A stretch of 64,000 nucleotides of DNA from Caballeronia arationis. GTDB taxonomy: Bacteria; Pseudomonadota; Gammaproteobacteria; Burkholderiales; Burkholderiaceae. Where the stretch lies: contig NZ_FCOG02000011.1 of assembly GCF_001544975.2 (NCBI RefSeq), positions 1 to 64,000 on the forward strand, read 5' to 3'. The notes under the pieces were generated by a model that ran no database searches, was not told the origin of the DNA, and saw only the letters and a list, made by a program, of their open reading frames with translations. The position numbers and the translations under genes were made by a program. Shown here piece after piece: positions 1 to 64,000 of the stretch (the stretch's first letter is position 1; every line of letters begins with the position of its first letter).

Positions 1-1
1 G

Positions 2-46
2 CATGAGATCACGAAGATGTATCGCCTCTTGAGGCAAAACGAATAG
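2..46 (+). CDS. 3' end of an upstream gene (partial)
   Basis: Reading frame 2 is open from the window edge to a TAG at 44-46 and encodes the last 14 residues of a protein (ending KMYRLLRQNE). It stops one base before the ATG of the next gene, the tight spacing seen throughout this region. Too short to identify; it could be chance. Confidence 0.35.
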   Translation, partial: HEITKMYRLLRQNE

Positions 47-47
47 C

Positions 48-257
48 ATGATCAGCCAACTTGTGGGTAATCCTGAGGGTAATGAGGCATTCCTTGAATT
101 GGTCCGGGAAGGTCTCACGCGCGAAGAACTGGCTCGAAACATTCAACGTCGCCCCGAACTATGGAGTCGCTTTGCGGGCTTTATGAAGTCGTTGCCTGAT
201 GGGAGGTCAGAAAAATCATGCAGGAGAGAATCTGGAAGAATCGGCTTAAGAAGTTGA
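48..257 (+). CDS. small hypothetical protein
   Basis: A 69-residue protein of unknown function, starting at an ATG one base after the preceding stop. It is rich in Glu, Arg and Leu in its first 50 residues and probably alpha-helical; no domain is recognised. Its last 40 bases overlap the start of the next gene in another frame, so the Arg/Ser-rich C-terminus may be poorly constrained. It begins a run of small plus-strand genes with overlapping ends, which suggests one translationally coupled transcript. Confidence 0.5.
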   Translation: MISQLVGNPEGNEAFLELVREGLTREELARNIQRRPELWSRFAGFMKSLPDGRSEKSCRRESGRIGLRS

Positions 258-598
258 TCAAAGACTGTGGTACGTTGTTGCGCCGGAACGCTGTTGAACT
301 GCGGGAGCTTGGCGATCCGAGGGCAGCCGACATGTCTCTCGCGATGGCGGATGTTACCGATGCTTTCATCGAGCTTTCCGTCGCCAATCCGAACTCCGAC
401 TTAGGCTGTCTGCTTGCGGGCGCGAACGTGCATGCGCTACAGCAAGGCAATGGTCTTGGTGACGCCATCATCTGGCCGGCATATCGCCGCGCGGGCATGC
501 ACGAGCGTGCAGAGGAATGGACGACGCTCACGAACCTGGTCAGAGAGACATGCGTCGAGCTGCAGACCCCAGTGACCGCTAAGAAGAAGCGCACATGA
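218..598 (+). CDS. hypothetical protein
   Basis: 126 residues, ATG start, ending in TGA that overlaps the ATG of the next gene (ATGA, 4 bases shared). The N-terminal half is helical and charged (QERIWKNRLKKLIKDCG), followed by an Asp/Ala-rich middle; the C-terminus is Lys-rich. No signal peptide or membrane segment. Function unknown. The ATGA overlap argues for translational coupling with the following gene. Confidence 0.65.
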   Translation: MQERIWKNRLKKLIKDCGTLLRRNAVELRELGDPRAADMSLAMADVTDAFIELSVANPNSDLGCLLAGANVHALQQGNGLGDAIIWPAYRRAGMHERAEEWTTLTNLVRETCVELQTPVTAKKKRT

Positions 599-975
599 CG
601 ACGAATAATCCGAACTTCAACCACTACGTCATCAATCGCAAAACAAAACAGATCATCGCTGGCTTTGACAAGCCGAGTGATGCAGAAACCCTCGCCCTGA
701 CCCAAGACGAATACATCGTCCGAGGTCGGGGCTATCTTGCGGATACCATGCCGCGGTATCGCACCGTCGATCCACTTTGGGGCTGGGACGGCGATATGAA
801 GTTGCGAGCGATGCAATTCATGAGCAAGTCATTCAGCGCATTCGAGAAGAATCTGGCTAGCGCATGGATCGAGGGCGACGGTGCGAACAAGCGACGTATC
901 GAGGCCGAATTCTGGTTCCTGTTCGAAAAGCACGGCGGTGTGCCGCGCAAGCCCCACGATGCCGAAACTGTATAG
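595..975 (+). CDS. hypothetical protein
   Basis: 126 residues beginning at an ATG overlapping the previous stop. The first 45 residues read like a small beta-rich domain (HYVINRKTKQIIAGFDKPS, then a DAETLALTQDEY helix); a Trp-rich stretch follows (DPLWGWDGDMK) and a helical C-terminus. The start resembles small phage proteins that open with a short beta-hairpin, but no function can be assigned. Its 3' end overlaps the next gene by 17 bases. Confidence 0.65.
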   Translation: MTTNNPNFNHYVINRKTKQIIAGFDKPSDAETLALTQDEYIVRGRGYLADTMPRYRTVDPLWGWDGDMKLRAMQFMSKSFSAFEKNLASAWIEGDGANKRRIEAEFWFLFEKHGGVPRKPHDAETV

Positions 976-1396
976 CACGTTCGGCGAGGTTCGCCGGCGT
1001 TTTGCGTCAGTGCGGGACCAGTTCGCTGAAGAACTGCGACGCGAACTCGGACCTGGCTTCCTGCGCAGTCGTGGTGCCGGCTTCATGACCTACGACATGT
1101 TCGGCGAGGCCAGCGAGCCCCGACTCGAAAGCAGACCGTTGGCGGAGTTTTCCGCTCGCGAATTCGATTACTTGATCTCCCTCGTCGAAACAATGCACGC
1201 TGAGGTGGCAGAGATCCGCGTATGTGGAGGATTCGACTTTTCCAAAACGATGCAGGGCGGCGATTTTTTCGCCGGCGACGCGGCACAGCTCGTCGGTGAG
1301 TTCGCAATTCCGGTCTGGACGAGCTTCGAGGAGGATGGAGAGCGTGCGAAAGAAAAGATCTACATCACGCGCAAAGGTCCGTCACAAGTGGAGTGA
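959..1396 (+). CDS. hypothetical protein
   Basis: 145 residues. The ATG at 959 was chosen over upstream starts because translation before it reads as a shadow of the preceding gene. The middle reads REFDYLISLVETMHAEVAEI, a probable helix, and the C-terminal third has FDFSKTMQGGDFFAGDAAQL. No membrane segment, signal or known domain. It overlaps its neighbours on both sides, in line with a compact operon. Confidence 0.6.
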   Translation: MPKLYSTFGEVRRRFASVRDQFAEELRRELGPGFLRSRGAGFMTYDMFGEASEPRLESRPLAEFSAREFDYLISLVETMHAEVAEIRVCGGFDFSKTMQGGDFFAGDAAQLVGEFAIPVWTSFEEDGERAKEKIYITRKGPSQVE

Positions 1397-2090
1397 GGAG
1401 GAAAAGGAGAAGATCAGGCGGGAATATCCACACCGAGTAACGAAAGAGCTCGCTGAAGAGATGGATGTCGGCATCGGGCCGCTCTACCAGATGGCTGCGA
1501 AGCTCGGTGTTCTGAAGACGGATGCTTACTGGGAGGAGGACGTCCGGCTGCGAATTGAACGGGGACGCGTCCATCCTAAGTTGAAGGAGAACCAGTTCAA
1601 GAAAGGACAAAAAGCGTGGAATGAGGGCATCAAAGGCAGCACCGGCAACCACCCGAACTCTCGCCGAACACAGTTCAGGAAGGGTCAGCGCAGCGGGGCG
1701 GCAAATAACAACTGGGTTCCCATTGGCACGGAGCGGCTCTCGAAGGAAGGCTACCTCGAGCGGAAAGTAACCGACGATCCAAATGTGCAGTTTCAACGCA
1801 GGTGGGTAGGCGTCCACCGTCTGGTCTGGGAAGCTTCGAATGGTCCTGTCCCCAAGGGCCACATGGTCTGCTTCCTCCCCGGCAAGAAGACCAACGTCGC
1901 AACCGAAATCACCATTGATATTCTCGAACTCGTGAGTCGTCGCGAGCGAGCTCGCCGTAACCATCCAAGCAGCAAATCCCCGGAGCTGGCGAAGCTAACC
2001 CAGTTGAAGGGCGCCATCACGCGCCAGTTGAACCGTATTGTCCGTGAAGCAAAGGAGAAAGACCGTGAGCAACATGAACGACTTGCGTGA
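1335..2090 (+). CDS. HTH-containing HNH endonuclease-like protein
   Basis: 251 residues from the ATG at 1335. The N-terminal part has a helix-turn-helix-like pattern (RVTKELAEEMDVGIGPLYQM then AAKLGVLK), the arrangement seen in DNA-binding domains that recruit a nuclease to its site. The C-terminal half carries an HNH-type core: VHRLVWEASNGPVPKGH supplies the His/Asn/His positions and KKTNVATE the following Asn, ending in ELVSRRERARRN. Such HTH-HNH proteins are common in phages and plasmids and may be free-standing homing nucleases or nicking enzymes; which applies here cannot be told. The start overlaps the previous gene by 62 bases, so GTG at 1344 is an alternative. Confidence 0.7.
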   Translation: MESVRKKRSTSRAKVRHKWSEEEKEKIRREYPHRVTKELAEEMDVGIGPLYQMAAKLGVLKTDAYWEEDVRLRIERGRVHPKLKENQFKKGQKAWNEGIKGSTGNHPNSRRTQFRKGQRSGAANNNWVPIGTERLSKEGYLERKVTDDPNVQFQRRWVGVHRLVWEASNGPVPKGHMVCFLPGKKTNVATEITIDILELVSRRERARRNHPSSKSPELAKLTQLKGAITRQLNRIVREAKEKDREQHERLA

Positions 2091-2622
2091 ACATCTGATG
2101 CAAACGCTGGCTGCTCTGCGTGACCGGGACAGGCCCATGGAGGTGGACCGTGCACGCGCCGTCGCACAGGTCGCCGCTGTCGCAGTGGAGACGGCCAAGG
2201 TGGAGGTCGAGTACATCCGTGCCACCGGCGGGAACAGTCGCTCTCCCTTCTTGACCCCCGTCGGAACACCAGAAATTCCCGCACCGGACAACGCGGGCTC
2301 AAACGAAGTCAAGCAGATCGGTAACGGAACCCGTAGCAGCACACAGCCGACCGCGACTGGAATCATCCACCCGCGCCCGGTGACCATGCCCTCCTTCGAA
2401 GTCTTTCCTATCAACAACTCAAGCAAGCGAATCGGTCCTTCAGTCGTCGTCCGGGCAGACGACATCAAGCGCGCAGAAGTCGCGGGAAAGTACTGGATGC
2501 GTGTGCTCGGACGAACCGTTCGCCATGTGCGGGCCGTGCCCTATCGACCGGAGCTCGATCCTGCGGTCCGCATGTTCATCAGGAGAAACTCATGCCCCTT
2601 GCAAGACGCGGTGAAGTCGTAA
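2065..2622 (+). CDS. hypothetical phage protein (DLREHL family-like)
   Basis: 185 residues. The GTG at 2065 is preferred because GGAGAAAGACC lies immediately upstream; ATG 2074 is an alternative. The first 60 residues (NDLREHLMQTLAALRDR, then RARAVAQVAAVAVETAKVE and EYIRATG) match a pattern I recognise from short proteins next to HNH genes in phages and prophages, of unknown function. The middle is Pro/Thr/Ser-rich and probably disordered; the end has GKYWMRVLGRTVRHVRAVPY. It overlaps both neighbours. Confidence 0.65.
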   Translation: MSNMNDLREHLMQTLAALRDRDRPMEVDRARAVAQVAAVAVETAKVEVEYIRATGGNSRSPFLTPVGTPEIPAPDNAGSNEVKQIGNGTRSSTQPTATGIIHPRPVTMPSFEVFPINNSSKRIGPSVVVRADDIKRAEVAGKYWMRVLGRTVRHVRAVPYRPELDPAVRMFIRRNSCPLQDAVKS

Positions 2623-2822
2623 CCGTTCAGCACAAAGACCGCGAGTACGTGGTCTTCTTGCGTGACGGAGATCCCCGACACGTTCGGGTCCGGTACAGCC
2701 AAACCGGGGTTGCCACTACCCTGCGCGTGATCTGGGATGCCTCCTATCAGCGCATGGGTCAGATCACCCGCGACGTGCTCGAACTGGCGCAGAGAAAGCT
2801 GGTTGTCGAGGCGCGCGCATGA
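2592..2822 (+). CDS. small hypothetical protein
   Basis: 76 residues; ATG preceded by CAGGAGAAACTC, a good ribosome-binding site inside the previous gene. Predicted as a small beta-rich domain (GEVVTVQHKDREYVVFLRDG) followed by a helix. The final codons overlap the next ATG (GCATGA). Function unknown. Confidence 0.6.
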   Translation: MPLARRGEVVTVQHKDREYVVFLRDGDPRHVRVRYSQTGVATTLRVIWDASYQRMGQITRDVLELAQRKLVVEARA

Positions 2823-3154
2823 CATCCAACATTCCGAAGTTCATGTTGCCCAAGCCGATTAACCCGCGCAAGTTTCTTACACCTCTGCGCAGGGACCCGC
2901 GCACACGGTACACGGTCTATCGACATGGCGTGGCAACTCCGTTCGTCATCGCAGTGTCGTCGACGATGACGCGCTACAACTTCGTCAAAACCGAGACTGC
3001 GCCTTACGACACCTACATCGAAATCGGCCGCCGCGCGTTTGGTGTCAACCACCAGAAGCTGATGATCGATGGAACCGACATGCCCGAATCGTGGTTCATC
3101 GACATCTCACAGGGCGTGAAGTACTGGGAGGAAGACGAACGGGAGGCAGCGTGA
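2819..3154 (+). CDS. hypothetical protein
   Basis: 111 residues from an ATG overlapping the preceding TGA by 4 bases. Basic N-terminus (KPINPRKFLTPLRRDPRTRY), then alternating hydrophobic strands. No recognisable domain, signal or membrane segment. It ends in GTGA, whose GTG begins the next gene. Confidence 0.6.
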   Translation: MTSNIPKFMLPKPINPRKFLTPLRRDPRTRYTVYRHGVATPFVIAVSSTMTRYNFVKTETAPYDTYIEIGRRAFGVNHQKLMIDGTDMPESWFIDISQGVKYWEEDEREAA

Positions 3155-3438
3155 ACGAAGTCAAGTCTCTTGCATATCCGCCGCTCGGTGCTCACTGGAG
3201 CTATGGACCAGAGCATATGCGACGAATCTCCGCCGCTTCTGCGCGAACGCTATGCGGGATGTATCCGACTCCAAAGGTTGGCTACGAAACGCTCGTTGCG
3301 ATCGCACCGGACGGTTTCGGAGGAAAGAAGCGCCTGTATGTCCAGAACGTAAGCGGCGACTTCTACATCGCAAGTTCGGACACCGTGATCAGCGACTGGC
3401 CTGATTCCTTTCAGGTCACGGTAAAGGAGGCTGGCTAA
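3151..3438 (+). CDS. hypothetical protein
   Basis: 95 residues with a GTG start at 3151 that overlaps the preceding stop (GTGA). Aromatic and Gly-rich, probably beta-structured (LVAIAPDGFGGKKRLYVQN). Its TAA overlaps the next ATG (TAATG). No function can be given; coupling to both neighbours suggests co-expression. Confidence 0.6.
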   Translation: MNEVKSLAYPPLGAHWSYGPEHMRRISAASARTLCGMYPTPKVGYETLVAIAPDGFGGKKRLYVQNVSGDFYIASSDTVISDWPDSFQVTVKEAG

Positions 3439-3761
3439 TGGCACGACTTGCGGAACGACGCGTTGCCTCAACAAAGCAGCTACAGCAGATCAAGGACGTT
3501 ACGCCGGAGATCGCGGAAGCCGTCCGCAATGTCTGGAAGACGGTACGCATGCGAGACGAGGCGCGCGAGGAGGTCAACAAGCTGATCGAAACACACGGCG
3601 TCGAGTTCCTCGGCGTTCATCGCCGCACTGGTGATGATGTCTACTACTGCAACGCCGGGGACTCATACGCCACCACGATTCTCTTTCGTGGCCTCTCTTT
3701 GATCGTCGGATGTACGGGCGATCTCGTCGAGTCCCGCCTGATCAAGGCGCCGCAGTCGTGA
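3438..3761 (+). CDS. hypothetical protein
   Basis: 107 residues; ATG in a TAATG overlap and preceded by AAAGGAGG, one of the strongest ribosome-binding sites in this cluster. The N-terminal 55 residues are helical and charged (AVRNVWKTVRMRDEAREEVN), the C-terminal half beta-like (GDDVYYCNAGDSYATTILF). Function unknown. Confidence 0.65.
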   Translation: MARLAERRVASTKQLQQIKDVTPEIAEAVRNVWKTVRMRDEAREEVNKLIETHGVEFLGVHRRTGDDVYYCNAGDSYATTILFRGLSLIVGCTGDLVESRLIKAPQS

Positions 3762-4099
3762 TGACGGCTCCGGGCAGGGTGCGTCTCAGATGGGGAAAAC
3801 CCAACAGAACGAATGCCTGGTCGTCTCCATGCGGTCGACTGGATCTCGAGCTCACCGCAACTCAGATCTTTTCGGTCAATCTAGTCGGCCTGCAAGATCA
3901 AGAAATCCGAAGGCTTTCCGAAGACCCCGATGTGAAGGATCAGACTGCGTTCTGGGCGGCCGAGGTCGTAGCCGCGCACCTGAGGGAGTACGGAGCCTGG
4001 AGCGAGGAGGAACTAAAGGACCATCAAGCAAACATCCAACGAACGCTCTGGACAGTCTGCTGCGAGTTGCGCGACAGCTACCGGTGCTGCTGGGTCTAA
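3761..4099 (+). CDS. hypothetical protein
   Basis: 112 residues from the ATG at 3761, which shares a base with the preceding TGA; the adjacent GTG at 3758 is possible. The first half has SSPCGRLDLELTATQIFSVN; the second is helical and Glu-rich (EELKDHQANIQRTLWTVCCE). No domain recognised. A 23-base gap to the next gene is the first real spacing in this cluster. Confidence 0.55.
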   Translation: MTAPGRVRLRWGKPNRTNAWSSPCGRLDLELTATQIFSVNLVGLQDQEIRRLSEDPDVKDQTAFWAAEVVAAHLREYGAWSEEELKDHQANIQRTLWTVCCELRDSYRCCWV

Positions 4100-4122
4100 C
4101 AAGCCATTTCAGGAAGAACAAA

Positions 4123-4464
4123 ATGAGCCTCGACAACATGAACCAGGATGCCCTCAACCGACACAGCGACGCGCTGTTCATTCAGGAAGGCGCGTGTAAT
4201 CTCAGCGGCGTTGCGCGCTCGCTGGTCCGCGCAATCAACCAGTGTCAGCATCAGGAAAACATGGGCACGCAGCAGGTCCGTGATGACGCAGCCATCCGGA
4301 TGATCGTTCACCAGATGGCGTTCCTCTGCAATGTGGGTGAGATCGACAACTTCAGCAACGACCTCTACGGCAAGCTCCAGCAGGAGTGCAAGGAGAAGTC
4401 GGAGGCGACCAACAAGAAGCTCGCGGAACAGAAGGCACAGGCGAAGGCCGCGGAGGCATCGTGA
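4123..4464 (+). CDS. hypothetical protein with charged C-terminal coil
   Basis: 113 residues from the ATG at 4123 (AGGAAGAACAAA upstream). The protein is largely helical: RHSDALFIQEGACNLSGVAR, then a conserved-looking NQCQHQENMGTQQV stretch, and an Ala/Lys/Glu-rich C-terminus ending EQKAQAKAAEAS. The stop overlaps the GTG start of the methylase-like gene (GTGA), so the two are probably translated together. Similar short proteins lie upstream of such methylases on plasmids and integrative elements, as far as I recall; function unknown. Confidence 0.6.
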   Translation: MSLDNMNQDALNRHSDALFIQEGACNLSGVARSLVRAINQCQHQENMGTQQVRDDAAIRMIVHQMAFLCNVGEIDNFSNDLYGKLQQECKEKSEATNKKLAEQKAQAKAAEAS

Positions 4465-5327
4465 GCCGGCGGGCCAAGTTGAACCGTTCTCCGGTCTGGG
4501 CGGACCCTTACAAGGCCGAGGTGATCAAGTCGCTGCAGCAGTTCTCGATTCGTCACAACACCTTCAAGGTCTTCTGCGACTTCATCGAGATGTCGGCGTT
4601 GGCGCTCAGCAACAAGTTCGACCTGATCAACTACGACAGGCGGGAAAAGCGGTATCTGGAGATCGTCAAGAACTACAAGAAGGAGGAGCTGGATCTGTTC
4701 GCGCGGACGCTCGGTCAACTCCAGGCGTGCTATCAAGCAAGGCTCGACCTTCTAGGCGACGCAGGCTTGAGGGAATCGGTCGACAGCATCGGAGACGTGC
4801 TCGGCCAGATCTTCATGGCACTTGATCTCGGGAGCGAACGCGCGGGGCAGTTCTTCACGCCCTCCGAGGTTTCCCTGATGATGGCCAAGATGGTCACGGT
4901 GGGCGATGGTTCTGACATCCGCAAACGGGGATTCATCACCATGGACGAGCCCGCGTGCGGATCCGCCGGCATGGTCGTCGCAGTCGCGCAAGCCATGCAT
5001 GAGGCGGGCCTGAACTACCCCACTATGTTGCATGCGACCTGCACAGACATCGACCCGACCTGCGTGCACATGGCGTATGTCCAACTGGCGCTCCTTGGCA
5101 TCCCTGCGACGGTGATTCACGGCAACTCGCTGACGCTCCAGACTTGGGACGTCTGGCATACGCCTTCGCACTATCTGTGCGGCTGGCCGAATCGCTTCGA
5201 ACGGAAGCGTGTCGGCGAAGCCTGCTCTAAGCTGATTGAATTTATGCGGTCAGCTGAGAAGGTGGGGCCGGACATAGTTGAGAAGGAGCCTCTGCCGGCA
5301 TCTGATCCTGTAACGGTTCCGGGGTAG
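4461..5327 (+). CDS. N6-adenine DNA methylase-like protein (type I HsdM-like fold)
   Basis: 288 residues from the GTG at 4461. It has the SAM-binding half of type I-like adenine methylases: a helical N-terminal region, then GQFFTPSEVSLMMAKM near residue 130, then DEPACGSAGM (SAM-binding motif I) and CTDIDPTCVHMAYVQ. The expected catalytic NPPF/Y motif is not seen after HGNSLTLQTWDVWHTP. A class of plasmid and phage homologues with the same ending is known to me in outline; their activity is uncertain. It may protect phage DNA, act on restriction complexes without catalysis, or be a truncated copy. It is the last gene of the plus-strand cluster and ends about 40 bases before a convergent gene. 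Confidence 0.75.
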   Translation: MSRRAKLNRSPVWADPYKAEVIKSLQQFSIRHNTFKVFCDFIEMSALALSNKFDLINYDRREKRYLEIVKNYKKEELDLFARTLGQLQACYQARLDLLGDAGLRESVDSIGDVLGQIFMALDLGSERAGQFFTPSEVSLMMAKMVTVGDGSDIRKRGFITMDEPACGSAGMVVAVAQAMHEAGLNYPTMLHATCTDIDPTCVHMAYVQLALLGIPATVIHGNSLTLQTWDVWHTPSHYLCGWPNRFERKRVGEACSKLIEFMRSAEKVGPDIVEKEPLPASDPVTVPG

Positions 5328-5365
5328 TACCTTTGGTCAAATGAGGGGCGGTCGGGACCACCGTG

Positions 5366-5797
5366 TCACTTGAGGGGTGCCGTTTGCATTGTAGTTGGTG
5401 ACCCCGCCGAGGCTGCGGCAGCTGGTCGCGCTGCTCGTGCGAAGTCATACACGTTGCGCTTGCGCATGCGGTCGAGTTCAGCCATGCAGTACGCGTAACG
5501 TTGCTCGCGCGTGCGGAAGTGCTGCATAGGGCGTCGCGGACCAAAGCCGTGGCCGTTTCTCGTTGACCAGAACCATACGGTGTACCACCTGCCAAGTTCG
5601 CTGTCGTCACACAACCCCTCGTAATGCTTTTCGCACAGCTCTTCATTCGAGAAGTCTTCGGGGGCGTTGCGGTGACGCACATAGGTGCCCAGGACGTAGC
5701 GTGCGCCAGATGGGCGACCGTACTCATCTGTCAGATCGAAGTCATGGGAATGAGAACTGCTTGCGCCATGCGCAATCAAATACGGCGCTTGTGCCAT
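5366..5797 (-). CDS. hypothetical protein
   Basis: 143 residues on the minus strand. It contains aromatic- and charge-rich motifs (GRWYTVWFWSTRNGHGFG, FRTREQRYAYCMAELDR) and an Ala-rich tail. No signal peptide or membrane segment. It follows the small membrane-type gene at 5985-5776 with a 22-base overlap, so they are probably co-transcribed. No function can be given. Confidence 0.6.
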   Translation of the reverse strand: MAQAPYLIAHGASSSHSHDFDLTDEYGRPSGARYVLGTYVRHRNAPEDFSNEELCEKHYEGLCDDSELGRWYTVWFWSTRNGHGFGPRRPMQHFRTREQRYAYCMAELDRMRKRNVYDFARAARPAAAASAGSPTTMQTAPLK

Positions 5798-5985
5798 ATG
5801 TATTGTTCCAGATTGAGGGATGAAACTGTTGTTGATTCCGCCCCTGTATCCGTCGCAATCAGAAGCGCAGCACTCGTGAAAGCGATCACATGAGCAGCCG
5901 CGAACCTAAGCCCCGCGCGCCAGACACTGTGGTCAAGCTCGTGTTGCTCAAGGTCCCGTTTCAGCTTGGTGTGAAAACTTTCCAT
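5776..5985 (-). CDS. small putative membrane protein
   Basis: 69 residues: a charged N-terminus (ESFHTKLKRDLEQHELDHS), then one hydrophobic segment at about residues 28-46 (FAAAHVIAFTSAALLIA) that could span the membrane. The ribosome-binding site is weak (GGGGC). An overlapping plus-strand frame (5890-6093) was judged less likely. It overlaps the downstream minus-strand gene by 22 bases. Existence and role are both uncertain. Confidence 0.4.
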   Translation of the reverse strand: MESFHTKLKRDLEQHELDHSVWRAGLRFAAAHVIAFTSAALLIATDTGAESTTVSSLNLEQYIWHKRRI

Positions 5986-6034
5986 GCCCCAATGCTAGGG
6001 CGCGCGTGTGCGCGTGACCCCTCCCATTGCAGGA

Positions 6035-6057
6035 GGGTGCGGCACACTGCCGCACCC
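6035..6057. other. GC-rich hairpin
   Basis: A perfect 10-base-pair inverted repeat, GGGTGCGGCA / TGCCGCACCC, with a 3-base loop. It lies in the gene-poor stretch 5986-6281 upstream of minus-strand genes. No clear U-tract follows on either strand, so it could be a terminator remnant or an RNA processing or protection element. Confidence 0.6.
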
Positions 6058-6062
6058 TTGAC

Positions 6063-6095
6063 TTTCACACTTCCTCAATCTCAGGAAGTGTGAAA
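6063..6095. other. 13-bp perfect inverted repeat
   Basis: TTTCACACTTCCT pairs exactly with AGGAAGTGTGAAA across a 7-base loop, six bases after the preceding hairpin. The arms are AT-richer than the other stems. It could be a protein-binding operator for the minus-strand genes starting at 5985, or a terminator. The rest of 5986-6226 shows no convincing gene. Confidence 0.6.
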
Positions 6096-6226
6096 ACGCC
6101 AGCTTTTCCAATATCAGGGAGGATTTTGGAGAGTCGCTTACATGGGTTTCAAATCGGTCCACGATCCATTGCAACACGGGATTGACTTCACAAACGCCAT
6201 TGTCCGTTCTGTGGACTAGAGGGCTC

Positions 6227-6275
6227 ACGGCATAATGCCCAGACCCCGGGAGGAGTCTGGGCTCTTATGCCGTCA
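6227..6275. terminator. bidirectional GACGGCATAA-type terminator
   Basis: Stem GCCCAGAC/GTCTGGGC flanked on the left by ACGGCATAAT and on the right by CTTATGCCGTC. It lies 7 bases beyond the stop of the minus-strand gene ending at 6282. Read on the minus strand the tail is ATTATGCCGTG. It belongs to the family of such elements found at gene ends across the window. Confidence 0.75.
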
Positions 6276-6281
6276 GTTTGA

Positions 6282-7490
6282 TCAGAGCAAACCAGCGTAC
6301 TCTTTCAGTGCCGTGCGGACTTGTTTCTCGGTTTCAGCGCGGTCCTTCCGTTGTGCATCGGACATCGGCTCGTCGACCACCGTGGCGTCGTAGAGTTTGA
6401 CCATCTCCTGCCAGATCTTGAGCATCGATTTCTGCGTCTCGATCCACACGCCGTACAGGAACTCATGCGCCACGATCACGACGTGGAAGCTGTCCATCAG
6501 CTCGCGAAGATGCTTGACGAACGCCCGTGCCACCGCTTGCTGCGCCACGAGTACCTTGCCCTGCTCGGTTTCCGAGGTCAGCCGATCGATCTTCATCGAC
6601 ACCGTGTTGAGGTGCTCCGTCATCTGCTCCAGTGCCTGCTGGGCCTGCCGCATGGACCGTGCTGCACCCGCAACTCCAATAAGCGTTTGCGCACTCACGA
6701 CCGTACTCTTGAGCGCCGAGATGTCTTTCGGGATGCTCGCGTACTGTCCAGTATTGACAGATGTCTTAGCCTGCTTGATGGCGTCGTACCGACCCTTGGT
6801 GAGCTCGAGGGCGTTACGTGCCGTCAGACTCGACATCGTGCCGCTACCGTCCTCCTGGGTGCTGAGTTGTGTGTCTAGCTCCCTGGCGAACCCTTCGAGA
6901 TCCTGGTGCATGGCTTGACCCGACGCATCCATCGCCTCGGCGCGCTTGCTTTCCTTCTCGTACCACGCCACCAAGGACGCCACGCCCTTCTCGATGATCT
7001 CCGTGTAGTCGCCCTTGTCGAACGACTGGCTCAGGCTCACCATCGCCTTGCTGTACTCGGAGTTGGCGTCGAGAATCGCGCGCGTTTGTGCTGGCGAATC
7101 CGCCATCAGCTTCGAATACAGATTCTCCTCGTACCGCTGACGGAGGTGTTCCGTTTGGAGGATCTGGGCGAGACGTTCGATGCCATCGGCGAGCTTTCTG
7201 CCCTGCTCTTCCACGGCGCTCAGATGGGCTTCGTCGAACTGCTTGCCGTCGCCTCGCAGCCAGCCGATGAAGCGCTTGATCATCTCGACCGATTTGCGAA
7301 TCAGCTTCCTGATCGTGTCCCACACGGTGCTGACAATGCCCTCGAGAGCGACGCGCGTTCGTTCGCTCTTCGTGCCCCCGCTGAATTGCAACGAAGCAAA
7401 GTGGCTACCGCCGAGCACGGAGTCCGCCTCAAGGGCAATGCCTGTGGTCAACGTACCGCTTTGCATCAACTGACTACGCACGGATACCAA
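6282..7490 (-). CDS. probable internal head (virion) protein
   Basis: About 400 residues, helical and Gln/Ala/Lys-rich. Near the N-terminus GIALEADSV fits the A-x-E prohead-protease motif of phiKZ-like phages, and an analogous ALEA sequence occurs in the protein at 53955-54773. An amphipathic region (TIRKLIRKSVEMIKRFIGWL) follows near residue 65, then long helices with coiled-coil potential. I infer an inner-head protein processed on maturation. The start is unclear: TTG 7490, ATG 7466, or CTG 7520, which has AGAAGG at good spacing and extends a protein-like reading frame upstream with no ATG, GTG or TTG. It is followed by a family-type terminator. Confidence 0.6.
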   Translation of the reverse strand: MVSVRSQLMQSGTLTTGIALEADSVLGGSHFASLQFSGGTKSERTRVALEGIVSTVWDTIRKLIRKSVEMIKRFIGWLRGDGKQFDEAHLSAVEEQGRKLADGIERLAQILQTEHLRQRYEENLYSKLMADSPAQTRAILDANSEYSKAMVSLSQSFDKGDYTEIIEKGVASLVAWYEKESKRAEAMDASGQAMHQDLEGFARELDTQLSTQEDGSGTMSSLTARNALELTKGRYDAIKQAKTSVNTGQYASIPKDISALKSTVVSAQTLIGVAGAARSMRQAQQALEQMTEHLNTVSMKIDRLTSETEQGKVLVAQQAVARAFVKHLRELMDSFHVVIVAHEFLYGVWIETQKSMLKIWQEMVKLYDATVVDEPMSDAQRKDRAETEKQVRTALKEYAGLL

Positions 7491-7568
7491 TGTCGCTAGG
7501 TGCGACTCTAGGGCGAGCAGGTCGCCCTTCTCAAAATCCGCCTTGATGTTCTTGTCTCGGAAATAAGA

Positions 7569-7598
7569 GGGAAACAGGAGTACAAGCGCCTGTCTCCC
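7569..7598 (-). terminator. terminator after the SNF2-like helicase gene
   Basis: On the minus strand GGGAGACAGG pairs fully (one G-U) with CCTGTTTCCC around a 10-base loop, followed by TCTTATTTCC. It starts 58 bases past the helicase stop codon. Its tail begins like the family tail (CTTAT) but lacks the GCCG part. Confidence 0.65.
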
Positions 7599-7655
7599 CT
7601 GGGTATTGATCCGCTTAACCCTTACGGGAAAAGTGAACTTGGGATGGGTTGTTCA

Positions 7656-10600
7656 TCAAACGATTTCTATTTCCCCGTATCCAAAGCTGGTGGCCCAATG
7701 GGCCCATGCAGGATCGCGACGCTCGGACACCTCCGCGACATTCAGTCCTTCCAAGGCCGCCATCTCCTCCTCAAACTCCTGCTCGACGATCTGCTCGGTC
7801 GCCACCTTGTAGCTGTGTTGCTCAACAGGGGACATGTCTTGCATTGCCTCGGCCGCGATCAACTGCGTGTTCTCGAACCCCAAGATTTCGTCAACCTGCT
7901 CCCGGCTCCAGTGCATGATGTCGATCGTGCGGCTGGAGATGTTCGGCTCCTCGCCCGTGTCGAGGACGATGTCGTACACGTAGACGTCCTCGTCCTGACC
8001 GAGACGCTTGCAGCGGGCCACGGCCTGGTCGTACTCAAATGAGCGGAACGGCGAATTGAACATGACCATCGTGTTGGCCATGACGAGCGGCACGGCCGAC
8101 GAAAGCGATTGATACGTCGCAATCATCGGATTCGCGTCTTCGTTCTTGCCGAACTCCGTGACCATCTGGGCGAGTTCGTTGTTCGTCTCGCCATAGACAC
8201 GCAGCGGACCGTATCCACGCTGCTTCAGGTAGTCCGCGGCCGCATCGACCGCCGTCACATAGCTCGTGAACATCAGCGTCTTCTTGAGGCCCGTGTCGAT
8301 TTTCTGCTCGAGTCCCATGTACGGGATCATGTCGATCACACACTGCGCCCGCTTCCGCCCAAGGATCCGGCCGAGCGCCTCACCCTGCACTTTCAGCTTG
8401 TGGTACTTGACGACCGACTTCGATGTCTTGAAGTCCCCCTTCAGGTCCTTTGGCAGGGCCGGGATGATGACCTTCTTCTCGTAGTTGTTGCAGTAGGTCG
8501 CCGCATCCTTCATCAGAGACGGGTCATAGCCCTTGCGGATCAGCTTGATGTTCTTCTCGTACGTCTTGAAGGCATCCTTCTGCTCGGACGTCACCAGCGT
8601 CTTGTAGAAGTAGCTGAGCGCATTCTCGAACATGCGCTCATACATCCGCATGTTGCTCGTATAGTGCTTGATGCGTTCGTCGATGAAAGAGCGCATCTCG
8701 CTGCGAATCGACGCGAGCGTGTACTGGTCGCCGTTCGGGATCTTGATCTTGGATTCCGGGTGATGCACGGAGATCTTCACCACGTTGTTGCTGTCGACCT
8801 TGTAGGTGACCTTGCCCAGCCGGTGCGAGAGAATGTCGTTCGCACGAGCGCTCGCCTTGCCGTAGATCGCCCGGAAGCGTGCCTGAGCGTCCGGATCGAA
8901 CAACGGGTCGATCGTCCTGAAGAGCGGTGCCATCTCCCCGCCAATCGCCTTCACGGGCGTGCCCGACTCCCACAGCACGAATTGACAGCGAGTGAGCGCG
9001 CACAGATCGATAAAGAGCTGCGTGCGCAGTGCCGACTCTTCGTTCAACCCGTGCGACTCGTCCAGCAGGATGACGGGCTTGTGCCAGCTCTGCGTCTTCG
9101 CGAACTCCATAAACCGCTGGAGTGATTCCGGCGAGTCGTAGTGGACGATGTAGTACTTCTGCTTCGGCTTCGGCGGCGTTCCCATCTTGGAATGCCAGTA
9201 CGGCTGCGGGCGCTTGAACTGCGTGACGATCGTCTCTTCCCAAACCTTTTTCACAGCGCGGCTGGGACAGACGATGATGACGACATCCGCGTGCAGCTGG
9301 AGACCGAGCGCGATCCCCATATAGGTGTTGTGCGTAACGATAAAGTCGTCGGTAACGTACAGGCGCTCCTCGTCCGACACCGCAATGCACTGGGCGGGCT
9401 TCTGGCCAACATATTCGATGCTGTCAATGCGCAGTTTCAGATTCTCGCAGTACTGGTTGCTGTTGTTCAACCGCTCTTTCTTCCGAGGAAGGGTGAAGAG
9501 GTCCTCCGGGTACTTGTGGCGGATGCTGATCGTGAAGCACGTCCGACCATAGTCCTTCTCGCCCCGGTAGGTGAACTGCTTACGCTTGATACGGAGGCTT
9601 GCCATGCCGCCCAGCGAGCGAACCAGATACTGAACAGCCTCCGCAAGATCGAGACTCGTGCTGGTGAAGCTTGCGCCGCCCGTGAGTTCGCTCGTGCCGT
9701 CGGAATCGAGTAGTCCGTTAAGCAGATCGAGACGCTGTTGTCGGTTGCCAAGTAGATATTCATCAGGAACAAACTTCTCGTGCGCGCGCTTCCCTGCCAG
9801 CCCCACCTTCCGGATCTTCACACTTAGCGAGTTAGCTCGCTTACCCTCACCTTCGTACGCACCGTTCAGAGCGAACGACTTCCCATTGTCAATCCATTCA
9901 CCCACCCGCATATCGACATCGAGACGGGACCGTACCTTCTCCCTAATAAACTCTTCGGGCTTCGTAATCACGACACGACCTTTGCCGGAAATGCAGCCGT
10001 CGCCAAGAATCACTCCGAGCAGATAGGGGTCGATAGGCAGGTCCACTGCCGGCCCGTCCTCCGCCTCTATTAGCGGGATGTATGCCCTCATGTCAGCAAA
10101 GGACGTCGACTCCATGATTTCCTTCGTGGTGCGGACGTGCCAGTAGCCTTTCCTACGTTCATGGCGAAGATGGACTTTCCAAAGGTGGTCAGCAGAAGCC
10201 TCAACACTGCGTCCATCACTAAACGTGATGCGGTACATATCGATCGTGCCTTGCGGATAGACGCCGGTAACAGTCGTCACTGTTCCTTTCGGTGTAACGA
10301 CTTCAGTGCCGACGCGCATAGCACCCATGGTCGACCAACCGCCAGGTGTCTTGATAAGCGCGTCGAGGGCTAGGCTCTTCCCGGTACCAGGCCCTGCGCC
10401 GAGCATGGCGCCTCTCAGACCGAAGCGTGGCACCATCTCATTGAACCACGCGAAGAACCCGTCCTGGTGCTCCAGCGGGCTCCATTTGAGCTGGCTGAGC
10501 TGAGACTTATCCAGAATGTCCGGGTGCTTGATGATGGTCGTCTTCATCCACGTGTGTTCGTAGATGCCCTCGACGACCTTCTTCAATGCGCGGATGTTGT

Positions 10601-10844
10601 GCCCTTTCTTCTTCTCGTTGACGATGCGGGTGAACGCATAGACCACGTCGGGCGCGAAGAACCTGTTAAATACAACGTCCGACGGGGTTACCTTGGTGAA
10701 CATGTTGTCCACGATCTTGCTGGTGCCCCACACCTCGAAGATCGTTTTGGCGACCGAGTCGCCGGGCAAACCTGAGACCTTGATTAAATCGCCTGATTCT
10801 TCAACCCGAATGAGACCGATCAGCCGTTGTAGTGCCGAAAACAT
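7656..10844 (-). CDS. SNF2-family helicase/ATPase with an in-frame intein
   Basis: The 1062-residue precursor would splice to about 712 residues. The helicase is split inside its P-loop: GAGPGTGK ends at residue 156 and T507 resumes, restoring GPGTGKT. After the intein come VVIIVCPSRA (motif Ia region), LLDESHGL (Walker B, DESH), WESGTPVKA (motif III), ATYQSLSSA and QAVARCKRLGQ (motifs V and VI), the order of SNF2/SF2 enzymes. Such proteins remodel protein-DNA complexes or drive fork or branch movement in large phages; the exact role here is unknown. It lies downstream of the DnaB-like gene on the same strand, supporting a replication role. Splicing is essential for ATPase activity because the insertion breaks the nucleotide-binding lysine from its threonine. 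Confidence 0.85.
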   Translation of the reverse strand: MFSALQRLIGLIRVEESGDLIKVSGLPGDSVAKTIFEVWGTSKIVDNMFTKVTPSDVVFNRFFAPDVVYAFTRIVNEKKKGHNIRALKKVVEGIYEHTWMKTTIIKHPDILDKSQLSQLKWSPLEHQDGFFAWFNEMVPRFGLRGAMLGAGPGTGKSLALDALIKTPGGWSTMGAMRVGTEVVTPKGTVTTVTGVYPQGTIDMYRITFSDGRSVEASADHLWKVHLRHERRKGYWHVRTTKEIMESTSFADMRAYIPLIEAEDGPAVDLPIDPYLLGVILGDGCISGKGRVVITKPEEFIREKVRSRLDVDMRVGEWIDNGKSFALNGAYEGEGKRANSLSVKIRKVGLAGKRAHEKFVPDEYLLGNRQQRLDLLNGLLDSDGTSELTGGASFTSTSLDLAEAVQYLVRSLGGMASLRIKRKQFTYRGEKDYGRTCFTISIRHKYPEDLFTLPRKKERLNNSNQYCENLKLRIDSIEYVGQKPAQCIAVSDEERLYVTDDFIVTHNTYMGIALGLQLHADVVIIVCPSRAVKKVWEETIVTQFKRPQPYWHSKMGTPPKPKQKYYIVHYDSPESLQRFMEFAKTQSWHKPVILLDESHGLNEESALRTQLFIDLCALTRCQFVLWESGTPVKAIGGEMAPLFRTIDPLFDPDAQARFRAIYGKASARANDILSHRLGKVTYKVDSNNVVKISVHHPESKIKIPNGDQYTLASIRSEMRSFIDERIKHYTSNMRMYERMFENALSYFYKTLVTSEQKDAFKTYEKNIKLIRKGYDPSLMKDAATYCNNYEKKVIIPALPKDLKGDFKTSKSVVKYHKLKVQGEALGRILGRKRAQCVIDMIPYMGLEQKIDTGLKKTLMFTSYVTAVDAAADYLKQRGYGPLRVYGETNNELAQMVTEFGKNEDANPMIATYQSLSSAVPLVMANTMVMFNSPFRSFEYDQAVARCKRLGQDEDVYVYDIVLDTGEEPNISSRTIDIMHWSREQVDEILGFENTQLIAAEAMQDMSPVEQHSYKVATEQIVEQEFEEEMAALEGLNVAEVSERRDPAWAHWATSFGYGEIEIV
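9327..10376 (-). mobile_element. LAGLIDADG intein in the helicase P-loop
   Basis: 350 residues, from S157 to N506 of the precursor. It opens with SLALDALIKTPGGW (block A with Ser at position 1) and ends VTDDFIVTHN followed by extein Thr (blocks F and G: His-Asn, then the +1 nucleophile). SVEASADHLWKV is a block B-like Thr/His region. YLLGVILGDG and LLNGLLDSDG are the two LAGLIDADG motifs with acidic residues retained, so the homing nuclease may be active. Insertion between Lys and Thr of a Walker A loop is a classic intein site. Confidence 0.9.
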
Positions 10845-10869
10845 GGCGTCGTCCTATGATAAAAAAACA

Positions 10870-10926
10870 GACTGCATAAAAGGAATTGCCCAAGGGACCC
10901 CTACAAGTGCTAGGGTTCCCTGGGCT
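10870..10926 (-). terminator. terminator after the DnaB-like gene
   Basis: An imperfect long stem (GCCCAAGGGA...CCTA with TAGGG...CCCTGGGC) lies 36 bases past the stop at 10962. On the minus strand the tail reads CCTTTTATGCAGTC, the family tail with one change. The opposite flank is not conserved, in keeping with a one-directional site between two minus-strand genes. Confidence 0.7.
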
Positions 10927-10961
10927 CATCCCTCAACAACGGAACTGCTTGTTACACAAGA

Positions 10962-12536
10962 TTAGGCGGCCTCGTCGAAGGCCCAGAACGGCGTCTCGTC
11001 ATTTGATCCAATCGGACCACCCCCAACCTTCTTGCGTGTCGTGTCCACGCCATTGACGTCGAACAAGATGCCGAACTTCGAGAACGGCAGCACGCAGAAG
11101 AGATCGCGGTGATCGGTCTGACCGATGATGCGGTGCTTGCCTCGCTGGATCGTGAGGAAGCTTTCGTTGTTACTCTTCTCGATATGGATGAAGATCTCGA
11201 GGTCCACTTCCTGGTCGATCTGTTTACAGCCGCGGTAGTAGCCCTTGCCAACCAGTTCCTTCACAAAGTCGCTCTTGCCGTCGCGGATCATCTGCTTAGC
11301 GTCGGTGGAGAGCTGGTGCGGTGTGACGAAGGCGATCTTGCGCGGCGAGCAGAAGTTACGAACGCGGCGGTAGAGGTCCTGCACGTCAGTGCCGGTCGGT
11401 CCTTGCAGGCAGCCCGTGGTCGGCATCATCGGCAGGTAGTCGACCATGCACATATGGATCTCGTAGCCATCCGCTTCCAGCTCGAGAATCTTGTTGCACA
11501 GATCCTTGTACGTCCACTCCGACGGATTGACGCGCAACATCTTGATCTCGTAACCGTTAACCCGCATGCGCTCCTGCACGTATGCGGCGATCTTCGTGAT
11601 GTAGGCGTCCAGCTCTTCCGGCGACATCGCCTCGAAGTCTTCCTTGGTCTTCTTGACGATCTCGGCTTCGCGGCCATCGAAAGCCATCAGCACTTCGTAC
11701 ATGTATTGAAAGTTCAGCTCGAGATCGTCCTCAAAGGAGATCCGGAGCAAGAGCGGCTTCTTCGTCGCGTCGATCATTTCCGGCTCATTGAAGAGCGCCA
11801 CGCCGATAAACGCGCCGAGGCTGAAGCCCGTCTTGAAGTTGTGCTGCAGTGCGCCGATCACCGTTTGCTGGCCGCGACGAAAACCACCACGCAACATTCG
11901 GTTCACGCCCTGCCAGCCCGTCCTCAAAATCCCACCACCGTTCTCGGTCTTCTGCACTTCGCTGAAGATATGCTTCACTTCGTCGATACGTGACAGATCG
12001 ACCTCGGCGACGATCGCCGGATCCTTCGCGGTTGCATCTACCTGATACGGTTCCAGCTCCGAGCACACCTCAGCCACGAACTGCTTCATATTCGTGACCT
12101 GCGTGCGGTTGAACCGCAGCTTGTTTGACGCCTGGAAGATGATCTCCTGGATCTTCTGCTCGCGGAAATACTCGTTCAAAGACCGACGCAGATTGACCGC
12201 CGTCTTCTTGATCTTGCTTTCCGTCAATTCCCTTTCGATGCCTTCGACGAACGACTCGTAAAGCTTTTCGTCCTCGCCGCAATCCACCTTCAATTGTTGA
12301 AGTATTTCGTTCGGCTCGTACTCGTGATCGAGCGGGGCTTCGCACATTGAGAGCGCGGTCTTCTTCAGAGCAGCGGTTATATCGCGCTCATGATCCAGAC
12401 CGATGGCCAGTTGTGGTTCCTTTATCTCGTTGATGATGCTCCTGACGAGAGCCCCCGAATTCTCATGGGCGCCCGGCAGCTGGCTCTCGCGGAACATGAG
12501 AGTGATGCACTTAACCAGCAGCAGTTTGTGGTTCAT
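10962..12536 (-). CDS. DnaB-like replicative helicase
   Basis: 524 residues. A helical N-terminal region of about 190 residues is followed by a RecA-fold core: GALQHNFKTG at 228-237 is the Walker A loop (Lys235-Thr236), the unusual Asn/Phe-Lys-Thr form I associate with giant-phage DnaB proteins. CMVDYLPMMPTTG resembles Walker B/motif H2, FVTPHQLSTDAKQ the sensor (H3) motif and VDLEIFIHIEKS the following strand. It would unwind DNA at the phage fork as a hexamer. Its start has no strong ribosome-binding site; ATG at residue 14 is an alternative, but the residues before it look like native protein. It shares its strand with the SNF2-like helicase downstream. Confidence 0.75.
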   Translation of the reverse strand: MNHKLLLVKCITLMFRESQLPGAHENSGALVRSIINEIKEPQLAIGLDHERDITAALKKTALSMCEAPLDHEYEPNEILQQLKVDCGEDEKLYESFVEGIERELTESKIKKTAVNLRRSLNEYFREQKIQEIIFQASNKLRFNRTQVTNMKQFVAEVCSELEPYQVDATAKDPAIVAEVDLSRIDEVKHIFSEVQKTENGGGILRTGWQGVNRMLRGGFRRGQQTVIGALQHNFKTGFSLGAFIGVALFNEPEMIDATKKPLLLRISFEDDLELNFQYMYEVLMAFDGREAEIVKKTKEDFEAMSPEELDAYITKIAAYVQERMRVNGYEIKMLRVNPSEWTYKDLCNKILELEADGYEIHMCMVDYLPMMPTTGCLQGPTGTDVQDLYRRVRNFCSPRKIAFVTPHQLSTDAKQMIRDGKSDFVKELVGKGYYRGCKQIDQEVDLEIFIHIEKSNNESFLTIQRGKHRIIGQTDHRDLFCVLPFSKFGILFDVNGVDTTRKKVGGGPIGSNDETPFWAFDEAA

Positions 12537-12564
12537 GTTTGTAAATACTGTGAGAAAGCTTTTT

Positions 12565-12600
12565 CTGGGTCATAGAAAAGACCCAGTGACTTTTTTATTT
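12565..12600 (+). terminator. Rho-independent-type hairpin in a divergent promoter region
   Basis: CTGGGTC/GACCCAG with an 8-base loop, then TGAC and TTTTTTATTT on the plus strand. It lies between the minus-strand DnaB-like start (12536) and the plus-strand gene at 12632. It may block read-through toward the virion genes or act as a leader attenuator. Confidence 0.6.
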
Positions 12601-12631
12601 ACTGGTCCCTCTATTCGCTGGAGCAAACAAA

Positions 12632-13201
12632 GTGTCCAATGCCCGCCCACTCAAGCAGGTGATCCTCATTCCCTATTGGGTGCATGAGACGCTCGCCCGC
12701 AACAAACTGCCGCTGTCGGAGTGCTTGAACTTCGACGCCCTCAAGCCGCTTTCGAGCGTCAATGATCTGGTGTGCTTCTTGGGAATGCAGAAGTACTGCT
12801 CTCAGCTCATGGGAGTCGAGGGCGGCGACTGGAGTTTGCTCTTGCAGTGGGTTTCAAGTGCTCATGGTCAGAACAAGGTGTTCTTCGAGCAAACGATTTG
12901 TCCTCTGGAGCGTTCACTCAACGTCCAGGCGGAATTGCAGGCACGGCTATTTGCGCCGGAGTCGCGCATGCCTCACCACGCAGAACCCTTTTATATCTAT
13001 GACATCACACGCGAAGTCGCGGGTGTCGTGATTAATCCGGGTTTCTTCACGCAAGAGGCCGGCACAGAAGGTTATCAGGCCGCGCTGATCGTGCAGATCC
13101 TAAAGGTATTGTATGCGTACAACGCATATCACGAGGTGGCAGCGACACCTCTGTTCAAGCGTTATCTCGATCTGTTGTCTGCAAAGCAGTTGACGGTTTG
13201 A
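12632..13201 (+). CDS. hypothetical protein
   Basis: 189 residues with a GTG start preceded by GGAGCAAACAAA. No signal, membrane segment or known domain; helical stretches alternate with aromatic ones (HAEPFYIYDITREVAGVV, ILKVLYAYNAYHEVAATP). It sits directly upstream of the major capsid gene with 52 bases between, so a head-assembly role is possible, but only by position. Confidence 0.6.
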   Translation: MSNARPLKQVILIPYWVHETLARNKLPLSECLNFDALKPLSSVNDLVCFLGMQKYCSQLMGVEGGDWSLLLQWVSSAHGQNKVFFEQTICPLERSLNVQAELQARLFAPESRMPHHAEPFYIYDITREVAGVVINPGFFTQEAGTEGYQAALIVQILKVLYAYNAYHEVAATPLFKRYLDLLSAKQLTV

Positions 13202-13253
13202 GGTCAACAAGCCCCAGTAGTCTCTTTTTTAACTGTAACGGTTAGGATCACTC

Positions 13254-15467
13254 ATGACCACTCTGTTCGCAAACAAGAACCGCGGCGGCGTGCAGCCGAT
13301 GACACAACTGGACACCATCGTCCAATCGCTGCGCCATGAACAACACGATCGCGGCGTCGCATTCGCTTCCCCGCAAGTCTCGCGTGCTGCTTTCGCGATG
13401 GAAGGCATCAACGACACGATGCAAAGCGAGCTGAACAGCTCGGTGCAGTCGCTGAACGCCGCTCTCGAGCACATCGTGTCGGAACACGGCCTGCGCGACC
13501 TCACGCAAGCTCAGAAGGACGCAGCGCTGGCAGCAGCGACGCTCTCCGGCGACATCACCGGCGCGCTGCACGCGACCATCAAGCACGATCGCGTCTCGAC
13601 GGAAAGCATGAAGTTCATCGTCCCGCAGGGCGAAGACAAGATGCTCGAGCGCATCAAGCCGGCGCTGGAAGCGTACGACGAGAAGGAAAACAAGAACGCG
13701 GTGGTCTACTCCGTCGCGTACAACATGCAAGCCGCTCGCCAGGATGAATTCGGCGAAGCGTTCTACCCGACCGTCGTCGTGACGCCGGACCAGGTGGGCT
13801 ACACCGTTTCGATCCGCTTGATCGAGGTGTACAACGAAACGAAGCGTCCGATCTCGGGCGCACCGACGGCCAACTTCGGCCGCCGCAACATCGTGCAGGC
13901 TGTCATCGATCCGACGATCCTGCGCAACGACCAGACGAAAATCGTCCCGGTCGTGAACGACGAAGCGACCGCAGCTGGCTATTTCGTGCCGGCAGCAGCT
14001 GTCGCACCGTACAGCGTGATGCTCTCGGACGACACCGCTGTCTCGACCGCACCGCTGGCAATCGGCAAGAAGTTCTCGCTGCTCGGCATCTCGCAAACCG
14101 AAGCGCTGCTCGACACCGGCCTGCTCGACGTCACCGACGCGATCGACACGCAGCTCGCGCTCGACGCCGTGTACGTTCAATTCACGACGGGTGGCGCGAC
14201 GCCGACGACGGAAGTCGTGAAGTTCAACACCCGCCAGCTGCCGCTCGCGACGTTCAACTTCGCGGTGCAGGCGACGTACCGTCAGATGAACCTCCAGTAC
14301 GAGACCCAGTCTCTGCTGATCGGCCCGAACACGGTTCTGGCTGACGGTTCGGCATCGACGATCCTGTCGGCAATCGTGTCGGGTGGGTACGAAGCGCGCA
14401 TTGGTTTCTCGGTGTTCGGCTCGATCAACCTCGAACTCGGCAACACCGAACTGAACGCATCGAGCGTGTCGGTTGCAACGATCAAGAACAACAGCGATGC
14501 GACGCTGGACCTCTCGACGGGCACGGGCGCGACCCTGGCTGCGCTGATCGCGAACGCGAAGGTCATCGGCTACGATCTCGACGCACGTCGTACCAACAGC
14601 AACCGCCGTCAGCGCGGCCAGCTGCTGAACACGAACTTCTACAACCAGGTGTACACGGTGCCGCTGCTGGCTCCGATCACCATTCCGCGTCCGATGCAAA
14701 CGGGCGACTCGAACGATTCGTCGGATCTGGCTGCGCTCATCACCACGACGCGCATTCGTACGTCGAACGCAGCGGTCGACGAGCTGCTCCGCGTGCAAGA
14801 CCTGCTCGCAGAAACGACCAGCGCACTGAACACGTCGGCCACGCCGAACAGCGCGCAAGATACGCCGGAAATCATGGGCGTGTCGCGTTTCGTGGTTCAG
14901 CCGGCTTACATGTACAAGCCGCTGAACATCAGCACGTCGCTCGACTCGCTGTCGGCTCACCAGCGTGCTGCGGACATCCAGGCTACCCTGGTGAACGCAC
15001 TGCGTGACATGGCTTACACCCTGTACGTCCAGTCGGGCTACAAGGCAGCAGCCGATGCACTCGCTGGCGGCGTCGCACCGGTTCCGACCGTGATCATCGG
15101 TACGGATCCGTACATCGCGCGTTACCTGATGGTGACGGGCGACCTGCGTACGCTGGGCGGTCAGTTCGACGTGAAGATCGTGTCGACGCTCAACGAGCGC
15201 ATGTCGGGCAAGATCGTGATGTCGTTCGGCGACTTCTCGGCAGAGCGTGCTGGCGTGCCCAACCCGCTGCACTTCGGCAACATGGCGTGGAAGCCGGAAT
15301 TCACGGTCGTGCTGCCGATGATCCGCAACGGCGCGCAGTCGAAGGAACTGACGGTCCAGCCGTCGTTCCTGCACATCACGAACCTGCCGGTGATGGGCGT
15401 GATCGACGTGACGGGTATCAGCGCGGCTGCGGCTTCGAAGGTGCCGGTCAACTTCCATACCGTCTAA
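13254..15467 (+). CDS. major capsid protein
   Basis: 737 residues, the size and pattern of phiKZ/PaBG-type major capsid proteins. An N-terminal arm of about 117 residues is helical and ends near VSTE (115-117), which fits the S/A/G-x-E cleavage rule of the phiKZ-like prohead protease; AME at 48-50 is a second candidate. The mature part opens with SMKFIVPQGEDKMLERI and contains ARQDEFGEAFYPTVVVTP, which I associate with this capsid family. The codon choice is strongly biased to G/C third positions, more than in its neighbours, as expected of the most highly expressed gene, and it creates a long antisense open frame. It has its own terminator at 15550. Confidence 0.8.
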   Translation: MTTLFANKNRGGVQPMTQLDTIVQSLRHEQHDRGVAFASPQVSRAAFAMEGINDTMQSELNSSVQSLNAALEHIVSEHGLRDLTQAQKDAALAAATLSGDITGALHATIKHDRVSTESMKFIVPQGEDKMLERIKPALEAYDEKENKNAVVYSVAYNMQAARQDEFGEAFYPTVVVTPDQVGYTVSIRLIEVYNETKRPISGAPTANFGRRNIVQAVIDPTILRNDQTKIVPVVNDEATAAGYFVPAAAVAPYSVMLSDDTAVSTAPLAIGKKFSLLGISQTEALLDTGLLDVTDAIDTQLALDAVYVQFTTGGATPTTEVVKFNTRQLPLATFNFAVQATYRQMNLQYETQSLLIGPNTVLADGSASTILSAIVSGGYEARIGFSVFGSINLELGNTELNASSVSVATIKNNSDATLDLSTGTGATLAALIANAKVIGYDLDARRTNSNRRQRGQLLNTNFYNQVYTVPLLAPITIPRPMQTGDSNDSSDLAALITTTRIRTSNAAVDELLRVQDLLAETTSALNTSATPNSAQDTPEIMGVSRFVVQPAYMYKPLNISTSLDSLSAHQRAADIQATLVNALRDMAYTLYVQSGYKAAADALAGGVAPVPTVIIGTDPYIARYLMVTGDLRTLGGQFDVKIVSTLNERMSGKIVMSFGDFSAERAGVPNPLHFGNMAWKPEFTVVLPMIRNGAQSKELTVQPSFLHITNLPVMGVIDVTGISAAAASKVPVNFHTV

Positions 15468-15549
15468 GGACGGGTTGGCGGGTGAGTGACGTAGGTGACT
15501 CGTTTCACTAGGGTCACCACCCGGAGCAGCAAGAAGGTCACTGGGGCTG

Positions 15550-15597
15550 ATGGTCCTCCTGGGTTCTTCGGGACCTGGGAGGACCATTTATGCCGTT
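15550..15597 (+). terminator. terminator of the major capsid gene
   Basis: ATGGTCCTCC pairs with GGAGGACCAT, with extra pairing around a TTCG tetraloop, followed by TTATGCCGTTTG. The left flank is not conserved, so only the plus-strand tail is present, as expected where only plus-strand transcription needs stopping. Confidence 0.8.
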
Positions 15598-16034
15598 TGC
15601 TTTCTTTTCGCTTTCGAAGCGGCCTTACCTTCGGAGAGAACAACGCCTTTTGCGATCGAAGGAGGACTTCGAAGCCTCCCTTATTAATAGAGCCTCGGAG
15701 TTGAAAACGATCCGATTCTAGACCTTTTTAATCAGGACAAGCCGGCTACCGATCTCCTAGTGGAAATCGTTGGCTTCTTCGAAACTACAGTTCACGGGAA
15801 GTTTGAGAATCTCATTAGTACCGGGGGGTAGTGTAGGTGTACGGGGCTGACGCCCCTAATACCCTACTATGACACCTAGCTATGAGAAATCCTGGCAGGT
15901 GGTGACTAAAATATAGGCCGACCGCGGATTAGGTCCCGGCCAAAAAATTGGCGAGAAATTTTCTCTATAGGGGGGTCGCAGGGGGCCAGACTCGAATGGT
16001 AGGCTCACTCTCACACGCACGTTTGGAGAGGGCA
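15598..16034 (+). other. 437-bp gene-free region with several stem-loops (possible structured RNA)
   Basis: No open frame with a credible start. Several pairings occur: AAGCC...ACCGAT with ATCGTTGGCTT (15739-15774), TAGGTGT with ACACCTA (15834-15879) enclosing GGGGC/GCCCC with a TGAC loop, and GGCCGAC with GTCCCGGCC (15917-15942), followed by an A-run. This could be a small RNA, a processed leader for the next gene, or a degraded gene. AT-rich CTAAAATATAGG at 15906 could be a promoter element. Confidence 0.4.
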
Positions 16035-16490
16035 ATGGACCATCTTCTGGAGCAAATCGCAGCAATCATAGCGATCGCAACCGGAGTGGGGATGTTCAAG
16101 CGAGAGCACCTCAGAAACTGGTTCACTCTCGGACGTTTCGTACTCAGCGTGGCAGTCGTGGTTGGGTGTGTGTGGGCATTGGTTATTCTGGCGATCAGCG
16201 GCAACGACATCAGTCATTACACGCGTGCGGACATATTACGTACTGTAATCGCCGCCGTACTTCTGGGTGGCACGGCCTTCCTGACGGTGCGTGATCTATG
16301 GAAGCCAAGGATGCGCACCCCTGAGCAAAGACGCAACCGCAGGGTCTTCTACACCTGGATGCTGCTGTGGGTGATCGGATCCTCGGTGCTGATGCTGGCG
16401 TATTTGAAGTTTGGCGTCTGCGCCGACATTCACAATGCCGAGTCTGAGCCAATGGGCTACTCGCAGTCTTGGTGGTGCCGGCATCTCTAG
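16035..16490 (+). CDS. multi-pass membrane protein
   Basis: 151 residues from the ATG at 16035, chosen for the upstream GGAGAGGGCA; translation before it is not protein-like. Three or four membrane segments: about 5-20 (QIAAIIAIATGVGMF), 35-57 (VLSVAVVVGCVWALVILAIS), 70-90 (VIAAVLLGGTAFLTV) and 110-132 (WMLLWVIGSSVLMLAYL), with basic loops (RTPEQRRNRR) between. Hydrophobicity and size fit a holin-like or inner-membrane phage protein; neither can be shown. It is flanked by terminators on both sides, so it appears to be an isolated transcription unit. Confidence 0.6.
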   Translation: MDHLLEQIAAIIAIATGVGMFKREHLRNWFTLGRFVLSVAVVVGCVWALVILAISGNDISHYTRADILRTVIAAVLLGGTAFLTVRDLWKPRMRTPEQRRNRRVFYTWMLLWVIGSSVLMLAYLKFGVCADIHNAESEPMGYSQSWWCRHL

Positions 16491-16580
16491 CCGTCGTCGA
16501 CACCGCGACTAACCGATGACCGATCTGGCTGCGTAGCTCAGCCTTGGAAAGCCTTCGTAACGGTGGCCTACTCATAGTCT

Positions 16581-16611
16581 GCGACGGCACGGGCCGTCGC
16601 TTTATGCCGTC
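16581..16611 (+). terminator. TTTATGCCGTC-type terminator
   Basis: Perfect 7-base-pair stem GCGACGG/CCGTCGC with a 6-base loop and the tail TTTATGCCGTC, 90 bases after the membrane-protein stop. Only the plus-strand tail is conserved. Confidence 0.8.
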
Positions 16612-16620
16612 TCAATCAAA

Positions 16621-16635
16621 TCTCGGTTACATATT
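16621..16635 (+). promoter_or_regulatory. candidate promoter motif TCTCGGTTACATATTA
   Basis: A near-identical 16-base string occurs at 61005-61020 (one base differs). Both are gene-free: here just after a terminator and 124 bases before a plus-strand gene, there between divergent genes. The ATATTA core recalls AT-rich early promoters of phiKZ-like phages. This is an inference from two copies. Confidence 0.4.
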
Positions 16636-16758
16636 ACCTACCCGACGAAGGAATAAAGGAGTTTTAGTTTCAATCGAATTTGGGCGGGAGGAAATACGGA
16701 GACGCGGCAAGCAACGCGATTAACCAATCGCGAGAAATAAAGCAATGGGATTTTCTCT

Positions 16759-17934
16759 ATGTCACTTGACCATTTCATTCCCGATACGTTGTTTGGGAAG
16801 GTCGAACTTTGTCAGGTCGGCCTGGGTCATTTAAGCGCAAATCGGAAAGACGAACTATTCGAGCGGAAGGTTCAGTATTACAACTTCCTTTCCAGACCGG
16901 TTACCGTCCTTGAGCGGTCCGGGATGCAGTGGGAGTTCCCCGCGATCCCGGACGTACAGCGCGCGAGCTTCGCTATCCAGACGGAATGGAAGATCCACAA
17001 GGACTTGCATCGGGAGTTCTTCGCATGGATCAAGGTCGTTCGGGAAAACGAGTCGAAACTGATCCGAGACCTGCGGGAGATTGCGGCACGCCATCAACCA
17101 ACAGTATACGAACAGTACCTGCTCTTCAGAACCGAGCGCACTTTGTCGTTAGACGACCTGGAGCGGTATCGGGGCGAGATCTATGACCATGACCACGATG
17201 TTGTCGTCTCGCTCTACCGTGGGCTTGAATCGGGTCCACATCCTTTCTCTGAAATGGGACGTGCACTGGCCCTATTAAACGAAAATGCAACACGCAATGA
17301 ACAGGAGACATTCTCGGAAACGATCAAGATCGTGGATAATACCGGTCAGTTTGGCGACCGCTTTATTAATCGAAATGGCAATATCTACCGCATCCAAGGC
17401 ACGCACGACTCTTCGCGTGAGGAGGGTGTATGGGTGATCCGCAACAAGCCGTTCGAAAACACACGTCTACCTTCGACTGTTGGCTGGCGGCGTTACACGC
17501 TGCAAGAGGCCGACGAACTACTCGATCTATACAAAACTTACGCAGAAGCTGAACATTGTGGTGATGGGGAAACAAAGCGTAAGCAAGAGCTGCTCGCACA
17601 AGAGGAGCGGTTGATCCGTGCCCGCAACGAGCTCAACGAGCAGAAACTCGCCCACCAGAAAGCACAGCACGAATGGGAACTCGAAAAGACCAAGCTCCAG
17701 CGTGAATTCGAACGCCAGCAGGCCGCATACGCTGATGAAGCGTATCGGACCAAGATGGAATTGGAGCGTTTAAAGGCCTATTACGAGCGGCAAATGTACG
17801 ACGCGAAAATGAGCCAGGAAAGAAGAAAAGAAACTTCTGAATGGCTCAAGCAACTGCCGGCCATTCTCGGTGCATTAGGCGTTGCCTGGCTTGCGTATAA
17901 AACCGCGACCGTCAATGCAAATAAACAAGCATAA
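16759..17934 (+). CDS. coiled-coil protein with a C-terminal membrane anchor
   Basis: 391 residues. The first 260 residues form an unrecognised globular region (LSANRKDELFERKVQYYNFL; later FGDRFINRNGNIYRIQGTH). Residues about 270-365 form a Glu/Lys/Gln-rich coiled coil (ERLIRARNELNEQKLAHQKA, LEKTKLQREFERQQAAY). A single hydrophobic segment, PAILGALGVAWLAYKTAT, ends the protein, so it looks tail-anchored in the membrane with most of the chain in the cytoplasm. It may attach a phage structure to the inner membrane; the role is unknown. It lies between a terminator and the RNA polymerase beta-like gene. Confidence 0.65.
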   Translation: MSLDHFIPDTLFGKVELCQVGLGHLSANRKDELFERKVQYYNFLSRPVTVLERSGMQWEFPAIPDVQRASFAIQTEWKIHKDLHREFFAWIKVVRENESKLIRDLREIAARHQPTVYEQYLLFRTERTLSLDDLERYRGEIYDHDHDVVVSLYRGLESGPHPFSEMGRALALLNENATRNEQETFSETIKIVDNTGQFGDRFINRNGNIYRIQGTHDSSREEGVWVIRNKPFENTRLPSTVGWRRYTLQEADELLDLYKTYAEAEHCGDGETKRKQELLAQEERLIRARNELNEQKLAHQKAQHEWELEKTKLQREFERQQAAYADEAYRTKMELERLKAYYERQMYDAKMSQERRKETSEWLKQLPAILGALGVAWLAYKTATVNANKQA

Positions 17935-17958
17935 GCGTGATTAAGAGGAAAGAAGAAT

Positions 17959-19602
17959 ATGGATGCCGAAATCGAACGATTGATGGACAGTCACATGCCG
18001 AAGATCAACCCTCAGATTGCTGAGGGTCTCGCTGTTTCTCATATGCAGGAAATTCACGTCGTCAAGTACATCGATTCGGTCTTTCGATCCGCAGCTAAGG
18101 GCTTCCCGGAGGGATTGACGTACGAAGGCTGCAAGCGCTGTACGCCGCCGGAAGAGCTCAACGAAGCGTCCCGCAAGAAGGGCAACAACAAGCGCATGTA
18201 TGACGTCGCGCAGTCGGACTTGTACATGGTGAACTACATGTTCACGTATCGCGGCGAGAAGATCGATCGCTACATGTACCTGCCGTTCGTGCGGGATGCG
18301 GGCTCGATCTTCGTGAGTGGTTCGCGTTTCAACATCGTGCCGGTTCTGTCCGATCGTGTGATCAGCGTCGGAACGAACACAGTCTTCGTGCGGCTCCTGC
18401 GTGACGTGTTGACGTTCGAACGCGTGCCGCAGAACTTCAATGCGAATGGTCAGCGCGAGCAGGCAAACGTTGCCTGGGCCATGATCTATCACAAGTCGGC
18501 GAAGATGAAGAAGATCCGCCCGACCGTGAAGGCGCATTCGACCATGATGCACTACTTGTTCTGCAAGTACGGCCTCATGAAAACGTTCGAGATGTTCGGA
18601 GGATGCACGCCAGTGGTCGGCGGGGTCGAGATCAACGAGCACACCTATCCTGCGGATCAGTGGGTCGTCTGCAGCAGCACGCAGATCAAACCGAAGGGCT
18701 TCGGCCGTGCTCTGTACGAACCTTCGAACCTGCGCATCGCGGTCAGGCGCGAGGACTATGAGCGCACGATGGTTCGGAACATGATCGGCGGATTGTTTTA
18801 TGTCGTCGATCATTTCCCGTCGCGCGTCAAGCCGGAGTACGTCAATAACACCGACCCGAAGTACATGGACAACACGCGGACCTGGATCATCCTGATGGGT
18901 CACGTGCTGTTCTCCGGGAGCCTTCCTGAAGGTCGTCTCGCCGATGACGTCGAAGATCACATCCGCTCGCTGGACGAGTACATCGATAGCATCGTCCTGA
19001 TGAAGTTCAAGGAGATCGGGATCGCTGCAACGGATCTCTATCAGTTCTTCGCGATCGTGATCGAGAAGATCAGTGACTGGCTCTTCAAGGCGTCGGACAA
19101 GGTCAACAGCCTCTACGACAAGGAGCTGTCGATCCTCTACTTCGTGCTGAAGGACATCACCACCGAAATCTTCAAGCTGTATTTCAAGTTGAAGGCCGCG
19201 TCGAAGAAGGAACTGACGAAGAAGGACATCGAGGACCGGATGAACAAGACCATCAGTACGGGTCTGATCTACCGGATCACGAAGCAGCACGCGGAAGTGG
19301 TCAACATTGCGAGCTCGGGCGACAACAAGGCGACCAAGATCACAGGCTGGATGATTCCGCAATCGAGCAGTTCACGTCAGGGCGGCCGTAAAGACCGCGC
19401 GAACCTCGACGATCCGACTCGCTTCCTGCACGTCTCGTTCGCCGAAGTCGGCGGATACAGCAATCTCCCGAAAGCAGCACCGACCGGCGACTCCCGCATC
19501 TCGCCGTGGGTGCAACTCGACCCGTCTGGTCTCGTCCTGCGGAACCCGCGCCTTGCCCCGCGGCTCGATAGGATCCAGGAAGAAATCAGGCGTCGGCGCT
19601 AA
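17959..19602 (+). CDS. putative RNA polymerase beta-like protein (N-terminal half)
   Basis: 547 residues after AAGAGGAAAGAAGAAT. Several stretches follow the order of landmarks in the N-terminal half of multi-subunit RNA polymerase beta: DAGSIFVSGSRFNIVPV (compare the GxFxINGxEKV region), DDVEDHIRSLDEYIDSIV (compare the DDxDHxxNKRVxLAG region) about residue 323, then STGLIYRITKQHAEV and RFLHVSFAEVGGYSNLP in place of the fork and the RxxHPTHYGxICPxETPEG region. Conserved Gly/Pro in that last region are largely lost. Giant phages encode split, divergent polymerase subunits, so this is plausible but rests on visual alignment; otherwise it is a protein of unknown function. Confidence 0.45.
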   Translation: MDAEIERLMDSHMPKINPQIAEGLAVSHMQEIHVVKYIDSVFRSAAKGFPEGLTYEGCKRCTPPEELNEASRKKGNNKRMYDVAQSDLYMVNYMFTYRGEKIDRYMYLPFVRDAGSIFVSGSRFNIVPVLSDRVISVGTNTVFVRLLRDVLTFERVPQNFNANGQREQANVAWAMIYHKSAKMKKIRPTVKAHSTMMHYLFCKYGLMKTFEMFGGCTPVVGGVEINEHTYPADQWVVCSSTQIKPKGFGRALYEPSNLRIAVRREDYERTMVRNMIGGLFYVVDHFPSRVKPEYVNNTDPKYMDNTRTWIILMGHVLFSGSLPEGRLADDVEDHIRSLDEYIDSIVLMKFKEIGIAATDLYQFFAIVIEKISDWLFKASDKVNSLYDKELSILYFVLKDITTEIFKLYFKLKAASKKELTKKDIEDRMNKTISTGLIYRITKQHAEVVNIASSGDNKATKITGWMIPQSSSSRQGGRKDRANLDDPTRFLHVSFAEVGGYSNLPKAAPTGDSRISPWVQLDPSGLVLRNPRLAPRLDRIQEEIRRRR

Positions 19603-19651
19603 TCGAATCAAGCAGCAACACAAAAACTTCAAAGCAAACAAGGAATAAGCG

Positions 19652-21619
19652 ATGTATCCCAACCACCAAATGCACCTGCCGGTGAGCGCTGACATGATTC
19701 AGCGTCCGTTTCTCAGTTTCTCGGTACAGAACCCCCCGTTCGTACCGCAGATCCAGATCGAGCCGTGGCTGACCGGCTACGTGCCGCTGGTGGCAGGAAT
19801 GGCCGCCGGTGAGATTCAGAACCTGGCGGAATCCAATCCGCTGCGCCGGTTCTTCTTCAATCTGTTCTCGAACAACGCCTTCGCGAACGATGAGTTCACG
19901 GCGCTGGTGAAGGGCATTCTCGACTACGTGGTGCTGTCGCTCGCAGAGCGGCCGCAGATGCGCCCGGAACAGGTTATCGAGACGTCGGTGTCGCAGATCA
20001 TCGAGCTGATGGTGGCCACGATGATCAAGGTCTACCCGCCCCTGCGCAACTACATCCCGCCGCAGTCCCAGCCCGCGTTCGACAACCATATCCGCAGCTT
20101 CGACGCAATCTCGAACAAGATCGCGCAGTTCCGCAATCAGTACGGCTTCTTGCAGGCTCCTCCGGGTCAGCAGCAGCAACAGGCGTTCGGAGGCGGCTAC
20201 GTGCCGCCTCAACAGGGATATGTTCAGCACCATCCGGGCGGCGATCCGCGCTTCGGTAACGCTGGGCATCACCCGTATCAGCCGCAAGGCATGACGATGC
20301 CGCAGCAAAACGGCAGCATCTTCAACAACGGCGGGATGAGTGTGCAGCAGCCGGTGGGTCCGCAGGGTCGCAGCATGGGGGACCGCTACGCGAACATGCC
20401 CGACATGGCAACCCCCGCAGCGCCGCCCGCACAGTCGTATCAAGCGCCGGTCGCTACGGTCGCGCAGGAGACCATCACGATGTCACAACAACAAAACGCG
20501 GACGGTCCGCTCGAGGATGCAGAAACAACCAGCCTCAAGTGGACCCGTTCGGATCATCAACCGTATCACCCCGCCTATAACCCGGTCACGCACCAGCTGT
20601 TCTATCAGCGGCTCGCCAACGGCACGGTCAACGCGGTGATCAAACAACGTGAGAACATCATGGACTACGATCGTCACAAAACCAGCAGCGTCTTCGGTCC
20701 GATTCCGCCGGCTTTGGATCTGGCCAACACGGATCAGGTGATGCAAAACCTGAGCCAGGGTCTGAAGGAAATCGCGGAAGAGAAGGAAGCACGGCGCGAA
20801 GAAGAGACGCCGAAGTTCGCCACGCGTGTGCGCGCGGCCTGGTACGCGGACACGTCGGTCGAATCCTGCTGGCTGAAGGGCGCGATCGAATGGGCGAAGT
20901 CCACGGAAGACGGCAAGCGTCCCGACATCTTCCGTCAATACGGCCAGGTGGTCGATGCGACGATCAGTCTCGAAGACGAAGCGCACTTCATCGAAGAGTT
21001 CCGCGATGCAGGAACCTTCATCCAGCTGAAGGAATTGCTCGACGATGCGTACGGTGAAGCTTCGACTTCGCTCTGGTACAAGGCCAATGCTCGCGCGACC
21101 GACATGGTCAACCGCGTGCTTTCCCTGAATCTGGCGCTCTCGGGCGTGTCGATCGACTCGTTCGTGCACGACATCGACGAGTTGATCCAGGTGCTGCGCG
21201 ACGGCTACGGCGATACGATCCTGAAGGCGTTCGTCCGCAATCAGCGTCGTCTCATCACGGCCACGTTCGAAGCGTTGCCGGACGAAGTGCAGGAGCAATT
21301 GACCCTGGATCTGATCGAAGACGTGAAGATCGACGGCGAAGAGCCGAAGCTCGCGTTCCTCACCTCGAACGTCAGCTTCACGTACCTGAACTGCTTGTCG
21401 CACGAGCTCTGCATCGAGTTCGCGAAGGGCGAGACGGCTGTGATCATGAAGTCGGTCTCGCCGGTGTTCCATCAGCTCGTCAAGGACATCATGGACGAAG
21501 GCGAAACGTTCACCACGACGGTCGATCGTCAGCTCGTTCAGACGCTCGACGGCAAGATCCTCGAAGTCGATGTCGGATTCATCGGCGAGGAAATGTACGT
21601 CGTTCGCCTCGTCAAGTAA
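19652..21619 (+). CDS. large hypothetical protein with Gln/Pro/Gly-rich linker
   Basis: 655 residues. A helical N-terminal domain (about 1-165) is joined by a disordered linker at about 170-290 rich in Gln, Pro, Gly and Met (PPGQQQQQAFGGGY, QPQGMTMPQQNG) to a C-terminal domain of about 350 residues with many charged helices. No catalytic motif, signal or membrane segment is visible. Two folded domains tethered by a flexible linker suit a scaffold or regulator. It is separated by 49 bases from the beta-like gene and has the same orientation. Confidence 0.6.
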   Translation: MYPNHQMHLPVSADMIQRPFLSFSVQNPPFVPQIQIEPWLTGYVPLVAGMAAGEIQNLAESNPLRRFFFNLFSNNAFANDEFTALVKGILDYVVLSLAERPQMRPEQVIETSVSQIIELMVATMIKVYPPLRNYIPPQSQPAFDNHIRSFDAISNKIAQFRNQYGFLQAPPGQQQQQAFGGGYVPPQQGYVQHHPGGDPRFGNAGHHPYQPQGMTMPQQNGSIFNNGGMSVQQPVGPQGRSMGDRYANMPDMATPAAPPAQSYQAPVATVAQETITMSQQQNADGPLEDAETTSLKWTRSDHQPYHPAYNPVTHQLFYQRLANGTVNAVIKQRENIMDYDRHKTSSVFGPIPPALDLANTDQVMQNLSQGLKEIAEEKEARREEETPKFATRVRAAWYADTSVESCWLKGAIEWAKSTEDGKRPDIFRQYGQVVDATISLEDEAHFIEEFRDAGTFIQLKELLDDAYGEASTSLWYKANARATDMVNRVLSLNLALSGVSIDSFVHDIDELIQVLRDGYGDTILKAFVRNQRRLITATFEALPDEVQEQLTLDLIEDVKIDGEEPKLAFLTSNVSFTYLNCLSHELCIEFAKGETAVIMKSVSPVFHQLVKDIMDEGETFTTTVDRQLVQTLDGKILEVDVGFIGEEMYVVRLVK

Positions 21620-21628
21620 GGAGCGTTG

Positions 21629-22015
21629 ATGGCTTATTCCTCTAGCGACTTTCAGGGAGACGTCATCAACCACTTGCTCGAGCTGGAGCTGCTCCCGCAC
21701 GAGCTTGCCGATGACGAAGACGCTGAACGAAGCGCGAAGCTCGTGAAGGACGTGATTTCCGATCTGTTGATCGACAGTCGACGCGTTGGTGACGCACTGA
21801 AGTTCCATGATGAGCTGTTGGAGTCTGTCGAAACCCTCACGGGCATCGCTGAGCAGCACGGCGTGATTGCGCTGGCTAACGTGAACTACTTGCAGAGCGC
21901 AATTCTGCGCGATACCAATATCGAACTGGCATCCACGGACAAGGGTCAGCTCGACATGCTGCGTGGTTTGCCGTCCGGCGAGCAGTGGTTGAAGCACGTC
22001 ACGATCGTTGACTAA
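21629..22015 (+). CDS. small acidic helical protein
   Basis: 128 residues from the ATG at 21629 (AAGGAGCGTTG upstream). Leu/Glu/Asp-rich throughout and probably all helical (VINHLLELELLPHELADDED, ERSAKLVKDVISDLLIDSRR). No domain recognised. It starts 10 bases after the preceding gene and is probably co-translated with it. Confidence 0.6.
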   Translation: MAYSSSDFQGDVINHLLELELLPHELADDEDAERSAKLVKDVISDLLIDSRRVGDALKFHDELLESVETLTGIAEQHGVIALANVNYLQSAILRDTNIELASTDKGQLDMLRGLPSGEQWLKHVTIVD

Positions 22016-22082
22016 AAGGCTGCGTGGGGGGCGTTCGCTCCCCACCGTATGCCGGCTTGTTGACAAGAAAAAAGGGAACAAA

Positions 22083-22607
22083 ATGATCCCCTCTCAGCAG
22101 GAGCCTCACTACCCGGATCACCTTATCCTTCCCACCGCATCTCTCGTTAATGATTTTCGCAACAACACCCAAGGCATGGTTTTCAGCGACGAGTTCGTGG
22201 TTCAGCTTCTACACGAGATCATGATCCCCATCATGGTCTACGGCGACCAGATCGACGGCGTGGAACACAGCTTCAGGATGCTGCCTCGTCTCGATCGCGT
22301 GAAGATCCCGCAGTTTGATCGCACGCCACAAGGTTTGCGCTACTTGCGTCCCACTCAAGAAGTCGACCTCGCTGACGACAGCGAGTATCAGAGCGTCAGC
22401 CAAGCAGCCGCTGACTTTACCAGGCTCAAAGAGGCCGTCTTCAGGCTGGGCATGGGCGTCTACAACCTGATAGAGCAGATGGGTTGCTTCAGCAGACCCG
22501 ATCGCAACGGCGCGCGCCGCTTCGTCTTTCTTTTCCAGCGTCTCGTTGGAGGCGACATGCTTCTTCGCATTCCACCTCTCATCGGGATCAGCACCTCCGC
22601 CGCGTGA
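22083..22607 (+). CDS. hypothetical protein
   Basis: 174 residues from the ATG at 22083 (AAAAAGGGAACAAA upstream). Contains hydrophobic helices (VVQLLHEIMIPIMVYGDQ, LKEAVFRLGMGVYNLI) and a basic aromatic segment (RPDRNGARRFVFLFQRLVGG). No membrane anchor or motif that identifies it. A strong hairpin terminator follows. Confidence 0.6.
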   Translation: MIPSQQEPHYPDHLILPTASLVNDFRNNTQGMVFSDEFVVQLLHEIMIPIMVYGDQIDGVEHSFRMLPRLDRVKIPQFDRTPQGLRYLRPTQEVDLADDSEYQSVSQAAADFTRLKEAVFRLGMGVYNLIEQMGCFSRPDRNGARRFVFLFQRLVGGDMLLRIPPLIGISTSAA

Positions 22608-22646
22608 AAACTTATGAGTAAGCACGCAACTTTCTCTTCTTTAACC

Positions 22647-22680
22647 GGACGTATTCGCATCGATACGTCCATTTTGTTGT
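22647..22680 (+). terminator. hairpin terminator
   Basis: Perfect 8-base-pair stem GGACGTAT/ATACGTCC with an 8-base loop, followed by ATTTTGTT, between two plus-strand genes. It does not carry the GCCGTC tail. Confidence 0.65.
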
Positions 22681-22706
22681 ACCACCCTTAGACCAAGGAA
22701 CGCATC

Positions 22707-23087
22707 ATGTCATCCCAAAAGGATCCGCTCGAAGTCATCGTCCAAGGTGGCCCGGTTGACGTAAACGCTGTCGTGTACGGCGTCGTTCAACACGCCCTGT
22801 CGGAAGCGGGTTTCACGGAAGTTACCGTGCACTCGCCGGAAGGCAACGTGGACGCAGTCGTCGGCGAAATCCCGTCGCTGCTTGACGTGCTCCGCGTTGA
22901 GCGCCCTGCCATTTTCGACACGCCGATCACGGTGAAGCAAAACGCACACGCGGACGACGTCCTGAAGATGTGCGACGACCCAGACAACCTCGACATCGGC
23001 CGCATCATCTACGGCACGACGGATGCGGCGGTCGAGCCCAGCGCGGAGCCGGCGGACGAAGCGGTGACGGAGGACGCGCCGTTCTAA
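22707..23087 (+). CDS. small acidic hypothetical protein
   Basis: 126 residues, strongly acidic, ending in an Ala/Glu/Asp-rich tail (EPSAEPADEAVTEDAPF). The first 70 residues look beta/alpha (DVNAVVYGVVQHALSEAGF, EVTVHSPEGNVDAVVG). It sits between two terminators and so is likely its own transcription unit. Function unknown; the acidic tail could mimic nucleic acid or be an interaction tail. Confidence 0.6.
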   Translation: MSSQKDPLEVIVQGGPVDVNAVVYGVVQHALSEAGFTEVTVHSPEGNVDAVVGEIPSLLDVLRVERPAIFDTPITVKQNAHADDVLKMCDDPDNLDIGRIIYGTTDAAVEPSAEPADEAVTEDAPF

Positions 23088-23099
23088 TCGCTTCCGAGA

Positions 23100-23146
23100 T
23101 GACCGCATAAGTGCCCAGGTCTAGGACCTGGGCTTTTTTATTTTTG
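23100..23146 (+). terminator. terminator with U-tract and partial family flank
   Basis: GCCCAGGT/ACCTGGGC stem with TTTTTTATTTTT on the plus strand. The left flank TGACCGCATAAG matches the family flank GACGGCATAA with one change. It shows both a standard U-tract and the family signature. Confidence 0.8.
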
Positions 23147-23159
23147 ACGTGGAGATCCA

Positions 23160-23480
23160 ATGGACGACATCCATCCGGAAGTCATCCTGTCTCAGCAATT
23201 TCGTCAGCTTCTCCTGAATCTGCATATCGACGAAAAGCGCTATATGCAGTTGCTGGACGAGTACATCGCTGACCCTGCGAACGGTATCCCCAACGTTCCG
23301 ATGGCTCAGATGCATGCTCGCACCACCTTGGGTCACGCACTCGCCAGTCCCGCTATGAGTTGGCTCACGTTCTGCAAAGGCCTGAAGGTCCTGCAGATCA
23401 AGATGGCGAGGTTCTCGCTCACGACCCTCGACAGCGTCAACCTCCATTGCCGGACCTCGATCGAGTTCAGGCTTGAATGA
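23160..23480 (+). CDS. hypothetical protein
   Basis: 106 residues, ATG preceded by GTGGAGATCCA. The sequence alternates hydrophobic helices (EVILSQQFRQLLLNLHID, EKRYMQLLDEYIADPANG, MSWLTFCKGLKVLQIKM). No domain recognised. Its TGA is the first base pair of the left flank of the next terminator, so gene and terminator overlap. It is convergent with the portal-like gene. Confidence 0.6.
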   Translation: MDDIHPEVILSQQFRQLLLNLHIDEKRYMQLLDEYIADPANGIPNVPMAQMHARTTLGHALASPAMSWLTFCKGLKVLQIKMARFSLTTLDSVNLHCRTSIEFRLE

Positions 23481-23528
23481 CGGCATAACCGCCCAGACCT
23501 CCTTGCGGGGGTCTGGGCTTTATGCCGC
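23479..23528. terminator. bidirectional terminator between convergent genes
   Basis: GACGGCATAA, then stem GCCCAGAC/GTCTGGGC, then TTTATGCCGC. Tails are present on both strands, serving the plus-strand gene ending at 23480 and the portal-like gene ending at 23559. Confidence 0.85.
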
Positions 23529-23558
23529 GAGGCCGAACTATTTTTTTTGTGCTTCCGA

Positions 23559-26500
23559 TCAGATGCTGGGCGAAGCGCCGTCCTTCTTGTCGGCGTCCTT
23601 GTCCTTATCTTTTTCGTCGTCCTTCCCCTCTTTGTCCTTCTGTTCCTTGTCCGAGTCTTCGTTCGGCGACTTGTTGTCCCCAGACTTCGACTCCTTTTCC
23701 TCGTTGTCGGTGTCGTTGCTCTCACCATTCAAATTGGAATTGGAGCTTTCGTCCGTCGAACCGGTCTCAGTGTTGTTGTCCGAGTTGGTCTCCGTATCGT
23801 TCGTGTCAGTGTCTCCACTGCCACCACCGAAGTCCGGCATGCCGCCATTCAGATCATCGTCACCGCCACCGCCACCGCTTTCGCTGTTGTCGCCACCGCC
23901 AAAGCCGAAGTCATCAGAGCCGCCGCCCGACGAACTGTCCGTATCCGACGAATAGGACGAACTGCCCTCCTGCGTGTTGCTCTTCTTGATCGTTGCCTGA
24001 AACTTATCGTTGGCACGATTCGTAGCGGGCGTGAGCGTCTTGAAGAACTCACCGAACGTCTTCTGCAACTGTTCGATATGGTCGGCCTGCACCTTGAACA
24101 CGTCCACCACCGGCTTGCCGTCCTCACCCGTCGTTGTGAGTTGTGCGAGCTCGGTAAGCATCCCGTTCTCGGACATCCACTGGCGAATGTAGTAGGCTTT
24201 GGCGGTTTCCTTCAGCACCTCGATCTTGGCTGCGACATCACCGCCCGTATCCGACGTGAAGAACTTCTCTGACAACCATGCATCAAGCGCCATGTCCAGC
24301 GCCTTCACATACGTCTCCAACGCCGTGACCTGATTCTCGAGCGTCGACGAGTTCGGACGCGGCAGAGAGACTTCCACGTTCATCAAGAACTCGCGCAGGA
24401 CCTGCTGGATCAGAAACGCCTTCTGCTCTTCCGTGAAGCTCTTGGCGCCCTGCTGCTTTTCGTCGACGATCGGAATGCCTGCCTTCTGACGGCTCAGACC
24501 GGACTTGTTCTTCGCATCGTCGCGATCATCGTTCGTCAGTCGCAGCTTCGGGAAGTTCTCGCGCAGGATCTCCGTGAGGTCACTCATCAGCTCCTCGGAG
24601 TTCATGGCGTGAATCCGCATGTGAGACGCCAGCTGCGGATGGAACTCGTCCTGAATCTGCATGACACGCTTGGACATCAGGATGTTGTTCGTGACGACCG
24701 AGGTCGCAAGCTCCGGCTGCCAGGCCGCGTCGACGGTCTCCGGCGGAATACCCGTCTTCATGATCGCCCGCTTACGCAGGCTGTCTTCCAGATCGGTATC
24801 CGGCCGGACGTAGTTCGAGTTCTTCTCGCCAAAGTCCACGGACACGTCAGGCATGCCTGGGTGCCCTTCGAACGTGAACTCGAAACCCGCACGCGTGATG
24901 AAGTCGACCACTTCCGCCGGCGAGTTCACACCAAGCGGAAGGAAGTTCTGGCGGGAACGGATGATTTCGTGAATCGCGTTCTCGGCGCTCTTCTCCGGAT
25001 TCGGATCGTCCTCGTCGAACTTCAGCTTGACTTCGGTCCGACCGATGGAGTTCTTGATGCCAGCCATCACGTTCGCGAAGAGCAGCATCGAGCGCAGGCT
25101 GTTCAAAATCTTCATCTCGTCGAGCAACGAAACGCCGATGCCGTCCTTGCTGAATCGCAACGCAAAATACGTCATGAACTCCGCAGGAATGAACAGCACC
25201 TGCGTATGTTGCTTGGCAAGCGCTCGCGAAAACATGATCCGGTAGATCTCTTCCCGCTTGGCCAGCTCGACACCATTACCGTAGGCGCCATTGCGCAGGC
25301 GCGCCAAGAGATCCTGTTCGACCATTTCGCCGTACACCCGGGAGCTGAAGTCCAGGTGATCCTTGTTGCTCAGGTCAAAGCCTTGCATCTGACTCTTGAC
25401 CTTCGTGAGCATCGCCGACGGGAACGAGCCCGAGGTCGACATCCGCTGCGCCTGCTGCTGGTAGTGGTCGGTGATTTCCTGACGAACGACCGGATGACCG
25501 TCCATGTCCAGCAGGACAAAGAACCCAATCTGGTGTCGCGGCGAGCCCGGAACGTGAACGGGAATCACGGCTTCCGACGGAATGTGCAGCACCATCGGAT
25601 TGCCTACGGTGGTGCGAGAAAGCTGCTCCTGTGTCTTCAGCGTCGCGACGGGCTGATAGCCGAACGTCCGATTCTTGTAGAGCATCCCGGTCAGCTCGCG
25701 ATCTGAGAGGCGATGCGCCTGGGACGTCTTTCCTAGACCGATCGACTCCAGTGCCCGGCCGCCCATCGCACCGAAGATCCGCTCTTCGCGAATCTTCTGG
25801 TTGATCTGAGGGATCTTCAGGACGGACGGGTTGTCGGTAACGGTCAAGAACGTCTCGTCCGGTGGGAGCGGCTGCTTCAGACCGAGCTCGAAGCGGACGT
25901 CGCCCATGCCCTTGTTCGTGTCGTAGTTGTAGTCGGCGAACGACTCCAACGAAAGACCTGCGCGGCGCGGCTCTGTGGGCTTCGCCTTGACTGCCGGTCC
26001 TAACAGCCCCACCGACTTCATCGTGCCATCCGAGTTGATGTGCTCGGCGAGCGCTTCCATCGACAACCGCTGTTGCCCGTTGATGATCTCGTCGATGGAG
26101 TTTTCGGGGATGACGGCGATCGGATACGAGCCCGTTGCGAAAAGCATGTCGCGCAACATCTTGGGAATGAGCGGCTTTATTTTATGAACCGTCTCGAAAT
26201 GCTGACGGAACCGCTCGATCATGGCCGCGCTGACATCGGGCGCCATGAGTCCTTCGGGCGGCGTATACGTCAGCTCGAGCGACATCATGTCTTTCGGCGA
26301 ACCCACGCTCGAAACCAGAATCTGCTGCGCCAGCTCCATGTCTGGCAACAGTTGCATGACGGTTTCAGCGTCATTGACGTTTTGTGCCGTCTGCTCAGCC
26401 GTATTGCGGAAGTTGTAGAGATTTGGTTGCGTGGTCTCGCGGTTCCCGTCATGGCCATATTGAACGGGATGCTGCGAGGGAATCAGCTTGGCAATGGTTG

Positions 26501-26597
26501 CCGCCATCCCCGGGTCCTGTCGAACCAATTGCATCACCGGAAACTTTTTTCCGGTGCCGGCCAATTCAATGGCTCTCTTATAGGCTTTCTGCGTCAT
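23559..26597 (-). CDS. portal protein (giant-phage type)
   Basis: 1012 residues after AAAGAGGTGTAACAG. The N-terminal 700 residues resemble large phage portals: DMELAQQILVSSVGSPKDMM, then ERFRQHFETVHKIKPLIPKM and MLRDMLFATGSYPIAVIPEN, and a long helical middle with NSLRSMLLFANVMAG. The portal forms the dodecameric ring at the capsid vertex through which DNA passes. The last 120 residues or so are low-complexity: Gly/Ser/Asp repeats (SSSGGGSDDFGFGGGD) and then Lys/Asp/Glu/Ser runs, an unusual highly charged tail likely disordered inside or outside the head. Diverges from the next virion gene with only 33 bases between the starts. No search was done, so the assignment rests on pattern and size. 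Confidence 0.6.
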   Translation of the reverse strand: MTQKAYKRAIELAGTGKKFPVMQLVRQDPGMAATIAKLIPSQHPVQYGHDGNRETTQPNLYNFRNTAEQTAQNVNDAETVMQLLPDMELAQQILVSSVGSPKDMMSLELTYTPPEGLMAPDVSAAMIERFRQHFETVHKIKPLIPKMLRDMLFATGSYPIAVIPENSIDEIINGQQRLSMEALAEHINSDGTMKSVGLLGPAVKAKPTEPRRAGLSLESFADYNYDTNKGMGDVRFELGLKQPLPPDETFLTVTDNPSVLKIPQINQKIREERIFGAMGGRALESIGLGKTSQAHRLSDRELTGMLYKNRTFGYQPVATLKTQEQLSRTTVGNPMVLHIPSEAVIPVHVPGSPRHQIGFFVLLDMDGHPVVRQEITDHYQQQAQRMSTSGSFPSAMLTKVKSQMQGFDLSNKDHLDFSSRVYGEMVEQDLLARLRNGAYGNGVELAKREEIYRIMFSRALAKQHTQVLFIPAEFMTYFALRFSKDGIGVSLLDEMKILNSLRSMLLFANVMAGIKNSIGRTEVKLKFDEDDPNPEKSAENAIHEIIRSRQNFLPLGVNSPAEVVDFITRAGFEFTFEGHPGMPDVSVDFGEKNSNYVRPDTDLEDSLRKRAIMKTGIPPETVDAAWQPELATSVVTNNILMSKRVMQIQDEFHPQLASHMRIHAMNSEELMSDLTEILRENFPKLRLTNDDRDDAKNKSGLSRQKAGIPIVDEKQQGAKSFTEEQKAFLIQQVLREFLMNVEVSLPRPNSSTLENQVTALETYVKALDMALDAWLSEKFFTSDTGGDVAAKIEVLKETAKAYYIRQWMSENGMLTELAQLTTTGEDGKPVVDVFKVQADHIEQLQKTFGEFFKTLTPATNRANDKFQATIKKSNTQEGSSSYSSDTDSSSGGGSDDFGFGGGDNSESGGGGGDDDLNGGMPDFGGGSGDTDTNDTETNSDNNTETGSTDESSNSNLNGESNDTDNEEKESKSGDNKSPNEDSDKEQKDKEGKDDEKDKDKDADKKDGASPSI

Positions 26598-26630
26598 CTG
26601 TTACACCTCTTTTTGTTTCCTGGGGACATC

Positions 26631-28946
26631 GTGGCATCCACCAATTCGAATTCAAACGAGTACGCGGTTTACATCGGTCAGTGCACGGCGTTAGCACAGA
26701 CGATTTCGGTGAAGTCCATAGAAAGCGTCAACGGCCTGAATCAGTACGTGACGGACTACTACGGATCATCGGCGGTAGACGAGACGGACCCGACTTCGTG
26801 GAGGTACTACATGAATGTCTCGGGGCAGTATCATTCTTCCGATACCGTTATGCAGGTGACGTCGCTCGACACCCTCGAGCAAATCGACTTCACTGCAGAC
26901 AACTTGAAAGTGCACACGGCGACGGCCGAGGCATATCAGTTCGGTACGCGTAGCTACAAGGCGCTGGTCCAGCAGTACCCGCGACAGGTCTCGCTCATCC
27001 TCGGGATTCTTTATCCTGTCGACATCGACGCAGCGATCACTGCAAAGGACGGACAGATTCTCGGCTACCCAGCGACCTATGTAGAGGTCAACGAGTACAG
27101 CTTGATGGAGAAGTTGCAGCGCTGGATTTATGGCTTCAAAGCGCGATGGGTCAATCCGCAGTACGCGATCAGCGACGAGTTGTACCCGATGGTCCAGCTT
27201 GCGAATATGTACTACGGCATTCTCATGGCGATCATCAATTTGCGTGAGGAGGCGTGCGGGACGGCCGAGGCGCACAGCTACCATGTGCAGCAATACCTTG
27301 CCTCGCATCTCGGGCTCGATCAGTTCCTCGAGCACATGACACTCAAGCAGTCGTTGTGGCTCTACCGGAACATCAACTACATCGAGCGCAACGTCGGCAA
27401 GCAGTCCACGTTCAAGACACTGATTCAGAAGCTGCTGACCGATCGGAACATTCCGCTCGCGGCTTACCTGATGAAGCACGATCTGTCGCTGATGCCCAAT
27501 GCGCTCTACCCGACGATCGCCTTCGAGTCGGATCCGCTCAACTTCGGCTACAACCTGTTGCCGGAGACGACGTGGACACTCGACGAGATGCTGAACTACG
27601 AACAGACAGCCGCCAGCGACAACGCGCTCATCCAGGTCGATGTGCAGGGCGAGATTCTCGAGGAGATGGAAAACTCCCTCTCGAATCAGTTGCAGACGAA
27701 GGTGCTTAACTCGGCGATGTTGGACTTGTCGAACTCCACGCCGTACACCCTCGAAGACGTTCTGATGAACCATTGGTTGTTCTTCAGCAGCAAGGACTGG
27801 TACACCGCGTTTCTCGTGGTTGACAACCCTGTGACCGGCGAGCCGATTGTCCCGATTAACGCAAAAGACGGCTACGTCTTCATGTGGTACTGCTACTGCC
27901 AGTCAATCGGCATCGATTTGACCGACAAGCCGGTGCCCGCGGTGCTCGCCAAGCGTGTTCAGCGCATACCGACGCCTAGTGTCGCTGACCTGATGTCAGT
28001 GGTCGACAAGAAGCTGGTTACACAAGATATTGCCCAGCAGGCTATCTCCTACCAGCCCGCGATCCAGCCGATGATCTCGGTCGACGCTTTTGTGGCGACA
28101 GCGCAGTCGATCTACGTCGCGGCGAACACGCAGCGCAATCTGGTGGCGTATCAGGAGCATGCAGTCAGGCGTGGCATGGTCTACGGCATGGTGGGGCGTC
28201 TGTATTCTGACAACATGATCCAGCTGGGTGATGGGGGAACTCAGACTTATGCGGACTGGTTCAAGCTGCGCAACATCGATTTGACGGCATTTTCCGCGAG
28301 CGACTACGAGCTGCTGTACCAATCGATCGTCGAAGCCGCGACGGGTCTGGATTTGAACTCGGCGAACACCCTCGCCAACATCCAGAAGTCGATGATCGCG
28401 ATGATGCAACGGCTGTCGAGCTACAGCGTTCAGTTCCTCTCCGAGATCAACGACAGCGCAATCAAGGACATCGACTGGCCGATGGTCCGCGTGGGCGATG
28501 TGACGAATGCCGGCTCGATTGTGCTGTACGAATCCGACACGGTCGCCGAGGTGCTAGACATTGGCGAACTGGGCAAAGCGTCGACCTCTTACGACGTGAA
28601 CGCCGCCACGACGAACTTCCTGTACGAGTCGTCGGTGATCGACAAGATGGACCACGCTGCGATCGACGCAGCGCCGGCGAAAGACCCGCTCATCATCACG
28701 GAGATGCTCTTTGCAACGGGTGTTCATCCGTCTCCCGTCACGCCCTTGCAAGAGAACGATCGTGGCGTGCCTCCGGTGATTGGTCTGGAAACGTGGCTGG
28801 AACTGTCACCGGCCAATCAGCTTGAGGCGCTCGTCAGCATTTACGCGCCGAACTACAACACCTCGTCCACGCCGATGAAGCAAATGGCCAAGCTCTGGCC
28901 GACCACGACCTTGAGCGGGCTCGTTTACACGGCTCCTTCGACTTGA
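26631..28946 (+). CDS. large virion structural protein
   Basis: 771 residues from the GTG at 26631 (TGGGGACATC upstream). Earlier translation in this frame is antisense to the portal gene. It is Tyr/Asn/Leu-rich without signal or membrane segment: QISVKSIESVNGLNQYVTD near the start, EILEEMENSLSNQLQTKVL in the middle, DKMDHAAIDAAPAKDPLIIT near the end. Its position next to the portal and upstream of another virion-like gene suggests a neck, tail or baseplate part. No catalytic motif seen. Confidence 0.65.
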   Translation: MASTNSNSNEYAVYIGQCTALAQTISVKSIESVNGLNQYVTDYYGSSAVDETDPTSWRYYMNVSGQYHSSDTVMQVTSLDTLEQIDFTADNLKVHTATAEAYQFGTRSYKALVQQYPRQVSLILGILYPVDIDAAITAKDGQILGYPATYVEVNEYSLMEKLQRWIYGFKARWVNPQYAISDELYPMVQLANMYYGILMAIINLREEACGTAEAHSYHVQQYLASHLGLDQFLEHMTLKQSLWLYRNINYIERNVGKQSTFKTLIQKLLTDRNIPLAAYLMKHDLSLMPNALYPTIAFESDPLNFGYNLLPETTWTLDEMLNYEQTAASDNALIQVDVQGEILEEMENSLSNQLQTKVLNSAMLDLSNSTPYTLEDVLMNHWLFFSSKDWYTAFLVVDNPVTGEPIVPINAKDGYVFMWYCYCQSIGIDLTDKPVPAVLAKRVQRIPTPSVADLMSVVDKKLVTQDIAQQAISYQPAIQPMISVDAFVATAQSIYVAANTQRNLVAYQEHAVRRGMVYGMVGRLYSDNMIQLGDGGTQTYADWFKLRNIDLTAFSASDYELLYQSIVEAATGLDLNSANTLANIQKSMIAMMQRLSSYSVQFLSEINDSAIKDIDWPMVRVGDVTNAGSIVLYESDTVAEVLDIGELGKASTSYDVNAATTNFLYESSVIDKMDHAAIDAAPAKDPLIITEMLFATGVHPSPVTPLQENDRGVPPVIGLETWLELSPANQLEALVSIYAPNYNTSSTPMKQMAKLWPTTTLSGLVYTAPST

Positions 28947-28977
28947 CATAAAAAAAATGATCGTCTGAAAACAAAAC

Positions 28978-28995
28978 GAATCCTGTGAAGGATTC
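28978..28995. other. small hairpin upstream of a virion gene
   Basis: GAATCCT/AGGATTC with a GTGA loop, without a following U-run. A second AGGATTCC lies at 29020, just before the ATG at 29031, so the hairpin could compete with ribosome binding. Confidence 0.4.
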
Positions 28996-29030
28996 AGTCC
29001 GAGTCATTTCTGATTAATTAAGGATTCCAA

Positions 29031-29876
29031 ATGGAAAACTCCGCACGCACCGCATGGGGCGCGTATCTGCAAACGTGTCTGCTGCAGAAACTGCCCTTTA
29101 CCATGATGCCGAACACGACGTTGAACGAGAAGTTCGGGATTCAGTCCGGCGTCGCGCCTGCTGCCAGCATCTTGCCCGCGCAGCGCTACTACTGCATCGG
29201 CAACGGCGGTCACGGCATCACGACAGGTTCGGATGGCATCGCAGCTCCTTCACCGCTTCAGCACGAAGCGACGGATGCGGCCCTCTACAATCACCTGCCC
29301 TTCATCATGCGGCCGGTGAGCTCGGATCTGTCAGCCGGTCAGATGGCGCAGTACGCGCTGCGTCAGGTGATCACGTACGGTGGCATCGCGTACGCCTGCT
29401 ACTTCCTGCGCCGGATCGATTACACCAGCGTGGCTGCGCAGGTCAATCTGAACACGGTCTCGAGCGGCAACACGACGACGACGCCTTACAGCGCGAACTC
29501 GTCGAACCTGAACCCGACGCCGCCCACGGTGGCGAACGGCTCGGTCAACGTGGTGTCCGGTGACTACCTGTCGGCCGCCGCCGTCGTCGGTCTCTCATTC
29601 AGTACTCAGGACGCGGCCGAGCTGGTGAACTGCGCGAACATCATCTACGGTGATCCGCGCTACGCCATCATCTCGGAAATCGGCATGGTCTCGGGCGTAG
29701 ACCAGGTCGTGACCGTTCCCGCGACGGGTGGCTCGTTCAACATGAACGAAGTGATCTGCGCTCAGATCTGTTCGTTCATCGATACGTTCGTGCCGATGAA
29801 CTACCAGAACAACGGTACGACCATCAACCTGAACGTGGGCTCGACCGAGCCGCTGTTCAACCTCGCATCGTCCTAA
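29031..29876 (+). CDS. virion structural protein
   Basis: 281 residues. Ser/Thr/Asn-rich, low in charge, with a Thr/Asn/Pro-rich insert at about 145-175 (SSGNTTTTPYSANSSNLNP), typical of phage tail or neck proteins. It begins with TAWGAYLQTCLLQKLPFTMM and has YALRQVITYGGIAYACYF. It is downstream of the large virion gene in the same orientation and precedes the RuvC-like gene by 14 bases. The particular structural role is unknown. Confidence 0.55.
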   Translation: MENSARTAWGAYLQTCLLQKLPFTMMPNTTLNEKFGIQSGVAPAASILPAQRYYCIGNGGHGITTGSDGIAAPSPLQHEATDAALYNHLPFIMRPVSSDLSAGQMAQYALRQVITYGGIAYACYFLRRIDYTSVAAQVNLNTVSSGNTTTTPYSANSSNLNPTPPTVANGSVNVVSGDYLSAAAVVGLSFSTQDAAELVNCANIIYGDPRYAIISEIGMVSGVDQVVTVPATGGSFNMNEVICAQICSFIDTFVPMNYQNNGTTINLNVGSTEPLFNLASS

Positions 29877-29890
29877 GCGACGGAGTCACG

Positions 29891-30478
29891 ATGCTCAGAA
29901 TGCCCACGCATTCGGCATCCATCATCTCCATCATCGGAATCGACCCGGGCAGTACCTGCCTTGGGACGTCGATTTTGTGGGTCGATCTGTCGATCATGAA
30001 GATCATCGCGAGTTCAGCGAAGACCTTCCGCGGCGATCGACTCGGTCAAGAGTTGTGGACCGCCGAGTTGTTCGGTGATCGCATCGGCCGCATTGCATCG
30101 CTCGAAGAGGAGCTTGTTCATCTCTTCCGGCACGTGCAGCCGTACATGATCGCCTCTGAGTCCCCGTTCATGAGCATGCGTCGGCCCCAAGCCTATGGTG
30201 CGCTGACCGAAGTGATTTGCGCCATCCGGCGCGCGGTCATGCGCTACGACATGTGGAAAACCTTGTACCTGATCGATCCGCCCACCGTGAAGAAAGCGGT
30301 CGGTGCCTCGGGCAACGCGGACAAGGACCAAGTCAAAACCAAGCTCATGGCCCTTCCCGATCTGCAATACAGCGGGGACATTCCCATCGCTCGCCTGGAC
30401 GAACACTCTGTCGACGCACTGGCAGTGGCGTACGGCCGCTGGCGAGCCCATCAGGAGGAACTATGCTTGACCAAGTGA
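29891..30478 (+). CDS. RuvC-like Holliday junction resolvase
   Basis: 195 residues. RNase H-fold nuclease motifs are in order: IIGIDPGSTCLG (catalytic Asp18), ASESPFMSMRRPQAYG (Glu90), and LDEHSVDALAVAYG (Asp170, His172, Asp175). These are the acidic residues of RuvC-family resolvases, which cut four-way junctions formed in recombination and clear branches before packaging. The length is near that of RuvC. It overlaps the inner-spanin gene by 16 bases, so resolvase and lysis genes would be made together late in infection. Confidence 0.8.
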   Translation: MLRMPTHSASIISIIGIDPGSTCLGTSILWVDLSIMKIIASSAKTFRGDRLGQELWTAELFGDRIGRIASLEEELVHLFRHVQPYMIASESPFMSMRRPQAYGALTEVICAIRRAVMRYDMWKTLYLIDPPTVKKAVGASGNADKDQVKTKLMALPDLQYSGDIPIARLDEHSVDALAVAYGRWRAHQEELCLTK

Positions 30479-30960
30479 AGGAATACGCAACCGCCATCAT
30501 CGGCACTGTCGTCGTTGTTGTTGTCGCGGGACTGATCGCCTTTGGTGTCTGGGAGGCACACAAGGTGAAAACCCTCACCGAGGCCGCTGGTGAGTCCACG
30601 CAGCAAATCGAGGACCTGAAGTCCGCGAACGACAATCTCAAAAGCCAGCTCGATCTCGCGAAGAAATCCAGACAGGTCAACGACCAGGTTGTGACCGACG
30701 ACGTTCAGGCAAAAGCCGCAACCGCTGCTTCGCAGGCCGTCATCACGGCCAAGACGGACGCTCAGGTCGCCGTCGTGAAGAAGAAGTACGAGCCGGTCGC
30801 AGGGCAAGCTATTTCCGCCAGTGCAGCCAAAGCTGAATCCAGCGAGATCAGTCGCATCCGCGTGAATAGCCTGTGGGACACCTATTGCAACAACGTCCCC
30901 GCTTCCACCACCGGATGCGCCGCGGTTCCGACCACGCCTGCGAGTGCACCGTCCGCATAG
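30463..30960 (+). CDS. inner-membrane spanin (Rz-like)
   Basis: 165 residues from the ATG at 30463 (AGGAGGAACT upstream). One N-terminal membrane segment at about 10-30 (IIGTVVVVVVAGLIAFGVW) is followed by a periplasmic coiled coil (QQIEDLKSANDNLKSQLDLA), Ala-rich helices and a Cys-containing C-terminus. This is the layout of the i-spanin Rz. It is followed by a lipoprotein and a small membrane protein, which together form a lysis cassette. The spanin pair would join inner and outer membranes at the end of lysis. Confidence 0.7.
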   Translation: MLDQVKEYATAIIGTVVVVVVAGLIAFGVWEAHKVKTLTEAAGESTQQIEDLKSANDNLKSQLDLAKKSRQVNDQVVTDDVQAKAATAASQAVITAKTDAQVAVVKKKYEPVAGQAISASAAKAESSEISRIRVNSLWDTYCNNVPASTTGCAAVPTTPASAPSA

Positions 30961-31003
30961 AGCGGATCAACAAAAAAAGAAGCAAGACCTTTCGGGGAAG
31001 AAA

Positions 31004-31345
31004 ATGAAACGACTTCGCTGTCTGGCAGCTGTCGCGGCTGCCGCATTGAGTGTGGCCGGGTGCGGCAGTCAGCCGGTGCTGGACACACGCTATCAGACGT
31101 TCCTACCGGAGCTGCCCGCCATCCTGGTGGCAGACTGTCCCGTCACTCCTCCGCCCCAGCGAGACGTCTACGCCGCGGCGGACACGGAGACCAAGGAACA
31201 ACTGCTCTCGGGCGCCTACCAGGCACAGACAAACAACATCGGCAGCTGCAACCAGGACAAGGCAGGCATCCGCACCTGGTACAAAGAGCAGAAAGCGCTT
31301 GTCGACAAGGCCAATGCGGCAAGCGCTCCTGTGGGGAACAAGTGA
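31004..31345 (+). CDS. outer-membrane spanin lipoprotein (Rz1-like)
   Basis: 113 residues (CGGGGAAGAAA upstream). Signal peptide MKRLRCLAAVAAAALSVAGC has a lipobox ending at Cys20. The mature part starts with extended Pro-rich sequence (LPELPAIL, VTPPPQRDVY), then helices. That fits an outer-membrane o-spanin partner for the Rz-like protein encoded 43 bases upstream. Unlike Rz1 of lambda it lies after Rz rather than inside it. Its TGA overlaps the next ATG. Confidence 0.65.
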   Translation: MKRLRCLAAVAAAALSVAGCGSQPVLDTRYQTFLPELPAILVADCPVTPPPQRDVYAAADTETKEQLLSGAYQAQTNNIGSCNQDKAGIRTWYKEQKALVDKANAASAPVGNK

Positions 31346-31605
31346 TGAGCGAGCATCTCGATGCGGACAAGGATCCGACTCCTCCCACCGAGCTCGACGC
31401 GAAAGAACTGACCCGGGAAACGCGAAGTCTGCAGACGCAAGTCTACGTTCTGGCAGGCATTCTCCTGGCGTTCATGCTTGCCGTGCTGCTAGGTGCGGTG
31501 CTCACCACTGCGGTGCACATGGGCGTCATCACCGCAGGCGCTTGCCTCCACAACCTTTTGGACACGGCCAAGGAGATCGTCACGGTCTTCCTCGAGGCCG
31601 AATAA
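31345..31605 (+). CDS. small membrane protein, holin-like
   Basis: 86 residues; its ATG shares one base with the preceding TGA. A charged, acidic N-terminus (LDADKDPTPPTELDAKELTR) is followed by one long or two short hydrophobic segments at about 33-70 (YVLAGILLAFMLAVLLGAVL, GVITAGACL). The location straight after the spanin pair suggests a holin or antiholin; no endolysin is seen next to it. It precedes the CYTH-domain gene by 5 bases. Confidence 0.55.
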   Translation: MSEHLDADKDPTPPTELDAKELTRETRSLQTQVYVLAGILLAFMLAVLLGAVLTTAVHMGVITAGACLHNLLDTAKEIVTVFLEAE

Positions 31606-31610
31606 GAATC

Positions 31611-32291
31611 ATGACAAGCTTGTTGAAGATGGCCCTCGAGGAAGTCGCCAACGGCGAAGCCTTCGAGGAGATCGAGTACGTGTTTTATGCTCGCCTCCCG
31701 GAACCCGTCAAAGTCCCGACGGGCTGGGGCTTCTCGGAGCACCAGGAGCAGTGGGAATTCAAGATCCCGAAGACAGATCAGAACGGCGGCCAAGGCGGCA
31801 TCAGGATCAGGAAGACGCAGCGGATCAATGTCCGCGGACAGATTCCGCCCGAGTACGTGATGACGACCAAGGTGCGACGTTCCGATGGGAGCAACGAGGA
31901 AGTACCGATTCCGACCACCGTGGCGAACTTCGAACAATTCCGCATGCTTTCGGATCGCGGAATGATCAAGGATCGCTACGAGTATGTGATTTCGGATGAC
32001 GCGGTGCCGCCCGGCCTGGGGAGCGGTTTGAAATGGGAGGTCGACTTCTTCCTCAAGCCCGACGGCACGTACTTCCCGTGGGTCAAACTCGACCTTGAAG
32101 TGCGTAAGCGGACGAAGGACGTCGCCGATCTGCCTGCGTTTCCGTTCCAGGCTCTGGAGTGGATTCTCAAGCAGACGGGCGAGCGCAGTGCCGAGGAAGA
32201 AACGAAGCTGCGCGGAATCTACGAAGAGTGCTTCTTGGCGAAGAATTGCTACGCGACCAACTTCGTTCGCCAGCAACCTGTAGAAACATGA
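31611..32291 (+). CDS. CYTH-domain protein (triphosphatase-like)
   Basis: 226 residues. The ordered charged residues of the CYTH/triphosphate tunnel fold are visible: EIEYVFYARL near the start, GIRIRKTQ (Arg65, Arg67), YVMTTKVRR (Lys87), EEVPIP (Glu96-97), RYEYVIS (Arg122), KWEVDFF (Glu143, Asp145) and WVKLDLEV (Glu163). Family members hydrolyse thiamine triphosphate, inorganic tripolyphosphate or RNA 5'-triphosphate, or make cyclic AMP. Which substrate is used here is unknown; the opening E-x-E-x-K motif is altered to EIEYV. It directly follows the lysis genes and ends at a terminator. Confidence 0.65.
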   Translation: MTSLLKMALEEVANGEAFEEIEYVFYARLPEPVKVPTGWGFSEHQEQWEFKIPKTDQNGGQGGIRIRKTQRINVRGQIPPEYVMTTKVRRSDGSNEEVPIPTTVANFEQFRMLSDRGMIKDRYEYVISDDAVPPGLGSGLKWEVDFFLKPDGTYFPWVKLDLEVRKRTKDVADLPAFPFQALEWILKQTGERSAEEETKLRGIYEECFLAKNCYATNFVRQQPVET

Positions 32292-32341
32292 CGGACATAA
32301 CGCCAGAGTGGAACAAGTCCACTCTGGCTTTTATGCCGTCT
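32290..32341. terminator. bidirectional terminator between convergent genes
   Basis: GACGGACATAA, a 9-base-pair stem CCAGAGTGG/CCACTCTGG with loop AACAAGT, and CTTTTATGCCGTC. It begins within the stop of the CYTH gene and ends 33 bases before the convergent stop at 32374. Confidence 0.85.
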
Positions 32342-32373
32342 AGACGCCCTCTTTTCCCCGAGAAGGCGCTAGG

Positions 32374-32856
32374 TCATGCCGGAGCGCTGGCCAGTTGAAG
32401 GTTCAGCGTCAGGACGCCCTGGAAAGCGAGCGATGTGGGCTCGGCCGCGAGAACAGCACCGACGACCGAACCGTAGGTGATGTTCTGCACGTCTGCCTGC
32501 GCCATTTGCAAGCCGTAGTAGGCGTTGATCTGGTTGAGCAGCGTGTAGGCGTCCGTCGGCAAGCTCGTGACCTGGATCGGTGTTGGCGTTGATGCATACG
32601 CCGTCAACGTGGCCAGATCGATGCGCTTGTAGAGGAAGGTGCGGGAGCCGCGATAGCGACGAGGAAACACGTTCGGGTCCATCGACAACTGAACGAACGT
32701 GTCGCGCTGATAGGCGTCGGCAACGAGCGGGGTAGTGCTAGTTGGAATGCCGTACAGCACGCCGGTCGCAGGCAACATGAAGCCGTTGCTCGCGTAGATG
32801 AGATCCCGAATGATGTCCTGGGACTTTTTGCTGTAGTCGCAGAGGGGAGTCGGCAT
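32374..32856 (-). CDS. putative baseplate or tail-fibre associated protein
   Basis: 160 residues, low charge and Thr/Ala/Tyr-rich (SLPTDAYTLLNQINAYYGLQ, QNITYGSVVGAVLAAEPTS). No signal or membrane segment. It lies directly downstream of the four tandem fibre genes, separated by a terminator, and could be a structural part or a fibre assembly factor. Only the position supports a tail role. Confidence 0.5.
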   Translation of the reverse strand: MPTPLCDYSKKSQDIIRDLIYASNGFMLPATGVLYGIPTSTTPLVADAYQRDTFVQLSMDPNVFPRRYRGSRTFLYKRIDLATLTAYASTPTPIQVTSLPTDAYTLLNQINAYYGLQMAQADVQNITYGSVVGAVLAAEPTSLAFQGVLTLNLQLASAPA

Positions 32857-32915
32857 GCTAGGGCCCTATGAATGAGCGTTACGAGGGTTCTTTGTGTATT
32901 TCCCTCATAGAAATC

Positions 32916-32962
32916 ACGGCATAAAGCCGGAGGGGCTGCCCCGCTCCGGCTTTATGCGTCAC
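32916..32962 (-). terminator. terminator downstream of the Hint-domain fibre gene
   Basis: On the minus strand the stem GCCGGAGcGGGGCAGCCCCTCCGGC is followed by TTTATGCCGTG. The other side carries a weaker copy (TTTATGCGTCAC). It sits between two minus-strand genes, 14 bases past the fibre stop. Confidence 0.8.
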
Positions 32963-32975
32963 GCTCACTGCCCTC

Positions 32976-35495
32976 TTACTTCATCCGGAGCAGCCGCTTG
33001 AGACCATCCTTCCAGCGACGGGCACGAGCCTTCTTCTCCAGACTGACCGCAGCCTTCGCATGACTGCGGGCATGCTCCAGCCAATCAAGTGCTGTGTAGT
33101 CGTACATGAACTCGTTCACCGAGGCACCGACCACATAACCATCGACGATGATTGGCGACCCGAGCGTCACCGGCAGGTACACCAGCGTGTCCGGCGTCGA
33201 CGGCATCACTTCGACCTTGCGCTTGACGAATCCATCCAGATGGGCGAAGTCCACATCACCTATGAAGTGGCTGTAGAGATCCTTCAACCCCTTGACAACG
33301 CCGAGCTCAACTTCCCTTCGCCACATCGCTGGATTGGCCGACCACCACCATTGACGACCGTCCTTGCGCGCCCAGAACGAATGCTCTTCGCTCCAGCGCA
33401 GGCGATCGCCGGCGAATCCCATCAGGTGACGATGTCCCAGGCGGGAAACGTGGAGACGCTGGACTTCTTCTGGGCCCGTCGCTCCCGCGACCCAGTCGCC
33501 CGCACGAACCGTTTCGATCGGCTGCCAGCTCTGATCTGCCATGAGCACGAGGCTTCCTGCAGTGAAGCAGCAGGTATCAGTGCTACCACCGCCTGAGGAC
33601 GGGGGAGGAGGAGCTGCGCCGTTGATGTAACCATACTGAGGCTGACCGCGGTTCGGCGAACCTTGAATGATCACCGCGTAGCTACGCGGGCTACCCGTCT
33701 GACCGACACCGCTTACGCCCGAGTACGCCGTGAACAAGCCGTTGCCGTTTTGGATGAAGCTGTACGAGCGGTCGTTCGACAGCACGACGTTATCGCCCAG
33801 CGACGAATGGAAGACCATGTTGTCCAAACTTCCGTTCGCGCAGATAACCGTGACGATGTTGCCGGACCGGAAAAAGCCCTGAATCTGAGCGCCGCCGGGT
33901 GCCGTGAAAAACGGGAAACTGCCCGTAACCGTCGTGTCGCCCCCGGTCTGTCTCCAATACGCCGTTGCACCTTGGACCGAGTAGCACAACTCCAAGCTCC
34001 GGCCCATGTTGCCAGCCATCGCGCCCGAATAATTGGTGCCGTAGTACTGGGTTCCGGTCTCCGTGACCGGATGACCACTCGCGTTGATCTGCGCTTGCGC
34101 ATTGGCCAGATCGCCGCCGAGGTTATTCCACGGCCCCACTGCACCCAACGCCTGCGCGCTGACCCCATGCGGGTTGTTGTAGTTCCCGATGTGATTGTTG
34201 ATGCTGGCCGAGTTCGAGTTGAAGATTCCCGCCATCCAGTTCGCGGCATTGTTAATGGCGTCGGCGTACTGCGCTTGCGTCATCCCACCAAGCTGGCCGA
34301 TCGTCACGCCGTGCGGATTGCTCCGGTTCGCAATGTGGTTGGTCAATGTGGACATCAGCGTCTGCAGCGCCGCCGCTGTCCACGTTCCAAGTTGCGCCGG
34401 GGTCACGCCGTGCGGATTGTTCGTGTTCGCGACGTGCGCGCTCAGCGCCGAGCTCGCGCCACTCGCACTACTCGAAACCGTGGCTGCTGCTGCTGCGATC
34501 GCCGATTGAATTGCCGGCACGCTTTCCGTGCCCAGTTGAGTCACCGTCACCTGGTGCGGATTGCCGGTATCGTTCAGGTGCGCGGTCATCACAGCAGCGT
34601 TCGCGCTGATGGTTCCGTTCACCGTCGTTTGCGCAGCGCTGATCTTTCCATTGGCCTGCGACACCGAATACATTCCGACCTGGGCCAGTGTGACCCCGTG
34701 CGGGTTACTCTGGTTCGACGTGTGGTTGGTCAGCGTCTGAGCGACGTTGGCGTCTCCTGCCTGGCGCGCCTGCGTCTCCACGAGGATCGCAGCATCCTGC
34801 TGCGCCTCGGTGAGCGCGCCGAGTTGGGCGGACGTCACCTGGTGTGGGTTACTGTGATTTGCGATGTGACCAGCAAGCGCCGTGTTCTGGGCCGATACAA
34901 CCTGGAGCTCGTCGTTCTCCATCGCGTCCGCATATGCCCGAACTCGAGACTGCGCCAGCGGATCGCCCATGATCGCGAGCTGCGCGATGCGGTCGATAGC
35001 ATGCACCACGTACTCGAACGTGATGAGACCCGCCTGACCGTCGTCATGCATCGCCTCAGATGCAGGCAGATCGGATACCCGGTCTACTACGGACGGCCAC
35101 GTCGAAGGCCGCGTCGCTGGTTCGAACGTGCCGACTTCGGTTGCGAGCACCGTTTGTGGTGTTGCGAAACCGGCACCCAGCGCCTGGTACTCGATTACGA
35201 GGTTGCCGGAGACGCTGGGGTCGGTCACGACGACGAGCGAGACGATGTTGGTGTCGTTCGGGGTGCCGTACTTGGTCGTCGCCAGATCCATCAGGCCCGT
35301 GGTGAAGTACTGCGATGGGGTGACGGGATTGTTCGAGGTCGAATCGGTGATCTTCAGGGTCGATTCGTAGAAGCCGCCGTATACCGGGGCAAACGCGCGA
35401 ACCAGCCCCGATCCGATGCTGTGGCTCTCCGACGTGATGTGATTGGTCGGTGCCTTCGCCGTGGGATCCAGCGGCAAAGTCAAGACTTCTGACAT
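32976..35495 (-). CDS. tail fibre with NPH repeats and C-terminal Hint domain
   Basis: 839 residues after TGGGAGGAAAACATC. The N-terminal 180 residues share a plan with the next three fibres: LPLDPTAKAPTNHIT, VYGGFYESTLKITDS, LVVVTDPSVSGNLVIEYQAL. Six repeats follow of the form N-P-H-x-V-T/S-x-x-x-L/V-G (for example SNPHQVTSAQLGAL, NNPHGVTPAQLGTW), each about 40 residues from the next, likely a trimeric shaft. After a Gly/Pro/Ser linker (PPPPSSGGGSTDT) the protein ends in a Hint-like domain from Cys642. It would bind host surface receptors. The shaft resembles other giant phages; the Hint end is unusual. Confidence 0.75.
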   Translation of the reverse strand: MSEVLTLPLDPTAKAPTNHITSESHSIGSGLVRAFAPVYGGFYESTLKITDSTSNNPVTPSQYFTTGLMDLATTKYGTPNDTNIVSLVVVTDPSVSGNLVIEYQALGAGFATPQTVLATEVGTFEPATRPSTWPSVVDRVSDLPASEAMHDDGQAGLITFEYVVHAIDRIAQLAIMGDPLAQSRVRAYADAMENDELQVVSAQNTALAGHIANHSNPHQVTSAQLGALTEAQQDAAILVETQARQAGDANVAQTLTNHTSNQSNPHGVTLAQVGMYSVSQANGKISAAQTTVNGTISANAAVMTAHLNDTGNPHQVTVTQLGTESVPAIQSAIAAAAATVSSSASGASSALSAHVANTNNPHGVTPAQLGTWTAAALQTLMSTLTNHIANRSNPHGVTIGQLGGMTQAQYADAINNAANWMAGIFNSNSASINNHIGNYNNPHGVSAQALGAVGPWNNLGGDLANAQAQINASGHPVTETGTQYYGTNYSGAMAGNMGRSLELCYSVQGATAYWRQTGGDTTVTGSFPFFTAPGGAQIQGFFRSGNIVTVICANGSLDNMVFHSSLGDNVVLSNDRSYSFIQNGNGLFTAYSGVSGVGQTGSPRSYAVIIQGSPNRGQPQYGYINGAAPPPPSSGGGSTDTCCFTAGSLVLMADQSWQPIETVRAGDWVAGATGPEEVQRLHVSRLGHRHLMGFAGDRLRWSEEHSFWARKDGRQWWWSANPAMWRREVELGVVKGLKDLYSHFIGDVDFAHLDGFVKRKVEVMPSTPDTLVYLPVTLGSPIIVDGYVVGASVNEFMYDYTALDWLEHARSHAKAAVSLEKKARARRWKDGLKRLLRMK
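32979..33572 (-). other. Hint (hedgehog/intein-like) domain within the fibre
   Basis: Residues 642-839. CFTAGSLVLMADQSWQPIE and TVRAGDWVAG form an N-terminal Hint block with nucleophile Cys (two adjacent Cys). RWSEEHSFWAR matches the block B His region. TLVYLPV and GSPIIVDGYVVGAS resemble the C-terminal strands, but the terminal His-Asn is replaced, so splicing is not expected. About 45 more helical basic residues follow. It could allow N-S acyl shift and self-cleavage or a covalent link, or be only structural. Confidence 0.7.
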
Positions 35496-35522
35496 GATGT
35501 TTTCCTCCCACCAAGCGCCGGC

Positions 35523-36932
35523 TTAGTGATACGAAAGGTTGTAGACCGCCGTTGCCAGCGCGCTCTGCCACTGGGCGTAGGTCCACCCTCCCAACTGAGC
35601 GACCGTCACGTTGTGCGGGTTGCTGTAGTTGTAGATGTGGCTGTTGATCCAGTTCGTCTGTGGGTTCAGGTACGAGACCTGGGCAGGCGTCGTGAAGTTG
35701 TTGGCGATGTTGTTGTTGATCTGCGCTGCGGTCAGCGTGCCAACCTGCGCCGTCGTCACCTGGTGCGGGTTGTTGCCGTTACCAACGTGACCTGCTACGC
35801 CGCTATTTATGTTGCCGATGCTTGCGCTGTCCCACCCGTTAATCTGGGTGAGCGTCACCTGATGCGGATTGCTCGTGTTCGCGATGTGCGCATTCATCGT
35901 CGCCTCATCCGCGTTCAGCTGCGTCGTGACCGGTGACATCGCGTTGCTGATCGTGGTATTGATCTGCGCCGTCGTCTGTCCATCGATCTGGGTGAGCGTA
36001 ACCAGGTGCGGATTGCTTTTGTTCGCGATGTGGGCACTCATCGCGGCCGCGTCCGTTGAGAGCGTCGTGTTCAGTGCTGTCGTTATTGAGCTCAGGTTCG
36101 AATCCGCTTGCGCCGAGGTGTAGCCGCCTGCTTGCGCAGCAGTCACTTGGTGCGGGTTGTCGGTCCGCGTCGCGTGCGCCGTGATATTCGTCGTCAGCGT
36201 TGCATCGCCGGCCGTGCGCGCGCTGGCCTCGCTTGCGATCAAGCTGCTCACTTGGGCCGCCGAGTAGACGTCAACCTGAGCGAGTGTCACCTGGTGAGGG
36301 TTGTTCTCGTTCGCGATGTGTGCCGCCAGCGCCTGTGCCAAGTTGGCAATGTCCGCGTTGCGCAGCGCTGCCTGCTGGTCCAGGTAGTTGAGTGTCGAGT
36401 CGTACGACGAAGCCTTGATGAGCGTCATCGCATTCAAGATCATCTCGAGCCCGCTTACCACGTAGTCCCAGTTGTACGTGTCGCCCACGGCGTGCATGTG
36501 CAGCACGGGCGTGAACGTATCCGGCAGGTCCGTGATGTTCGCGAACTTGACGCTCCGGTTATCGTTCGCCAGCGTCGCCACCTCGGTCGCAATCGCTGCA
36601 ATCGGACGGCTATACTCGCCACCGAGCGCCTGATAGCTCAGCTCGACGTTCGGACCCACTGTCGGATCCGTGATCACCACGACGCCGTAGATTTCCTGTC
36701 CGACTAGGCTCGATGCTTGTTCGTGAAGGAACTGGAACTGATACTGCGTGACGTCAAGTTGCTTTTGCGTGAAGCTGTCGACGATCTCCATCGACGACGC
36801 GAAGAACGCACCATAGTTCGGCGCAATTGCTCTGACTGGATCGGTCCCGATCGCGTGGGCGTCGCCCGTCACGTAATTGTCTTTACTTTGACCGGTTTTA
36901 TCCAGCGGGTACCGATAGAGATTCGGTGTCAT
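35523..36932 (-). CDS. tail fibre paralogue with NPH repeats
   Basis: 469 residues from the ATG at 36932 (GTAAAGGAAAC upstream). The N-terminal region begins YRYPLDKTGQSKDN and has APNYGAFFASSMEIVDS and GVVVITDPTVGPNVELSYQA, matching the other three fibres. Six NPH repeats follow (NNPHQVTLAQVDVY, SNPHQVTLTQINGW, NNPHQVTTAQVGTL). It ends with NPHNVTVAQLGGWTYAQW, so there is no receptor-binding head domain; the tip may be supplied by another chain. It is one of four adjacent paralogues. Confidence 0.75.
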   Translation of the reverse strand: MTPNLYRYPLDKTGQSKDNYVTGDAHAIGTDPVRAIAPNYGAFFASSMEIVDSFTQKQLDVTQYQFQFLHEQASSLVGQEIYGVVVITDPTVGPNVELSYQALGGEYSRPIAAIATEVATLANDNRSVKFANITDLPDTFTPVLHMHAVGDTYNWDYVVSGLEMILNAMTLIKASSYDSTLNYLDQQAALRNADIANLAQALAAHIANENNPHQVTLAQVDVYSAAQVSSLIASEASARTAGDATLTTNITAHATRTDNPHQVTAAQAGGYTSAQADSNLSSITTALNTTLSTDAAAMSAHIANKSNPHLVTLTQIDGQTTAQINTTISNAMSPVTTQLNADEATMNAHIANTSNPHQVTLTQINGWDSASIGNINSGVAGHVGNGNNPHQVTTAQVGTLTAAQINNNIANNFTTPAQVSYLNPQTNWINSHIYNYSNPHNVTVAQLGGWTYAQWQSALATAVYNLSYH

Positions 36933-36951
36933 GTTTCCTTTACTCCGTCGA

Positions 36952-38358
36952 TCAGCCCGGGCTGTGCAGCGTGCTGTTGATGAGGTTCTGCAGATACGCG
37001 CCGGTGTAGGCACCGCCCGTGTTATTCACGTTGTCCCCGTGCGGATTGTTCTGATTACCCACGTGGGCGTTGATCGTGCCGTTGAGCGCATTGACTTCGT
37101 TCACAACCACCTGATACTGGTAGGCGATGTTGTTGTTGATGTCCGTAGCGCTATACGTGCCGAGCTGCGCGATCGTGACCCCGTGCGGGTTGCTCAGGTT
37201 ATTGACGTGTGACGAATACGGAGAAACGATCGAATTCTGGATCGTTGTATAAGTCCACGTTCCGATGTTGGCTGCCGTATCCCCGTGAGGGTTGCTTTTG
37301 TTCGAGGTGTGCGCATTGAGCGAGCTTTCGAAAGCGGTCACTTGCGTTTGCAGCGTCGCTTTCTGGGACGCCACTGCACTTGCGATCTGGCCCGTAGTCC
37401 AGGTGCCGATCTGAGCGGCGGTGACTTGGTGCGGGTTGCTATAGTTCGCAATGTGTGCGTTCTGCGTCGTCTCGTTCGCCGTGATCGTCGCCTGCAGCGC
37501 AGTCTGCATCGCGGTCATCGCTGCATCCGACTGCGTCGTGCTGAATGCTCCGAGCTGCGCGGTCGTGACCTTGTGCGGATTGGTGTGGTCCGCGGCGTGC
37601 GTATTGAGCTGACCTTGGATCGACGAATCCCCGTTGACGCGATTTGTGGTCTCTGTCGCGAGCGCAGCGGTCGTCTCCTCGGTCGTGTATGAACCGATCT
37701 GATGCGCCGTCACCTGATGCGGATTGGTGAAGTTCGAGGCGTGAGCGTTAAGTGCAGTGTTAGCTGCAGCGATCTGACCGATCAGTTCCTGAATGACGGC
37801 TTCGGCATACGCTTGCAGCTCCCCCTGGGCCGTTCCCTGACCCAATTGGATTGCGCTTCCGAGACGATCCAACGCGACGACGACGAACTCCATGCCGTAC
37901 ATGTCGTCAGCGATGTGCTGGTGAGGTGCGACCGGGTACTTGCTCGGCTTGTTCGTAATGCTCGCCCAGGTAGCAGGTGCGTCATCAATCTGCAAGCCAG
38001 TGACGGCCGTGGTCACAGCAGCCTGAGAGATGCTGTTGACGCCGCCCAGCGCCTGGTACATCACGCTGACATTCGGACCCACGCTCGAGTCGGTAATGAC
38101 AATGCTCGCGTCGATCTCCTGCCCGTACCGCATCGAGGCCTCGACGTCCATCTGAGTGGCGTAATACTGCGACCCTTGGACGAGAACCTTATTCGTGGTC
38201 GTGTCTTTAACGACCAACGACTTCCGGAAAAAAAGACCGTAGTTGACCGGAAACGCCCGCGTGCCGCGCGTTCCGATCGTTTGGACCTCAGCCGTGATGA
38301 GATTGCTGGCTGCGCTACCGGTCGGGTCCAAAGGTAGCGTAAGCGGTGGCGTAGACAT
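36952..38358 (-). CDS. tail fibre paralogue with NPH repeats
   Basis: 468 residues from the ATG at 38358 (CCGGAGTCAACCCTT upstream). The N-terminus LTLPLDPTGSAASNLITAE and the SIVITDSSVGPNVSVMYQAL motif match its neighbours. It carries six NPH repeats (TNPHQVTAHQIGSY, SNPHQVTAAQIGTW), two of which are diverged to NPHGD. The last NPHGD repeat is followed directly by GGAYTGAYLQNL, so this chain lacks a long tip. It has the same length as the previous paralogue, so this pair may be the most recent duplicate or may assemble together. Confidence 0.75.
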   Translation of the reverse strand: MSTPPLTLPLDPTGSAASNLITAEVQTIGTRGTRAFPVNYGLFFRKSLVVKDTTTNKVLVQGSQYYATQMDVEASMRYGQEIDASIVITDSSVGPNVSVMYQALGGVNSISQAAVTTAVTGLQIDDAPATWASITNKPSKYPVAPHQHIADDMYGMEFVVVALDRLGSAIQLGQGTAQGELQAYAEAVIQELIGQIAAANTALNAHASNFTNPHQVTAHQIGSYTTEETTAALATETTNRVNGDSSIQGQLNTHAADHTNPHKVTTAQLGAFSTTQSDAAMTAMQTALQATITANETTQNAHIANYSNPHQVTAAQIGTWTTGQIASAVASQKATLQTQVTAFESSLNAHTSNKSNPHGDTAANIGTWTYTTIQNSIVSPYSSHVNNLSNPHGVTIAQLGTYSATDINNNIAYQYQVVVNEVNALNGTINAHVGNQNNPHGDNVNNTGGAYTGAYLQNLINSTLHSPG

Positions 38359-38478
38359 AAGGGTTGACTCCGGCCAGAGCACAAAGCCCGGCTTGAATAC
38401 ATACGGCGACCACGCCCAAGCCCACGCTGGGCGCACCTGCCGCCTAACGTGGGTCTTGAGGGGATCGGAAAAGACGAT

Positions 38479-40746
38479 TTAGGTGGTACCGTTCACAGCG
38501 TTGGCGAGCGTGGTAAACGCAGTGGTCAACTGCGTGAGCATGTTGCTCATCTCGGACGCCAATGCGAACGTGTCCGACGTCGTATAGACGATGCCCGTCG
38601 GTTCCGTCGTGACCTGCGTGATCGTCGACAGGAACTGGCTGGTGTTTTCCGAGAGCGACGTCACCGAGATCTGGTTCGTGTGACCCGGCGTTTTCATCCA
38701 GACCGTCAGAACCGGCGCATTCGCGTTGGTCGTGTCGATTGTGTAGCCGAAGACAGCGGTGGTCGTGCTCAGACCGCTCAGGCTGATCGCCTGCATCGCA
38801 ACGTTGTTGGTCTGAGTCGTATCACGTACCGAGATACGCAGGAACCACGCACCGCTCTGCGCGTCAGTGGTTGCATCGCCGCCCGTCACAATCCACTGAA
38901 CGTCCGGAAACACCGTCTGCGCCTGCGCGCTACCCGGCATGTTCAGCTGCCCGATTGGCGTCCAGACGTTTGCTGCTGCGTTGGTATTTGACGGAACGGA
39001 TTCCTGCGCTGCCACCACGCCCGAGGTCCAGAGCTGCGCGTTGCTCGCTGCGATCGCTGCTGCCTGCAACTGCGACGCCGATTGACCGCCCAATGCCGTC
39101 GCGTTCGCTGCCGTGCCTGCGAGAATTGCCGACGTCAGCTGAGCCTGTGTCAAGCCGTTAAGCTGGGCCGAGTTCGCTGCGGTACCGGCAAGGATGGAAG
39201 CGGTCAACTGCGAGACATTCTGACCACCCAGCTCCAGGGAGTTGGCTGCGGTTCCCGACAGGATTGCAGACGTCAGCGCAGCCTGCGTCAGGCCGTAGAC
39301 CAGGTTCGCATTCGCCACCGTCGCGTTCGCGATGTACGTGTCCCAGTCCGAGGGCGACATGCCGCCGAACATCTCCGAGTCGTTCGCCGTGCCGCCGGAC
39401 ACATACGTCTGGAACTGCGCGGGCGTCATGCCGCCGAGCATCGTCGCGTTGTTTGCCGTGCCAGCCAGAATCTGCGAGGTGAGCTGCGCGACCGTCAAGC
39501 CGCCCAACAGAGAACTGTCCGCCGCCTTGCCCGTCGTGGTCAGATAGCTCTGCAGCATGGAGTCGACCTGGGCGCTCGAATACGCGCCAACCTGAGCAGC
39601 CGTCACATGGTGCGGATTGGTAAAGTCCGCCTCGTGCGTCGTAATCAGTCCCATCGCGCCGCTCGCATTGAGCGCAGCGGCCGTCGCGGCTGGTGTCATG
39701 TACAGGTCGTTGCTCGTACCAGCGATCGCGTCTGCGGTCGTGGCAGTCGACAGGTTTCGAACGTTGCCGAGACCTACCTGTGCCGCGCTTACCTGGTGCG
39801 GGTTGCTGATGTTCAGCAAGTGAGCGTTCAGTGACGAGCCCAGCGAATTGTTGATCGCAGCCATCGTCGTGGCGGGCGTCATGTACAGAGACGTCGAGAC
39901 GCCTGCTGCCGCGTCCGCGGGCGTGGCCACACCGTAGTTCTGGACGTTCCCCAACCCCACCTGAGCAGCCGTCACATGGTGCGGGTTCGTGTAGTTCGCA
40001 ATGTGCGAGTTCATCGGACCGAGCACCTGCGACTGAATCGCCGCGGCGGTGGTCGCTGGCGTCATGTACATGGTGGTCGAGGTGCCCGCGACCCCGTCAC
40101 TGTTTGCCGCCGGCGCGTAGTTCTGAACGTTCCCGAGCCCGACCTGAGATGCGGTCACGACGTGCGGATTGTTGTGGTCCGCTTCGTGTGCGGCCAGGCC
40201 CGTGCCACCGGTCTGCTGGAGAACCGTCTGGATGCCGGAAAGCGCGTCGACCACCTCCGTCATTCCGACGAGATCGTTGATGTCCCAGCTGTGTGCTTCG
40301 GGCGGGAATGCGTAAGGCGTGCCGCTGATTTCTTCCCACGACGTGGTGCGGGCATTGTCCAGCGTGTTCGCGAGCATTGTCGCGATCTGCTGCGCGCTCA
40401 GCGTCCAGACACCACCGACCGTCTGATATTGAAGGGATACAATACCGGCGAGTGCCGTGTCGATGAAACTGATCGAGCCGTACACCCGTTTCGCACACGC
40501 TCGGCTTGCCGAGATGAACCAGTGCGTGAAATAGAAGTCGACGCCTTCATGGAGCGTGCTGATCTGACCGGACGTGTCCTTGTAGGTGATCTGGACAGTG
40601 TCAGCGAAGAACGGCGCGGCGGCCGGAATGATGAGGTGCTGGTCCCGAAAATTCTGAGCTACCAGCTGTTGTTGCTCGCCCTTGATCAGGTTCGATGCCA
40701 GCGAACCCGTCGGATCGAACGGATACGAAAGAGTGGATGTGGACAT
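38479..40746 (-). CDS. long tail fibre with two repeat classes
   Basis: 755 residues. The N-terminus SYPFDPTGSLASNLIKGE links it to the other three fibres. Four NPH units follow (NNPHVVTASQVGLGNVQ, TNPHHVTAAQVGLG) with intervening MYMTPATTAAAI segments. Residues about 411-571 then hold seven exact 23-residue repeats of the LGGLTVAQLTSQILAGTAN type, and a 180-residue C-terminal domain of unknown fold. The second repeat is probably a solenoid or stalk. It is the first gene of the minus-strand fibre operon. Confidence 0.75.
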   Translation of the reverse strand: MSTSTLSYPFDPTGSLASNLIKGEQQQLVAQNFRDQHLIIPAAAPFFADTVQITYKDTSGQISTLHEGVDFYFTHWFISASRACAKRVYGSISFIDTALAGIVSLQYQTVGGVWTLSAQQIATMLANTLDNARTTSWEEISGTPYAFPPEAHSWDINDLVGMTEVVDALSGIQTVLQQTGGTGLAAHEADHNNPHVVTASQVGLGNVQNYAPAANSDGVAGTSTTMYMTPATTAAAIQSQVLGPMNSHIANYTNPHHVTAAQVGLGNVQNYGVATPADAAAGVSTSLYMTPATTMAAINNSLGSSLNAHLLNISNPHQVSAAQVGLGNVRNLSTATTADAIAGTSNDLYMTPAATAAALNASGAMGLITTHEADFTNPHHVTAAQVGAYSSAQVDSMLQSYLTTTGKAADSSLLGGLTVAQLTSQILAGTANNATMLGGMTPAQFQTYVSGGTANDSEMFGGMSPSDWDTYIANATVANANLVYGLTQAALTSAILSGTAANSLELGGQNVSQLTASILAGTAANSAQLNGLTQAQLTSAILAGTAANATALGGQSASQLQAAAIAASNAQLWTSGVVAAQESVPSNTNAAANVWTPIGQLNMPGSAQAQTVFPDVQWIVTGGDATTDAQSGAWFLRISVRDTTQTNNVAMQAISLSGLSTTTAVFGYTIDTTNANAPVLTVWMKTPGHTNQISVTSLSENTSQFLSTITQVTTEPTGIVYTTSDTFALASEMSNMLTQLTTAFTTLANAVNGTT
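39034..39516 (-). repeat. seven 69-bp in-frame coding repeats
   Basis: Seven consecutive units of 23 codons with consensus LxGLTxAQLTSxILAGTAAN, diverged at the DNA level. The exact spacing, without insertions, indicates a repeated structural unit; copy number may vary between related phages. Confidence 0.8.
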
Positions 40747-40832
40747 GCTGAAGACTCCCGAACGCCGGAAAGCTCATCGTATGGTTAGGTCAACTTGACA
40801 TACGATTACGATTCGGTCGCTCGGAGAGACGC

Positions 40833-42080
40833 ATGTATACCCTGGTATCTGCCATTGGCAAGTCGCTCGCAAACGGCGAAAAATGGAGCGCCATTGACCT
40901 TGGCAAAATGACTTTCGCCAAGGTAATTCAGAACTATTCGACCGTCTACGCGGTCCTTTCGAACCCGTTTCTGGCAGGCAACGTTAGCCTGAATCTGAAC
41001 AAGATCCTCCCGAAGATCACCAACCAGTTTCAGACATTCAACGCGTATCTGGCTGGCCTCGGGAACACGGCGCTACCGACCTCGACGACGATCCCCACGC
41101 TCTCGACGAAGTACGCGCGCTATCAGGACGGCTTTCGCGCGGGGTATGCCATCACGCCCATCAGCTCGCGAGCGTCGGTCACCGCGCCCTTGCCGACTTC
41201 GGAAAAGGCCGACCTCCTGCTGACGCGCTCGGACATCAACTACGAGACCTTCTACGAAAGCTGTCTGGTCTCCGTGAACGGCTTCTTCCACCTGATCGAC
41301 ACCGACAAGCAAACAGGCGTCTGGGTGACGGACGGGATGAAATCCTGCATCCATTCGAAGAAGAACAAGCTCGGCATCGTGAGCTTTCAGGATCTGGGCG
41401 CGCTCACGCACATTCCGATCACAAGCGACATGTTCTTCAAGCAGAAGAGCACGCAGTCTTACGCCAACCATGCCTACCTGAATTTCGGGCGTGACCTCAC
41501 GAACTACACGGTGATGGTGGTGATCGGTGGGTACCTGCATGTGCTCGATTCGAAGACTGTCCGGTTGGTGGGGAAGAATTCGATCATGATCGACTTCAAC
41601 AACTTGCCGCTGTTCGAGCGTTACTTCGAGTCGAAGCCGCACATCGATCTGTCCGGGCTGCCGCTCACGAGCTACCCGAACAATTCGGAAGCGTTCTCGG
41701 TGGACGAGATGCTCTCGGATGCGTTCATCGAGGCGTACCTGACGCTGTCCCAGTCGTTTGTCGTGTTGATCGACAACACCGAACTCTGGACGGATCTCGT
41801 GCGGGTGCGAGCAGCGAAATTTCCGAATCTCTACGTGAGCTACGTGGAGCCACAGTGGCCGCTCGTCGCGGGATACGGGAAGGTGTCGGAGTACTGGTCC
41901 GTTGAGGAGGATGGGCAATGGGCACTGACCACGGAAGACACGTTGCGCGACAACTATCTCTTTCACACCGTTGAAGCCAAGGCGCAGGTGACGCTGACCG
42001 ATTCACGCAACCCGATGAACCCGCAGGACATCAGTTCGGCATTCTTCCTCCGGATCGGCTGTGACATCGACGTAGGCTGA
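40833..42080 (+). CDS. structural protein, probably tail or baseplate
   Basis: 415 residues. No signal peptide. A beta-rich body is suggested by many alternating hydrophobic and polar stretches (YTVMVVIGGYLHVLDSKTVR, ESCLVSVNGFFHLIDTD, KAQVTLTDSRNPMNPQD). It lies divergently from the fibre operon and convergent with the gene at 42143, inside the tail-fibre region, so a baseplate or tail role is inferred. No recognised motif. Confidence 0.55.
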   Translation: MYTLVSAIGKSLANGEKWSAIDLGKMTFAKVIQNYSTVYAVLSNPFLAGNVSLNLNKILPKITNQFQTFNAYLAGLGNTALPTSTTIPTLSTKYARYQDGFRAGYAITPISSRASVTAPLPTSEKADLLLTRSDINYETFYESCLVSVNGFFHLIDTDKQTGVWVTDGMKSCIHSKKNKLGIVSFQDLGALTHIPITSDMFFKQKSTQSYANHAYLNFGRDLTNYTVMVVIGGYLHVLDSKTVRLVGKNSIMIDFNNLPLFERYFESKPHIDLSGLPLTSYPNNSEAFSVDEMLSDAFIEAYLTLSQSFVVLIDNTELWTDLVRVRAAKFPNLYVSYVEPQWPLVAGYGKVSEYWSVEEDGQWALTTEDTLRDNYLFHTVEAKAQVTLTDSRNPMNPQDISSAFFLRIGCDIDVG

Positions 42081-42083
42081 GCA

Positions 42084-42137
42084 AACGGCATAAGAGCCAG
42101 AGAGGACGCGAAGTCCTTTCTGGCTTCTATGACGTCT
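42084..42137. terminator. bidirectional terminator between convergent genes
   Basis: ACGGCATAAG, imperfect stem GCCAGAgAGGAC.../GTCCTTtCTGGC, then CTATGACGTC. The minus-strand tail (CTTATGCCGT) matches the family; the plus-strand tail has two changes. Confidence 0.8.
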
Positions 42138-42142
42138 GCTAC

Positions 42143-43048
42143 CTACGCGGCGGCTTCTTCCAGCAACAACTTGAACTTCGCCTCCACCCACTTCGCCACG
42201 GCCGTACGGGCCAGTGCCGGGAGCATCTCGACGGGTTCGAAGCCCACCTGCGCACCGTAGCGCAGCACGTACACCTTGGCATTGGCGTCCGGAAGACCGT
42301 CGACGAGGACGGCCGCGCGTTCCGTGTTGATCAGGAGCTGCGTAGCCTTGGTGTCTCGATTCTGGTAAAAGCCAGATGGCCAGCTCTTGAGGCGCGACTC
42401 CTCGATCCAAAAGGCATCTTCCTGCCAGCGTTTCAAGCTACGACTGTTCCTGCCGAGCCCACCTCGGCCGCCGGTCACTGCGCCGCTGTTCAGATAAGAG
42501 ACAAAGATGCTCTCCGGACCGATGAACGCCTTCAACGACTCGCGCTCACGCTCCTGCTCGTGTGCCTGCGCCGGCGTCGTGGCCGGGGTCGGACCATCTG
42601 CCGGCGTGGGCTGCTCGGTCGCCGCCTGAACCCGCTTCAGATCCGCTTCGCTGACGTGGTCGACCATGTCCACAAGCTGCGACTGGCCTGCGGCGCGGAG
42701 CGCGTCTTTCAGGACGGTCTTCGCGGTTTCGAGCGCGTCAGCCATTGACGGCGCGAGGGGAGCCTTGTGCTTGTCTTCACCGGCGTCGAATCGGTCGACC
42801 TTCCAATCCGAGCCGATGTTGACTTGTGCCGCGCCCGGAACGACCAGGTCTACCGGTTGCGCCATAACGTCCGACGGACGGTCACCGGCGTCCGGCTGCG
42901 GAGCCTGAGAGGGTTGCGCAGCAGCCAGGTTCAGTTGATCTTCGGAGACGTGCTGGAGGCGGAGCGTTAGTTGCAAAAGCGCGCGTTGCGCGCTGGTGAG
43001 ATGCTGGTTGACCGCCGTCAGCGTGTCGATGATTTCTTTGACTTCCAT
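42143..43048 (-). CDS. hypothetical protein with N-terminal helix
   Basis: 301 residues. A helical N-terminus (EIIDTLTAVNQHLTSAQRAL) is followed by a Pro/Ala/Glu-rich section and, from about residue 165, a compact domain with SLKAFIGPESIFVSYLNSG, WIEESRLKSWPSGFYQN and VLVDGLPDANAKVYVLRYG. No known motif. It lies 14 bases downstream of the SbcC-like gene on the same strand, so it may be co-transcribed and act with it. Confidence 0.55.
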   Translation of the reverse strand: MEVKEIIDTLTAVNQHLTSAQRALLQLTLRLQHVSEDQLNLAAAQPSQAPQPDAGDRPSDVMAQPVDLVVPGAAQVNIGSDWKVDRFDAGEDKHKAPLAPSMADALETAKTVLKDALRAAGQSQLVDMVDHVSEADLKRVQAATEQPTPADGPTPATTPAQAHEQERERESLKAFIGPESIFVSYLNSGAVTGGRGGLGRNSRSLKRWQEDAFWIEESRLKSWPSGFYQNRDTKATQLLINTERAAVLVDGLPDANAKVYVLRYGAQVGFEPVEMLPALARTAVAKWVEAKFKLLLEEAAA

Positions 43049-43062
43049 CTTCTTGTTTCCTT

Positions 43063-45585
43063 TTAATGCATGGTGACGTGTGTGTTGTAGACCTTCGGCA
43101 CCGCAATGTTCCGGGCGTCTAACACGCAGACCTGCGCGTTCGTGAAGGCACCGTAGTGGGCCTCGAAGTGCGAGATCATGTAAAGCTGCGTGAAAGGTTT
43201 CGTGTCCATCAGTGTCTTGATGGCCATGACTGCCGCGTGCTGATGTTCGAGGTCGAGCGTCTTTCCGAACTCGTCGAGCGTCAGCGGACCGTGGTCGAGA
43301 TGCAGGCGATTCAGCGCGACGACCTTGAAAGCCAGATCGACGATTTCCTGCATTCCACTACTGCCGCGGCTGACGTCCGCAACGATGTTGTCCCGACTAC
43401 CGACGAGAAGAGGAAACTTGTAGTCCAGCTCCGCGCCGCGCTCACTCGACATCCCGCACGGCAGAACTTCAAGCGGGTACGCCCAGATCTTGCGAATCAA
43501 CTGGTTCATCTGGTGGGTAAAACTTCTGATCGATCCCAGCAACCCGTCTGCAATCAGTCCGTCCGTGGGCGAGAGTCCGCGAACACTCACTCGCAAGGCC
43601 TCCTCTTCCAGCGTCCGACGAGCGATCGTCTTGTTGAGACTTTCGACGATGGCCTTCTGCTGGTTGAGCGCGTTCAGGATTTCTTCCTTGCGGGCGAGCG
43701 TGCTCTGGGTCTGCTGGATGCACTGCTGGATCGTCATGCGGCGCAGCGTCTCGACCTGCATTTCCGTGAGATCGTGGAAGCTCCTCCGAGCAACCTCGAT
43801 CTGCTGCGCCAGGTCAATCGCTTCCATCAGCTGGCGACGGTAGAGGGCGAAAGCGTTGAGATCTTGCCGAGCTTCGCCGAGCGTCTTGGTGAGCGCCTCG
43901 ATCTGCAGACTGGACTCGCCGAGCTTCACGGAGACTTCGGCAAGGTTCTGGTCGCCGAGCTCTTCCGACTGGACGAGAAGCTTAGTTAGTTCCTCAATGT
44001 CGTCGATATGGCGCTTCGCCTTGACCTCCAGTTCGAGATCTTCCCGAAGGACCCCAACCAGCATGTTGGCCGCTACCTTCGGTGCCGACTTCAGATGATC
44101 GGTCTCCAGCAGGTGATCCCAGAAGGGACGCAGTGCGGGTGTTCCGCGGATCGTCTGATGCACTTCCCGAAAAAGCTCACCATACGACTGAATCTGCGCG
44201 ATCCTTGCCTCCGTTTTCCCGACCAAGGCTTCCAGAGACTCAAGCTCCGTCTGGTTCCTCACGATTTGAAGGGTGAGCACATCGAGTGCTTCCAGACTCA
44301 CTCCATGTGTAAACGTGTGCTGGCATTTCGGGCAGGTCGTCGCACCGTTTGCCTTGTGCTGTTCGAGGTGCTGCTTCTTCGCTTGGAAGTGAGCGAGCTC
44401 CTGTCCCTTTTTTGTACGAAGCTCCTTGTACGTTAAGAGCTCGGCGCGCGATTCATCTAACTTGGCACGGCTGAACCGTTCATCTTGGTTCTCCGGCAGG
44501 CGGTTCAATAGGTCAAACATCGCCTCGTGAATCGACTCGAACGATTGCATCGCTACCGCCGGATCAAAGCCTTCCAATTTCAGTTGTCGACTTCTGAGCA
44601 ATGCATCGCGTGCGTCGCGCGCTTGCTGAATTCGAAGCTGAACCGACTTGACCCCATCAGTGCCGCGCTTCTTCAGGATTTCGACCGTCTCCTTCAACTT
44701 TTCGTGGTCGGTCACGCTCTTTGTGAGCACTGCCTCCTGCGCGGTAATTCGGTGCCGGACCGTGTCCATGTGTCGGTCGACATCCTCAACCGAATTGAAC
44801 ACCGGCGTGACCAACTCGTACCAATCGTTCCGGTATGGGCGAGCGGGCGACTCCACGCGAAGGTTCAGCAATCGCTCACTCAGCACCCGAAGCTGGGCTT
44901 CCGTTGCCATCCGCGCAGAATCGACTTCTGACAGCGGGCGCTCGATCGGTGCGCGCATCTCAATCAAACGGGTGAGTTCGACGTGGAGCTCTTTCACGTC
45001 TTTGATCAGCTGCTGCTGTTCTTCTTCCGAGATGATCTTCGCCTGCTCGATCACGAGCTGCTTCTTGTCCAGCTTCAGTGCGCCCGACACGTTCCGAAAC
45101 TCTTCCCGCAACTTGTTGTACACACCGATGGCGTAGTCGTAGTTCGTTTCCGCGAGCCGGGTGAACCACTCCCGACGACGAGACGGACCCATGCTAGTGA
45201 ACTTCTCCACGCCGGTCGCCAGATCGTGCGATTCCGCCGTTATCCCGAACTCCTGCTTGACGAGTTCCTTCTGCACCGCCCCGGTCCCGCCCGGGTTCTG
45301 CTCCTCGCCGTCCTTCATGAAACTGTGCTTGTTGCCGGACGCGAACGTGCTCGTCAAAACGAACTGATGTCCGCGATCGACGATATGAACCTCTTTGCTG
45401 CCCTCTTTCGTATAGAACGCCGGGTTCCCGGGCAGCGGCGTGAGCTCCTCGATGAGTGAGGACTTGCCCGAGCCGTTGGTGCCGAGGATTAGCTGGATCA
45501 GCTCGGTCGGACGGATCTCGAACGTTTCAATCTGGTTGAGCTTGAACCGCTTATAGCCCTTCAGTTTCAGTGCCGTGTAGCGCAT
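43063..45585 (-). CDS. SbcC/Rad50-like ATPase (recombination/repair)
   Basis: 840 residues. GTNGSGKSS at 35-43 is the Walker A loop of an SMC-like head, with a long coiled coil around a zinc-hook CPKC at 418-421. The C-terminal head has the ABC signature VSRGSSGMQEIVDLAF, Walker B PLTLDEFGKTLD and the His-switch-like MISHFEAH. This is the architecture of SbcC/Rad50 or T4 gp46, which works with an SbcD/gp47 nuclease to process ends for recombination. No SbcD-like gene is seen in the window. It is the first gene of a two-gene minus-strand unit. The start lacks an obvious alternative. Confidence 0.85.
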   Translation of the reverse strand: MRYTALKLKGYKRFKLNQIETFEIRPTELIQLILGTNGSGKSSLIEELTPLPGNPAFYTKEGSKEVHIVDRGHQFVLTSTFASGNKHSFMKDGEEQNPGGTGAVQKELVKQEFGITAESHDLATGVEKFTSMGPSRRREWFTRLAETNYDYAIGVYNKLREEFRNVSGALKLDKKQLVIEQAKIISEEEQQQLIKDVKELHVELTRLIEMRAPIERPLSEVDSARMATEAQLRVLSERLLNLRVESPARPYRNDWYELVTPVFNSVEDVDRHMDTVRHRITAQEAVLTKSVTDHEKLKETVEILKKRGTDGVKSVQLRIQQARDARDALLRSRQLKLEGFDPAVAMQSFESIHEAMFDLLNRLPENQDERFSRAKLDESRAELLTYKELRTKKGQELAHFQAKKQHLEQHKANGATTCPKCQHTFTHGVSLEALDVLTLQIVRNQTELESLEALVGKTEARIAQIQSYGELFREVHQTIRGTPALRPFWDHLLETDHLKSAPKVAANMLVGVLREDLELEVKAKRHIDDIEELTKLLVQSEELGDQNLAEVSVKLGESSLQIEALTKTLGEARQDLNAFALYRRQLMEAIDLAQQIEVARRSFHDLTEMQVETLRRMTIQQCIQQTQSTLARKEEILNALNQQKAIVESLNKTIARRTLEEEALRVSVRGLSPTDGLIADGLLGSIRSFTHQMNQLIRKIWAYPLEVLPCGMSSERGAELDYKFPLLVGSRDNIVADVSRGSSGMQEIVDLAFKVVALNRLHLDHGPLTLDEFGKTLDLEHQHAAVMAIKTLMDTKPFTQLYMISHFEAHYGAFTNAQVCVLDARNIAVPKVYNTHVTMH

Positions 45586-45654
45586 TGCGGTCCCCTCCTT
45601 TGTTGTTCCACAGACGATGATCCTATGGCGTAACTTTTACCAAGCGAGTCAGAA

Positions 45655-46620
45655 ATGGGTCCTTCCCAACTCAAGTTTTTCAGCAACGGCATCGTCGCCG
45701 CGAACAAGCCTCTTTCAAGCAACGAAATCGAAGTCACCCCTATCGAAAAGCTGCCCTTCCTGAACGGCGAACTGTCCGATATGGGTAGCCAGATCACCGC
45801 GTCAGGTGCGGACAACACGGGCTCGGCCTACAAGACCCAGGTCGCGTCGTCCAACACGGTGAAGGCAACGTGGCTCAAGCTGGGCGCGGGCAACCGCATG
45901 ACAGCACCGGACGTGCGCCGCGGCGCGACGGTGGCGCTTTATCAATTCGCGGATGAGGACAAGTACTGGTGGACGACGCTGACGGACGACTCCGCGCTGC
46001 GTAAGCTGGAAACGGTCGTCTGGGCGTTCAGCGGAACGGCTGACGAATCACAGGGCACGGATGCGACCAACAGTTACTACATGGAAGTGTCGACGCACCA
46101 GGGATTGATCACCCTGCATACGTCGAAGGGCAACAGCGAGCCCTACGGCTACGACATCCAGCTCAGCACGAAGGAAGGCTACTTCCGCATGCAGGATGAC
46201 ATCGGCAATTACCTGATCCTGGACTCGACGCAGAACCACTTCGAGTTCGGCAACGGTGATCAATCGGTGCTACAGATGCTGAAGCAAAATCTGGCCATGG
46301 CGACGCAGGAATCGATCTCGATGAAGACCAAGAACTTCAACCTCGAGGCGCAGACGTCGAATATCACTTCCAACACGCTCGGCATCAAAGCCACCACCAC
46401 GCACAACGGCGACTTCACGGAGAACGGCGCGATGGGGCTGAACGGCGACATGACCACCGCGGCGGGCGGCGGCGGTAGTGGAGGAACGGCAGGCAGCGGC
46501 AAGATCACGATTGCTGGTCAGACGGAGCTGCTCGGCGATATGGATGTCAAGGGCAACGTCTCGGCGGTCACCATTGCGGCGACCCAGTCGATCACGGCAC
46601 CGAACCTAAAATACAACTAA
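45655..46620 (+). CDS. baseplate spike-like protein
   Basis: 321 residues. The first 120 residues read like an OB-fold spike domain (SAYKTQVASSNTVKATWL, RRGATVALYQFADEDKYWW). The later part has short repeated strands (NFNLEAQTSNITSNTLGIKA, IQLSTKEGYFRMQDD) that resemble the triple-stranded beta-helix of gp5/gpV-type puncturing spikes. A Gly/Ser-rich loop (AAGGGGSGGTAGSG) lies near residue 270, and the chain ends with QSITAPNLKYN. It would form the trimeric needle tip of the contractile tail. It lies in the tail-fibre region. Confidence 0.55.
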   Translation: MGPSQLKFFSNGIVAANKPLSSNEIEVTPIEKLPFLNGELSDMGSQITASGADNTGSAYKTQVASSNTVKATWLKLGAGNRMTAPDVRRGATVALYQFADEDKYWWTTLTDDSALRKLETVVWAFSGTADESQGTDATNSYYMEVSTHQGLITLHTSKGNSEPYGYDIQLSTKEGYFRMQDDIGNYLILDSTQNHFEFGNGDQSVLQMLKQNLAMATQESISMKTKNFNLEAQTSNITSNTLGIKATTTHNGDFTENGAMGLNGDMTTAAGGGGSGGTAGSGKITIAGQTELLGDMDVKGNVSAVTIAATQSITAPNLKYN

Positions 46621-46621
46621 G

Positions 46622-46664
46622 CGACATAAAGCCCAGGGGTCTTCCCCTGGGCGCTTATGCCGTC
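46622..46664. terminator. bidirectional terminator between convergent genes
   Basis: CGACATAAA, stem GCCCAGGGG/CCCCTGGGC with loop TCTT, then GCTTATGCCGTC. Family tails occur on both strands, two bases before the stop codon of the SPRY-type fibre gene. Confidence 0.85.
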
Positions 46665-46666
46665 TT

Positions 46667-48622
46667 TTAGGACGAGACGCTTTCCGTGTTCCAGGCCTTG
46701 TAACCGACTGGAACCGAATTAACGAACGTGCTGCTGCCCGGGTTGTAGGTCACCGAGTCGGAGATCTGCCACGTCGACACTGCCGGGAAGACCTGTGCTG
46801 CAAGGCCGTCCTGCGTGCAAATGCTTGCGATCGAGATCCCGCCGATGTTGCCTTCCGGATTCTGCTCGGTCGGCGTGCCGCCGTTCCACTGTTGCGTGAT
46901 CGGGTTATAGAACCAGATCAACTTGGCCGAGAGGTTCACAGCAATACCTACCGTACTGCCCTGCATCGGCGCCTGCGAGCCAATCGCGTTTACCGTGGCA
47001 CCCAAGTAGAAGATCCCGCTCGTCACCTTCGACATGTTGGTGTACATCATGATGCCGTTGGCGTCGGCGCCCAGCTCGCCGTTCGGCGCTTCGAGCTGGT
47101 TACAGATACCGAAGCCGACCGCGCCCGTGAGGCGGTTGATCGTGGCTTCCGCGTACAGCAGGCCCGAGGACTGACCGTATGTGGTCCGGGCGGTCTGCCA
47201 CTCGTTCTTCGTACCCACGACGGTCATGTTGGAACTCTGAAGCACCATGCCCGACGGCAAGACGGACGAGTCGAACGTCGCCGTGACGGTCGGCGTAGTG
47301 CCACCCCCTCCGGTATTTCCTCCGTCTCCACCAGAAGTTGTCGTGTGACCCCAGACGCTGTAGCCTGACGGAGCGGTATTGACGAAGGCTTGATCACCGA
47401 GGTTGACTGTGACCGTGTCGGCCGTCTCGAGCACGCCACCGTCGCCGGTCATTTCGACCATCGCGCACGGATAGACATATCCGTTATAGCCGGCGGACAT
47501 GATCCCACTGATGTCGATGCCGCCAACGTTCCCGACCGGATCAGCCGATTCGTCGCCATTCCAGAGCCCTGTTTCTGGCATGAGGAACCACACCAGCTTC
47601 GCGTCCAGATTGATCGCCATCCCAAGCGTGTCGCCGGCCGACAAGTTGAACTTGCTCTGCGTGGTACTGATGAACGCGTTGTTGGTCTTGACGCCATTTC
47701 CGGCGTCGGTCCCGCAGAACGCCATGATGCCGTTTCCATCACTGCCCACTGAGGCCAGATCTTCGCGACCGTTGACCAATCCCAGGCCCACCGCGGTCGA
47801 GAACCTGACGATCGTCGCCTCGACGTAATACAGACCGCTGTTATGGGCAACGATAGAACGCGCTGCCCCAAAGCTCATCGGCGCAGCGACCGTAAGATTG
47901 TCGTCCTCCAGCACGAGCCCGTCCGGCAGGCTTTGCGGATCCAGCGTATTCGAGACGTCGCCTCCCCCGCTCGAGACGATGTTGCCGTTCGCGTCGATCA
48001 GTCCGGCGGAAATCATCGACGAGATGAACGACGTAAGCGACGTGACCTGTTGCTGGCTGCTGGTGAGCTGATCCTTCAGCGCCAGAAGCTGCGCCGTGGG
48101 AGTACCGGCCTGGCTGATCGCGGCATTGCGTGTCGAGGTAATCGCCGCATGCTCCGTCTGACTGATCAATGTCTTCGCCGATACTGCCAACGACTTGATT
48201 GTGGGCGTCACACCGATTGCGTCCTGCACGGCCAGCGACACTTTCGATTTCACGTAGGTGAGATCGAGAGAATCCGGCAACGCTCCGCAATGCACACCCA
48301 GCACGATGCTCGTATACGGAACATTGTTCTGGCTCGGCATCTGGGTAATGTACGTGTTCGGCAGATAAAGCCACGTACCGCCCGTCGCCTGCAGCGAAAC
48401 AATTGACGCGCCCGCAGACACGTCATTTTGGAAATCCGTTTGCGTGAGACCGCTCGGCGAGTAGTACAGCGTGAACGGATCCCCTCCGCTCCCGATGATG
48501 TCGCTCAGCAGTCGGACGGCGACGCAGCGGTATGCGACGCCGGCTTGCAGCTTCGCGTCGAAGGGACTTGCCAGCGTCCACAGGCCCGACGATCCGATAT
48601 TCGGATTCAGAGGGGTGGTCAT
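46667..48622 (-). CDS. tail fibre or baseplate protein with two SPRY-like domains
   Basis: 651 residues. The first 210 residues are unrelated to the NPH fibres (ASPFDAKLQAGVAYRCVAV); a helical stretch (TLISQTEHAAITSTRNAAIS) and a Gly-rich turn follow. Two copies of a SPRY/B30.2-like domain come next, each with the pattern GLYYVEATI...VGLGLVN... / DTLGMAINLDAKLVWFLMP... and GLLYAEATI...VGFGICN... / STVGIAVNLSAKLIWFYNP, joined by a Gly/Thr-rich linker. SPRY domains bind proteins or glycans; here a receptor or fibre-partner role is likely. Confidence 0.65.
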   Translation of the reverse strand: MTTPLNPNIGSSGLWTLASPFDAKLQAGVAYRCVAVRLLSDIIGSGGDPFTLYYSPSGLTQTDFQNDVSAGASIVSLQATGGTWLYLPNTYITQMPSQNNVPYTSIVLGVHCGALPDSLDLTYVKSKVSLAVQDAIGVTPTIKSLAVSAKTLISQTEHAAITSTRNAAISQAGTPTAQLLALKDQLTSSQQQVTSLTSFISSMISAGLIDANGNIVSSGGGDVSNTLDPQSLPDGLVLEDDNLTVAAPMSFGAARSIVAHNSGLYYVEATIVRFSTAVGLGLVNGREDLASVGSDGNGIMAFCGTDAGNGVKTNNAFISTTQSKFNLSAGDTLGMAINLDAKLVWFLMPETGLWNGDESADPVGNVGGIDISGIMSAGYNGYVYPCAMVEMTGDGGVLETADTVTVNLGDQAFVNTAPSGYSVWGHTTTSGGDGGNTGGGGTTPTVTATFDSSVLPSGMVLQSSNMTVVGTKNEWQTARTTYGQSSGLLYAEATINRLTGAVGFGICNQLEAPNGELGADANGIMMYTNMSKVTSGIFYLGATVNAIGSQAPMQGSTVGIAVNLSAKLIWFYNPITQQWNGGTPTEQNPEGNIGGISIASICTQDGLAAQVFPAVSTWQISDSVTYNPGSSTFVNSVPVGYKAWNTESVSS

Positions 48623-48641
48623 GATGCTCCTTGTCTAATAC

Positions 48642-50024
48642 TTACTGGGTGTTTGCGACGTACACGCCATCCGCGCCGAACTCCGCGACGTTTGAGATCG
48701 GGAAGTTGGCCTTCGCCACCATCAGGTAGTTGATGCCGTCGTAGGTCGCCACCAGATAAAGAACGTTGTTGCGCGTGAGCTTCGTCATGCCCGCCGGCAC
48801 GTTGCCGTACTGCGTCAGTCCCTCGGCCGCCGCCAACATCTGGCCCAGGAGCAGAACGAAGTTCTGCGTGTCCGTTGCCATGCGTGCGAAGTCCAGACTC
48901 TGCGACGGCACCGAGAGGATGTCCGGGAACACGTGCTCGATCTGGAACTTCGAATCCTTGTTGTTCGGCGAGCCGCAGGTCACCAGCGCCACCGACTTAT
49001 ACGGATACGTCTGCACGCAGCAGTTGGAATTAATATGAGCCGCCGGGTAACCGGTGGCGACCTGCGTCATCATCGCGAGGGCGCGGGATGGGTTGGCAAC
49101 GGGTGAGTAAATCCCGCTCACCTGGTTGCGGTTGGGAATCGCGTACTGATCCCACATGGGAATCAGTGTGAACTCCGTTCGCTTGAACAAATCCGGCAGG
49201 ATCTCCGTCCATTCAGCCTGCGTGTGCGTGCTGTTCGCAAGCACGTATGTGATGATGGCATTGGCGATCGCGTCGATGTTGTTGCCGGCCTGACCGTAGA
49301 TCAACACGGTCCAGTTAGTCGGGATCGTATTCGTCGGCAGTGCCGGATCGATGTAATCGAAGCTCAGCGCGTCGAGGATCGACTCGGGGTTGTCGCCCTT
49401 TGCCGCCTGAATGAGCGTCATCGTGTTGACGAAGGTCTGAGCGTTCAGCTCCGCCTGCACGTTCGACGAGGTCGTGAAGAAGTTGTCCAGATTCGCCATC
49501 GGTGGGACGACGACGATCGAATACTCGTCGTACTCCGCCTTGAACGAGGCATCGGCAAACCAGATCTTGATCAGGTTGTCCTTGCCCGTTGCGATCGAGC
49601 CGTAAGTCGAGTCGGTCGTGTTCTCCCACTGCAGCCATTCGGGTACCCAGTACGTGCCGTCGGTGACCATGTCCCCGCAGGTGAAGTTCTGTGCGCTCGT
49701 CTGAAACTGGTTGAGCAGGCCTGAGAGTATCGTGCTCGCGGCAATCTGGCCGGGGTTCGGCACGGCTTGCGTCTGTGCGAACACCCATGCAGCAATCTGC
49801 ATCACCTGCGTGACGAGATTTGCTGGCACGCCGACAGCGCCTGCGTCCGGATCCTGACTCAGGAAACTCACGAACGTGAGATCCGGATACGTCTCCTGCG
49901 TGTAGTAGATCTTGTCGAGCGAATAGGTGCTCGACTGTGTAGACAGTTCGCCGATGGTTGCGATCGCTCCCGGGGCGTTGTCCGCAAACACATCGTTACT
50001 GATAAAGCCTTTAAGCGAGTACAT
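48642..50024 (-). CDS. virion structural protein
   Basis: 460 residues from the ATG at 50024 (GGGAGAGGGAACGCG upstream); earlier translation is unlike a protein. Thr/Asn/Ala/Tyr-rich and low in charge, begins YSLKGFISNDVFADNAPG, contains IYGQAGNNIDAIANAIITYV and QNFVLLLGQMLAAAEGL. No membrane segment. Its place between the SPRY fibre and a divergent spanin-like pair suggests a tail or baseplate component, perhaps sheath- or tube-related. No motif allows a specific call. Confidence 0.55.
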   Translation of the reverse strand: MYSLKGFISNDVFADNAPGAIATIGELSTQSSTYSLDKIYYTQETYPDLTFVSFLSQDPDAGAVGVPANLVTQVMQIAAWVFAQTQAVPNPGQIAASTILSGLLNQFQTSAQNFTCGDMVTDGTYWVPEWLQWENTTDSTYGSIATGKDNLIKIWFADASFKAEYDEYSIVVVPPMANLDNFFTTSSNVQAELNAQTFVNTMTLIQAAKGDNPESILDALSFDYIDPALPTNTIPTNWTVLIYGQAGNNIDAIANAIITYVLANSTHTQAEWTEILPDLFKRTEFTLIPMWDQYAIPNRNQVSGIYSPVANPSRALAMMTQVATGYPAAHINSNCCVQTYPYKSVALVTCGSPNNKDSKFQIEHVFPDILSVPSQSLDFARMATDTQNFVLLLGQMLAAAEGLTQYGNVPAGMTKLTRNNVLYLVATYDGINYLMVAKANFPISNVAEFGADGVYVANTQ

Positions 50025-50125
50025 CGCGTTCCCTCTCCCATGACATCGCGGCGACGAAAAGGGCATGGCCAGCCCTTCTCTGGAATAACTACTCAGACTA
50101 TAAAATTAGCTAAAGGGGATTCACC

Positions 50126-50542
50126 TTGAGCCCGATTGAATTCATTGGAAAGCTCGTGTGGAGCGCATGGCCATTCGTCAAGGAAATGGTTTTGGATGGC
50201 AAAAGTCTCGCCTATGCCTTCAGGAACAGTAAGCGCCGCGCGATCTTCAGCATCGTGATCATGGCGAGCTTCACGCTCAACTTAGTGAATCTGAGCGCGG
50301 ACGTCCGGCTCTTGTCGATTCTCGCGAAGTACCTTGAGGTCGAGAAGGAATACAAGACGTCACGCGCTGAAGTCATCCGGTTGAAGGCACGCGTCGAACG
50401 TGACTGCCTGCCGCCCGAGCCTGCTGCCGCTTCGCTGCCCGCAGCGAGCGCCACGCCTCCAGAGCCGCCCCACGCGGCCCCGCCTGATAGCTATCAGGCG
50501 CTCAAAAGCACGTTCGCGGGTCTGCAAGCCGCACACCGCTAA
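50126..50542 (+). CDS. second inner-spanin-like membrane protein
   Basis: 138 residues from a TTG start at 50126 (AAAGGGGATTCACC upstream). A hydrophobic segment at about 39-58 (AIFSIVIMASFTLNLVNLS) is flanked by basic residues; a helical periplasmic-like stretch (LAKYLEVEKEYKTSRAEVIR) follows, then a Pro/Ala-rich tail (PPEPAAASLPAASATPPEPP). It resembles an i-spanin in layout and lies 20 bases upstream of a lipoprotein. It could serve lysis or instead a membrane complex assembled during infection. Confidence 0.5.
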   Translation: MSPIEFIGKLVWSAWPFVKEMVLDGKSLAYAFRNSKRRAIFSIVIMASFTLNLVNLSADVRLLSILAKYLEVEKEYKTSRAEVIRLKARVERDCLPPEPAAASLPAASATPPEPPHAAPPDSYQALKSTFAGLQAAHR

Positions 50543-50562
50543 CTCACCGCAGGAAATCCACC

Positions 50563-51041
50563 ATGCTCAAGTTCCTATTCGGCGCTGGAATCGCGCTGGG
50601 CCTCGCTTTGGCCGGCTGCAACAGTTTCAACAAGACCACCTACTCGAAGTCAATCAGGCGGCGATTCGAGCGGGATCGAGCGACCACCCACCGTCGCAGA
50701 TCAGCGGGCTGGTCGTAATCATTCCGGACATGCGTGTTGATCCGGCCATCGCTAAATCGCCGCCTCCCACGCCACCGGATGAACCACCCCCGGTCACGAA
50801 AGGTCTGTGTCCTGCGTACCGCATGCCGACCCTTCCTCGTGCACCCGACGTCCCGATCAAGCAACTGGATGCCATCAAGCCTTCCGACGATGCTGCTGTG
50901 GACGCGCTCGCGCGTGCTCACATCGTCGAGTTGCACAACTACATAGACCAGACACAACGCATTCTGAAGAAGTCATACCAGGACTACGTCAAACGCTGTG
51001 AGACGCACAAAAAACATATCGAACATCGCGCTAAGTCTTGA
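50563..51041 (+). CDS. outer-spanin-like lipoprotein, apparent -1 frameshift
   Basis: The first part, from the ATG at 50563 (CGCAGGAAATCCACC upstream), encodes a lipoprotein signal with lipobox ending at Cys19 (LFGAGIALGLALAGC). In this frame it continues to a TAA at 50716-50718 but becomes an Arg-rich, unlikely sequence. The -1 frame carries natural protein: LLEVNQAAIRAGSSDHPPSQ, a Pro-rich stretch (KSPPPTPPDEPPPVTKG) and helices ending HIEHRAKS at 51041. The mature form would resemble the Rz1-like protein at 31004. A 1-base error, a real mutation or frameshifting near 50640 could explain it; ATG 50730 is an alternative start for the second part. Confidence 0.5.
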
Positions 51042-51100
51042 GCAAGGTATTTTTGACGTACCTCCCGAATCCCGTAGTCAGAGACCTCAGGATCGGAACA

Positions 51101-53364
51101 GTGAGCAAAATACGTGAAGACTGGCTTGAGCATGAGATCGAAATGGCCGTTGCTGGTGTCGACCCGTTTGGCACGCGCGGACTAAAGAAGGAAGAGGTCA
51201 GGCCGGTGTCTACGGTCTCTACTTCCCCGAGGTGGACCGTGTCTATTTCGGAAAAACCAACAACTTGTACCGCCGCCGGAACAAACACATGTTCGATCTC
51301 GCCAATCGGATCCATCCGAATTGGAAAGTTCAAGGCGCATACGACGCTTCGAACGACAAGCGATTCATGTTTCTTCCATTGGCGTTGCAGGAGAAGGAAG
51401 ACCGCACCCGGGCGGAACAGACTTTGGTCGATCAGTACTGGGAAACCGGCAAAGTTCTCAACATTTCCAAGGATGCGATCGTCCCTGCCAGAGGACAAGT
51501 CTTCACCCGGGAGCGCCTTGAACGGATGTCGCTCATTGCGCGCAAGCACTTTGCCGACAACCCCCATGCACGACAACGGCTTTCCGCAGTCGCTAAGGAA
51601 CAGTGGAGAGATCCGAACTCGCGACAGCTTCTAGTCGAACGGGCACTTCCGAATCTCAAGCTCGGTGTGTCGGCAACATCGAAGAAGGTTCTCGTCGACG
51701 GGGTCCTCTACTTGTCTTACAACGAAGCCGGCAGAGCGCACGGGATCCATCACTCTCACGTCAGCTATCGCATTAACAGCAAGGGTTTCCCCACGTGGAA
51801 ACTCATCGAGCAAGAAGAAATGACAACTGAAACCGAAGTCACAGTCAAGGAACAGACCGCAGATGCGGTCAAAGTAGCAATGGGGATGTCCCTTTATGCT
51901 GATGGAGGCGCTTCGCCGAATCCGGGTCCCAGCGGCTGGGGAATCCATGGTTTCCTCTACTCGGACGAGAAGCCGAAGAAGGGAACGGGTAATGGAGGCT
52001 GGCTGTTGACTCAGCGCGGCTACATCACCAAGGCCGACGCTACTCACAGGGGCGGCGTGGCTGAAGTAACACCGATTCATTACGTGGACGGTTACGGCTC
52101 GATTCTCGTGTCCCATTCGCCCAAGAAGCCGACCAACAACGTGGGCGAGCTGATGGCTGCGACGCGCGCACTCGAGCACGCGATCAACTACGAGATCAAA
52201 CGCGTGCTGGTCACTACCGATTCTCAGTACGTGCGCAAGGGCATCGAAGAGTGGGTCGAAGGCTGGCAGCGTAACGGCTGGTTGAAGCGTGACGGCGAAC
52301 CCGTTGCGAACGATGGGCTGTGGAAGGAATTGATCGCAGCGAAGCAGCGACTCGTTGACCGGGGCGTCGAAGTGGCGTTCGCCTGGGTCAAGGGGCACGA
52401 CGGTCATCTGGGCAACGACATTGCCGACAAGCATGCAACCCTCGGCGTTCTGCTTTCGCAGCAAGACATCTTCAAGAGCGACGTGACGACCACGGTCGCT
52501 GACGGCTACTGGAAGTACGATAGCGAACGCCATCCGATGTTGGCAAACCGCCGGATGTACTTCAACACGGTCAAGGAATATCAGAAGCCGGGCGAATACT
52601 ATCTCGGCGAGCATGGAACCGAAGACGACCTGCTGGGCAAGCGCATCAGCGATGGCGCGTACTCGGTCGTGCGACTGAAAGAAGCTGATCCCTCCATCGA
52701 GTTCGTGCGTAACCATACGACCGATCTCGCGTGCGGGATGGATTCCATCGTCATGATTCGACTCGATCAACTCTTCAGCGCGGTCACCCACAAGGAAGTC
52801 ATGCGTTATGGGACGATCGCGATGCCACGGGCGAACCTCGGGCGACTCGATCTGAACTGCTTGGACGAGGAACCGGGGCCGGGCCACAAGCGAAAGCCTC
52901 TGACGCGAGAGTGCCGTCCTCCCAAGCTTGCCATGCGTGCTGTCGAGGCGCTCTCCGATCTGATCGACAAGCTCGAAATGTATCAGGCTGCGAACCCGCT
53001 CGTGACTGCGACGGACCTGACCGAGATACTTTATGAGACACGTGAGAAGCCTGTCGGTAAGAAGGGGGAAACGGTCTCAACCATGGAGCTGCGTCCGCAG
53101 TTTGTGGTTGGCTTTGCAGCACTCGAGGTTCAAGCAAACTACCGCGACGGAGACGGGACTGCACAGGTTCCGGTTACCCTCACGCTGGGCATCGACTTGC
53201 TCAATCGCAATTCGCTCAAGCGTCTGGAGAAGACTCAACCCAAGGTCACCCTACTTACCTGGCTGGAATCCCCCACGGCGTTCCGATACGCCACTGTGGT
53301 GGAAGCAGACGGGGACGTCGGGATCTGGGCGGGCGTCTACTCGAACCTCCGCATGGTCGTATAA
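51101..53364 (+). CDS. GIY-YIG nuclease domain fused to RNase HI, with apparent -1 frameshift
   Basis: The intact frame runs from GTG 51232 to 53364 (710 residues). It begins inside a GIY-YIG domain: the first half of the motif (GQAGVYGLYFPE) lies just upstream, in frame but without a start; an N-terminal piece in another frame from GTG 51101 ends about 51185, so a -1 shift would rejoin them. FGKTNNLYRRRNKH, catalytic-type AEQTLVDQY and VLNIS complete the nuclease; a NUMOD-like LVDGVLYLSYNEAGRAHGI follows. From ATG 51820 an RNase HI starts: YADGGASPNPGPSGWG, NNVGELMAATRALEHA, VLVTTDSQYV, GNDIADKHA (Asp/Glu/Asp/Asp). A 320-residue C-terminal region is unknown. The internal ATG could make RNase HI alone. 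Confidence 0.75.
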
Positions 53365-53448
53365 CCCTTTCCACGTCCTTTTAAGGCATGGCACTCCCAG
53401 GACAACGTAGGCCCGTTCTGGCTGCCCTGCCGTTCAGGAGTTTTTTCA

Positions 53449-53892
53449 ATGAATCGTGTCACAGACGTCATTCGAGGCCGGTTCTCGGGTGTCACCGTCG
53501 GCATGCGAGTGCGTTTTTCAAGCATGCTCGATCGTCATCTGCCCCAACGCACCAAACGGTTGTTGTTCCTGGCTTCGTTCTCGGCGCAGCTGAAGGCGCC
53601 GCAGGAGTTCAACCGCGACATGTTGCACAAGCTGAACAAGATGCTGGACTTGTCGACGGATGATGCGGCGCTCAAGTTCCCCATCCACATCAGCCGTGCG
53701 ATCTGGCGAAACCGTCCGTTCGAAATGGGCGTGCGATTCGACACCAGAACGCTGCAAGATCAGACGGATGTGCGGGGATTGGGGATGCGGATCGTATCGG
53801 CTATGCCAAAGTGGCTACGCTATGGCGACGATTGCCGGATGCTGGGCGATGTCGAGCGACTGTTGCGCAACTGGCAACAGGTGGGCGCATAG
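53449..53892 (+). CDS. small basic hypothetical protein
   Basis: 147 residues, strongly basic (RFSGVTVGMRVRFSSMLDRH, FPIHISRAIWRNRPFE). AGGAGTTTTTTCA precedes the ATG. No domain, signal or membrane segment. It lies between the RNase HI fusion and a bidirectional terminator and is convergent with the internal head protein at 53955. Its charge is compatible with nucleic-acid binding, but nothing further can be shown. Confidence 0.6.
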   Translation: MNRVTDVIRGRFSGVTVGMRVRFSSMLDRHLPQRTKRLLFLASFSAQLKAPQEFNRDMLHKLNKMLDLSTDDAALKFPIHISRAIWRNRPFEMGVRFDTRTLQDQTDVRGLGMRIVSAMPKWLRYGDDCRMLGDVERLLRNWQQVGA

Positions 53893-53899
53893 CGACGCA

Positions 53900-53951
53900 C
53901 GTCATAGAAGCCAGAGAGGGCCTCGCGGTCCCCTCTGGCTCTTATGCCGCT
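53900..53951. terminator. bidirectional terminator between convergent genes
   Basis: ACGTCATAGA, stem AGCCAGAGaGGGC.../GTCCCCTCTGGCT, then CTTATGCCGC. The stem arms resemble those at 42084 (GCCAGAGAGG), but the loops differ. Confidence 0.8.
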
Positions 53952-53954
53952 TGC

Positions 53955-54773
53955 TTACTTGCTGAATGCCCGGATGGCAACGCCCATCGAGTAGTTCACG
54001 GCCGTCACGAAGGCCTGCACCTTGTAATACACAGCGCTGTACATCTCGAGCTGCGAGGCGATCTGGTACGCCCCTTCCGAGAGCTCCGTCACCACCTGCG
54101 GCGACACGCCTTCCAGTTCGTTGCGTTGAACCTTTCGCTCGATGGCATCGAGCAGCTGACCCGCCTCCTCGATCTTCTTGCTGAGCATGCGACGGTTGAC
54201 CGAGTCCATCTGCTCGCTCACCGCGTTCGTCAGATTGAAAACGCTCTTCCAATCCGCGTTGCGGGCTACCACGTCCCCGAAGGTCCGGTCGGCTTTCGTC
54301 GATCCCGGCTGAAAGCAGGCGCCCAGTTGCTGGTTGTCCAGGTCGCGGGTTCCCTGCAGCTTCTTGTAGTAGCTGGAGTTGAACTCGGAGCTGAACTGGT
54401 GATCGTGGTTGGTGACGAGCTGACCCAGGAACAGCGTGTAGAGCGAGAGCTGGTCCACAATCTTTGTGGCATTTTCCACCGCCTGCGAAAGCGCTTCGCC
54501 ATAGACGAGATAGGGAACCTTCAGGCCTTCCGGCACGCGCGCCGGCAGCGGCGAGATCGACACGTAGTTCCGGCCCGCGATCGCCTCCAGAAACACCTTC
54601 TGCTGGCTGGTGATAGGCGCCGTCGATTTGTCGTTCGGGGATACGAGGTTGTAAAGGTCGCGGAAGCCCGCCTGGATGGCCGGGAAGACCCGATGCAAAA
54701 GACTCCCGGTGTCTTGCAGGGTGAAGGCTTCAAGCGCCACCACGGCGCGTTGGTTCTCGAGCAGAGTCGTCAT
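53955..54773 (-). CDS. probable internal head protein
   Basis: 272 residues. The N-terminus reads MTTLLENQRAVVALEAFTL, where ALE/AF fits the phiKZ-like prohead-protease A-x-E rule and resembles the GIALEA site of the protein at 6282-7490. The rest is helical with polar surfaces (AVSEQMDSVNRRMLSKKIEE, LLDAIERKVQRNELEG, ALSQAVENATKIVDQL). No membrane segment. I infer an inner-head or injected protein that loses its short leader during maturation. It is flanked by a terminator at its 3' end and diverges from the RecA-fold gene. Confidence 0.6.
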   Translation of the reverse strand: MTTLLENQRAVVALEAFTLQDTGSLLHRVFPAIQAGFRDLYNLVSPNDKSTAPITSQQKVFLEAIAGRNYVSISPLPARVPEGLKVPYLVYGEALSQAVENATKIVDQLSLYTLFLGQLVTNHDHQFSSEFNSSYYKKLQGTRDLDNQQLGACFQPGSTKADRTFGDVVARNADWKSVFNLTNAVSEQMDSVNRRMLSKKIEEAGQLLDAIERKVQRNELEGVSPQVVTELSEGAYQIASQLEMYSAVYYKVQAFVTAVNYSMGVAIRAFSK

Positions 54774-54889
54774 AAGGGGTCCGGTGTGAAATAAGCAATA
54801 GGGCAGTTCATAAAAATGTACGAAGTCAAATCCATCTTTTGCGCAAGCGTTAGTTATCGAACATAGACGTCCTTACGAACGAGCAGAAG

Positions 54890-56395
54890 ATGACGATTGA
54901 CTTAAGAACAAAGCTGACACCAGCACCGAATGTCAAGGTGATGATCAATATCGGAGCGGGCTTCGACATTCCGACCGGCCACTACATCAAGGGTCGTCGC
55001 AACGAGTCGATCCTGAACGGTGGTTTGGCGCCGTTGACCGGCATTACGGGTATCGGCAACAACTTCAAATCTACGACCGAGCACTACATGATGCTGACCG
55101 CGATGTCACGCATGCTGTACTCGGCAGCAAAGACGTACGACACCGAAGTCAACATCCACGAATGGCACTACCGCGAATTCGTCGCCCGAACGGAAGCGTT
55201 CCACGGCGAGGATGTGCTGGAGTCGCAGCGCTGGTCGATCACCGACAAGACGGTCTACGTCGGCGATGAGTGGTACAAGAACCACAAGAACGAGCTGGAG
55301 GAGAAGAGCAAGCGGAAGGACATCATCGTCAATACGCCATTCTTCAATCGCGAGCGCACGGGCGCATTCACCATGCTGATCCCGACGTTCACCGAGATCG
55401 ACTCGTTCACCGAGTTCGAGACATCGGACGTGATCGAAATGCAGGACAAGAACGATCTGGGCGAATCCGGCGGCAACACGATTCACATGCGTCAGGGCCT
55501 GGCGAAGCTGCGTATCTTGATGGAAGCGCCGCGTCTGCACGGTCAGGCCTACGACTACCTCCTCATGACTGCACACCTCGGCAAAGAGTCGACGATGCAG
55601 AATGCCGGTCCGGCCGGCTCCGTGCCGATCCAGAAGCTCAAGCACCTGAAGAACGGCGACAAGATCAAGGGTACGACCGACAAGTTCACCTTCATCACGC
55701 ACAACTGCTGGCACTGCTACAACTCGGCGCCCTTGCTCGACGGCAACCGCGCGCCGGAGTATCCGCGCAATCAGGACGACACGCTCAAGCTCGACACCGA
55801 TCTGAACACGGTGCAGCTGCGCAATCTGCGCTCGAAGTCAGGCGCATCTGGCATGGCGTTCACGCTGATCGTGTCACAGTCGGAAGGTGTGTTGCCGTCT
55901 CTCACCGAGTTCCATCACATCAAGGAACAGGGTCGCTACGGGCTGGAAGGCAACAACATCAACTACAGCCTCGTGCTGTATCCGGACTGCAAGCTGCAAC
56001 GCACAACGGTTCGTCGCAAGATCGACAATGATCCGCTGCTGCGCCGGGCGCTCAACATCACGAGCGAGATGTGCCAGATGAGCTATCTGTGGCACACCAT
56101 GGCGCCGGAACTGAAGCTGACGTCGAAGCAACTCTTCGACAGCCTGAAGGCACTGGGCTTCGACTGGAACGTCCTGCTGACGACCCGCGGCTGGTGGACG
56201 CATGAGCTGGGCGAAGCGCACGAGCTGCCGTTCCTTTCGACGATGGACCTGCTGCGCATGACGCTGCCGAAGGAACACCCGGACCATTACTTCCCGTACT
56301 GGATGGGTGAAGACAAGCGTCCGCTGCCGCAGTATCAAGAACTGATTCAACGCATTGCCGAACGCGACGGTCTCCTGCACGCGATGGCAGCCTAA
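54890..56395 (+). CDS. RecA-fold ATPase (recombinase or DnaB-like)
   Basis: 501 residues. GITGIGNNFKST at 51-62 is a Walker A loop (Lys60, Ser61) preceded by NGGLAPLT, as in RecA/DnaB-type ATPases that load on DNA. MLIPTFTEIDSFTEFETSD and LLMTAHLGKES look like Walker B/sensor strands; GMAFTLIVSQSEGVLP follows. A C-terminal helical domain of about 140 residues is unassigned. In giant phages such proteins act as UvsX/RecA-like recombinases or accessory helicases; which of these is unclear. It diverges from the internal head protein gene with 116 bases between the starts. Confidence 0.6.
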   Translation: MTIDLRTKLTPAPNVKVMINIGAGFDIPTGHYIKGRRNESILNGGLAPLTGITGIGNNFKSTTEHYMMLTAMSRMLYSAAKTYDTEVNIHEWHYREFVARTEAFHGEDVLESQRWSITDKTVYVGDEWYKNHKNELEEKSKRKDIIVNTPFFNRERTGAFTMLIPTFTEIDSFTEFETSDVIEMQDKNDLGESGGNTIHMRQGLAKLRILMEAPRLHGQAYDYLLMTAHLGKESTMQNAGPAGSVPIQKLKHLKNGDKIKGTTDKFTFITHNCWHCYNSAPLLDGNRAPEYPRNQDDTLKLDTDLNTVQLRNLRSKSGASGMAFTLIVSQSEGVLPSLTEFHHIKEQGRYGLEGNNINYSLVLYPDCKLQRTTVRRKIDNDPLLRRALNITSEMCQMSYLWHTMAPELKLTSKQLFDSLKALGFDWNVLLTTRGWWTHELGEAHELPFLSTMDLLRMTLPKEHPDHYFPYWMGEDKRPLPQYQELIQRIAERDGLLHAMAA

Positions 56396-56408
56396 TCAAG
56401 AGGTCCCT

Positions 56409-56735
56409 ATGGACGCAGACAAGCAAGAAAAGATCTCGCAAGTTCACCCCTACCTGCAAGCAAACCTCGCAGTCGTGATGGATCCCGTCAACGGCACCTT
56501 TAAGTTCCGCGTCGGCGAGGAAGTTCGCCACACCAAGGGCGGCGTCTACATCATCACGGGCCTGCCGAGCGAGTACGTGCTCGAGCATTCCCGCGAGCCG
56601 GCTTACGCGTACATGATGATCGACGGCCGCATCTGCGTTCGTTCGCAGGCGGAGATGGAAGACGGTCGATTTGAATCCGTTCCGGAAGGAACTGCCCTCG
56701 CCTACGCTGCCGAGAAGCAAGCCGCTGACCGGTGA
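56409..56735 (+). CDS. small DUF1653-like protein
   Basis: 108 residues from the ATG at 56409 (AAGAGGTCCCT upstream). The core FRVGEEVRHTKGGVYIITG, then the stretch YVLEHSREPAYAYMMIDGR, matches the shape of the small DUF1653 domain, a short beta-barrel of unknown function (KGxxYxV...H.E...YV.Y). It lies 13 bases after the RecA-fold gene and is probably co-expressed. Function unknown. Confidence 0.6.
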   Translation: MDADKQEKISQVHPYLQANLAVVMDPVNGTFKFRVGEEVRHTKGGVYIITGLPSEYVLEHSREPAYAYMMIDGRICVRSQAEMEDGRFESVPEGTALAYAAEKQAADR

Positions 56736-56740
56736 ATCGT

Positions 56741-56765
56741 GCTGCCGCGCTCAATGTGCGGTAGC
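56741..56765 (+). terminator. hairpin, possible terminator
   Basis: GCTGCCGC pairs with GCGGTAGC (one G-U) around a 9-base loop, followed by GCACGTTAATAAG, 5 bases past the stop at 56735. No U-run or family tail, so weak as a terminator. Confidence 0.5.
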
Positions 56766-56801
56766 GCACGTTAATAAGATTACTAGAGAATTTTTACTGC
56801 C

Positions 56802-57158
56802 ATGACTCATGATGTAGAAGAAACCTCCACCGAGGTACCCGCAGGTGAAGCCATCGAGAATCTCGTCGCCCACGTGACGCAACTTCTCATCGCCAAGGAC
56901 CATCCGAATCCGGAAGCATGGAAGCAGTATCTCCAGCCCGGCGTGGACACCCTGCCCGATCCAGACTACCAGCAGTTCGCGATCAATCGCGCATGGCGTG
57001 TGATCCTCGGCAAGCTCAACGAGGCCAAGGGCGTCGACACGATGGACGTGCGTTACTGCCTGATCGATCAGAAGGGTTCGGTGGAGAACTGGAAACGTCT
57101 GTTCGAAATGGGAGTCCTGCCTTGCATCATCGAGCACTCGCTGCCCCTCTCGGAATGA
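56802..57158 (+). CDS. hypothetical protein
   Basis: 118 residues. Acidic N-terminus (VEETSTEVPAGEAIENLVAH) and helical body (PDYQQFAINRAWRVILGKLN, VENWKRLFEMGVLPCIIEHS). No known motif. It overlaps the start of the SLOG gene by 4 bases and so is probably co-translated with it. An AT-rich stretch (TTAATAAGATTACTAGAGAA) just upstream may contain a promoter. Confidence 0.6.
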   Translation: MTHDVEETSTEVPAGEAIENLVAHVTQLLIAKDHPNPEAWKQYLQPGVDTLPDPDYQQFAINRAWRVILGKLNEAKGVDTMDVRYCLIDQKGSVENWKRLFEMGVLPCIIEHSLPLSE

Positions 57159-57688
57159 TCGAGCACTGTGCGTTGTCACATGCAGCAATCGGCGACTTCG
57201 GTGAGGCGATTGTCGTGGCCGGTGGTCGTAACTTCAACGACTACGCACAGTTCGTCGATTGCCTCGAAGCGTATCTCTGCATGGAGCTTCCCACGGCTCG
57301 ACCGATCTTCATCTCTGGGAAAGCCAGTCGCGGTCCAGATTCTATGATTATCCGATGGTGCCGTGAGAACGGCCGCGCGTGGACTGAGTTCCCGGCAGAT
57401 TGGGATGATCTGACAGTGCCTGGTGCTGTGATCCGAATCAATCGCCGTGGTAAGCGGTACAACGCTGCGGCAGGTCATTTCCGCAACCGCCTCATGGCTC
57501 AACACGCGACTCACGTCGTGTGCTTCTGGGATGGCCGCTCACCGGGCACCCGGAACATGATCGACGAGGCGCGCCGCTGTCAGATCGAACCCAAGATCTT
57601 TTTGATCGATCCTGATAGGAAAGAAAGCAATGACCAAAGCTTTAGGGAAGAGAGCCGAGACCGAGGCGTTAGGTGCGGACTCGTCTGA
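57155..57688 (+). CDS. SLOG-family (YspA/DUF2493-like) nucleotide-binding protein
   Basis: 177 residues from the ATG at 57155. A Rossmann-like fold is suggested by IVVAGGRNFNDY (loop binding a nucleotide phosphate), PIFISGKASRGPDSM (second SLOG glycine motif) and HFRNRLMAQHATHVVCFWDG (the RN...M and Cys/Trp core), ending in GTRNMIDEARR. SLOG proteins bind nucleotide-derived ligands and occur in antiviral and anti-defence settings; here the ligand and role are unknown. The gene ends inside the following GIY-YIG gene (59 bases shared), which may have been inserted onto its end. Confidence 0.7.
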   Translation: MIEHCALSHAAIGDFGEAIVVAGGRNFNDYAQFVDCLEAYLCMELPTARPIFISGKASRGPDSMIIRWCRENGRAWTEFPADWDDLTVPGAVIRINRRGKRYNAAAGHFRNRLMAQHATHVVCFWDGRSPGTRNMIDEARRCQIEPKIFLIDPDRKESNDQSFREESRDRGVRCGLV

Positions 57689-58037
57689 GCAAAAACCGCC
57701 AGGTCGCCGCGGACTCTATCTGATTGGTGATCTGACGAACGGGAAGATGTACATCGGAAGTAGCGAAAATGTGCCGAGAAGAGTATCTCAACATTTCAGC
57801 GACCTTCGCGGTGAGCGACACAGCAACATTCATCTTCAGAGATCGTTCAACCTGGGACACGTGTTCAGCGTTCAGCCAATCTACACCGACCGGGAAACTG
57901 ACATTCGCGGCGTTGAAAGAAACCTGATCGAGGAGTTCAATCGAAAAGACTTCCTCTACAACATCGCCCTGGACACGACGGCTCCAACACTAGGGACGAA
58001 GTGGACGGAAGAGCAACGGGCGAAGATTCTCGCTTAG
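57630..58037 (+). CDS. GIY-YIG homing-type endonuclease, truncated by amber stop
   Basis: 135 residues. GRRGLYLIGDLTNGKMYIGS contains the GIY (28-30) and YIG (41-43) motifs; Arg50 (VPRRVSQH), Glu96 (VERNLIEEF) and Asn111 (YNIALD) complete the nuclease core. The frame then meets TAG at 58035-58037, after which the same frame continues through typical DNA-binding repeats. The start overlaps the SLOG gene. Such enzymes spread as free-standing homing genes; this copy lacks its DNA-binding part unless the stop is read through. Confidence 0.75.
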   Translation: MTKALGKRAETEALGADSSEQKPPGRRGLYLIGDLTNGKMYIGSSENVPRRVSQHFSDLRGERHSNIHLQRSFNLGHVFSVQPIYTDRETDIRGVERNLIEEFNRKDFLYNIALDTTAPTLGTKWTEEQRAKILA

Positions 58038-58460
58038 CGCGCCGGCTACCGACATTCCCCCGAGACAAAGGAGCGAATTCGGCAGGCCAACCTTGGTAAG
58101 ACGATGTCAGAGGAGTCACGAAGCAGAATGAGCGCGTCTCGTACTGGCAAAAAGCTCTCCGCTGAACATGTCGAGAACGTCAGGGCAAGCCTAACTGGCA
58201 GGAAACACACCGAAGAAGCGAAAGCTCGCATGAGTGTTGCGCAGCGAAGCGTTTCATGGTCCAGAACGACGCGAAGCGATGCGATGCGACAGAATCTTGC
58301 CGCAAACATCACCGGTCAGAACAAGCACGGATCTACGCCGGTTACGATCAACGGAGTCGAGTACCCCAGCATTCTCGCCGCGTCGCGAGCGCTAGGCGTT
58401 CCGAACCAAACGCTACATTACCGGTTAAGCAAGGGCTACTATGACGACCAAGAATCGTAA
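58038..58460 (+). pseudogene. downstream half of the GIY-YIG nuclease (NUMOD-like repeats) after the in-frame amber
   Basis: The same reading frame as 57630 continues with about 140 residues: RAGYRHSPETKERIRQANLG, then SEESRSRMSASRTGKKLS and TEEAKARMSVAQRS, the repeated DNA-binding motif seen after GIY-YIG domains, and finally GVEYPSILAASRALGVPNQT, a NUMOD1-like C-terminal motif. No other stop interrupts it, so the break is recent or an error, or read-through occurs. The ATG of the next gene (58441) lies inside its end. Confidence 0.7.
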
Positions 58461-59124
58461 GATCACTGAGGATTTCATCCTGAAGTACATCGGAAAACTG
58501 ATTCCTGGGTCGGAAACGAATGCCCAGTTGTATAAGGACCTGTTCGCCCGGATGGACGACAAGGCGTTCGATGACTGGATGGGCAAGCTCGCTCGCAAGG
58601 AAATCCGGCTGGCGATCATCGCGCCGAACCTCTCGAAGGAGAAAGTGACCATCCCCAACAATCTCGCCATCGGCGACGAGCTGGGACACAACTTCTTCGA
58701 GCGACTCTGGATCGACAACGGCAACGACATTCCGCCGTATCTCTCGCCGGTAAAGTATCTCGTGGGCGACATCACGCTGCGCCGTCAGGCACAGGTGCTG
58801 GTGAAGAAGATCTCGATTCCCGAGGACAATCGCAGCGTCGACGACATGACCGGCCAGCCTTCGGGCAAGTCGGAAGCAAGCAAGATCTCCTACCCGGAAA
58901 CGCAGGTGCTGTCGGCACTCAAGCTCGACAAGAACATCGCGGAAATGATCAGCTTGCGCGGCGGCGATACACAAGGCTTTAACGCAATGAACGACAGCTT
59001 CGCTCGTACGGGCGGAGCGTCACAGAAGGCCATCGAGCATCTGCGCGGTGGCGTGAAATCCACGCAGGCACTGAACACCATCCTAACGGCAATGCACTAT
59101 CAGGTGTCAGGCCTCGTAACCTAA
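58441..59124 (+). CDS. putative RNA polymerase beta C-terminal-like protein
   Basis: 227 residues. A stretch in the second half resembles the C-terminal end of RNA polymerase beta, which pairs with beta-prime: LSPVKYLVGDITLRRQAQVL (compare KLHHLVDDKIHARSTGP), then VDDMTGQPSGKSEASKIS and YPETQVLSALKLDK (compare [31 protein letters not shown]). The catalytic lysine region of beta is absent, so if related it is a separate fragment of a split subunit, as is known for giant phages. Much shorter than those reported. It begins inside the preceding GIY-YIG gene. The assignment is by eye and may be wrong. Confidence 0.35.
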   Translation: MTTKNRKITEDFILKYIGKLIPGSETNAQLYKDLFARMDDKAFDDWMGKLARKEIRLAIIAPNLSKEKVTIPNNLAIGDELGHNFFERLWIDNGNDIPPYLSPVKYLVGDITLRRQAQVLVKKISIPEDNRSVDDMTGQPSGKSEASKISYPETQVLSALKLDKNIAEMISLRGGDTQGFNAMNDSFARTGGASQKAIEHLRGGVKSTQALNTILTAMHYQVSGLVT

Positions 59125-59135
59125 GGAGACGGAGC

Positions 59136-59669
59136 ATGAGTCTCCTACCCAACGAACTCATCGAAACCGGCGAAGTCTTCGTGGCAAGCATGCAGCACGT
59201 GCTAGCTAACTGCATGCGCATGAGCGAAGAACGTTACGGCAAGCTTTCGAAGTTCGTGTACTCAATGGTGCTGGCTGAAAAGCCGTACATGATCGCAAGC
59301 CCGAAAGGCGTTCAGCATGCGATCGAACTTGTTTTCGAAGATGAAGTGATCCGCGACTTTGTCTTCACGTTGGGCTTCACCTTCCTCGCGCGTTGGGGCG
59401 GTTTGGGTCGCTATAGCGAGTTGGTGCAAGCCCTTGCATTTGCAGTAAGTGGGGACGGCAATCCTGTTCGAGGACAGGAATCGCTCGTCATGATGCCCGC
59501 CGAAATCGGGGATCTCTTGCCTGATCCCGAGGGTGTGCTGACTCTCCTTCAACAAAACAAATGGCTGGTGACGCTGTTGATGATCCAGCTGTTCGTTCTC
59601 GTCCCGGAACCTCCGAAGGCGAGCAAACGCAACGTGCAAGACCAAGCGCGCGATACGACTAACCCGTAA
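59136..59669 (+). CDS. hypothetical protein
   Basis: 177 residues after AAGGAGACGGAGC. Hydrophobic helices without an obvious membrane anchor (VFTLGFTFLARWGGLGRYSE, NKWLVTLLMIQLFVLVPEPP); the last 25 residues of this part could be membrane-associated. The C-terminus is basic. It starts 11 bases after the beta-like gene and is likely co-transcribed. Function unknown. Confidence 0.6.
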   Translation: MSLLPNELIETGEVFVASMQHVLANCMRMSEERYGKLSKFVYSMVLAEKPYMIASPKGVQHAIELVFEDEVIRDFVFTLGFTFLARWGGLGRYSELVQALAFAVSGDGNPVRGQESLVMMPAEIGDLLPDPEGVLTLLQQNKWLVTLLMIQLFVLVPEPPKASKRNVQDQARDTTNP

Positions 59670-59680
59670 AGCGTGCGAAC

Positions 59681-60391
59681 ATGGCAGCCAATAAAAAGAT
59701 CGAGACGATTCTGGTGGAGCTTGACTGCTTGCTGGATACACGTCTGGGAACAATCGAACGCATGGGCGAAGAACTCGCCGCTCGCGTTCTGACGCCTGCT
59801 TACCTGGCCAGGGAGCAGGATGTCTTTGACGGCGTCGATCGGGAAGCCTTCCGGCAACTCTATCAAGCCCGTGATGTTGAAACACTGAAGCACTCGAAGG
59901 TTACGGCGCTAACAACTCGGTTTCGCGAACTCACCACGTTCCTGACCGAGATGGCGATCGAGCGTCCCTATTTCGATGGGGTCCAGATTGCTGTAAATAC
60001 GTTTCCGTACGTCCTCGATGCAGCGACGGCAGACGCAATTGGCAAAGCTGTGACGGCTTGGATTGGGGGCAACGTCCCCGTCGAACTCGTCTCTATCCGC
60101 CCTGAGCAACTGACGCCCGCAGTCGTGAAGACGCATTACGCAATGCTGTTCATGTACGAGTACGAAGCCTGGATGAACATGCACGCGGAGGCATTCAAGG
60201 ATACTCGGCTCAATGAGGTCCACCTTATCGCCCCTGCGCTGTACTTCAATGAGAAACCGGACGAGAAAACCCTGAAGTCACTCGTCCGCGACGCGGCTCA
60301 TCCGTTCATTGCGATGACCATGCTCGCCTCGCCACTTGTCGGGCTCGAACTCATCGACATCAGGTATTTCAGCATAGTTTCAGCACCGTAA
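59681..60391 (+). CDS. hypothetical protein
   Basis: 236 residues. The pattern KIETILVELDCLLDTRLGTI and, later, SHVA-like phage sequences such as LTTFLTEMAIERPYFDGVQI and VVKTHYAMLFMYEYEAWMNM recall a family found in giant phages, of unknown function. No signal, membrane segment or catalytic motif. It follows the previous gene by 11 bases and ends at the next terminator, which it faces convergently. Confidence 0.6.
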   Translation: MAANKKIETILVELDCLLDTRLGTIERMGEELAARVLTPAYLAREQDVFDGVDREAFRQLYQARDVETLKHSKVTALTTRFRELTTFLTEMAIERPYFDGVQIAVNTFPYVLDAATADAIGKAVTAWIGGNVPVELVSIRPEQLTPAVVKTHYAMLFMYEYEAWMNMHAEAFKDTRLNEVHLIAPALYFNEKPDEKTLKSLVRDAAHPFIAMTMLASPLVGLELIDIRYFSIVSAP

Positions 60392-60458
60392 GACGACCGG
60401 CATAAACCCCCTCCCACTCCCCGCCCGATTCTTTCTGGGCAGGTTGTGGGAGGAGGTT
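60392..60458 (-). terminator. long hairpin with minus-strand family tail
   Basis: CCCCTCCCAC pairs with GTGGGAGGAGG, with an inner CCGCCC/GGGC(A)GG stem. On the minus strand the tail reads GGTTTATGCCGGTC; on the plus strand the family tail is lost. It lies between convergent stops at 60391 and 60469. Confidence 0.7.
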
Positions 60459-60468
60459 AGACGCGCGG

Positions 60469-60975
60469 TTACACGTCTTGCTGGCCCACTCCTCGGTCAA
60501 AGGATTGGGCCATAAAGGTGTCGACGTCCATCTGGGGAGCATCCGTTGCGATCTCCCCAGGTACCAAGTGCGGGTCCGGTATGTCGGTAGGCAGCGTCGG
60601 AATCGCTGCGCGCGGTGCGTCGCCTCGGCCCGCGTGATTGATGCCCGGCGCGGTGAGCACCTGCGCGATGAGTGCAGCGGCGGCCTGTGCGGACGCGGCT
60701 GTTTTCTCGTCGGTCTTCAAGCGCTTCTTGCCGAGAGCTGAGCGGTCCATGCCGTCAAGCGCTTGCAGCAGCACCATCTTGTCGCCACGTTCGAGTTCCT
60801 TCAGCTTCTCGCCGTTGGTGCCCATCATCTGCGTGACGATCTGCTGGCGCTTGCGCTGTGTGAAGTTGAGAACCTGGTCCTCGTTCTCGATGACCTCTAT
60901 GTTTTGAATCGCCGCATCCGAACCACTGGTTTCAGGGACGCGGTCATATTCATCCTGTTCATACGGGCCGGACAT
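60469..60975 (-). CDS. hypothetical protein
   Basis: 168 residues from the ATG at 60975 (GGAGGTGGACT upstream, a strong site); an earlier in-frame start is unlikely. A helical core (VLNFTQRKRQQIVTQMMGTN, KLKELERGDKMVLLQALDGM) is followed by a basic stretch (ALGKKRLKTDEKTA) and a Pro/Asp-rich end. It could be a nucleic-acid-binding or regulatory protein. No domain is recognised. It diverges from the gene at 61097 across the motif at 61005. Confidence 0.6.
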   Translation of the reverse strand: MSGPYEQDEYDRVPETSGSDAAIQNIEVIENEDQVLNFTQRKRQQIVTQMMGTNGEKLKELERGDKMVLLQALDGMDRSALGKKRLKTDEKTAASAQAAAALIAQVLTAPGINHAGRGDAPRAAIPTLPTDIPDPHLVPGEIATDAPQMDVDTFMAQSFDRGVGQQDV

Positions 60976-61004
60976 AGTCCACCTCCAATAAAAGCTCAAA
61001 AGAA

Positions 61005-61020
61005 TCTCGGGTACATATTA
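61005..61020 (+). promoter_or_regulatory. candidate promoter motif TCTCGGGTACATATTA
   Basis: Sixteen bases, one change from the motif at 16621-16635, with TTTTC following. Located in the 121-base region between divergent genes, 77 bases upstream of the plus-strand ATG at 61097. A related ACATATTAC string also occurs at 16233, inside a gene. Confidence 0.4.
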
Positions 61021-61096
61021 TTTTCATGAGCGATTTACGTGAGGTATTCGTTAATCAAGCATCTTCACAAGACATTTTACAAATCGGAGTAAAGAA

Positions 61097-61639
61097 ATGA
61101 GGCGATGGATTAGCCGGTGGGAGAACCACTGGCGAGAGCGCCGTGTTCAGCGAGAGTACGCCGCGCTGAGAAAGCAGACCGTTGCGCTCTCAAACTACCA
61201 CCCGGGCCGGAAGACTTTGGAGGATCTTCTCCGCACCTTGGATGTCGCGCGCTTTGCGTCGTTTCGCAACTCTCACGCTGTGGGCATCGAGATCAAGCCG
61301 TTCTACCCGACGATCGATGTCTACCAGCGCGAAATTAAGATCATCAACTCTTACCTCACGCGTGAGGGAGCGCTGCCTACCACCTGGGCGACGCTCGACG
61401 CCCGACCCATGGGACTGGATCACTTCTTCACGTCGGCGGAAGGTTTTTACCTGAATGTGGCGGATTCGCTCGCCGCGTTCAAAAGAGACGCGTTGATCCT
61501 ATGTACGTTGATGGAAAACAGCGATAATGCCGCCCTCGGCGTACATGAGCACAATTTGCGGATGCTGACCAAACTCCTGGTCAACGTTCGACTCCTGGTG
61601 TTGACCCTCGTCGATCTCAGCTTCGAGATCGGTAAATGA
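61097..61639 (+). CDS. hypothetical protein
   Basis: 180 residues (CGGAGTAAAGAA upstream). Very basic N-terminus (RWISRWENHWRERRVQREYA), then helices; a hydrophobic helical end (LVNVRLLVLTLVDLSFEI) could be amphipathic. No domain is recognised. It appears to be driven by the divergent region containing the motif at 61005. Confidence 0.6.
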   Translation: MRRWISRWENHWRERRVQREYAALRKQTVALSNYHPGRKTLEDLLRTLDVARFASFRNSHAVGIEIKPFYPTIDVYQREIKIINSYLTREGALPTTWATLDARPMGLDHFFTSAEGFYLNVADSLAAFKRDALILCTLMENSDNAALGVHEHNLRMLTKLLVNVRLLVLTLVDLSFEIGK

Positions 61640-61665
61640 GGTCTCGACCCTACATTAAGCAGTCT

Positions 61666-61691
61666 AATCAAGCAGGTCAATCAAGCAGGTC
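61666..61691 (+). repeat. tandem 13-bp duplication
   Basis: AATCAAGCAGGTC occurs twice without a gap between two plus-strand genes, 16 bases before the ATG at 61707. It looks like a slippage duplication and may alter spacing to the following gene. Confidence 0.75.
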
Positions 61692-61706
61692 CACAAGGAA
61701 GCTAAT

Positions 61707-62435
61707 ATGGCACGCAACCCTTTCCAACGCATCCTGCATTCCGAGGATAAAGGCGTTAGTAAGACTTCGGGCGCGAACGGGGTTCTCTCGCGTCTGTGGC
61801 GACAGATGTTGATGGATTTGAATATCGGTCCCGCTCGCTACGGTGATCTCATGCGCGATTTTGTCACCGACATTCGCAACGGCATCGCGCCGACGCGAAA
61901 AGACCAGACGAGCGCGCGCGGCAACATCACGAAGGAATTCGCACGGCCCCAGATGACCTGGAAGGTCTTCATGAAGGCGCTGCGTTTCCTGCAAGTCGTC
62001 AGAGTCGAATTTGCGATCAAGTGCCATTACGCTAACGGCCGTACGACCACGCACGGCACGACCGTGGACTTCGGCAGCCGTCCGCAAATCAACCAGTTCC
62101 TGGAAGAGCTGCAGGTGACTACCCCGACCTCGCCCGAACTCGAGGATGAACAGGTGCGCGAATTCTGCGGCGTCATCGCCCAGACCGTGATGTTCCCCTT
62201 CGAATCGGAGACTGAACATCCGACCGGAAACAACGCCAGCGCCGGTGCGGCCGGCAAAGAACAGCCCGTGGTTCTCACAGCTGATCTCTACGAAGCCCGC
62301 ACGCTCCAGAGCGAGCGTCTTGACGAAAGCATTCACGCGCTCGGCGCCGTCCAGAAAGAAGCTGAGCAGATGTACCAGCGCTACCTGGCGGACAAAAACA
62401 ACGGAATTACCCACTATGACCACGAGCGCCAATAA
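61707..62435 (+). CDS. hypothetical protein (giant-phage family)
   Basis: 242 residues after AAGGAAGCTAAT. The first half (LMDLNIGPARYGDLMRDFVT, then RPQMTWKVFMKALRFLQVVR) is an arrangement I have seen in giant-phage proteins of unknown function; a Gly/Thr-rich HYANGRTTTHGTTVDFG hairpin separates it from a helical C-terminus. No catalytic motif. Overlaps the next start by 20 bases, so coupled translation is likely. Confidence 0.6.
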   Translation: MARNPFQRILHSEDKGVSKTSGANGVLSRLWRQMLMDLNIGPARYGDLMRDFVTDIRNGIAPTRKDQTSARGNITKEFARPQMTWKVFMKALRFLQVVRVEFAIKCHYANGRTTTHGTTVDFGSRPQINQFLEELQVTTPTSPELEDEQVREFCGVIAQTVMFPFESETEHPTGNNASAGAAGKEQPVVLTADLYEARTLQSERLDESIHALGAVQKEAEQMYQRYLADKNNGITHYDHERQ

Positions 62436-62970
62436 CAGGCTCCCCGCCTTGCTGATTCCGAGGACGGCATTCGATCCTGAGAAAGACGGGCAAACCCACC
62501 TCAACGTTTCGACGAATGGCAAGACCGAGCTTGGTCGTAAGCTCGCGCACTTCGCCGTTACGAAGTTCGTTCACCCGATCTACGGGCCCTTCAAGTCGAT
62601 GGAGGGTTTCTGGCACTTCATCAAGTGCGAGGACATGGACGACAATTTCCGCGTGCTGACAGCCAGTCGCGCGAAGGCGTATGCCAAGACGAAGAAGATG
62701 GTGTGGCGGGAACACTTCGTCGACGTCATCAACGAAGCGAACTTCCACAAGATCGTTCAAAACGAAGACATCAAGCAGGCGATGATCGAGTCCGATCTGC
62801 CGTTCGCGTACTACTACATGTTCGGTCCGGAACAGCTCCAGATCTTCCCGCAGCAAGCGACCTGGCTGTGTGCAGGTTTCAACCAGATCCGAGAGCTGCT
62901 GAAGAAAGGCGAAATCATGCCTGCGGCACCGAAGGTTCTATTCGTAGAGCCGCAGCCGGCGACGCCCTGA
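62416..62970 (+). CDS. YbiA/NADAR-like protein
   Basis: 184 residues from the ATG at 62416. FKSMEGFWHFIKCEDMD, then SRAKAYAKTKKMVWREHF and IVQNEDIKQAMIESDLPF have the order of the NADAR/YbiA fold (S-x-E...K, A-K, W..., K-x-x-Q-N...L). NADAR enzymes remove ADP-ribose or act on riboflavin intermediates, and some phages carry them against defence. The catalytic Glu/Asp pair is not certain here. It overlaps the preceding gene and is followed by a strong terminator. Confidence 0.45.
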   Translation: MTTSANNRLPALLIPRTAFDPEKDGQTHLNVSTNGKTELGRKLAHFAVTKFVHPIYGPFKSMEGFWHFIKCEDMDDNFRVLTASRAKAYAKTKKMVWREHFVDVINEANFHKIVQNEDIKQAMIESDLPFAYYYMFGPEQLQIFPQQATWLCAGFNQIRELLKKGEIMPAAPKVLFVEPQPATP

Positions 62971-62993
62971 GCGGAGCTGTCAATCAATGCAAG

Positions 62994-63022
62994 GAGGACA
63001 CTTTCGGGTGTCCTCTTTTTTT
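62994..63022 (+). terminator. Rho-independent terminator
   Basis: Perfect 8-base-pair stem GAGGACAC/GTGTCCTC with a TTTCGG loop and seven U residues following. It ends the operon that includes 61097-62970 and precedes the virion gene at 63040. Confidence 0.9.
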
Positions 63023-63039
63023 GCCCGTAGGAGTGTTTC

Positions 63040-64000
63040 ATGCCTGTGAACGTGTTGGCATCCCCAAGTTTTCTAACGGGACCGCAGGACAACCTGGTCA
63101 CCGTTGACGTCTACACCGGCACCTCCGGCGGCATTGTCAATTCGATCAAGAGCCTGGAGGCGAAGTACAACGTCGATCTGATCGGTATGCTGCGCGCCGG
63201 AGCAGCGGCTGCCCAACTCGTCCCAATCGTCGAGGGCATCGCCAATGGCAAGCTGTTGATGAACCCACAGGCAGCCCTTGCGCGGCTGCTGACCGCCTCC
63301 AATCGACTCGTGGCCGCGGTAGGTGGTACGTCGCTCAACAGCGCCTTCAGCGCTCTCTCATCGGGTGTGCAGTCGGCAATTGGCGAAGCCGGTCAGGTGC
63401 TGGGTCAAGTAGAGGCAACCGTAGGTGGCGTCGTCAACACGATCGTGAACGGTGCGGTCGGTGACATTCAGGCCCTGGGCTCGGTCATCAACGGATTCGC
63501 CAATGACGCGGGTGCATTCCTGATGGTCGACACGCAGGCGCTCGCGGGTATGGCTGCCGGGGTCATCAATCAGTGTGCGAAGTACGGCATTTCGGGCGCG
63601 TTCGAACAGATGGTGTCCCGGATTAGCAATCCGTACGTGCTCAATTCGATCATTGCTCAGACGCTCCCGAGTCTGGTCCGCACGGGCGATCTGACAAGCC
63701 TCCAGAGCCTGTCCCTGATCGCAAGCAGCGTCGGTATCTCCGCAGTCAACCCGAGCCTTCTGCCGAGCTTCGTGCAGTCCTACAACCGCTCCTTGATCGG
63801 CAGCGTCATTCAACGCACACCTTACCAAGACGGCGCCACGTACGTGCAGATGATGGACACGTTCAACACGGCCGATCCGACGTGGAACGTATCGACACGC
63901 AGCAGTGATGGCGACGACGATGACGCGGTGGACATCTCGAGTCTTCTTGGCGGAACGGACGATTTCACGAGTGTGCTGGCTTCGGGGGTGATGAACTCAT
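63040..64000 (+). CDS. virion structural protein (partial, runs off the window)
   Basis: At least 320 residues; the frame is open to the last base. Ala/Gly/Ser-rich and weakly charged: VIVDVYTGTSGG-like start (TVDVYTGTSGGIVNSIKSLE), then ARLLTASNRLVAAVGGTSLN, GSVINGFANDAGAFLMVDTQ, and an Asp-rich stretch RSSDGDDDDAVDISS near the end. Helical and low in complexity, like large structural or tape-measure-type proteins of giant phages. Its function cannot be fixed without the missing C-terminus. Confidence 0.7.
   Translation, partial: MPVNVLASPSFLTGPQDNLVTVDVYTGTSGGIVNSIKSLEAKYNVDLIGMLRAGAAAAQLVPIVEGIANGKLLMNPQAALARLLTASNRLVAAVGGTSLNSAFSALSSGVQSAIGEAGQVLGQVEATVGGVVNTIVNGAVGDIQALGSVINGFANDAGAFLMVDTQALAGMAAGVINQCAKYGISGAFEQMVSRISNPYVLNSIIAQTLPSLVRTGDLTSLQSLSLIASSVGISAVNPSLLPSFVQSYNRSLIGSVIQRTPYQDGATYVQMMDTFNTADPTWNVSTRSSDGDDDDAVDISSLLGGTDDFTSVLASGVMNS

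Follow-up and report, generated by a model that had tools for sequence, protein, structure and literature searches.

Among the described systems closest to the elements reported here is the late promoter of phage phiKZ, whose nvRNAP initiates at 5'-TATG-3', with the G as position +1 (PMC4666361; PMC12809450), and whose beta-like subunit gp123 contacts the non-template TATG from -3 to +1 (PMC12809450). The published description of these promoters reports no conservation downstream of TATG, and calls "somewhat puzzling" the choice of a few late promoters among many TATGs (PMC4666361); TATG as a promoter motif is established for phiKZ only. With regard to termination, the passages surveyed give no account of how nucleus-forming phages halt their multisubunit polymerases. 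A search of titles and abstract openings, with a scope that excludes the 2014 phiKZ transcriptome paper, returned nothing on termination by the phiKZ nvRNAP; an earlier description may nonetheless exist. In the available text on LucasX, its authors count 47 Rho-independent terminators and name no motif. In AR9, likewise a jumbo phage with multisubunit RNAPs, transcription terminates at predicted terminators at operon ends (PMC5312081; PMC7598289), and the nvRNAP uses another promoter, with template-strand recognition (PMC7598289).

The window analyzed here (64,000 nucleotides) is part of a 143.7-kb contig, labeled C275 in the genome counts below, of a phiKZ-like jumbo phage whose host is probably a member of the Burkholderiaceae. 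As in bacterial intrinsic (Rho-independent) terminators, a stable, G+C-rich stem-loop lies soon past the stop codon with a T-rich stretch right behind it; unlike in them, the long U-run is mostly missing, U-runs of five or more not being the rule, and a TATGCCGT[CT]-like word is found at a preferred spacing (table 1). The four letters at its core are identical to the phiKZ late promoter, except that here they stand behind gene-end hairpins and carry a conserved CCGT extension (PMC4666361). An earlier note on this DNA had listed eleven stem-loops followed by such a tail, and nine of them have a clear stem-loop and TATG tail, those at 10888-10925 and 60392 being weaker. Since the 11-mer TTTATGCCGTC has exact copies at only two places in the window (16601 and 32330), the tail is to be understood as a consensus, TTTATGCCGT[CT] in its wider form, rather than as a fixed string; the window contains 12 copies of ATGCCGTC where 3.8 would be expected, several of them lying away from the tabulated sites.

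Table 1. Hairpin-tail sites and the polymerase subunit gene in the window.
Feature	Position	Strand	Details
Two-sided terminator	6226..6274	.	stem-loop 6237-6262; TATGCCGTC (+) from 6266, TATGCCGTG (-) at 6226-6234
Weak site 3' of DnaB gene (10962-12536 -)	10870..10925	-	stem-loop 10888-10925; tail TTTTATGCAGTC at 9 nt from stem
One-sided terminator 3' of major head protein gene (13254-15467 +)	15550..15597	+	stem-loop 15550-15587; TATGCCGTT
Stem-loop 16581-16600, then TTTATGCCGTC	16573..16611	+	minus-side TATG without extension
One-sided terminator, absent from the earlier list	22024..22056	+	stem-loop 22024-22045; TATGCCGGC
Partial copy	23101..23139	-	stem-loop 23113-23133; TATGCGGTC on minus side; plain T-run on plus side
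Two-sided terminator	23479..23529	.	stem-loop 23491-23518; TATGCCGCG (+), TATGCCGTC (-)
Two-sided terminator	32290..32340	.	stem-loop 32300-32330; TATGCCGTC (+), TATGTCCGTC (-)
Stem-loop 32924-32952, minus genes on both flanks	32915..32960	.	TATGCCGTG (-), TATGCGTC (+)
Two-sided terminator	42084..42136	.	stem-loop 42095-42125; TATGACGTC (+), TATGCCGTT (-)
Two-sided terminator	46620..46664	.	stem-loop 46631-46652; TATGCCGTC (+), TATGTCGCT (-)
Two-sided terminator	53898..53951	.	stem-loop 53909-53940; TATGCCGCT (+), TATGACGTG (-)
Weak site, interrupted stem, adjoining end of minus gene 60469-60975	60395..60456	-	minus-side TTTATGCCGGTC; by eye, unscored
phiKZ gp123 homologue (beta-like nvRNAP subunit)	17959..19602	+	27% identity; PHIKZ123 chain 7ogp_E, E 1.6e-74

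Genes were called by an in-house codon-score script and a TATG was counted as in register when its G lay 5-8 nt past the last G:C pair of a hairpin. The hairpin finder accepted loops of 3-10 nt, so that the sites at 32924 and 60392 are absent from the tallies, as is the one at 42095, where TATG was absorbed into the stem; hairpins lacking a flanking gene on either side were left out, and so were those closer than 40-60 nt to a sequence end. On this basis, an in-register TATG stands at 13 of the 28 gene-end hairpin sides in the window and at none of the 82 within genes (Fisher p = 1.4e-9), and at tandem sites the opposite sides have it in 2 of 12 cases. Over the whole contig, 37 places lie within one mismatch of TTATGCCGTC, 17 of them after a hairpin; 27 of the 37 fall in non-coding DNA, which makes up only 15% of the contig. 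The tail is thus not equally frequent inside genes; an equal frequency is what the earlier note had said would speak against its reading.

The same signal is found well beyond this contig. Among the 4-mers in the first 10 nt past gene-end hairpins, TATG ranks highest in FLC9 (38 seen and 2.4 expected of 79), LucasX (64 and 5.1 of 130), Noxifer (33 and 2.4 of 96), and phiKZ itself (41 and 2.9 of 99), and in the window's contig it is level with TTAT at the top (18 and 0.6 of 41). In register, it marks 22/63 gene-end against 2/196 intragenic sides in C275, 57/150 against 4/114 in phiKZ, and 43/124 against 3/180 in SNUABM_54, and the enrichment reaches p <= 1.8e-12 in each of six genomes; in the first 120 kb of FLC6, the counts are 11/58 and 2/160. 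SNUABM_54 and FLC6 are late-added test genomes whose pattern counts had been seen beforehand. In IMG/VR, once the window's contig and 12 near-duplicates among the other 79 loci were removed from a set of 80, TATG is present in 61 of the 67 non-redundant loci, at 175/593 gene ends against 21/1268 intragenic sides. About 55-70% of the gene-end hairpin sides of the six main genomes have no in-register TATG, partly because the hairpin finder is loose. Overall, the tail signal is common to most phiKZ-related phages examined, phiKZ included.

Could these be conventional intrinsic terminators whose U-run is short (TTTAT), the ATG and CCGTC being mere drift or base composition? At the four positions that precede TATG, T is indeed the most frequent base, and some plain T-run sites occur in the same genomes (TTTTT past gene-end sides at 4/63 in C275, 8/108 in FLC9, 9/167 in LucasX). 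Yet TATG (175 ends, 21 intragenic) outdoes TTTT (90 and 20) across the IMG/VR loci. Moreover, the three bases past TATG, which the search left unconstrained, read C (78%), C (72%), and G (67%) over 206 sites, and TATG is enriched alike at a G+C content of 37% and of 54-58%. Tails are also better kept than stems. Among 76 orthologous gene pairs of C275 and FLC9, a site is found in both members of 17, in only one member of 6 and 6, and in neither of 47 (p = 1.4e-7), and in the 17 shared cases the five bases past TATG agree at 3.7 of 5 positions when the last nine stem bases agree at 4.1 of 9; these 17 pairs having been picked for TATG in both, only the post-TATG bases and the two-by-two table are informative. 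The earlier observation that stems vary while the tail is kept thus extends to orthologous gene ends, and we regard a plain short-U-run terminator as very unlikely.

The tail could alternatively belong to an extended inverted repeat (GACGGCATAA ... TTATGCCGTC), forming a longer stem or a DNA cruciform, as the two arms are roughly complementary at two-sided sites and the finder drew TATG into the stem at 51 of 155 of them. One-sided sites nonetheless keep the same extension (339 one-sided and 191 two-sided sites), and the two tails of a site do not resemble each other more than re-paired tails do: over 155 sites, own-site pairs agree at 1.81 of 5 positions and re-paired ones at 2.23, all 1000 re-pairings equalling or exceeding the own-site value. 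We therefore reject extended pairing of the two tails as extremely improbable. The Neisseria DNA uptake sequence is GCCGTCTGAA; it was likewise discarded, with no exact copy and 6 one-mismatch copies against 6.7 expected, and an Rfam search returned no known RNA family at the gathering score.

Because TATG is the late-promoter motif of phiKZ, it is also necessary to ask whether the TATG behind a hairpin functions as a late promoter, so that one transcript would end at the hairpin and the tail would start the next or recycle the released polymerase, a scenario for which a precedent exists in the ability of a bacterial polymerase to remain on DNA after termination (PMC6978322). The placement of the sites speaks mostly against it. 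Over seven sets, convergent hairpins have TATG on both sides in 55 of 138 cases and on one side in 39; the counts are 4 of 25 for divergent hairpins and 27 of 838 for those inside genes. At convergent gaps, a promoter in the tail would drive antisense RNA. Of 149 tandem sense sites in six genomes, 99 have a hairpin that begins no more than 20 nt from the upstream stop (2/8 in C275 itself), and only 9 have one whose end is that close to the next start. The sites thus do not lie upstream of gene starts, divergent gaps included, as late promoters would, with the exception of phiKZ, where 3 of 8 divergent sides bear an in-register TATG; the seven sets together have 6/50 such sides and the IMG/VR loci 1/32. 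The gap before phiKZ gene 119 contains a sole plus-strand TATG, likely that of P119L as judged by place and motif, with neither a scored hairpin nor CCGT. Of the three gene-119 orthologues found, those of FLC9 and Noxifer have a TATG upstream, when the gap upstream of the window's has none on the plus strand; in divergent gaps, TATG and its complement are about equally frequent, with no strand bias. As sites hug stop codons, occupy convergent and tandem gaps and are seldom divergent, they are better regarded as terminators than as promoters, and we set the promoter reading aside as quite unlikely, even if tandem sites favor the sense side overall (155 against 97 opposite, 509 hairpins). Two claims of the earlier note have to be qualified here. 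The link to the direction of transcription holds in most genomes but not at phiKZ tandem hairpins (opposite 23/98, sense 20/98), and of the contig's 15 convergent hairpins, 6 have the tail on both sides as claimed for most pairs, when 2 have it on one and 7 on none, some being missed by the finder.

The phages devoid of the signal are informative about a further possibility, namely that the tail is read not via the polymerase but in the RNA, where it would serve 3'-end processing, stability, or mRNA export in nucleus-forming phages. Adjacency to gene-end hairpins and a mostly directional distribution would suit such a role. However, SPN3US and its close relatives, which are nucleus-forming phages, are without the tail (in-register TATG at 1/88 in SPN3US, excluding its last 413 bp, and at 0/44 in five loci including SPN3US itself), and neither the match to the polymerase's four-letter motif nor the preferred stem spacing (most commonly 6 or 7 nt from the last G:C pair to the G of TATG in 8 of 10 sets) would be explained, making this reading unlikely. 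TATG past gene-end hairpins is not enriched in SPN3US, phiR1-37, AR9, or T4, T-runs being the leading 4-mers there in the first three, and exact GCTTTATGCCG has no copy in AR9, EL, SPN3US, phiR1-37, or T4. Unlike in the phages with the tail, AR9 gene-end hairpins bear T-runs (TATG at 1/69), and its late genes rely on another promoter motif. EL has only a weak TATG signal that is not in register (5/89, p = 0.14); the signal is stronger over 23 EL-like loci, EL included (27/177 gene ends against 2/334 intragenic sides).

Since the TATG core of the tail is the late start word of the phiKZ RNAP, the same enzyme likely reads one motif for both starting and stopping. Our favored reading, which we consider probable, is that the elements are intrinsic terminators of the phage nvRNAP, often two-sided, in which the U-run is largely replaced by the enzyme's likely promoter word, TATG, as a predicted pause element. 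The earlier suggestion of a signal for the phage's own polymerase stands in this respect, given the terminator-like form, the mostly directional use, a tail conserved beyond the stem, and a giant phage with its own RNAP; what it had missed is the link of TATG to the phiKZ promoter motif. More tentatively, a phiKZ-type RNAP may stop when its promoter pocket binds TATG once more as the hairpin forms, a device possibly used genome-wide in the lineage. The elongating polymerase would meet TATG, the gp123 pocket would re-capture the non-template strand and the polymerase would pause; the hairpin would then form just behind it and the RNA be let go around U-A-U-G(CC), with CCGTC read as downstream DNA and, at convergent genes, one tail copy on each side of a common stem. 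Several observations weigh against this scheme: the conserved CCGTC lies outside the published phiKZ promoter consensus, the window's gene-119 orthologue is not preceded by a plus-strand TATG, TATG is without strand bias in divergent gaps, and in phiKZ the tail also occurs at divergent sides and on the opposite side of tandem hairpins. In E. coli, RNA release occurs 7-9 nt past the stem, and the same distance here would place the RNA end in GCC, slightly beyond the promoter register. An RNA ending in ...UUUAU or ...UUUAUG would fit the promoter-pocket register, and one ending in ...UUUAUGCC a plain hairpin release further on.

The proposal resembles Sigma70-dependent pausing at -10-like sequences, as at lambda pR' (PMC7876045), where the part of the polymerase that reads promoters likewise captures a promoter word again during elongation. 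It differs in that the capture would occur at gene ends, in a pocket of the beta lobe, and would be coupled to a hairpin and to RNA release. Of the 14 TATG-pocket residues named in PMC12809450, the window's homologue retains 6, LucasX 7, FLC9 8, SNUABM_54 9, Noxifer 9, SPN3US 6, and EL 4, counts that fail to part TATG-using phages from SPN3US. If the pocket were reused, initiation and termination would be joined in one protein site, and since the phiKZ nvRNAP has already been purified and solved, a direct test is feasible. The conserved hairpin-TATG class also reveals where many TATGs are located, and offers a way to draw the transcription-unit ends of uncharacterized giant phages from sequence. 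Within phiKZ, early operons, which we take to be delimited by the block TATATTAC (21 early ends), have TATG tails more rarely at their motif-defined ends (4/21) than is the case elsewhere (41/82; p = 0.013, uncorrected).

Within the window, a TATG in register with a stem-loop (starting 1–4 nt past the last G:C pair of the stem, with its G at 5–8 nt) follows 13 of the 28 gene-end hairpin sides and none of the 82 intragenic sides (p = 1.4e-9); over the whole 143,740-bp contig, the counts are 22/63 and 2/196. Inspection of all the places in the sequence left nine of the eleven sites listed in the earlier note clear and two weak, and added one that it had not listed (see table). Across sites the tail is a consensus and not a fixed string: each of the four positions preceding TATG is most often T, and over 206 sites the sequence following it runs C (78%), C (72%), G (67%), T (59%), C/T (39/38%), and T (49%), the form in phiKZ (37% G+C) being TATG[TC][TC]GT. 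In 8 of 10 sequence sets, the G most often lies 6 or 7 nt from the last G:C pair; the commonest spacing is 5 nt in C218 (another contig of G000) and 9 nt in EL. Among 76 reciprocal-best gene pairs between the window's contig and phage FLC9, a site is found in both members of 17, in one only in 6 and 6, and in neither in 47 (p = 1.4e-7). The contention that the tail is what is kept, with differing stems, is correct, since these 17 pairs agree at 3.7 of the five bases after TATG vs 4.1 of the last nine stem bases. An extended stem formed by pairing of the two tails of a two-sided site shows no sign of selection, because same-site tails are no more alike than re-paired ones; they are in fact less alike (1.81 vs 2.23 of 5 positions in seven sequence sets), as if matching tails were avoided.

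Features of the window outside the earlier listing
Position	Strand	Feature
5328-6281		950-bp gap without called genes; two strong neighbouring hairpins without TATG tails at 6034-6095
12537-12631		Divergent gap separating dnaB from the gene-119 orthologue; no plus-strand TATG
15468-16923		1.4 kb without a called gene; contains the 16581 site; 180-aa ORF ending at 16490
22024-22045		Additional hairpin-tail site
32976-40746	-	Run of paralogous fibre-like genes: four consecutive genes with shared virion-structural/tail-fibre families (phrog_2163 and others)

This terminator-like class with a sequence-specific tail is real and common to much of the phiKZ lineage. Indeed, when 4-mers were ranked in the first 10 nt after gene-end hairpins of eleven sequence sets, TATG came top in FLC9, LucasX, Noxifer, and phiKZ, narrowly top in EL (12 seen vs 1.9 expected, n = 74), and joint top in the contig that holds the window; in contig C339, a small set, it occurs in 6 of 7 tails and ranks fourth by score. 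The same ranking gave no TATG enrichment in SPN3US, phiR1-37, and AR9, led by TTTT, or in T4, led by TATT. SNUABM_54 (in-register TATG at 43/124 gene ends vs 3/180 intragenic sides) and FLC6 (11/58 vs 2/160 in its first 120 kb), added later as test genomes, behaved as predicted. Eighty IMG/VR loci around relatives of gp123, the beta-like subunit of the phiKZ non-virion RNA polymerase (nvRNAP), gave 206/695 vs 29/1514, and 175/593 vs 21/1268 once the window's own contig and near-duplicates were removed, with the tail seen in 61 of 67 loci; TATG was top among the 4-mers tested in these 67 non-redundant loci. The five SPN3US-like loci have in-register TATG at 0/44 gene ends. The signal in EL is weak and out of register (5/89, p = 0.14), and 23 loci around EL-like gp123 carry TATG at 27/177 gene ends vs 2/334 intragenic sides. 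In the EL-like loci L260-L282, the enriched TATG lies at scattered offsets of 0-8, with no single register.

Because TATG is also the published phiKZ late-promoter word, with transcription starting at its G (PMC4666361), a promoter reading needed testing. At 99 of the 149 tandem sense sites of six genomes, no more than 20 nt separate the upstream stop from the start of the hairpin, and at 9 of the 149 the hairpin's end lies equally close to the next start; the window's contig alone gives 2/8 and 1/8. Over seven sets, TATG lies on both sides of 55/138 convergent hairpins and on one side of 39/138, on the sense side of 155 and the opposite side of 97 of 509 tandem hairpins, and at 4/25 divergent and 27/838 intragenic hairpins; in the IMG/VR loci, it marks 1/32 divergent sides. 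The single plus-strand TATG between phiKZ dnaB and gene 119, probably the late promoter P119L, has neither a scored hairpin nor CCGT. Taken together, gene orientation, stop and start distances, and this bare TATG fit termination better than initiation. Against termination, 3/8 divergent sides are in register in phiKZ, and its tandem hairpins, unlike those of FLC9 or SNUABM_54, carry TATG no less often on the opposite side (23/98) than on the sense side (20/98); the opposite-side copies might stop antisense transcription.

In a cryo-EM study of phiKZ nvRNAP bound to a P119L analogue, the non-template TATG (-3 to +1) sits in a gp123 pocket under the beta-lobe (PMC12809450). Terminator hairpins are followed by this promoter word in the phiKZ-containing lineage and not in AR9, whose nvRNAP recognizes template-strand uracils of a different motif (PMC7598289); the simplest account would be that elongating nvRNAP re-captures TATG and pauses, and that the hairpin then releases it. 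The nearest known behaviour is sigma70-dependent pausing at -10-like sequences (PMC7876045). Our literature search, which did not reach key phiKZ papers, returned no report linking a terminator tail to a promoter word, and the link appears new to us; the class is directly testable with the existing purified enzyme. In phiKZ, TATG marks 4/21 gene ends of early operons, as defined by a motif, vs 41/82 elsewhere (p = 0.013). Early operons are transcribed by the virion polymerase (PMC10612078), and this rarity speaks in favour of re-capture by nvRNAP. Three points count against it: a count of conserved gp123 pocket residues does not set TATG-using phages apart from SPN3US, the conserved CCGTC of the tail is not matched by anything in the published promoter consensus, and no support was found for TATG as a promoter in the window phage, which may use another late promoter word in the dnaB–gene 119 gap.

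The window, bases 1-64000 of its contig, belongs to a 9.38-Mb bacterial assembly and encodes a gp123 homologue, an identical copy of which occurs in an IMG/VR viral contig equal in length to the window's contig. Besides the gp123 homologue, the phiKZ-like gene set in the window includes a major head protein and a DnaB-like helicase, best matched in Burkholderia phage FLC9 (59.9%). Relatives of gp123 were found at six loci in bacterial genome records, and the closest two (81% and 66%) lie in Paraburkholderia assemblies, which makes a host from the Burkholderiaceae probable. Finally, C339 (74 kb) and C218 (22.6 kb), with jumbo-phage matches for 38/60 and 8/23 proteins and with TATG tails, are possibly more pieces of this phage or of a related one.
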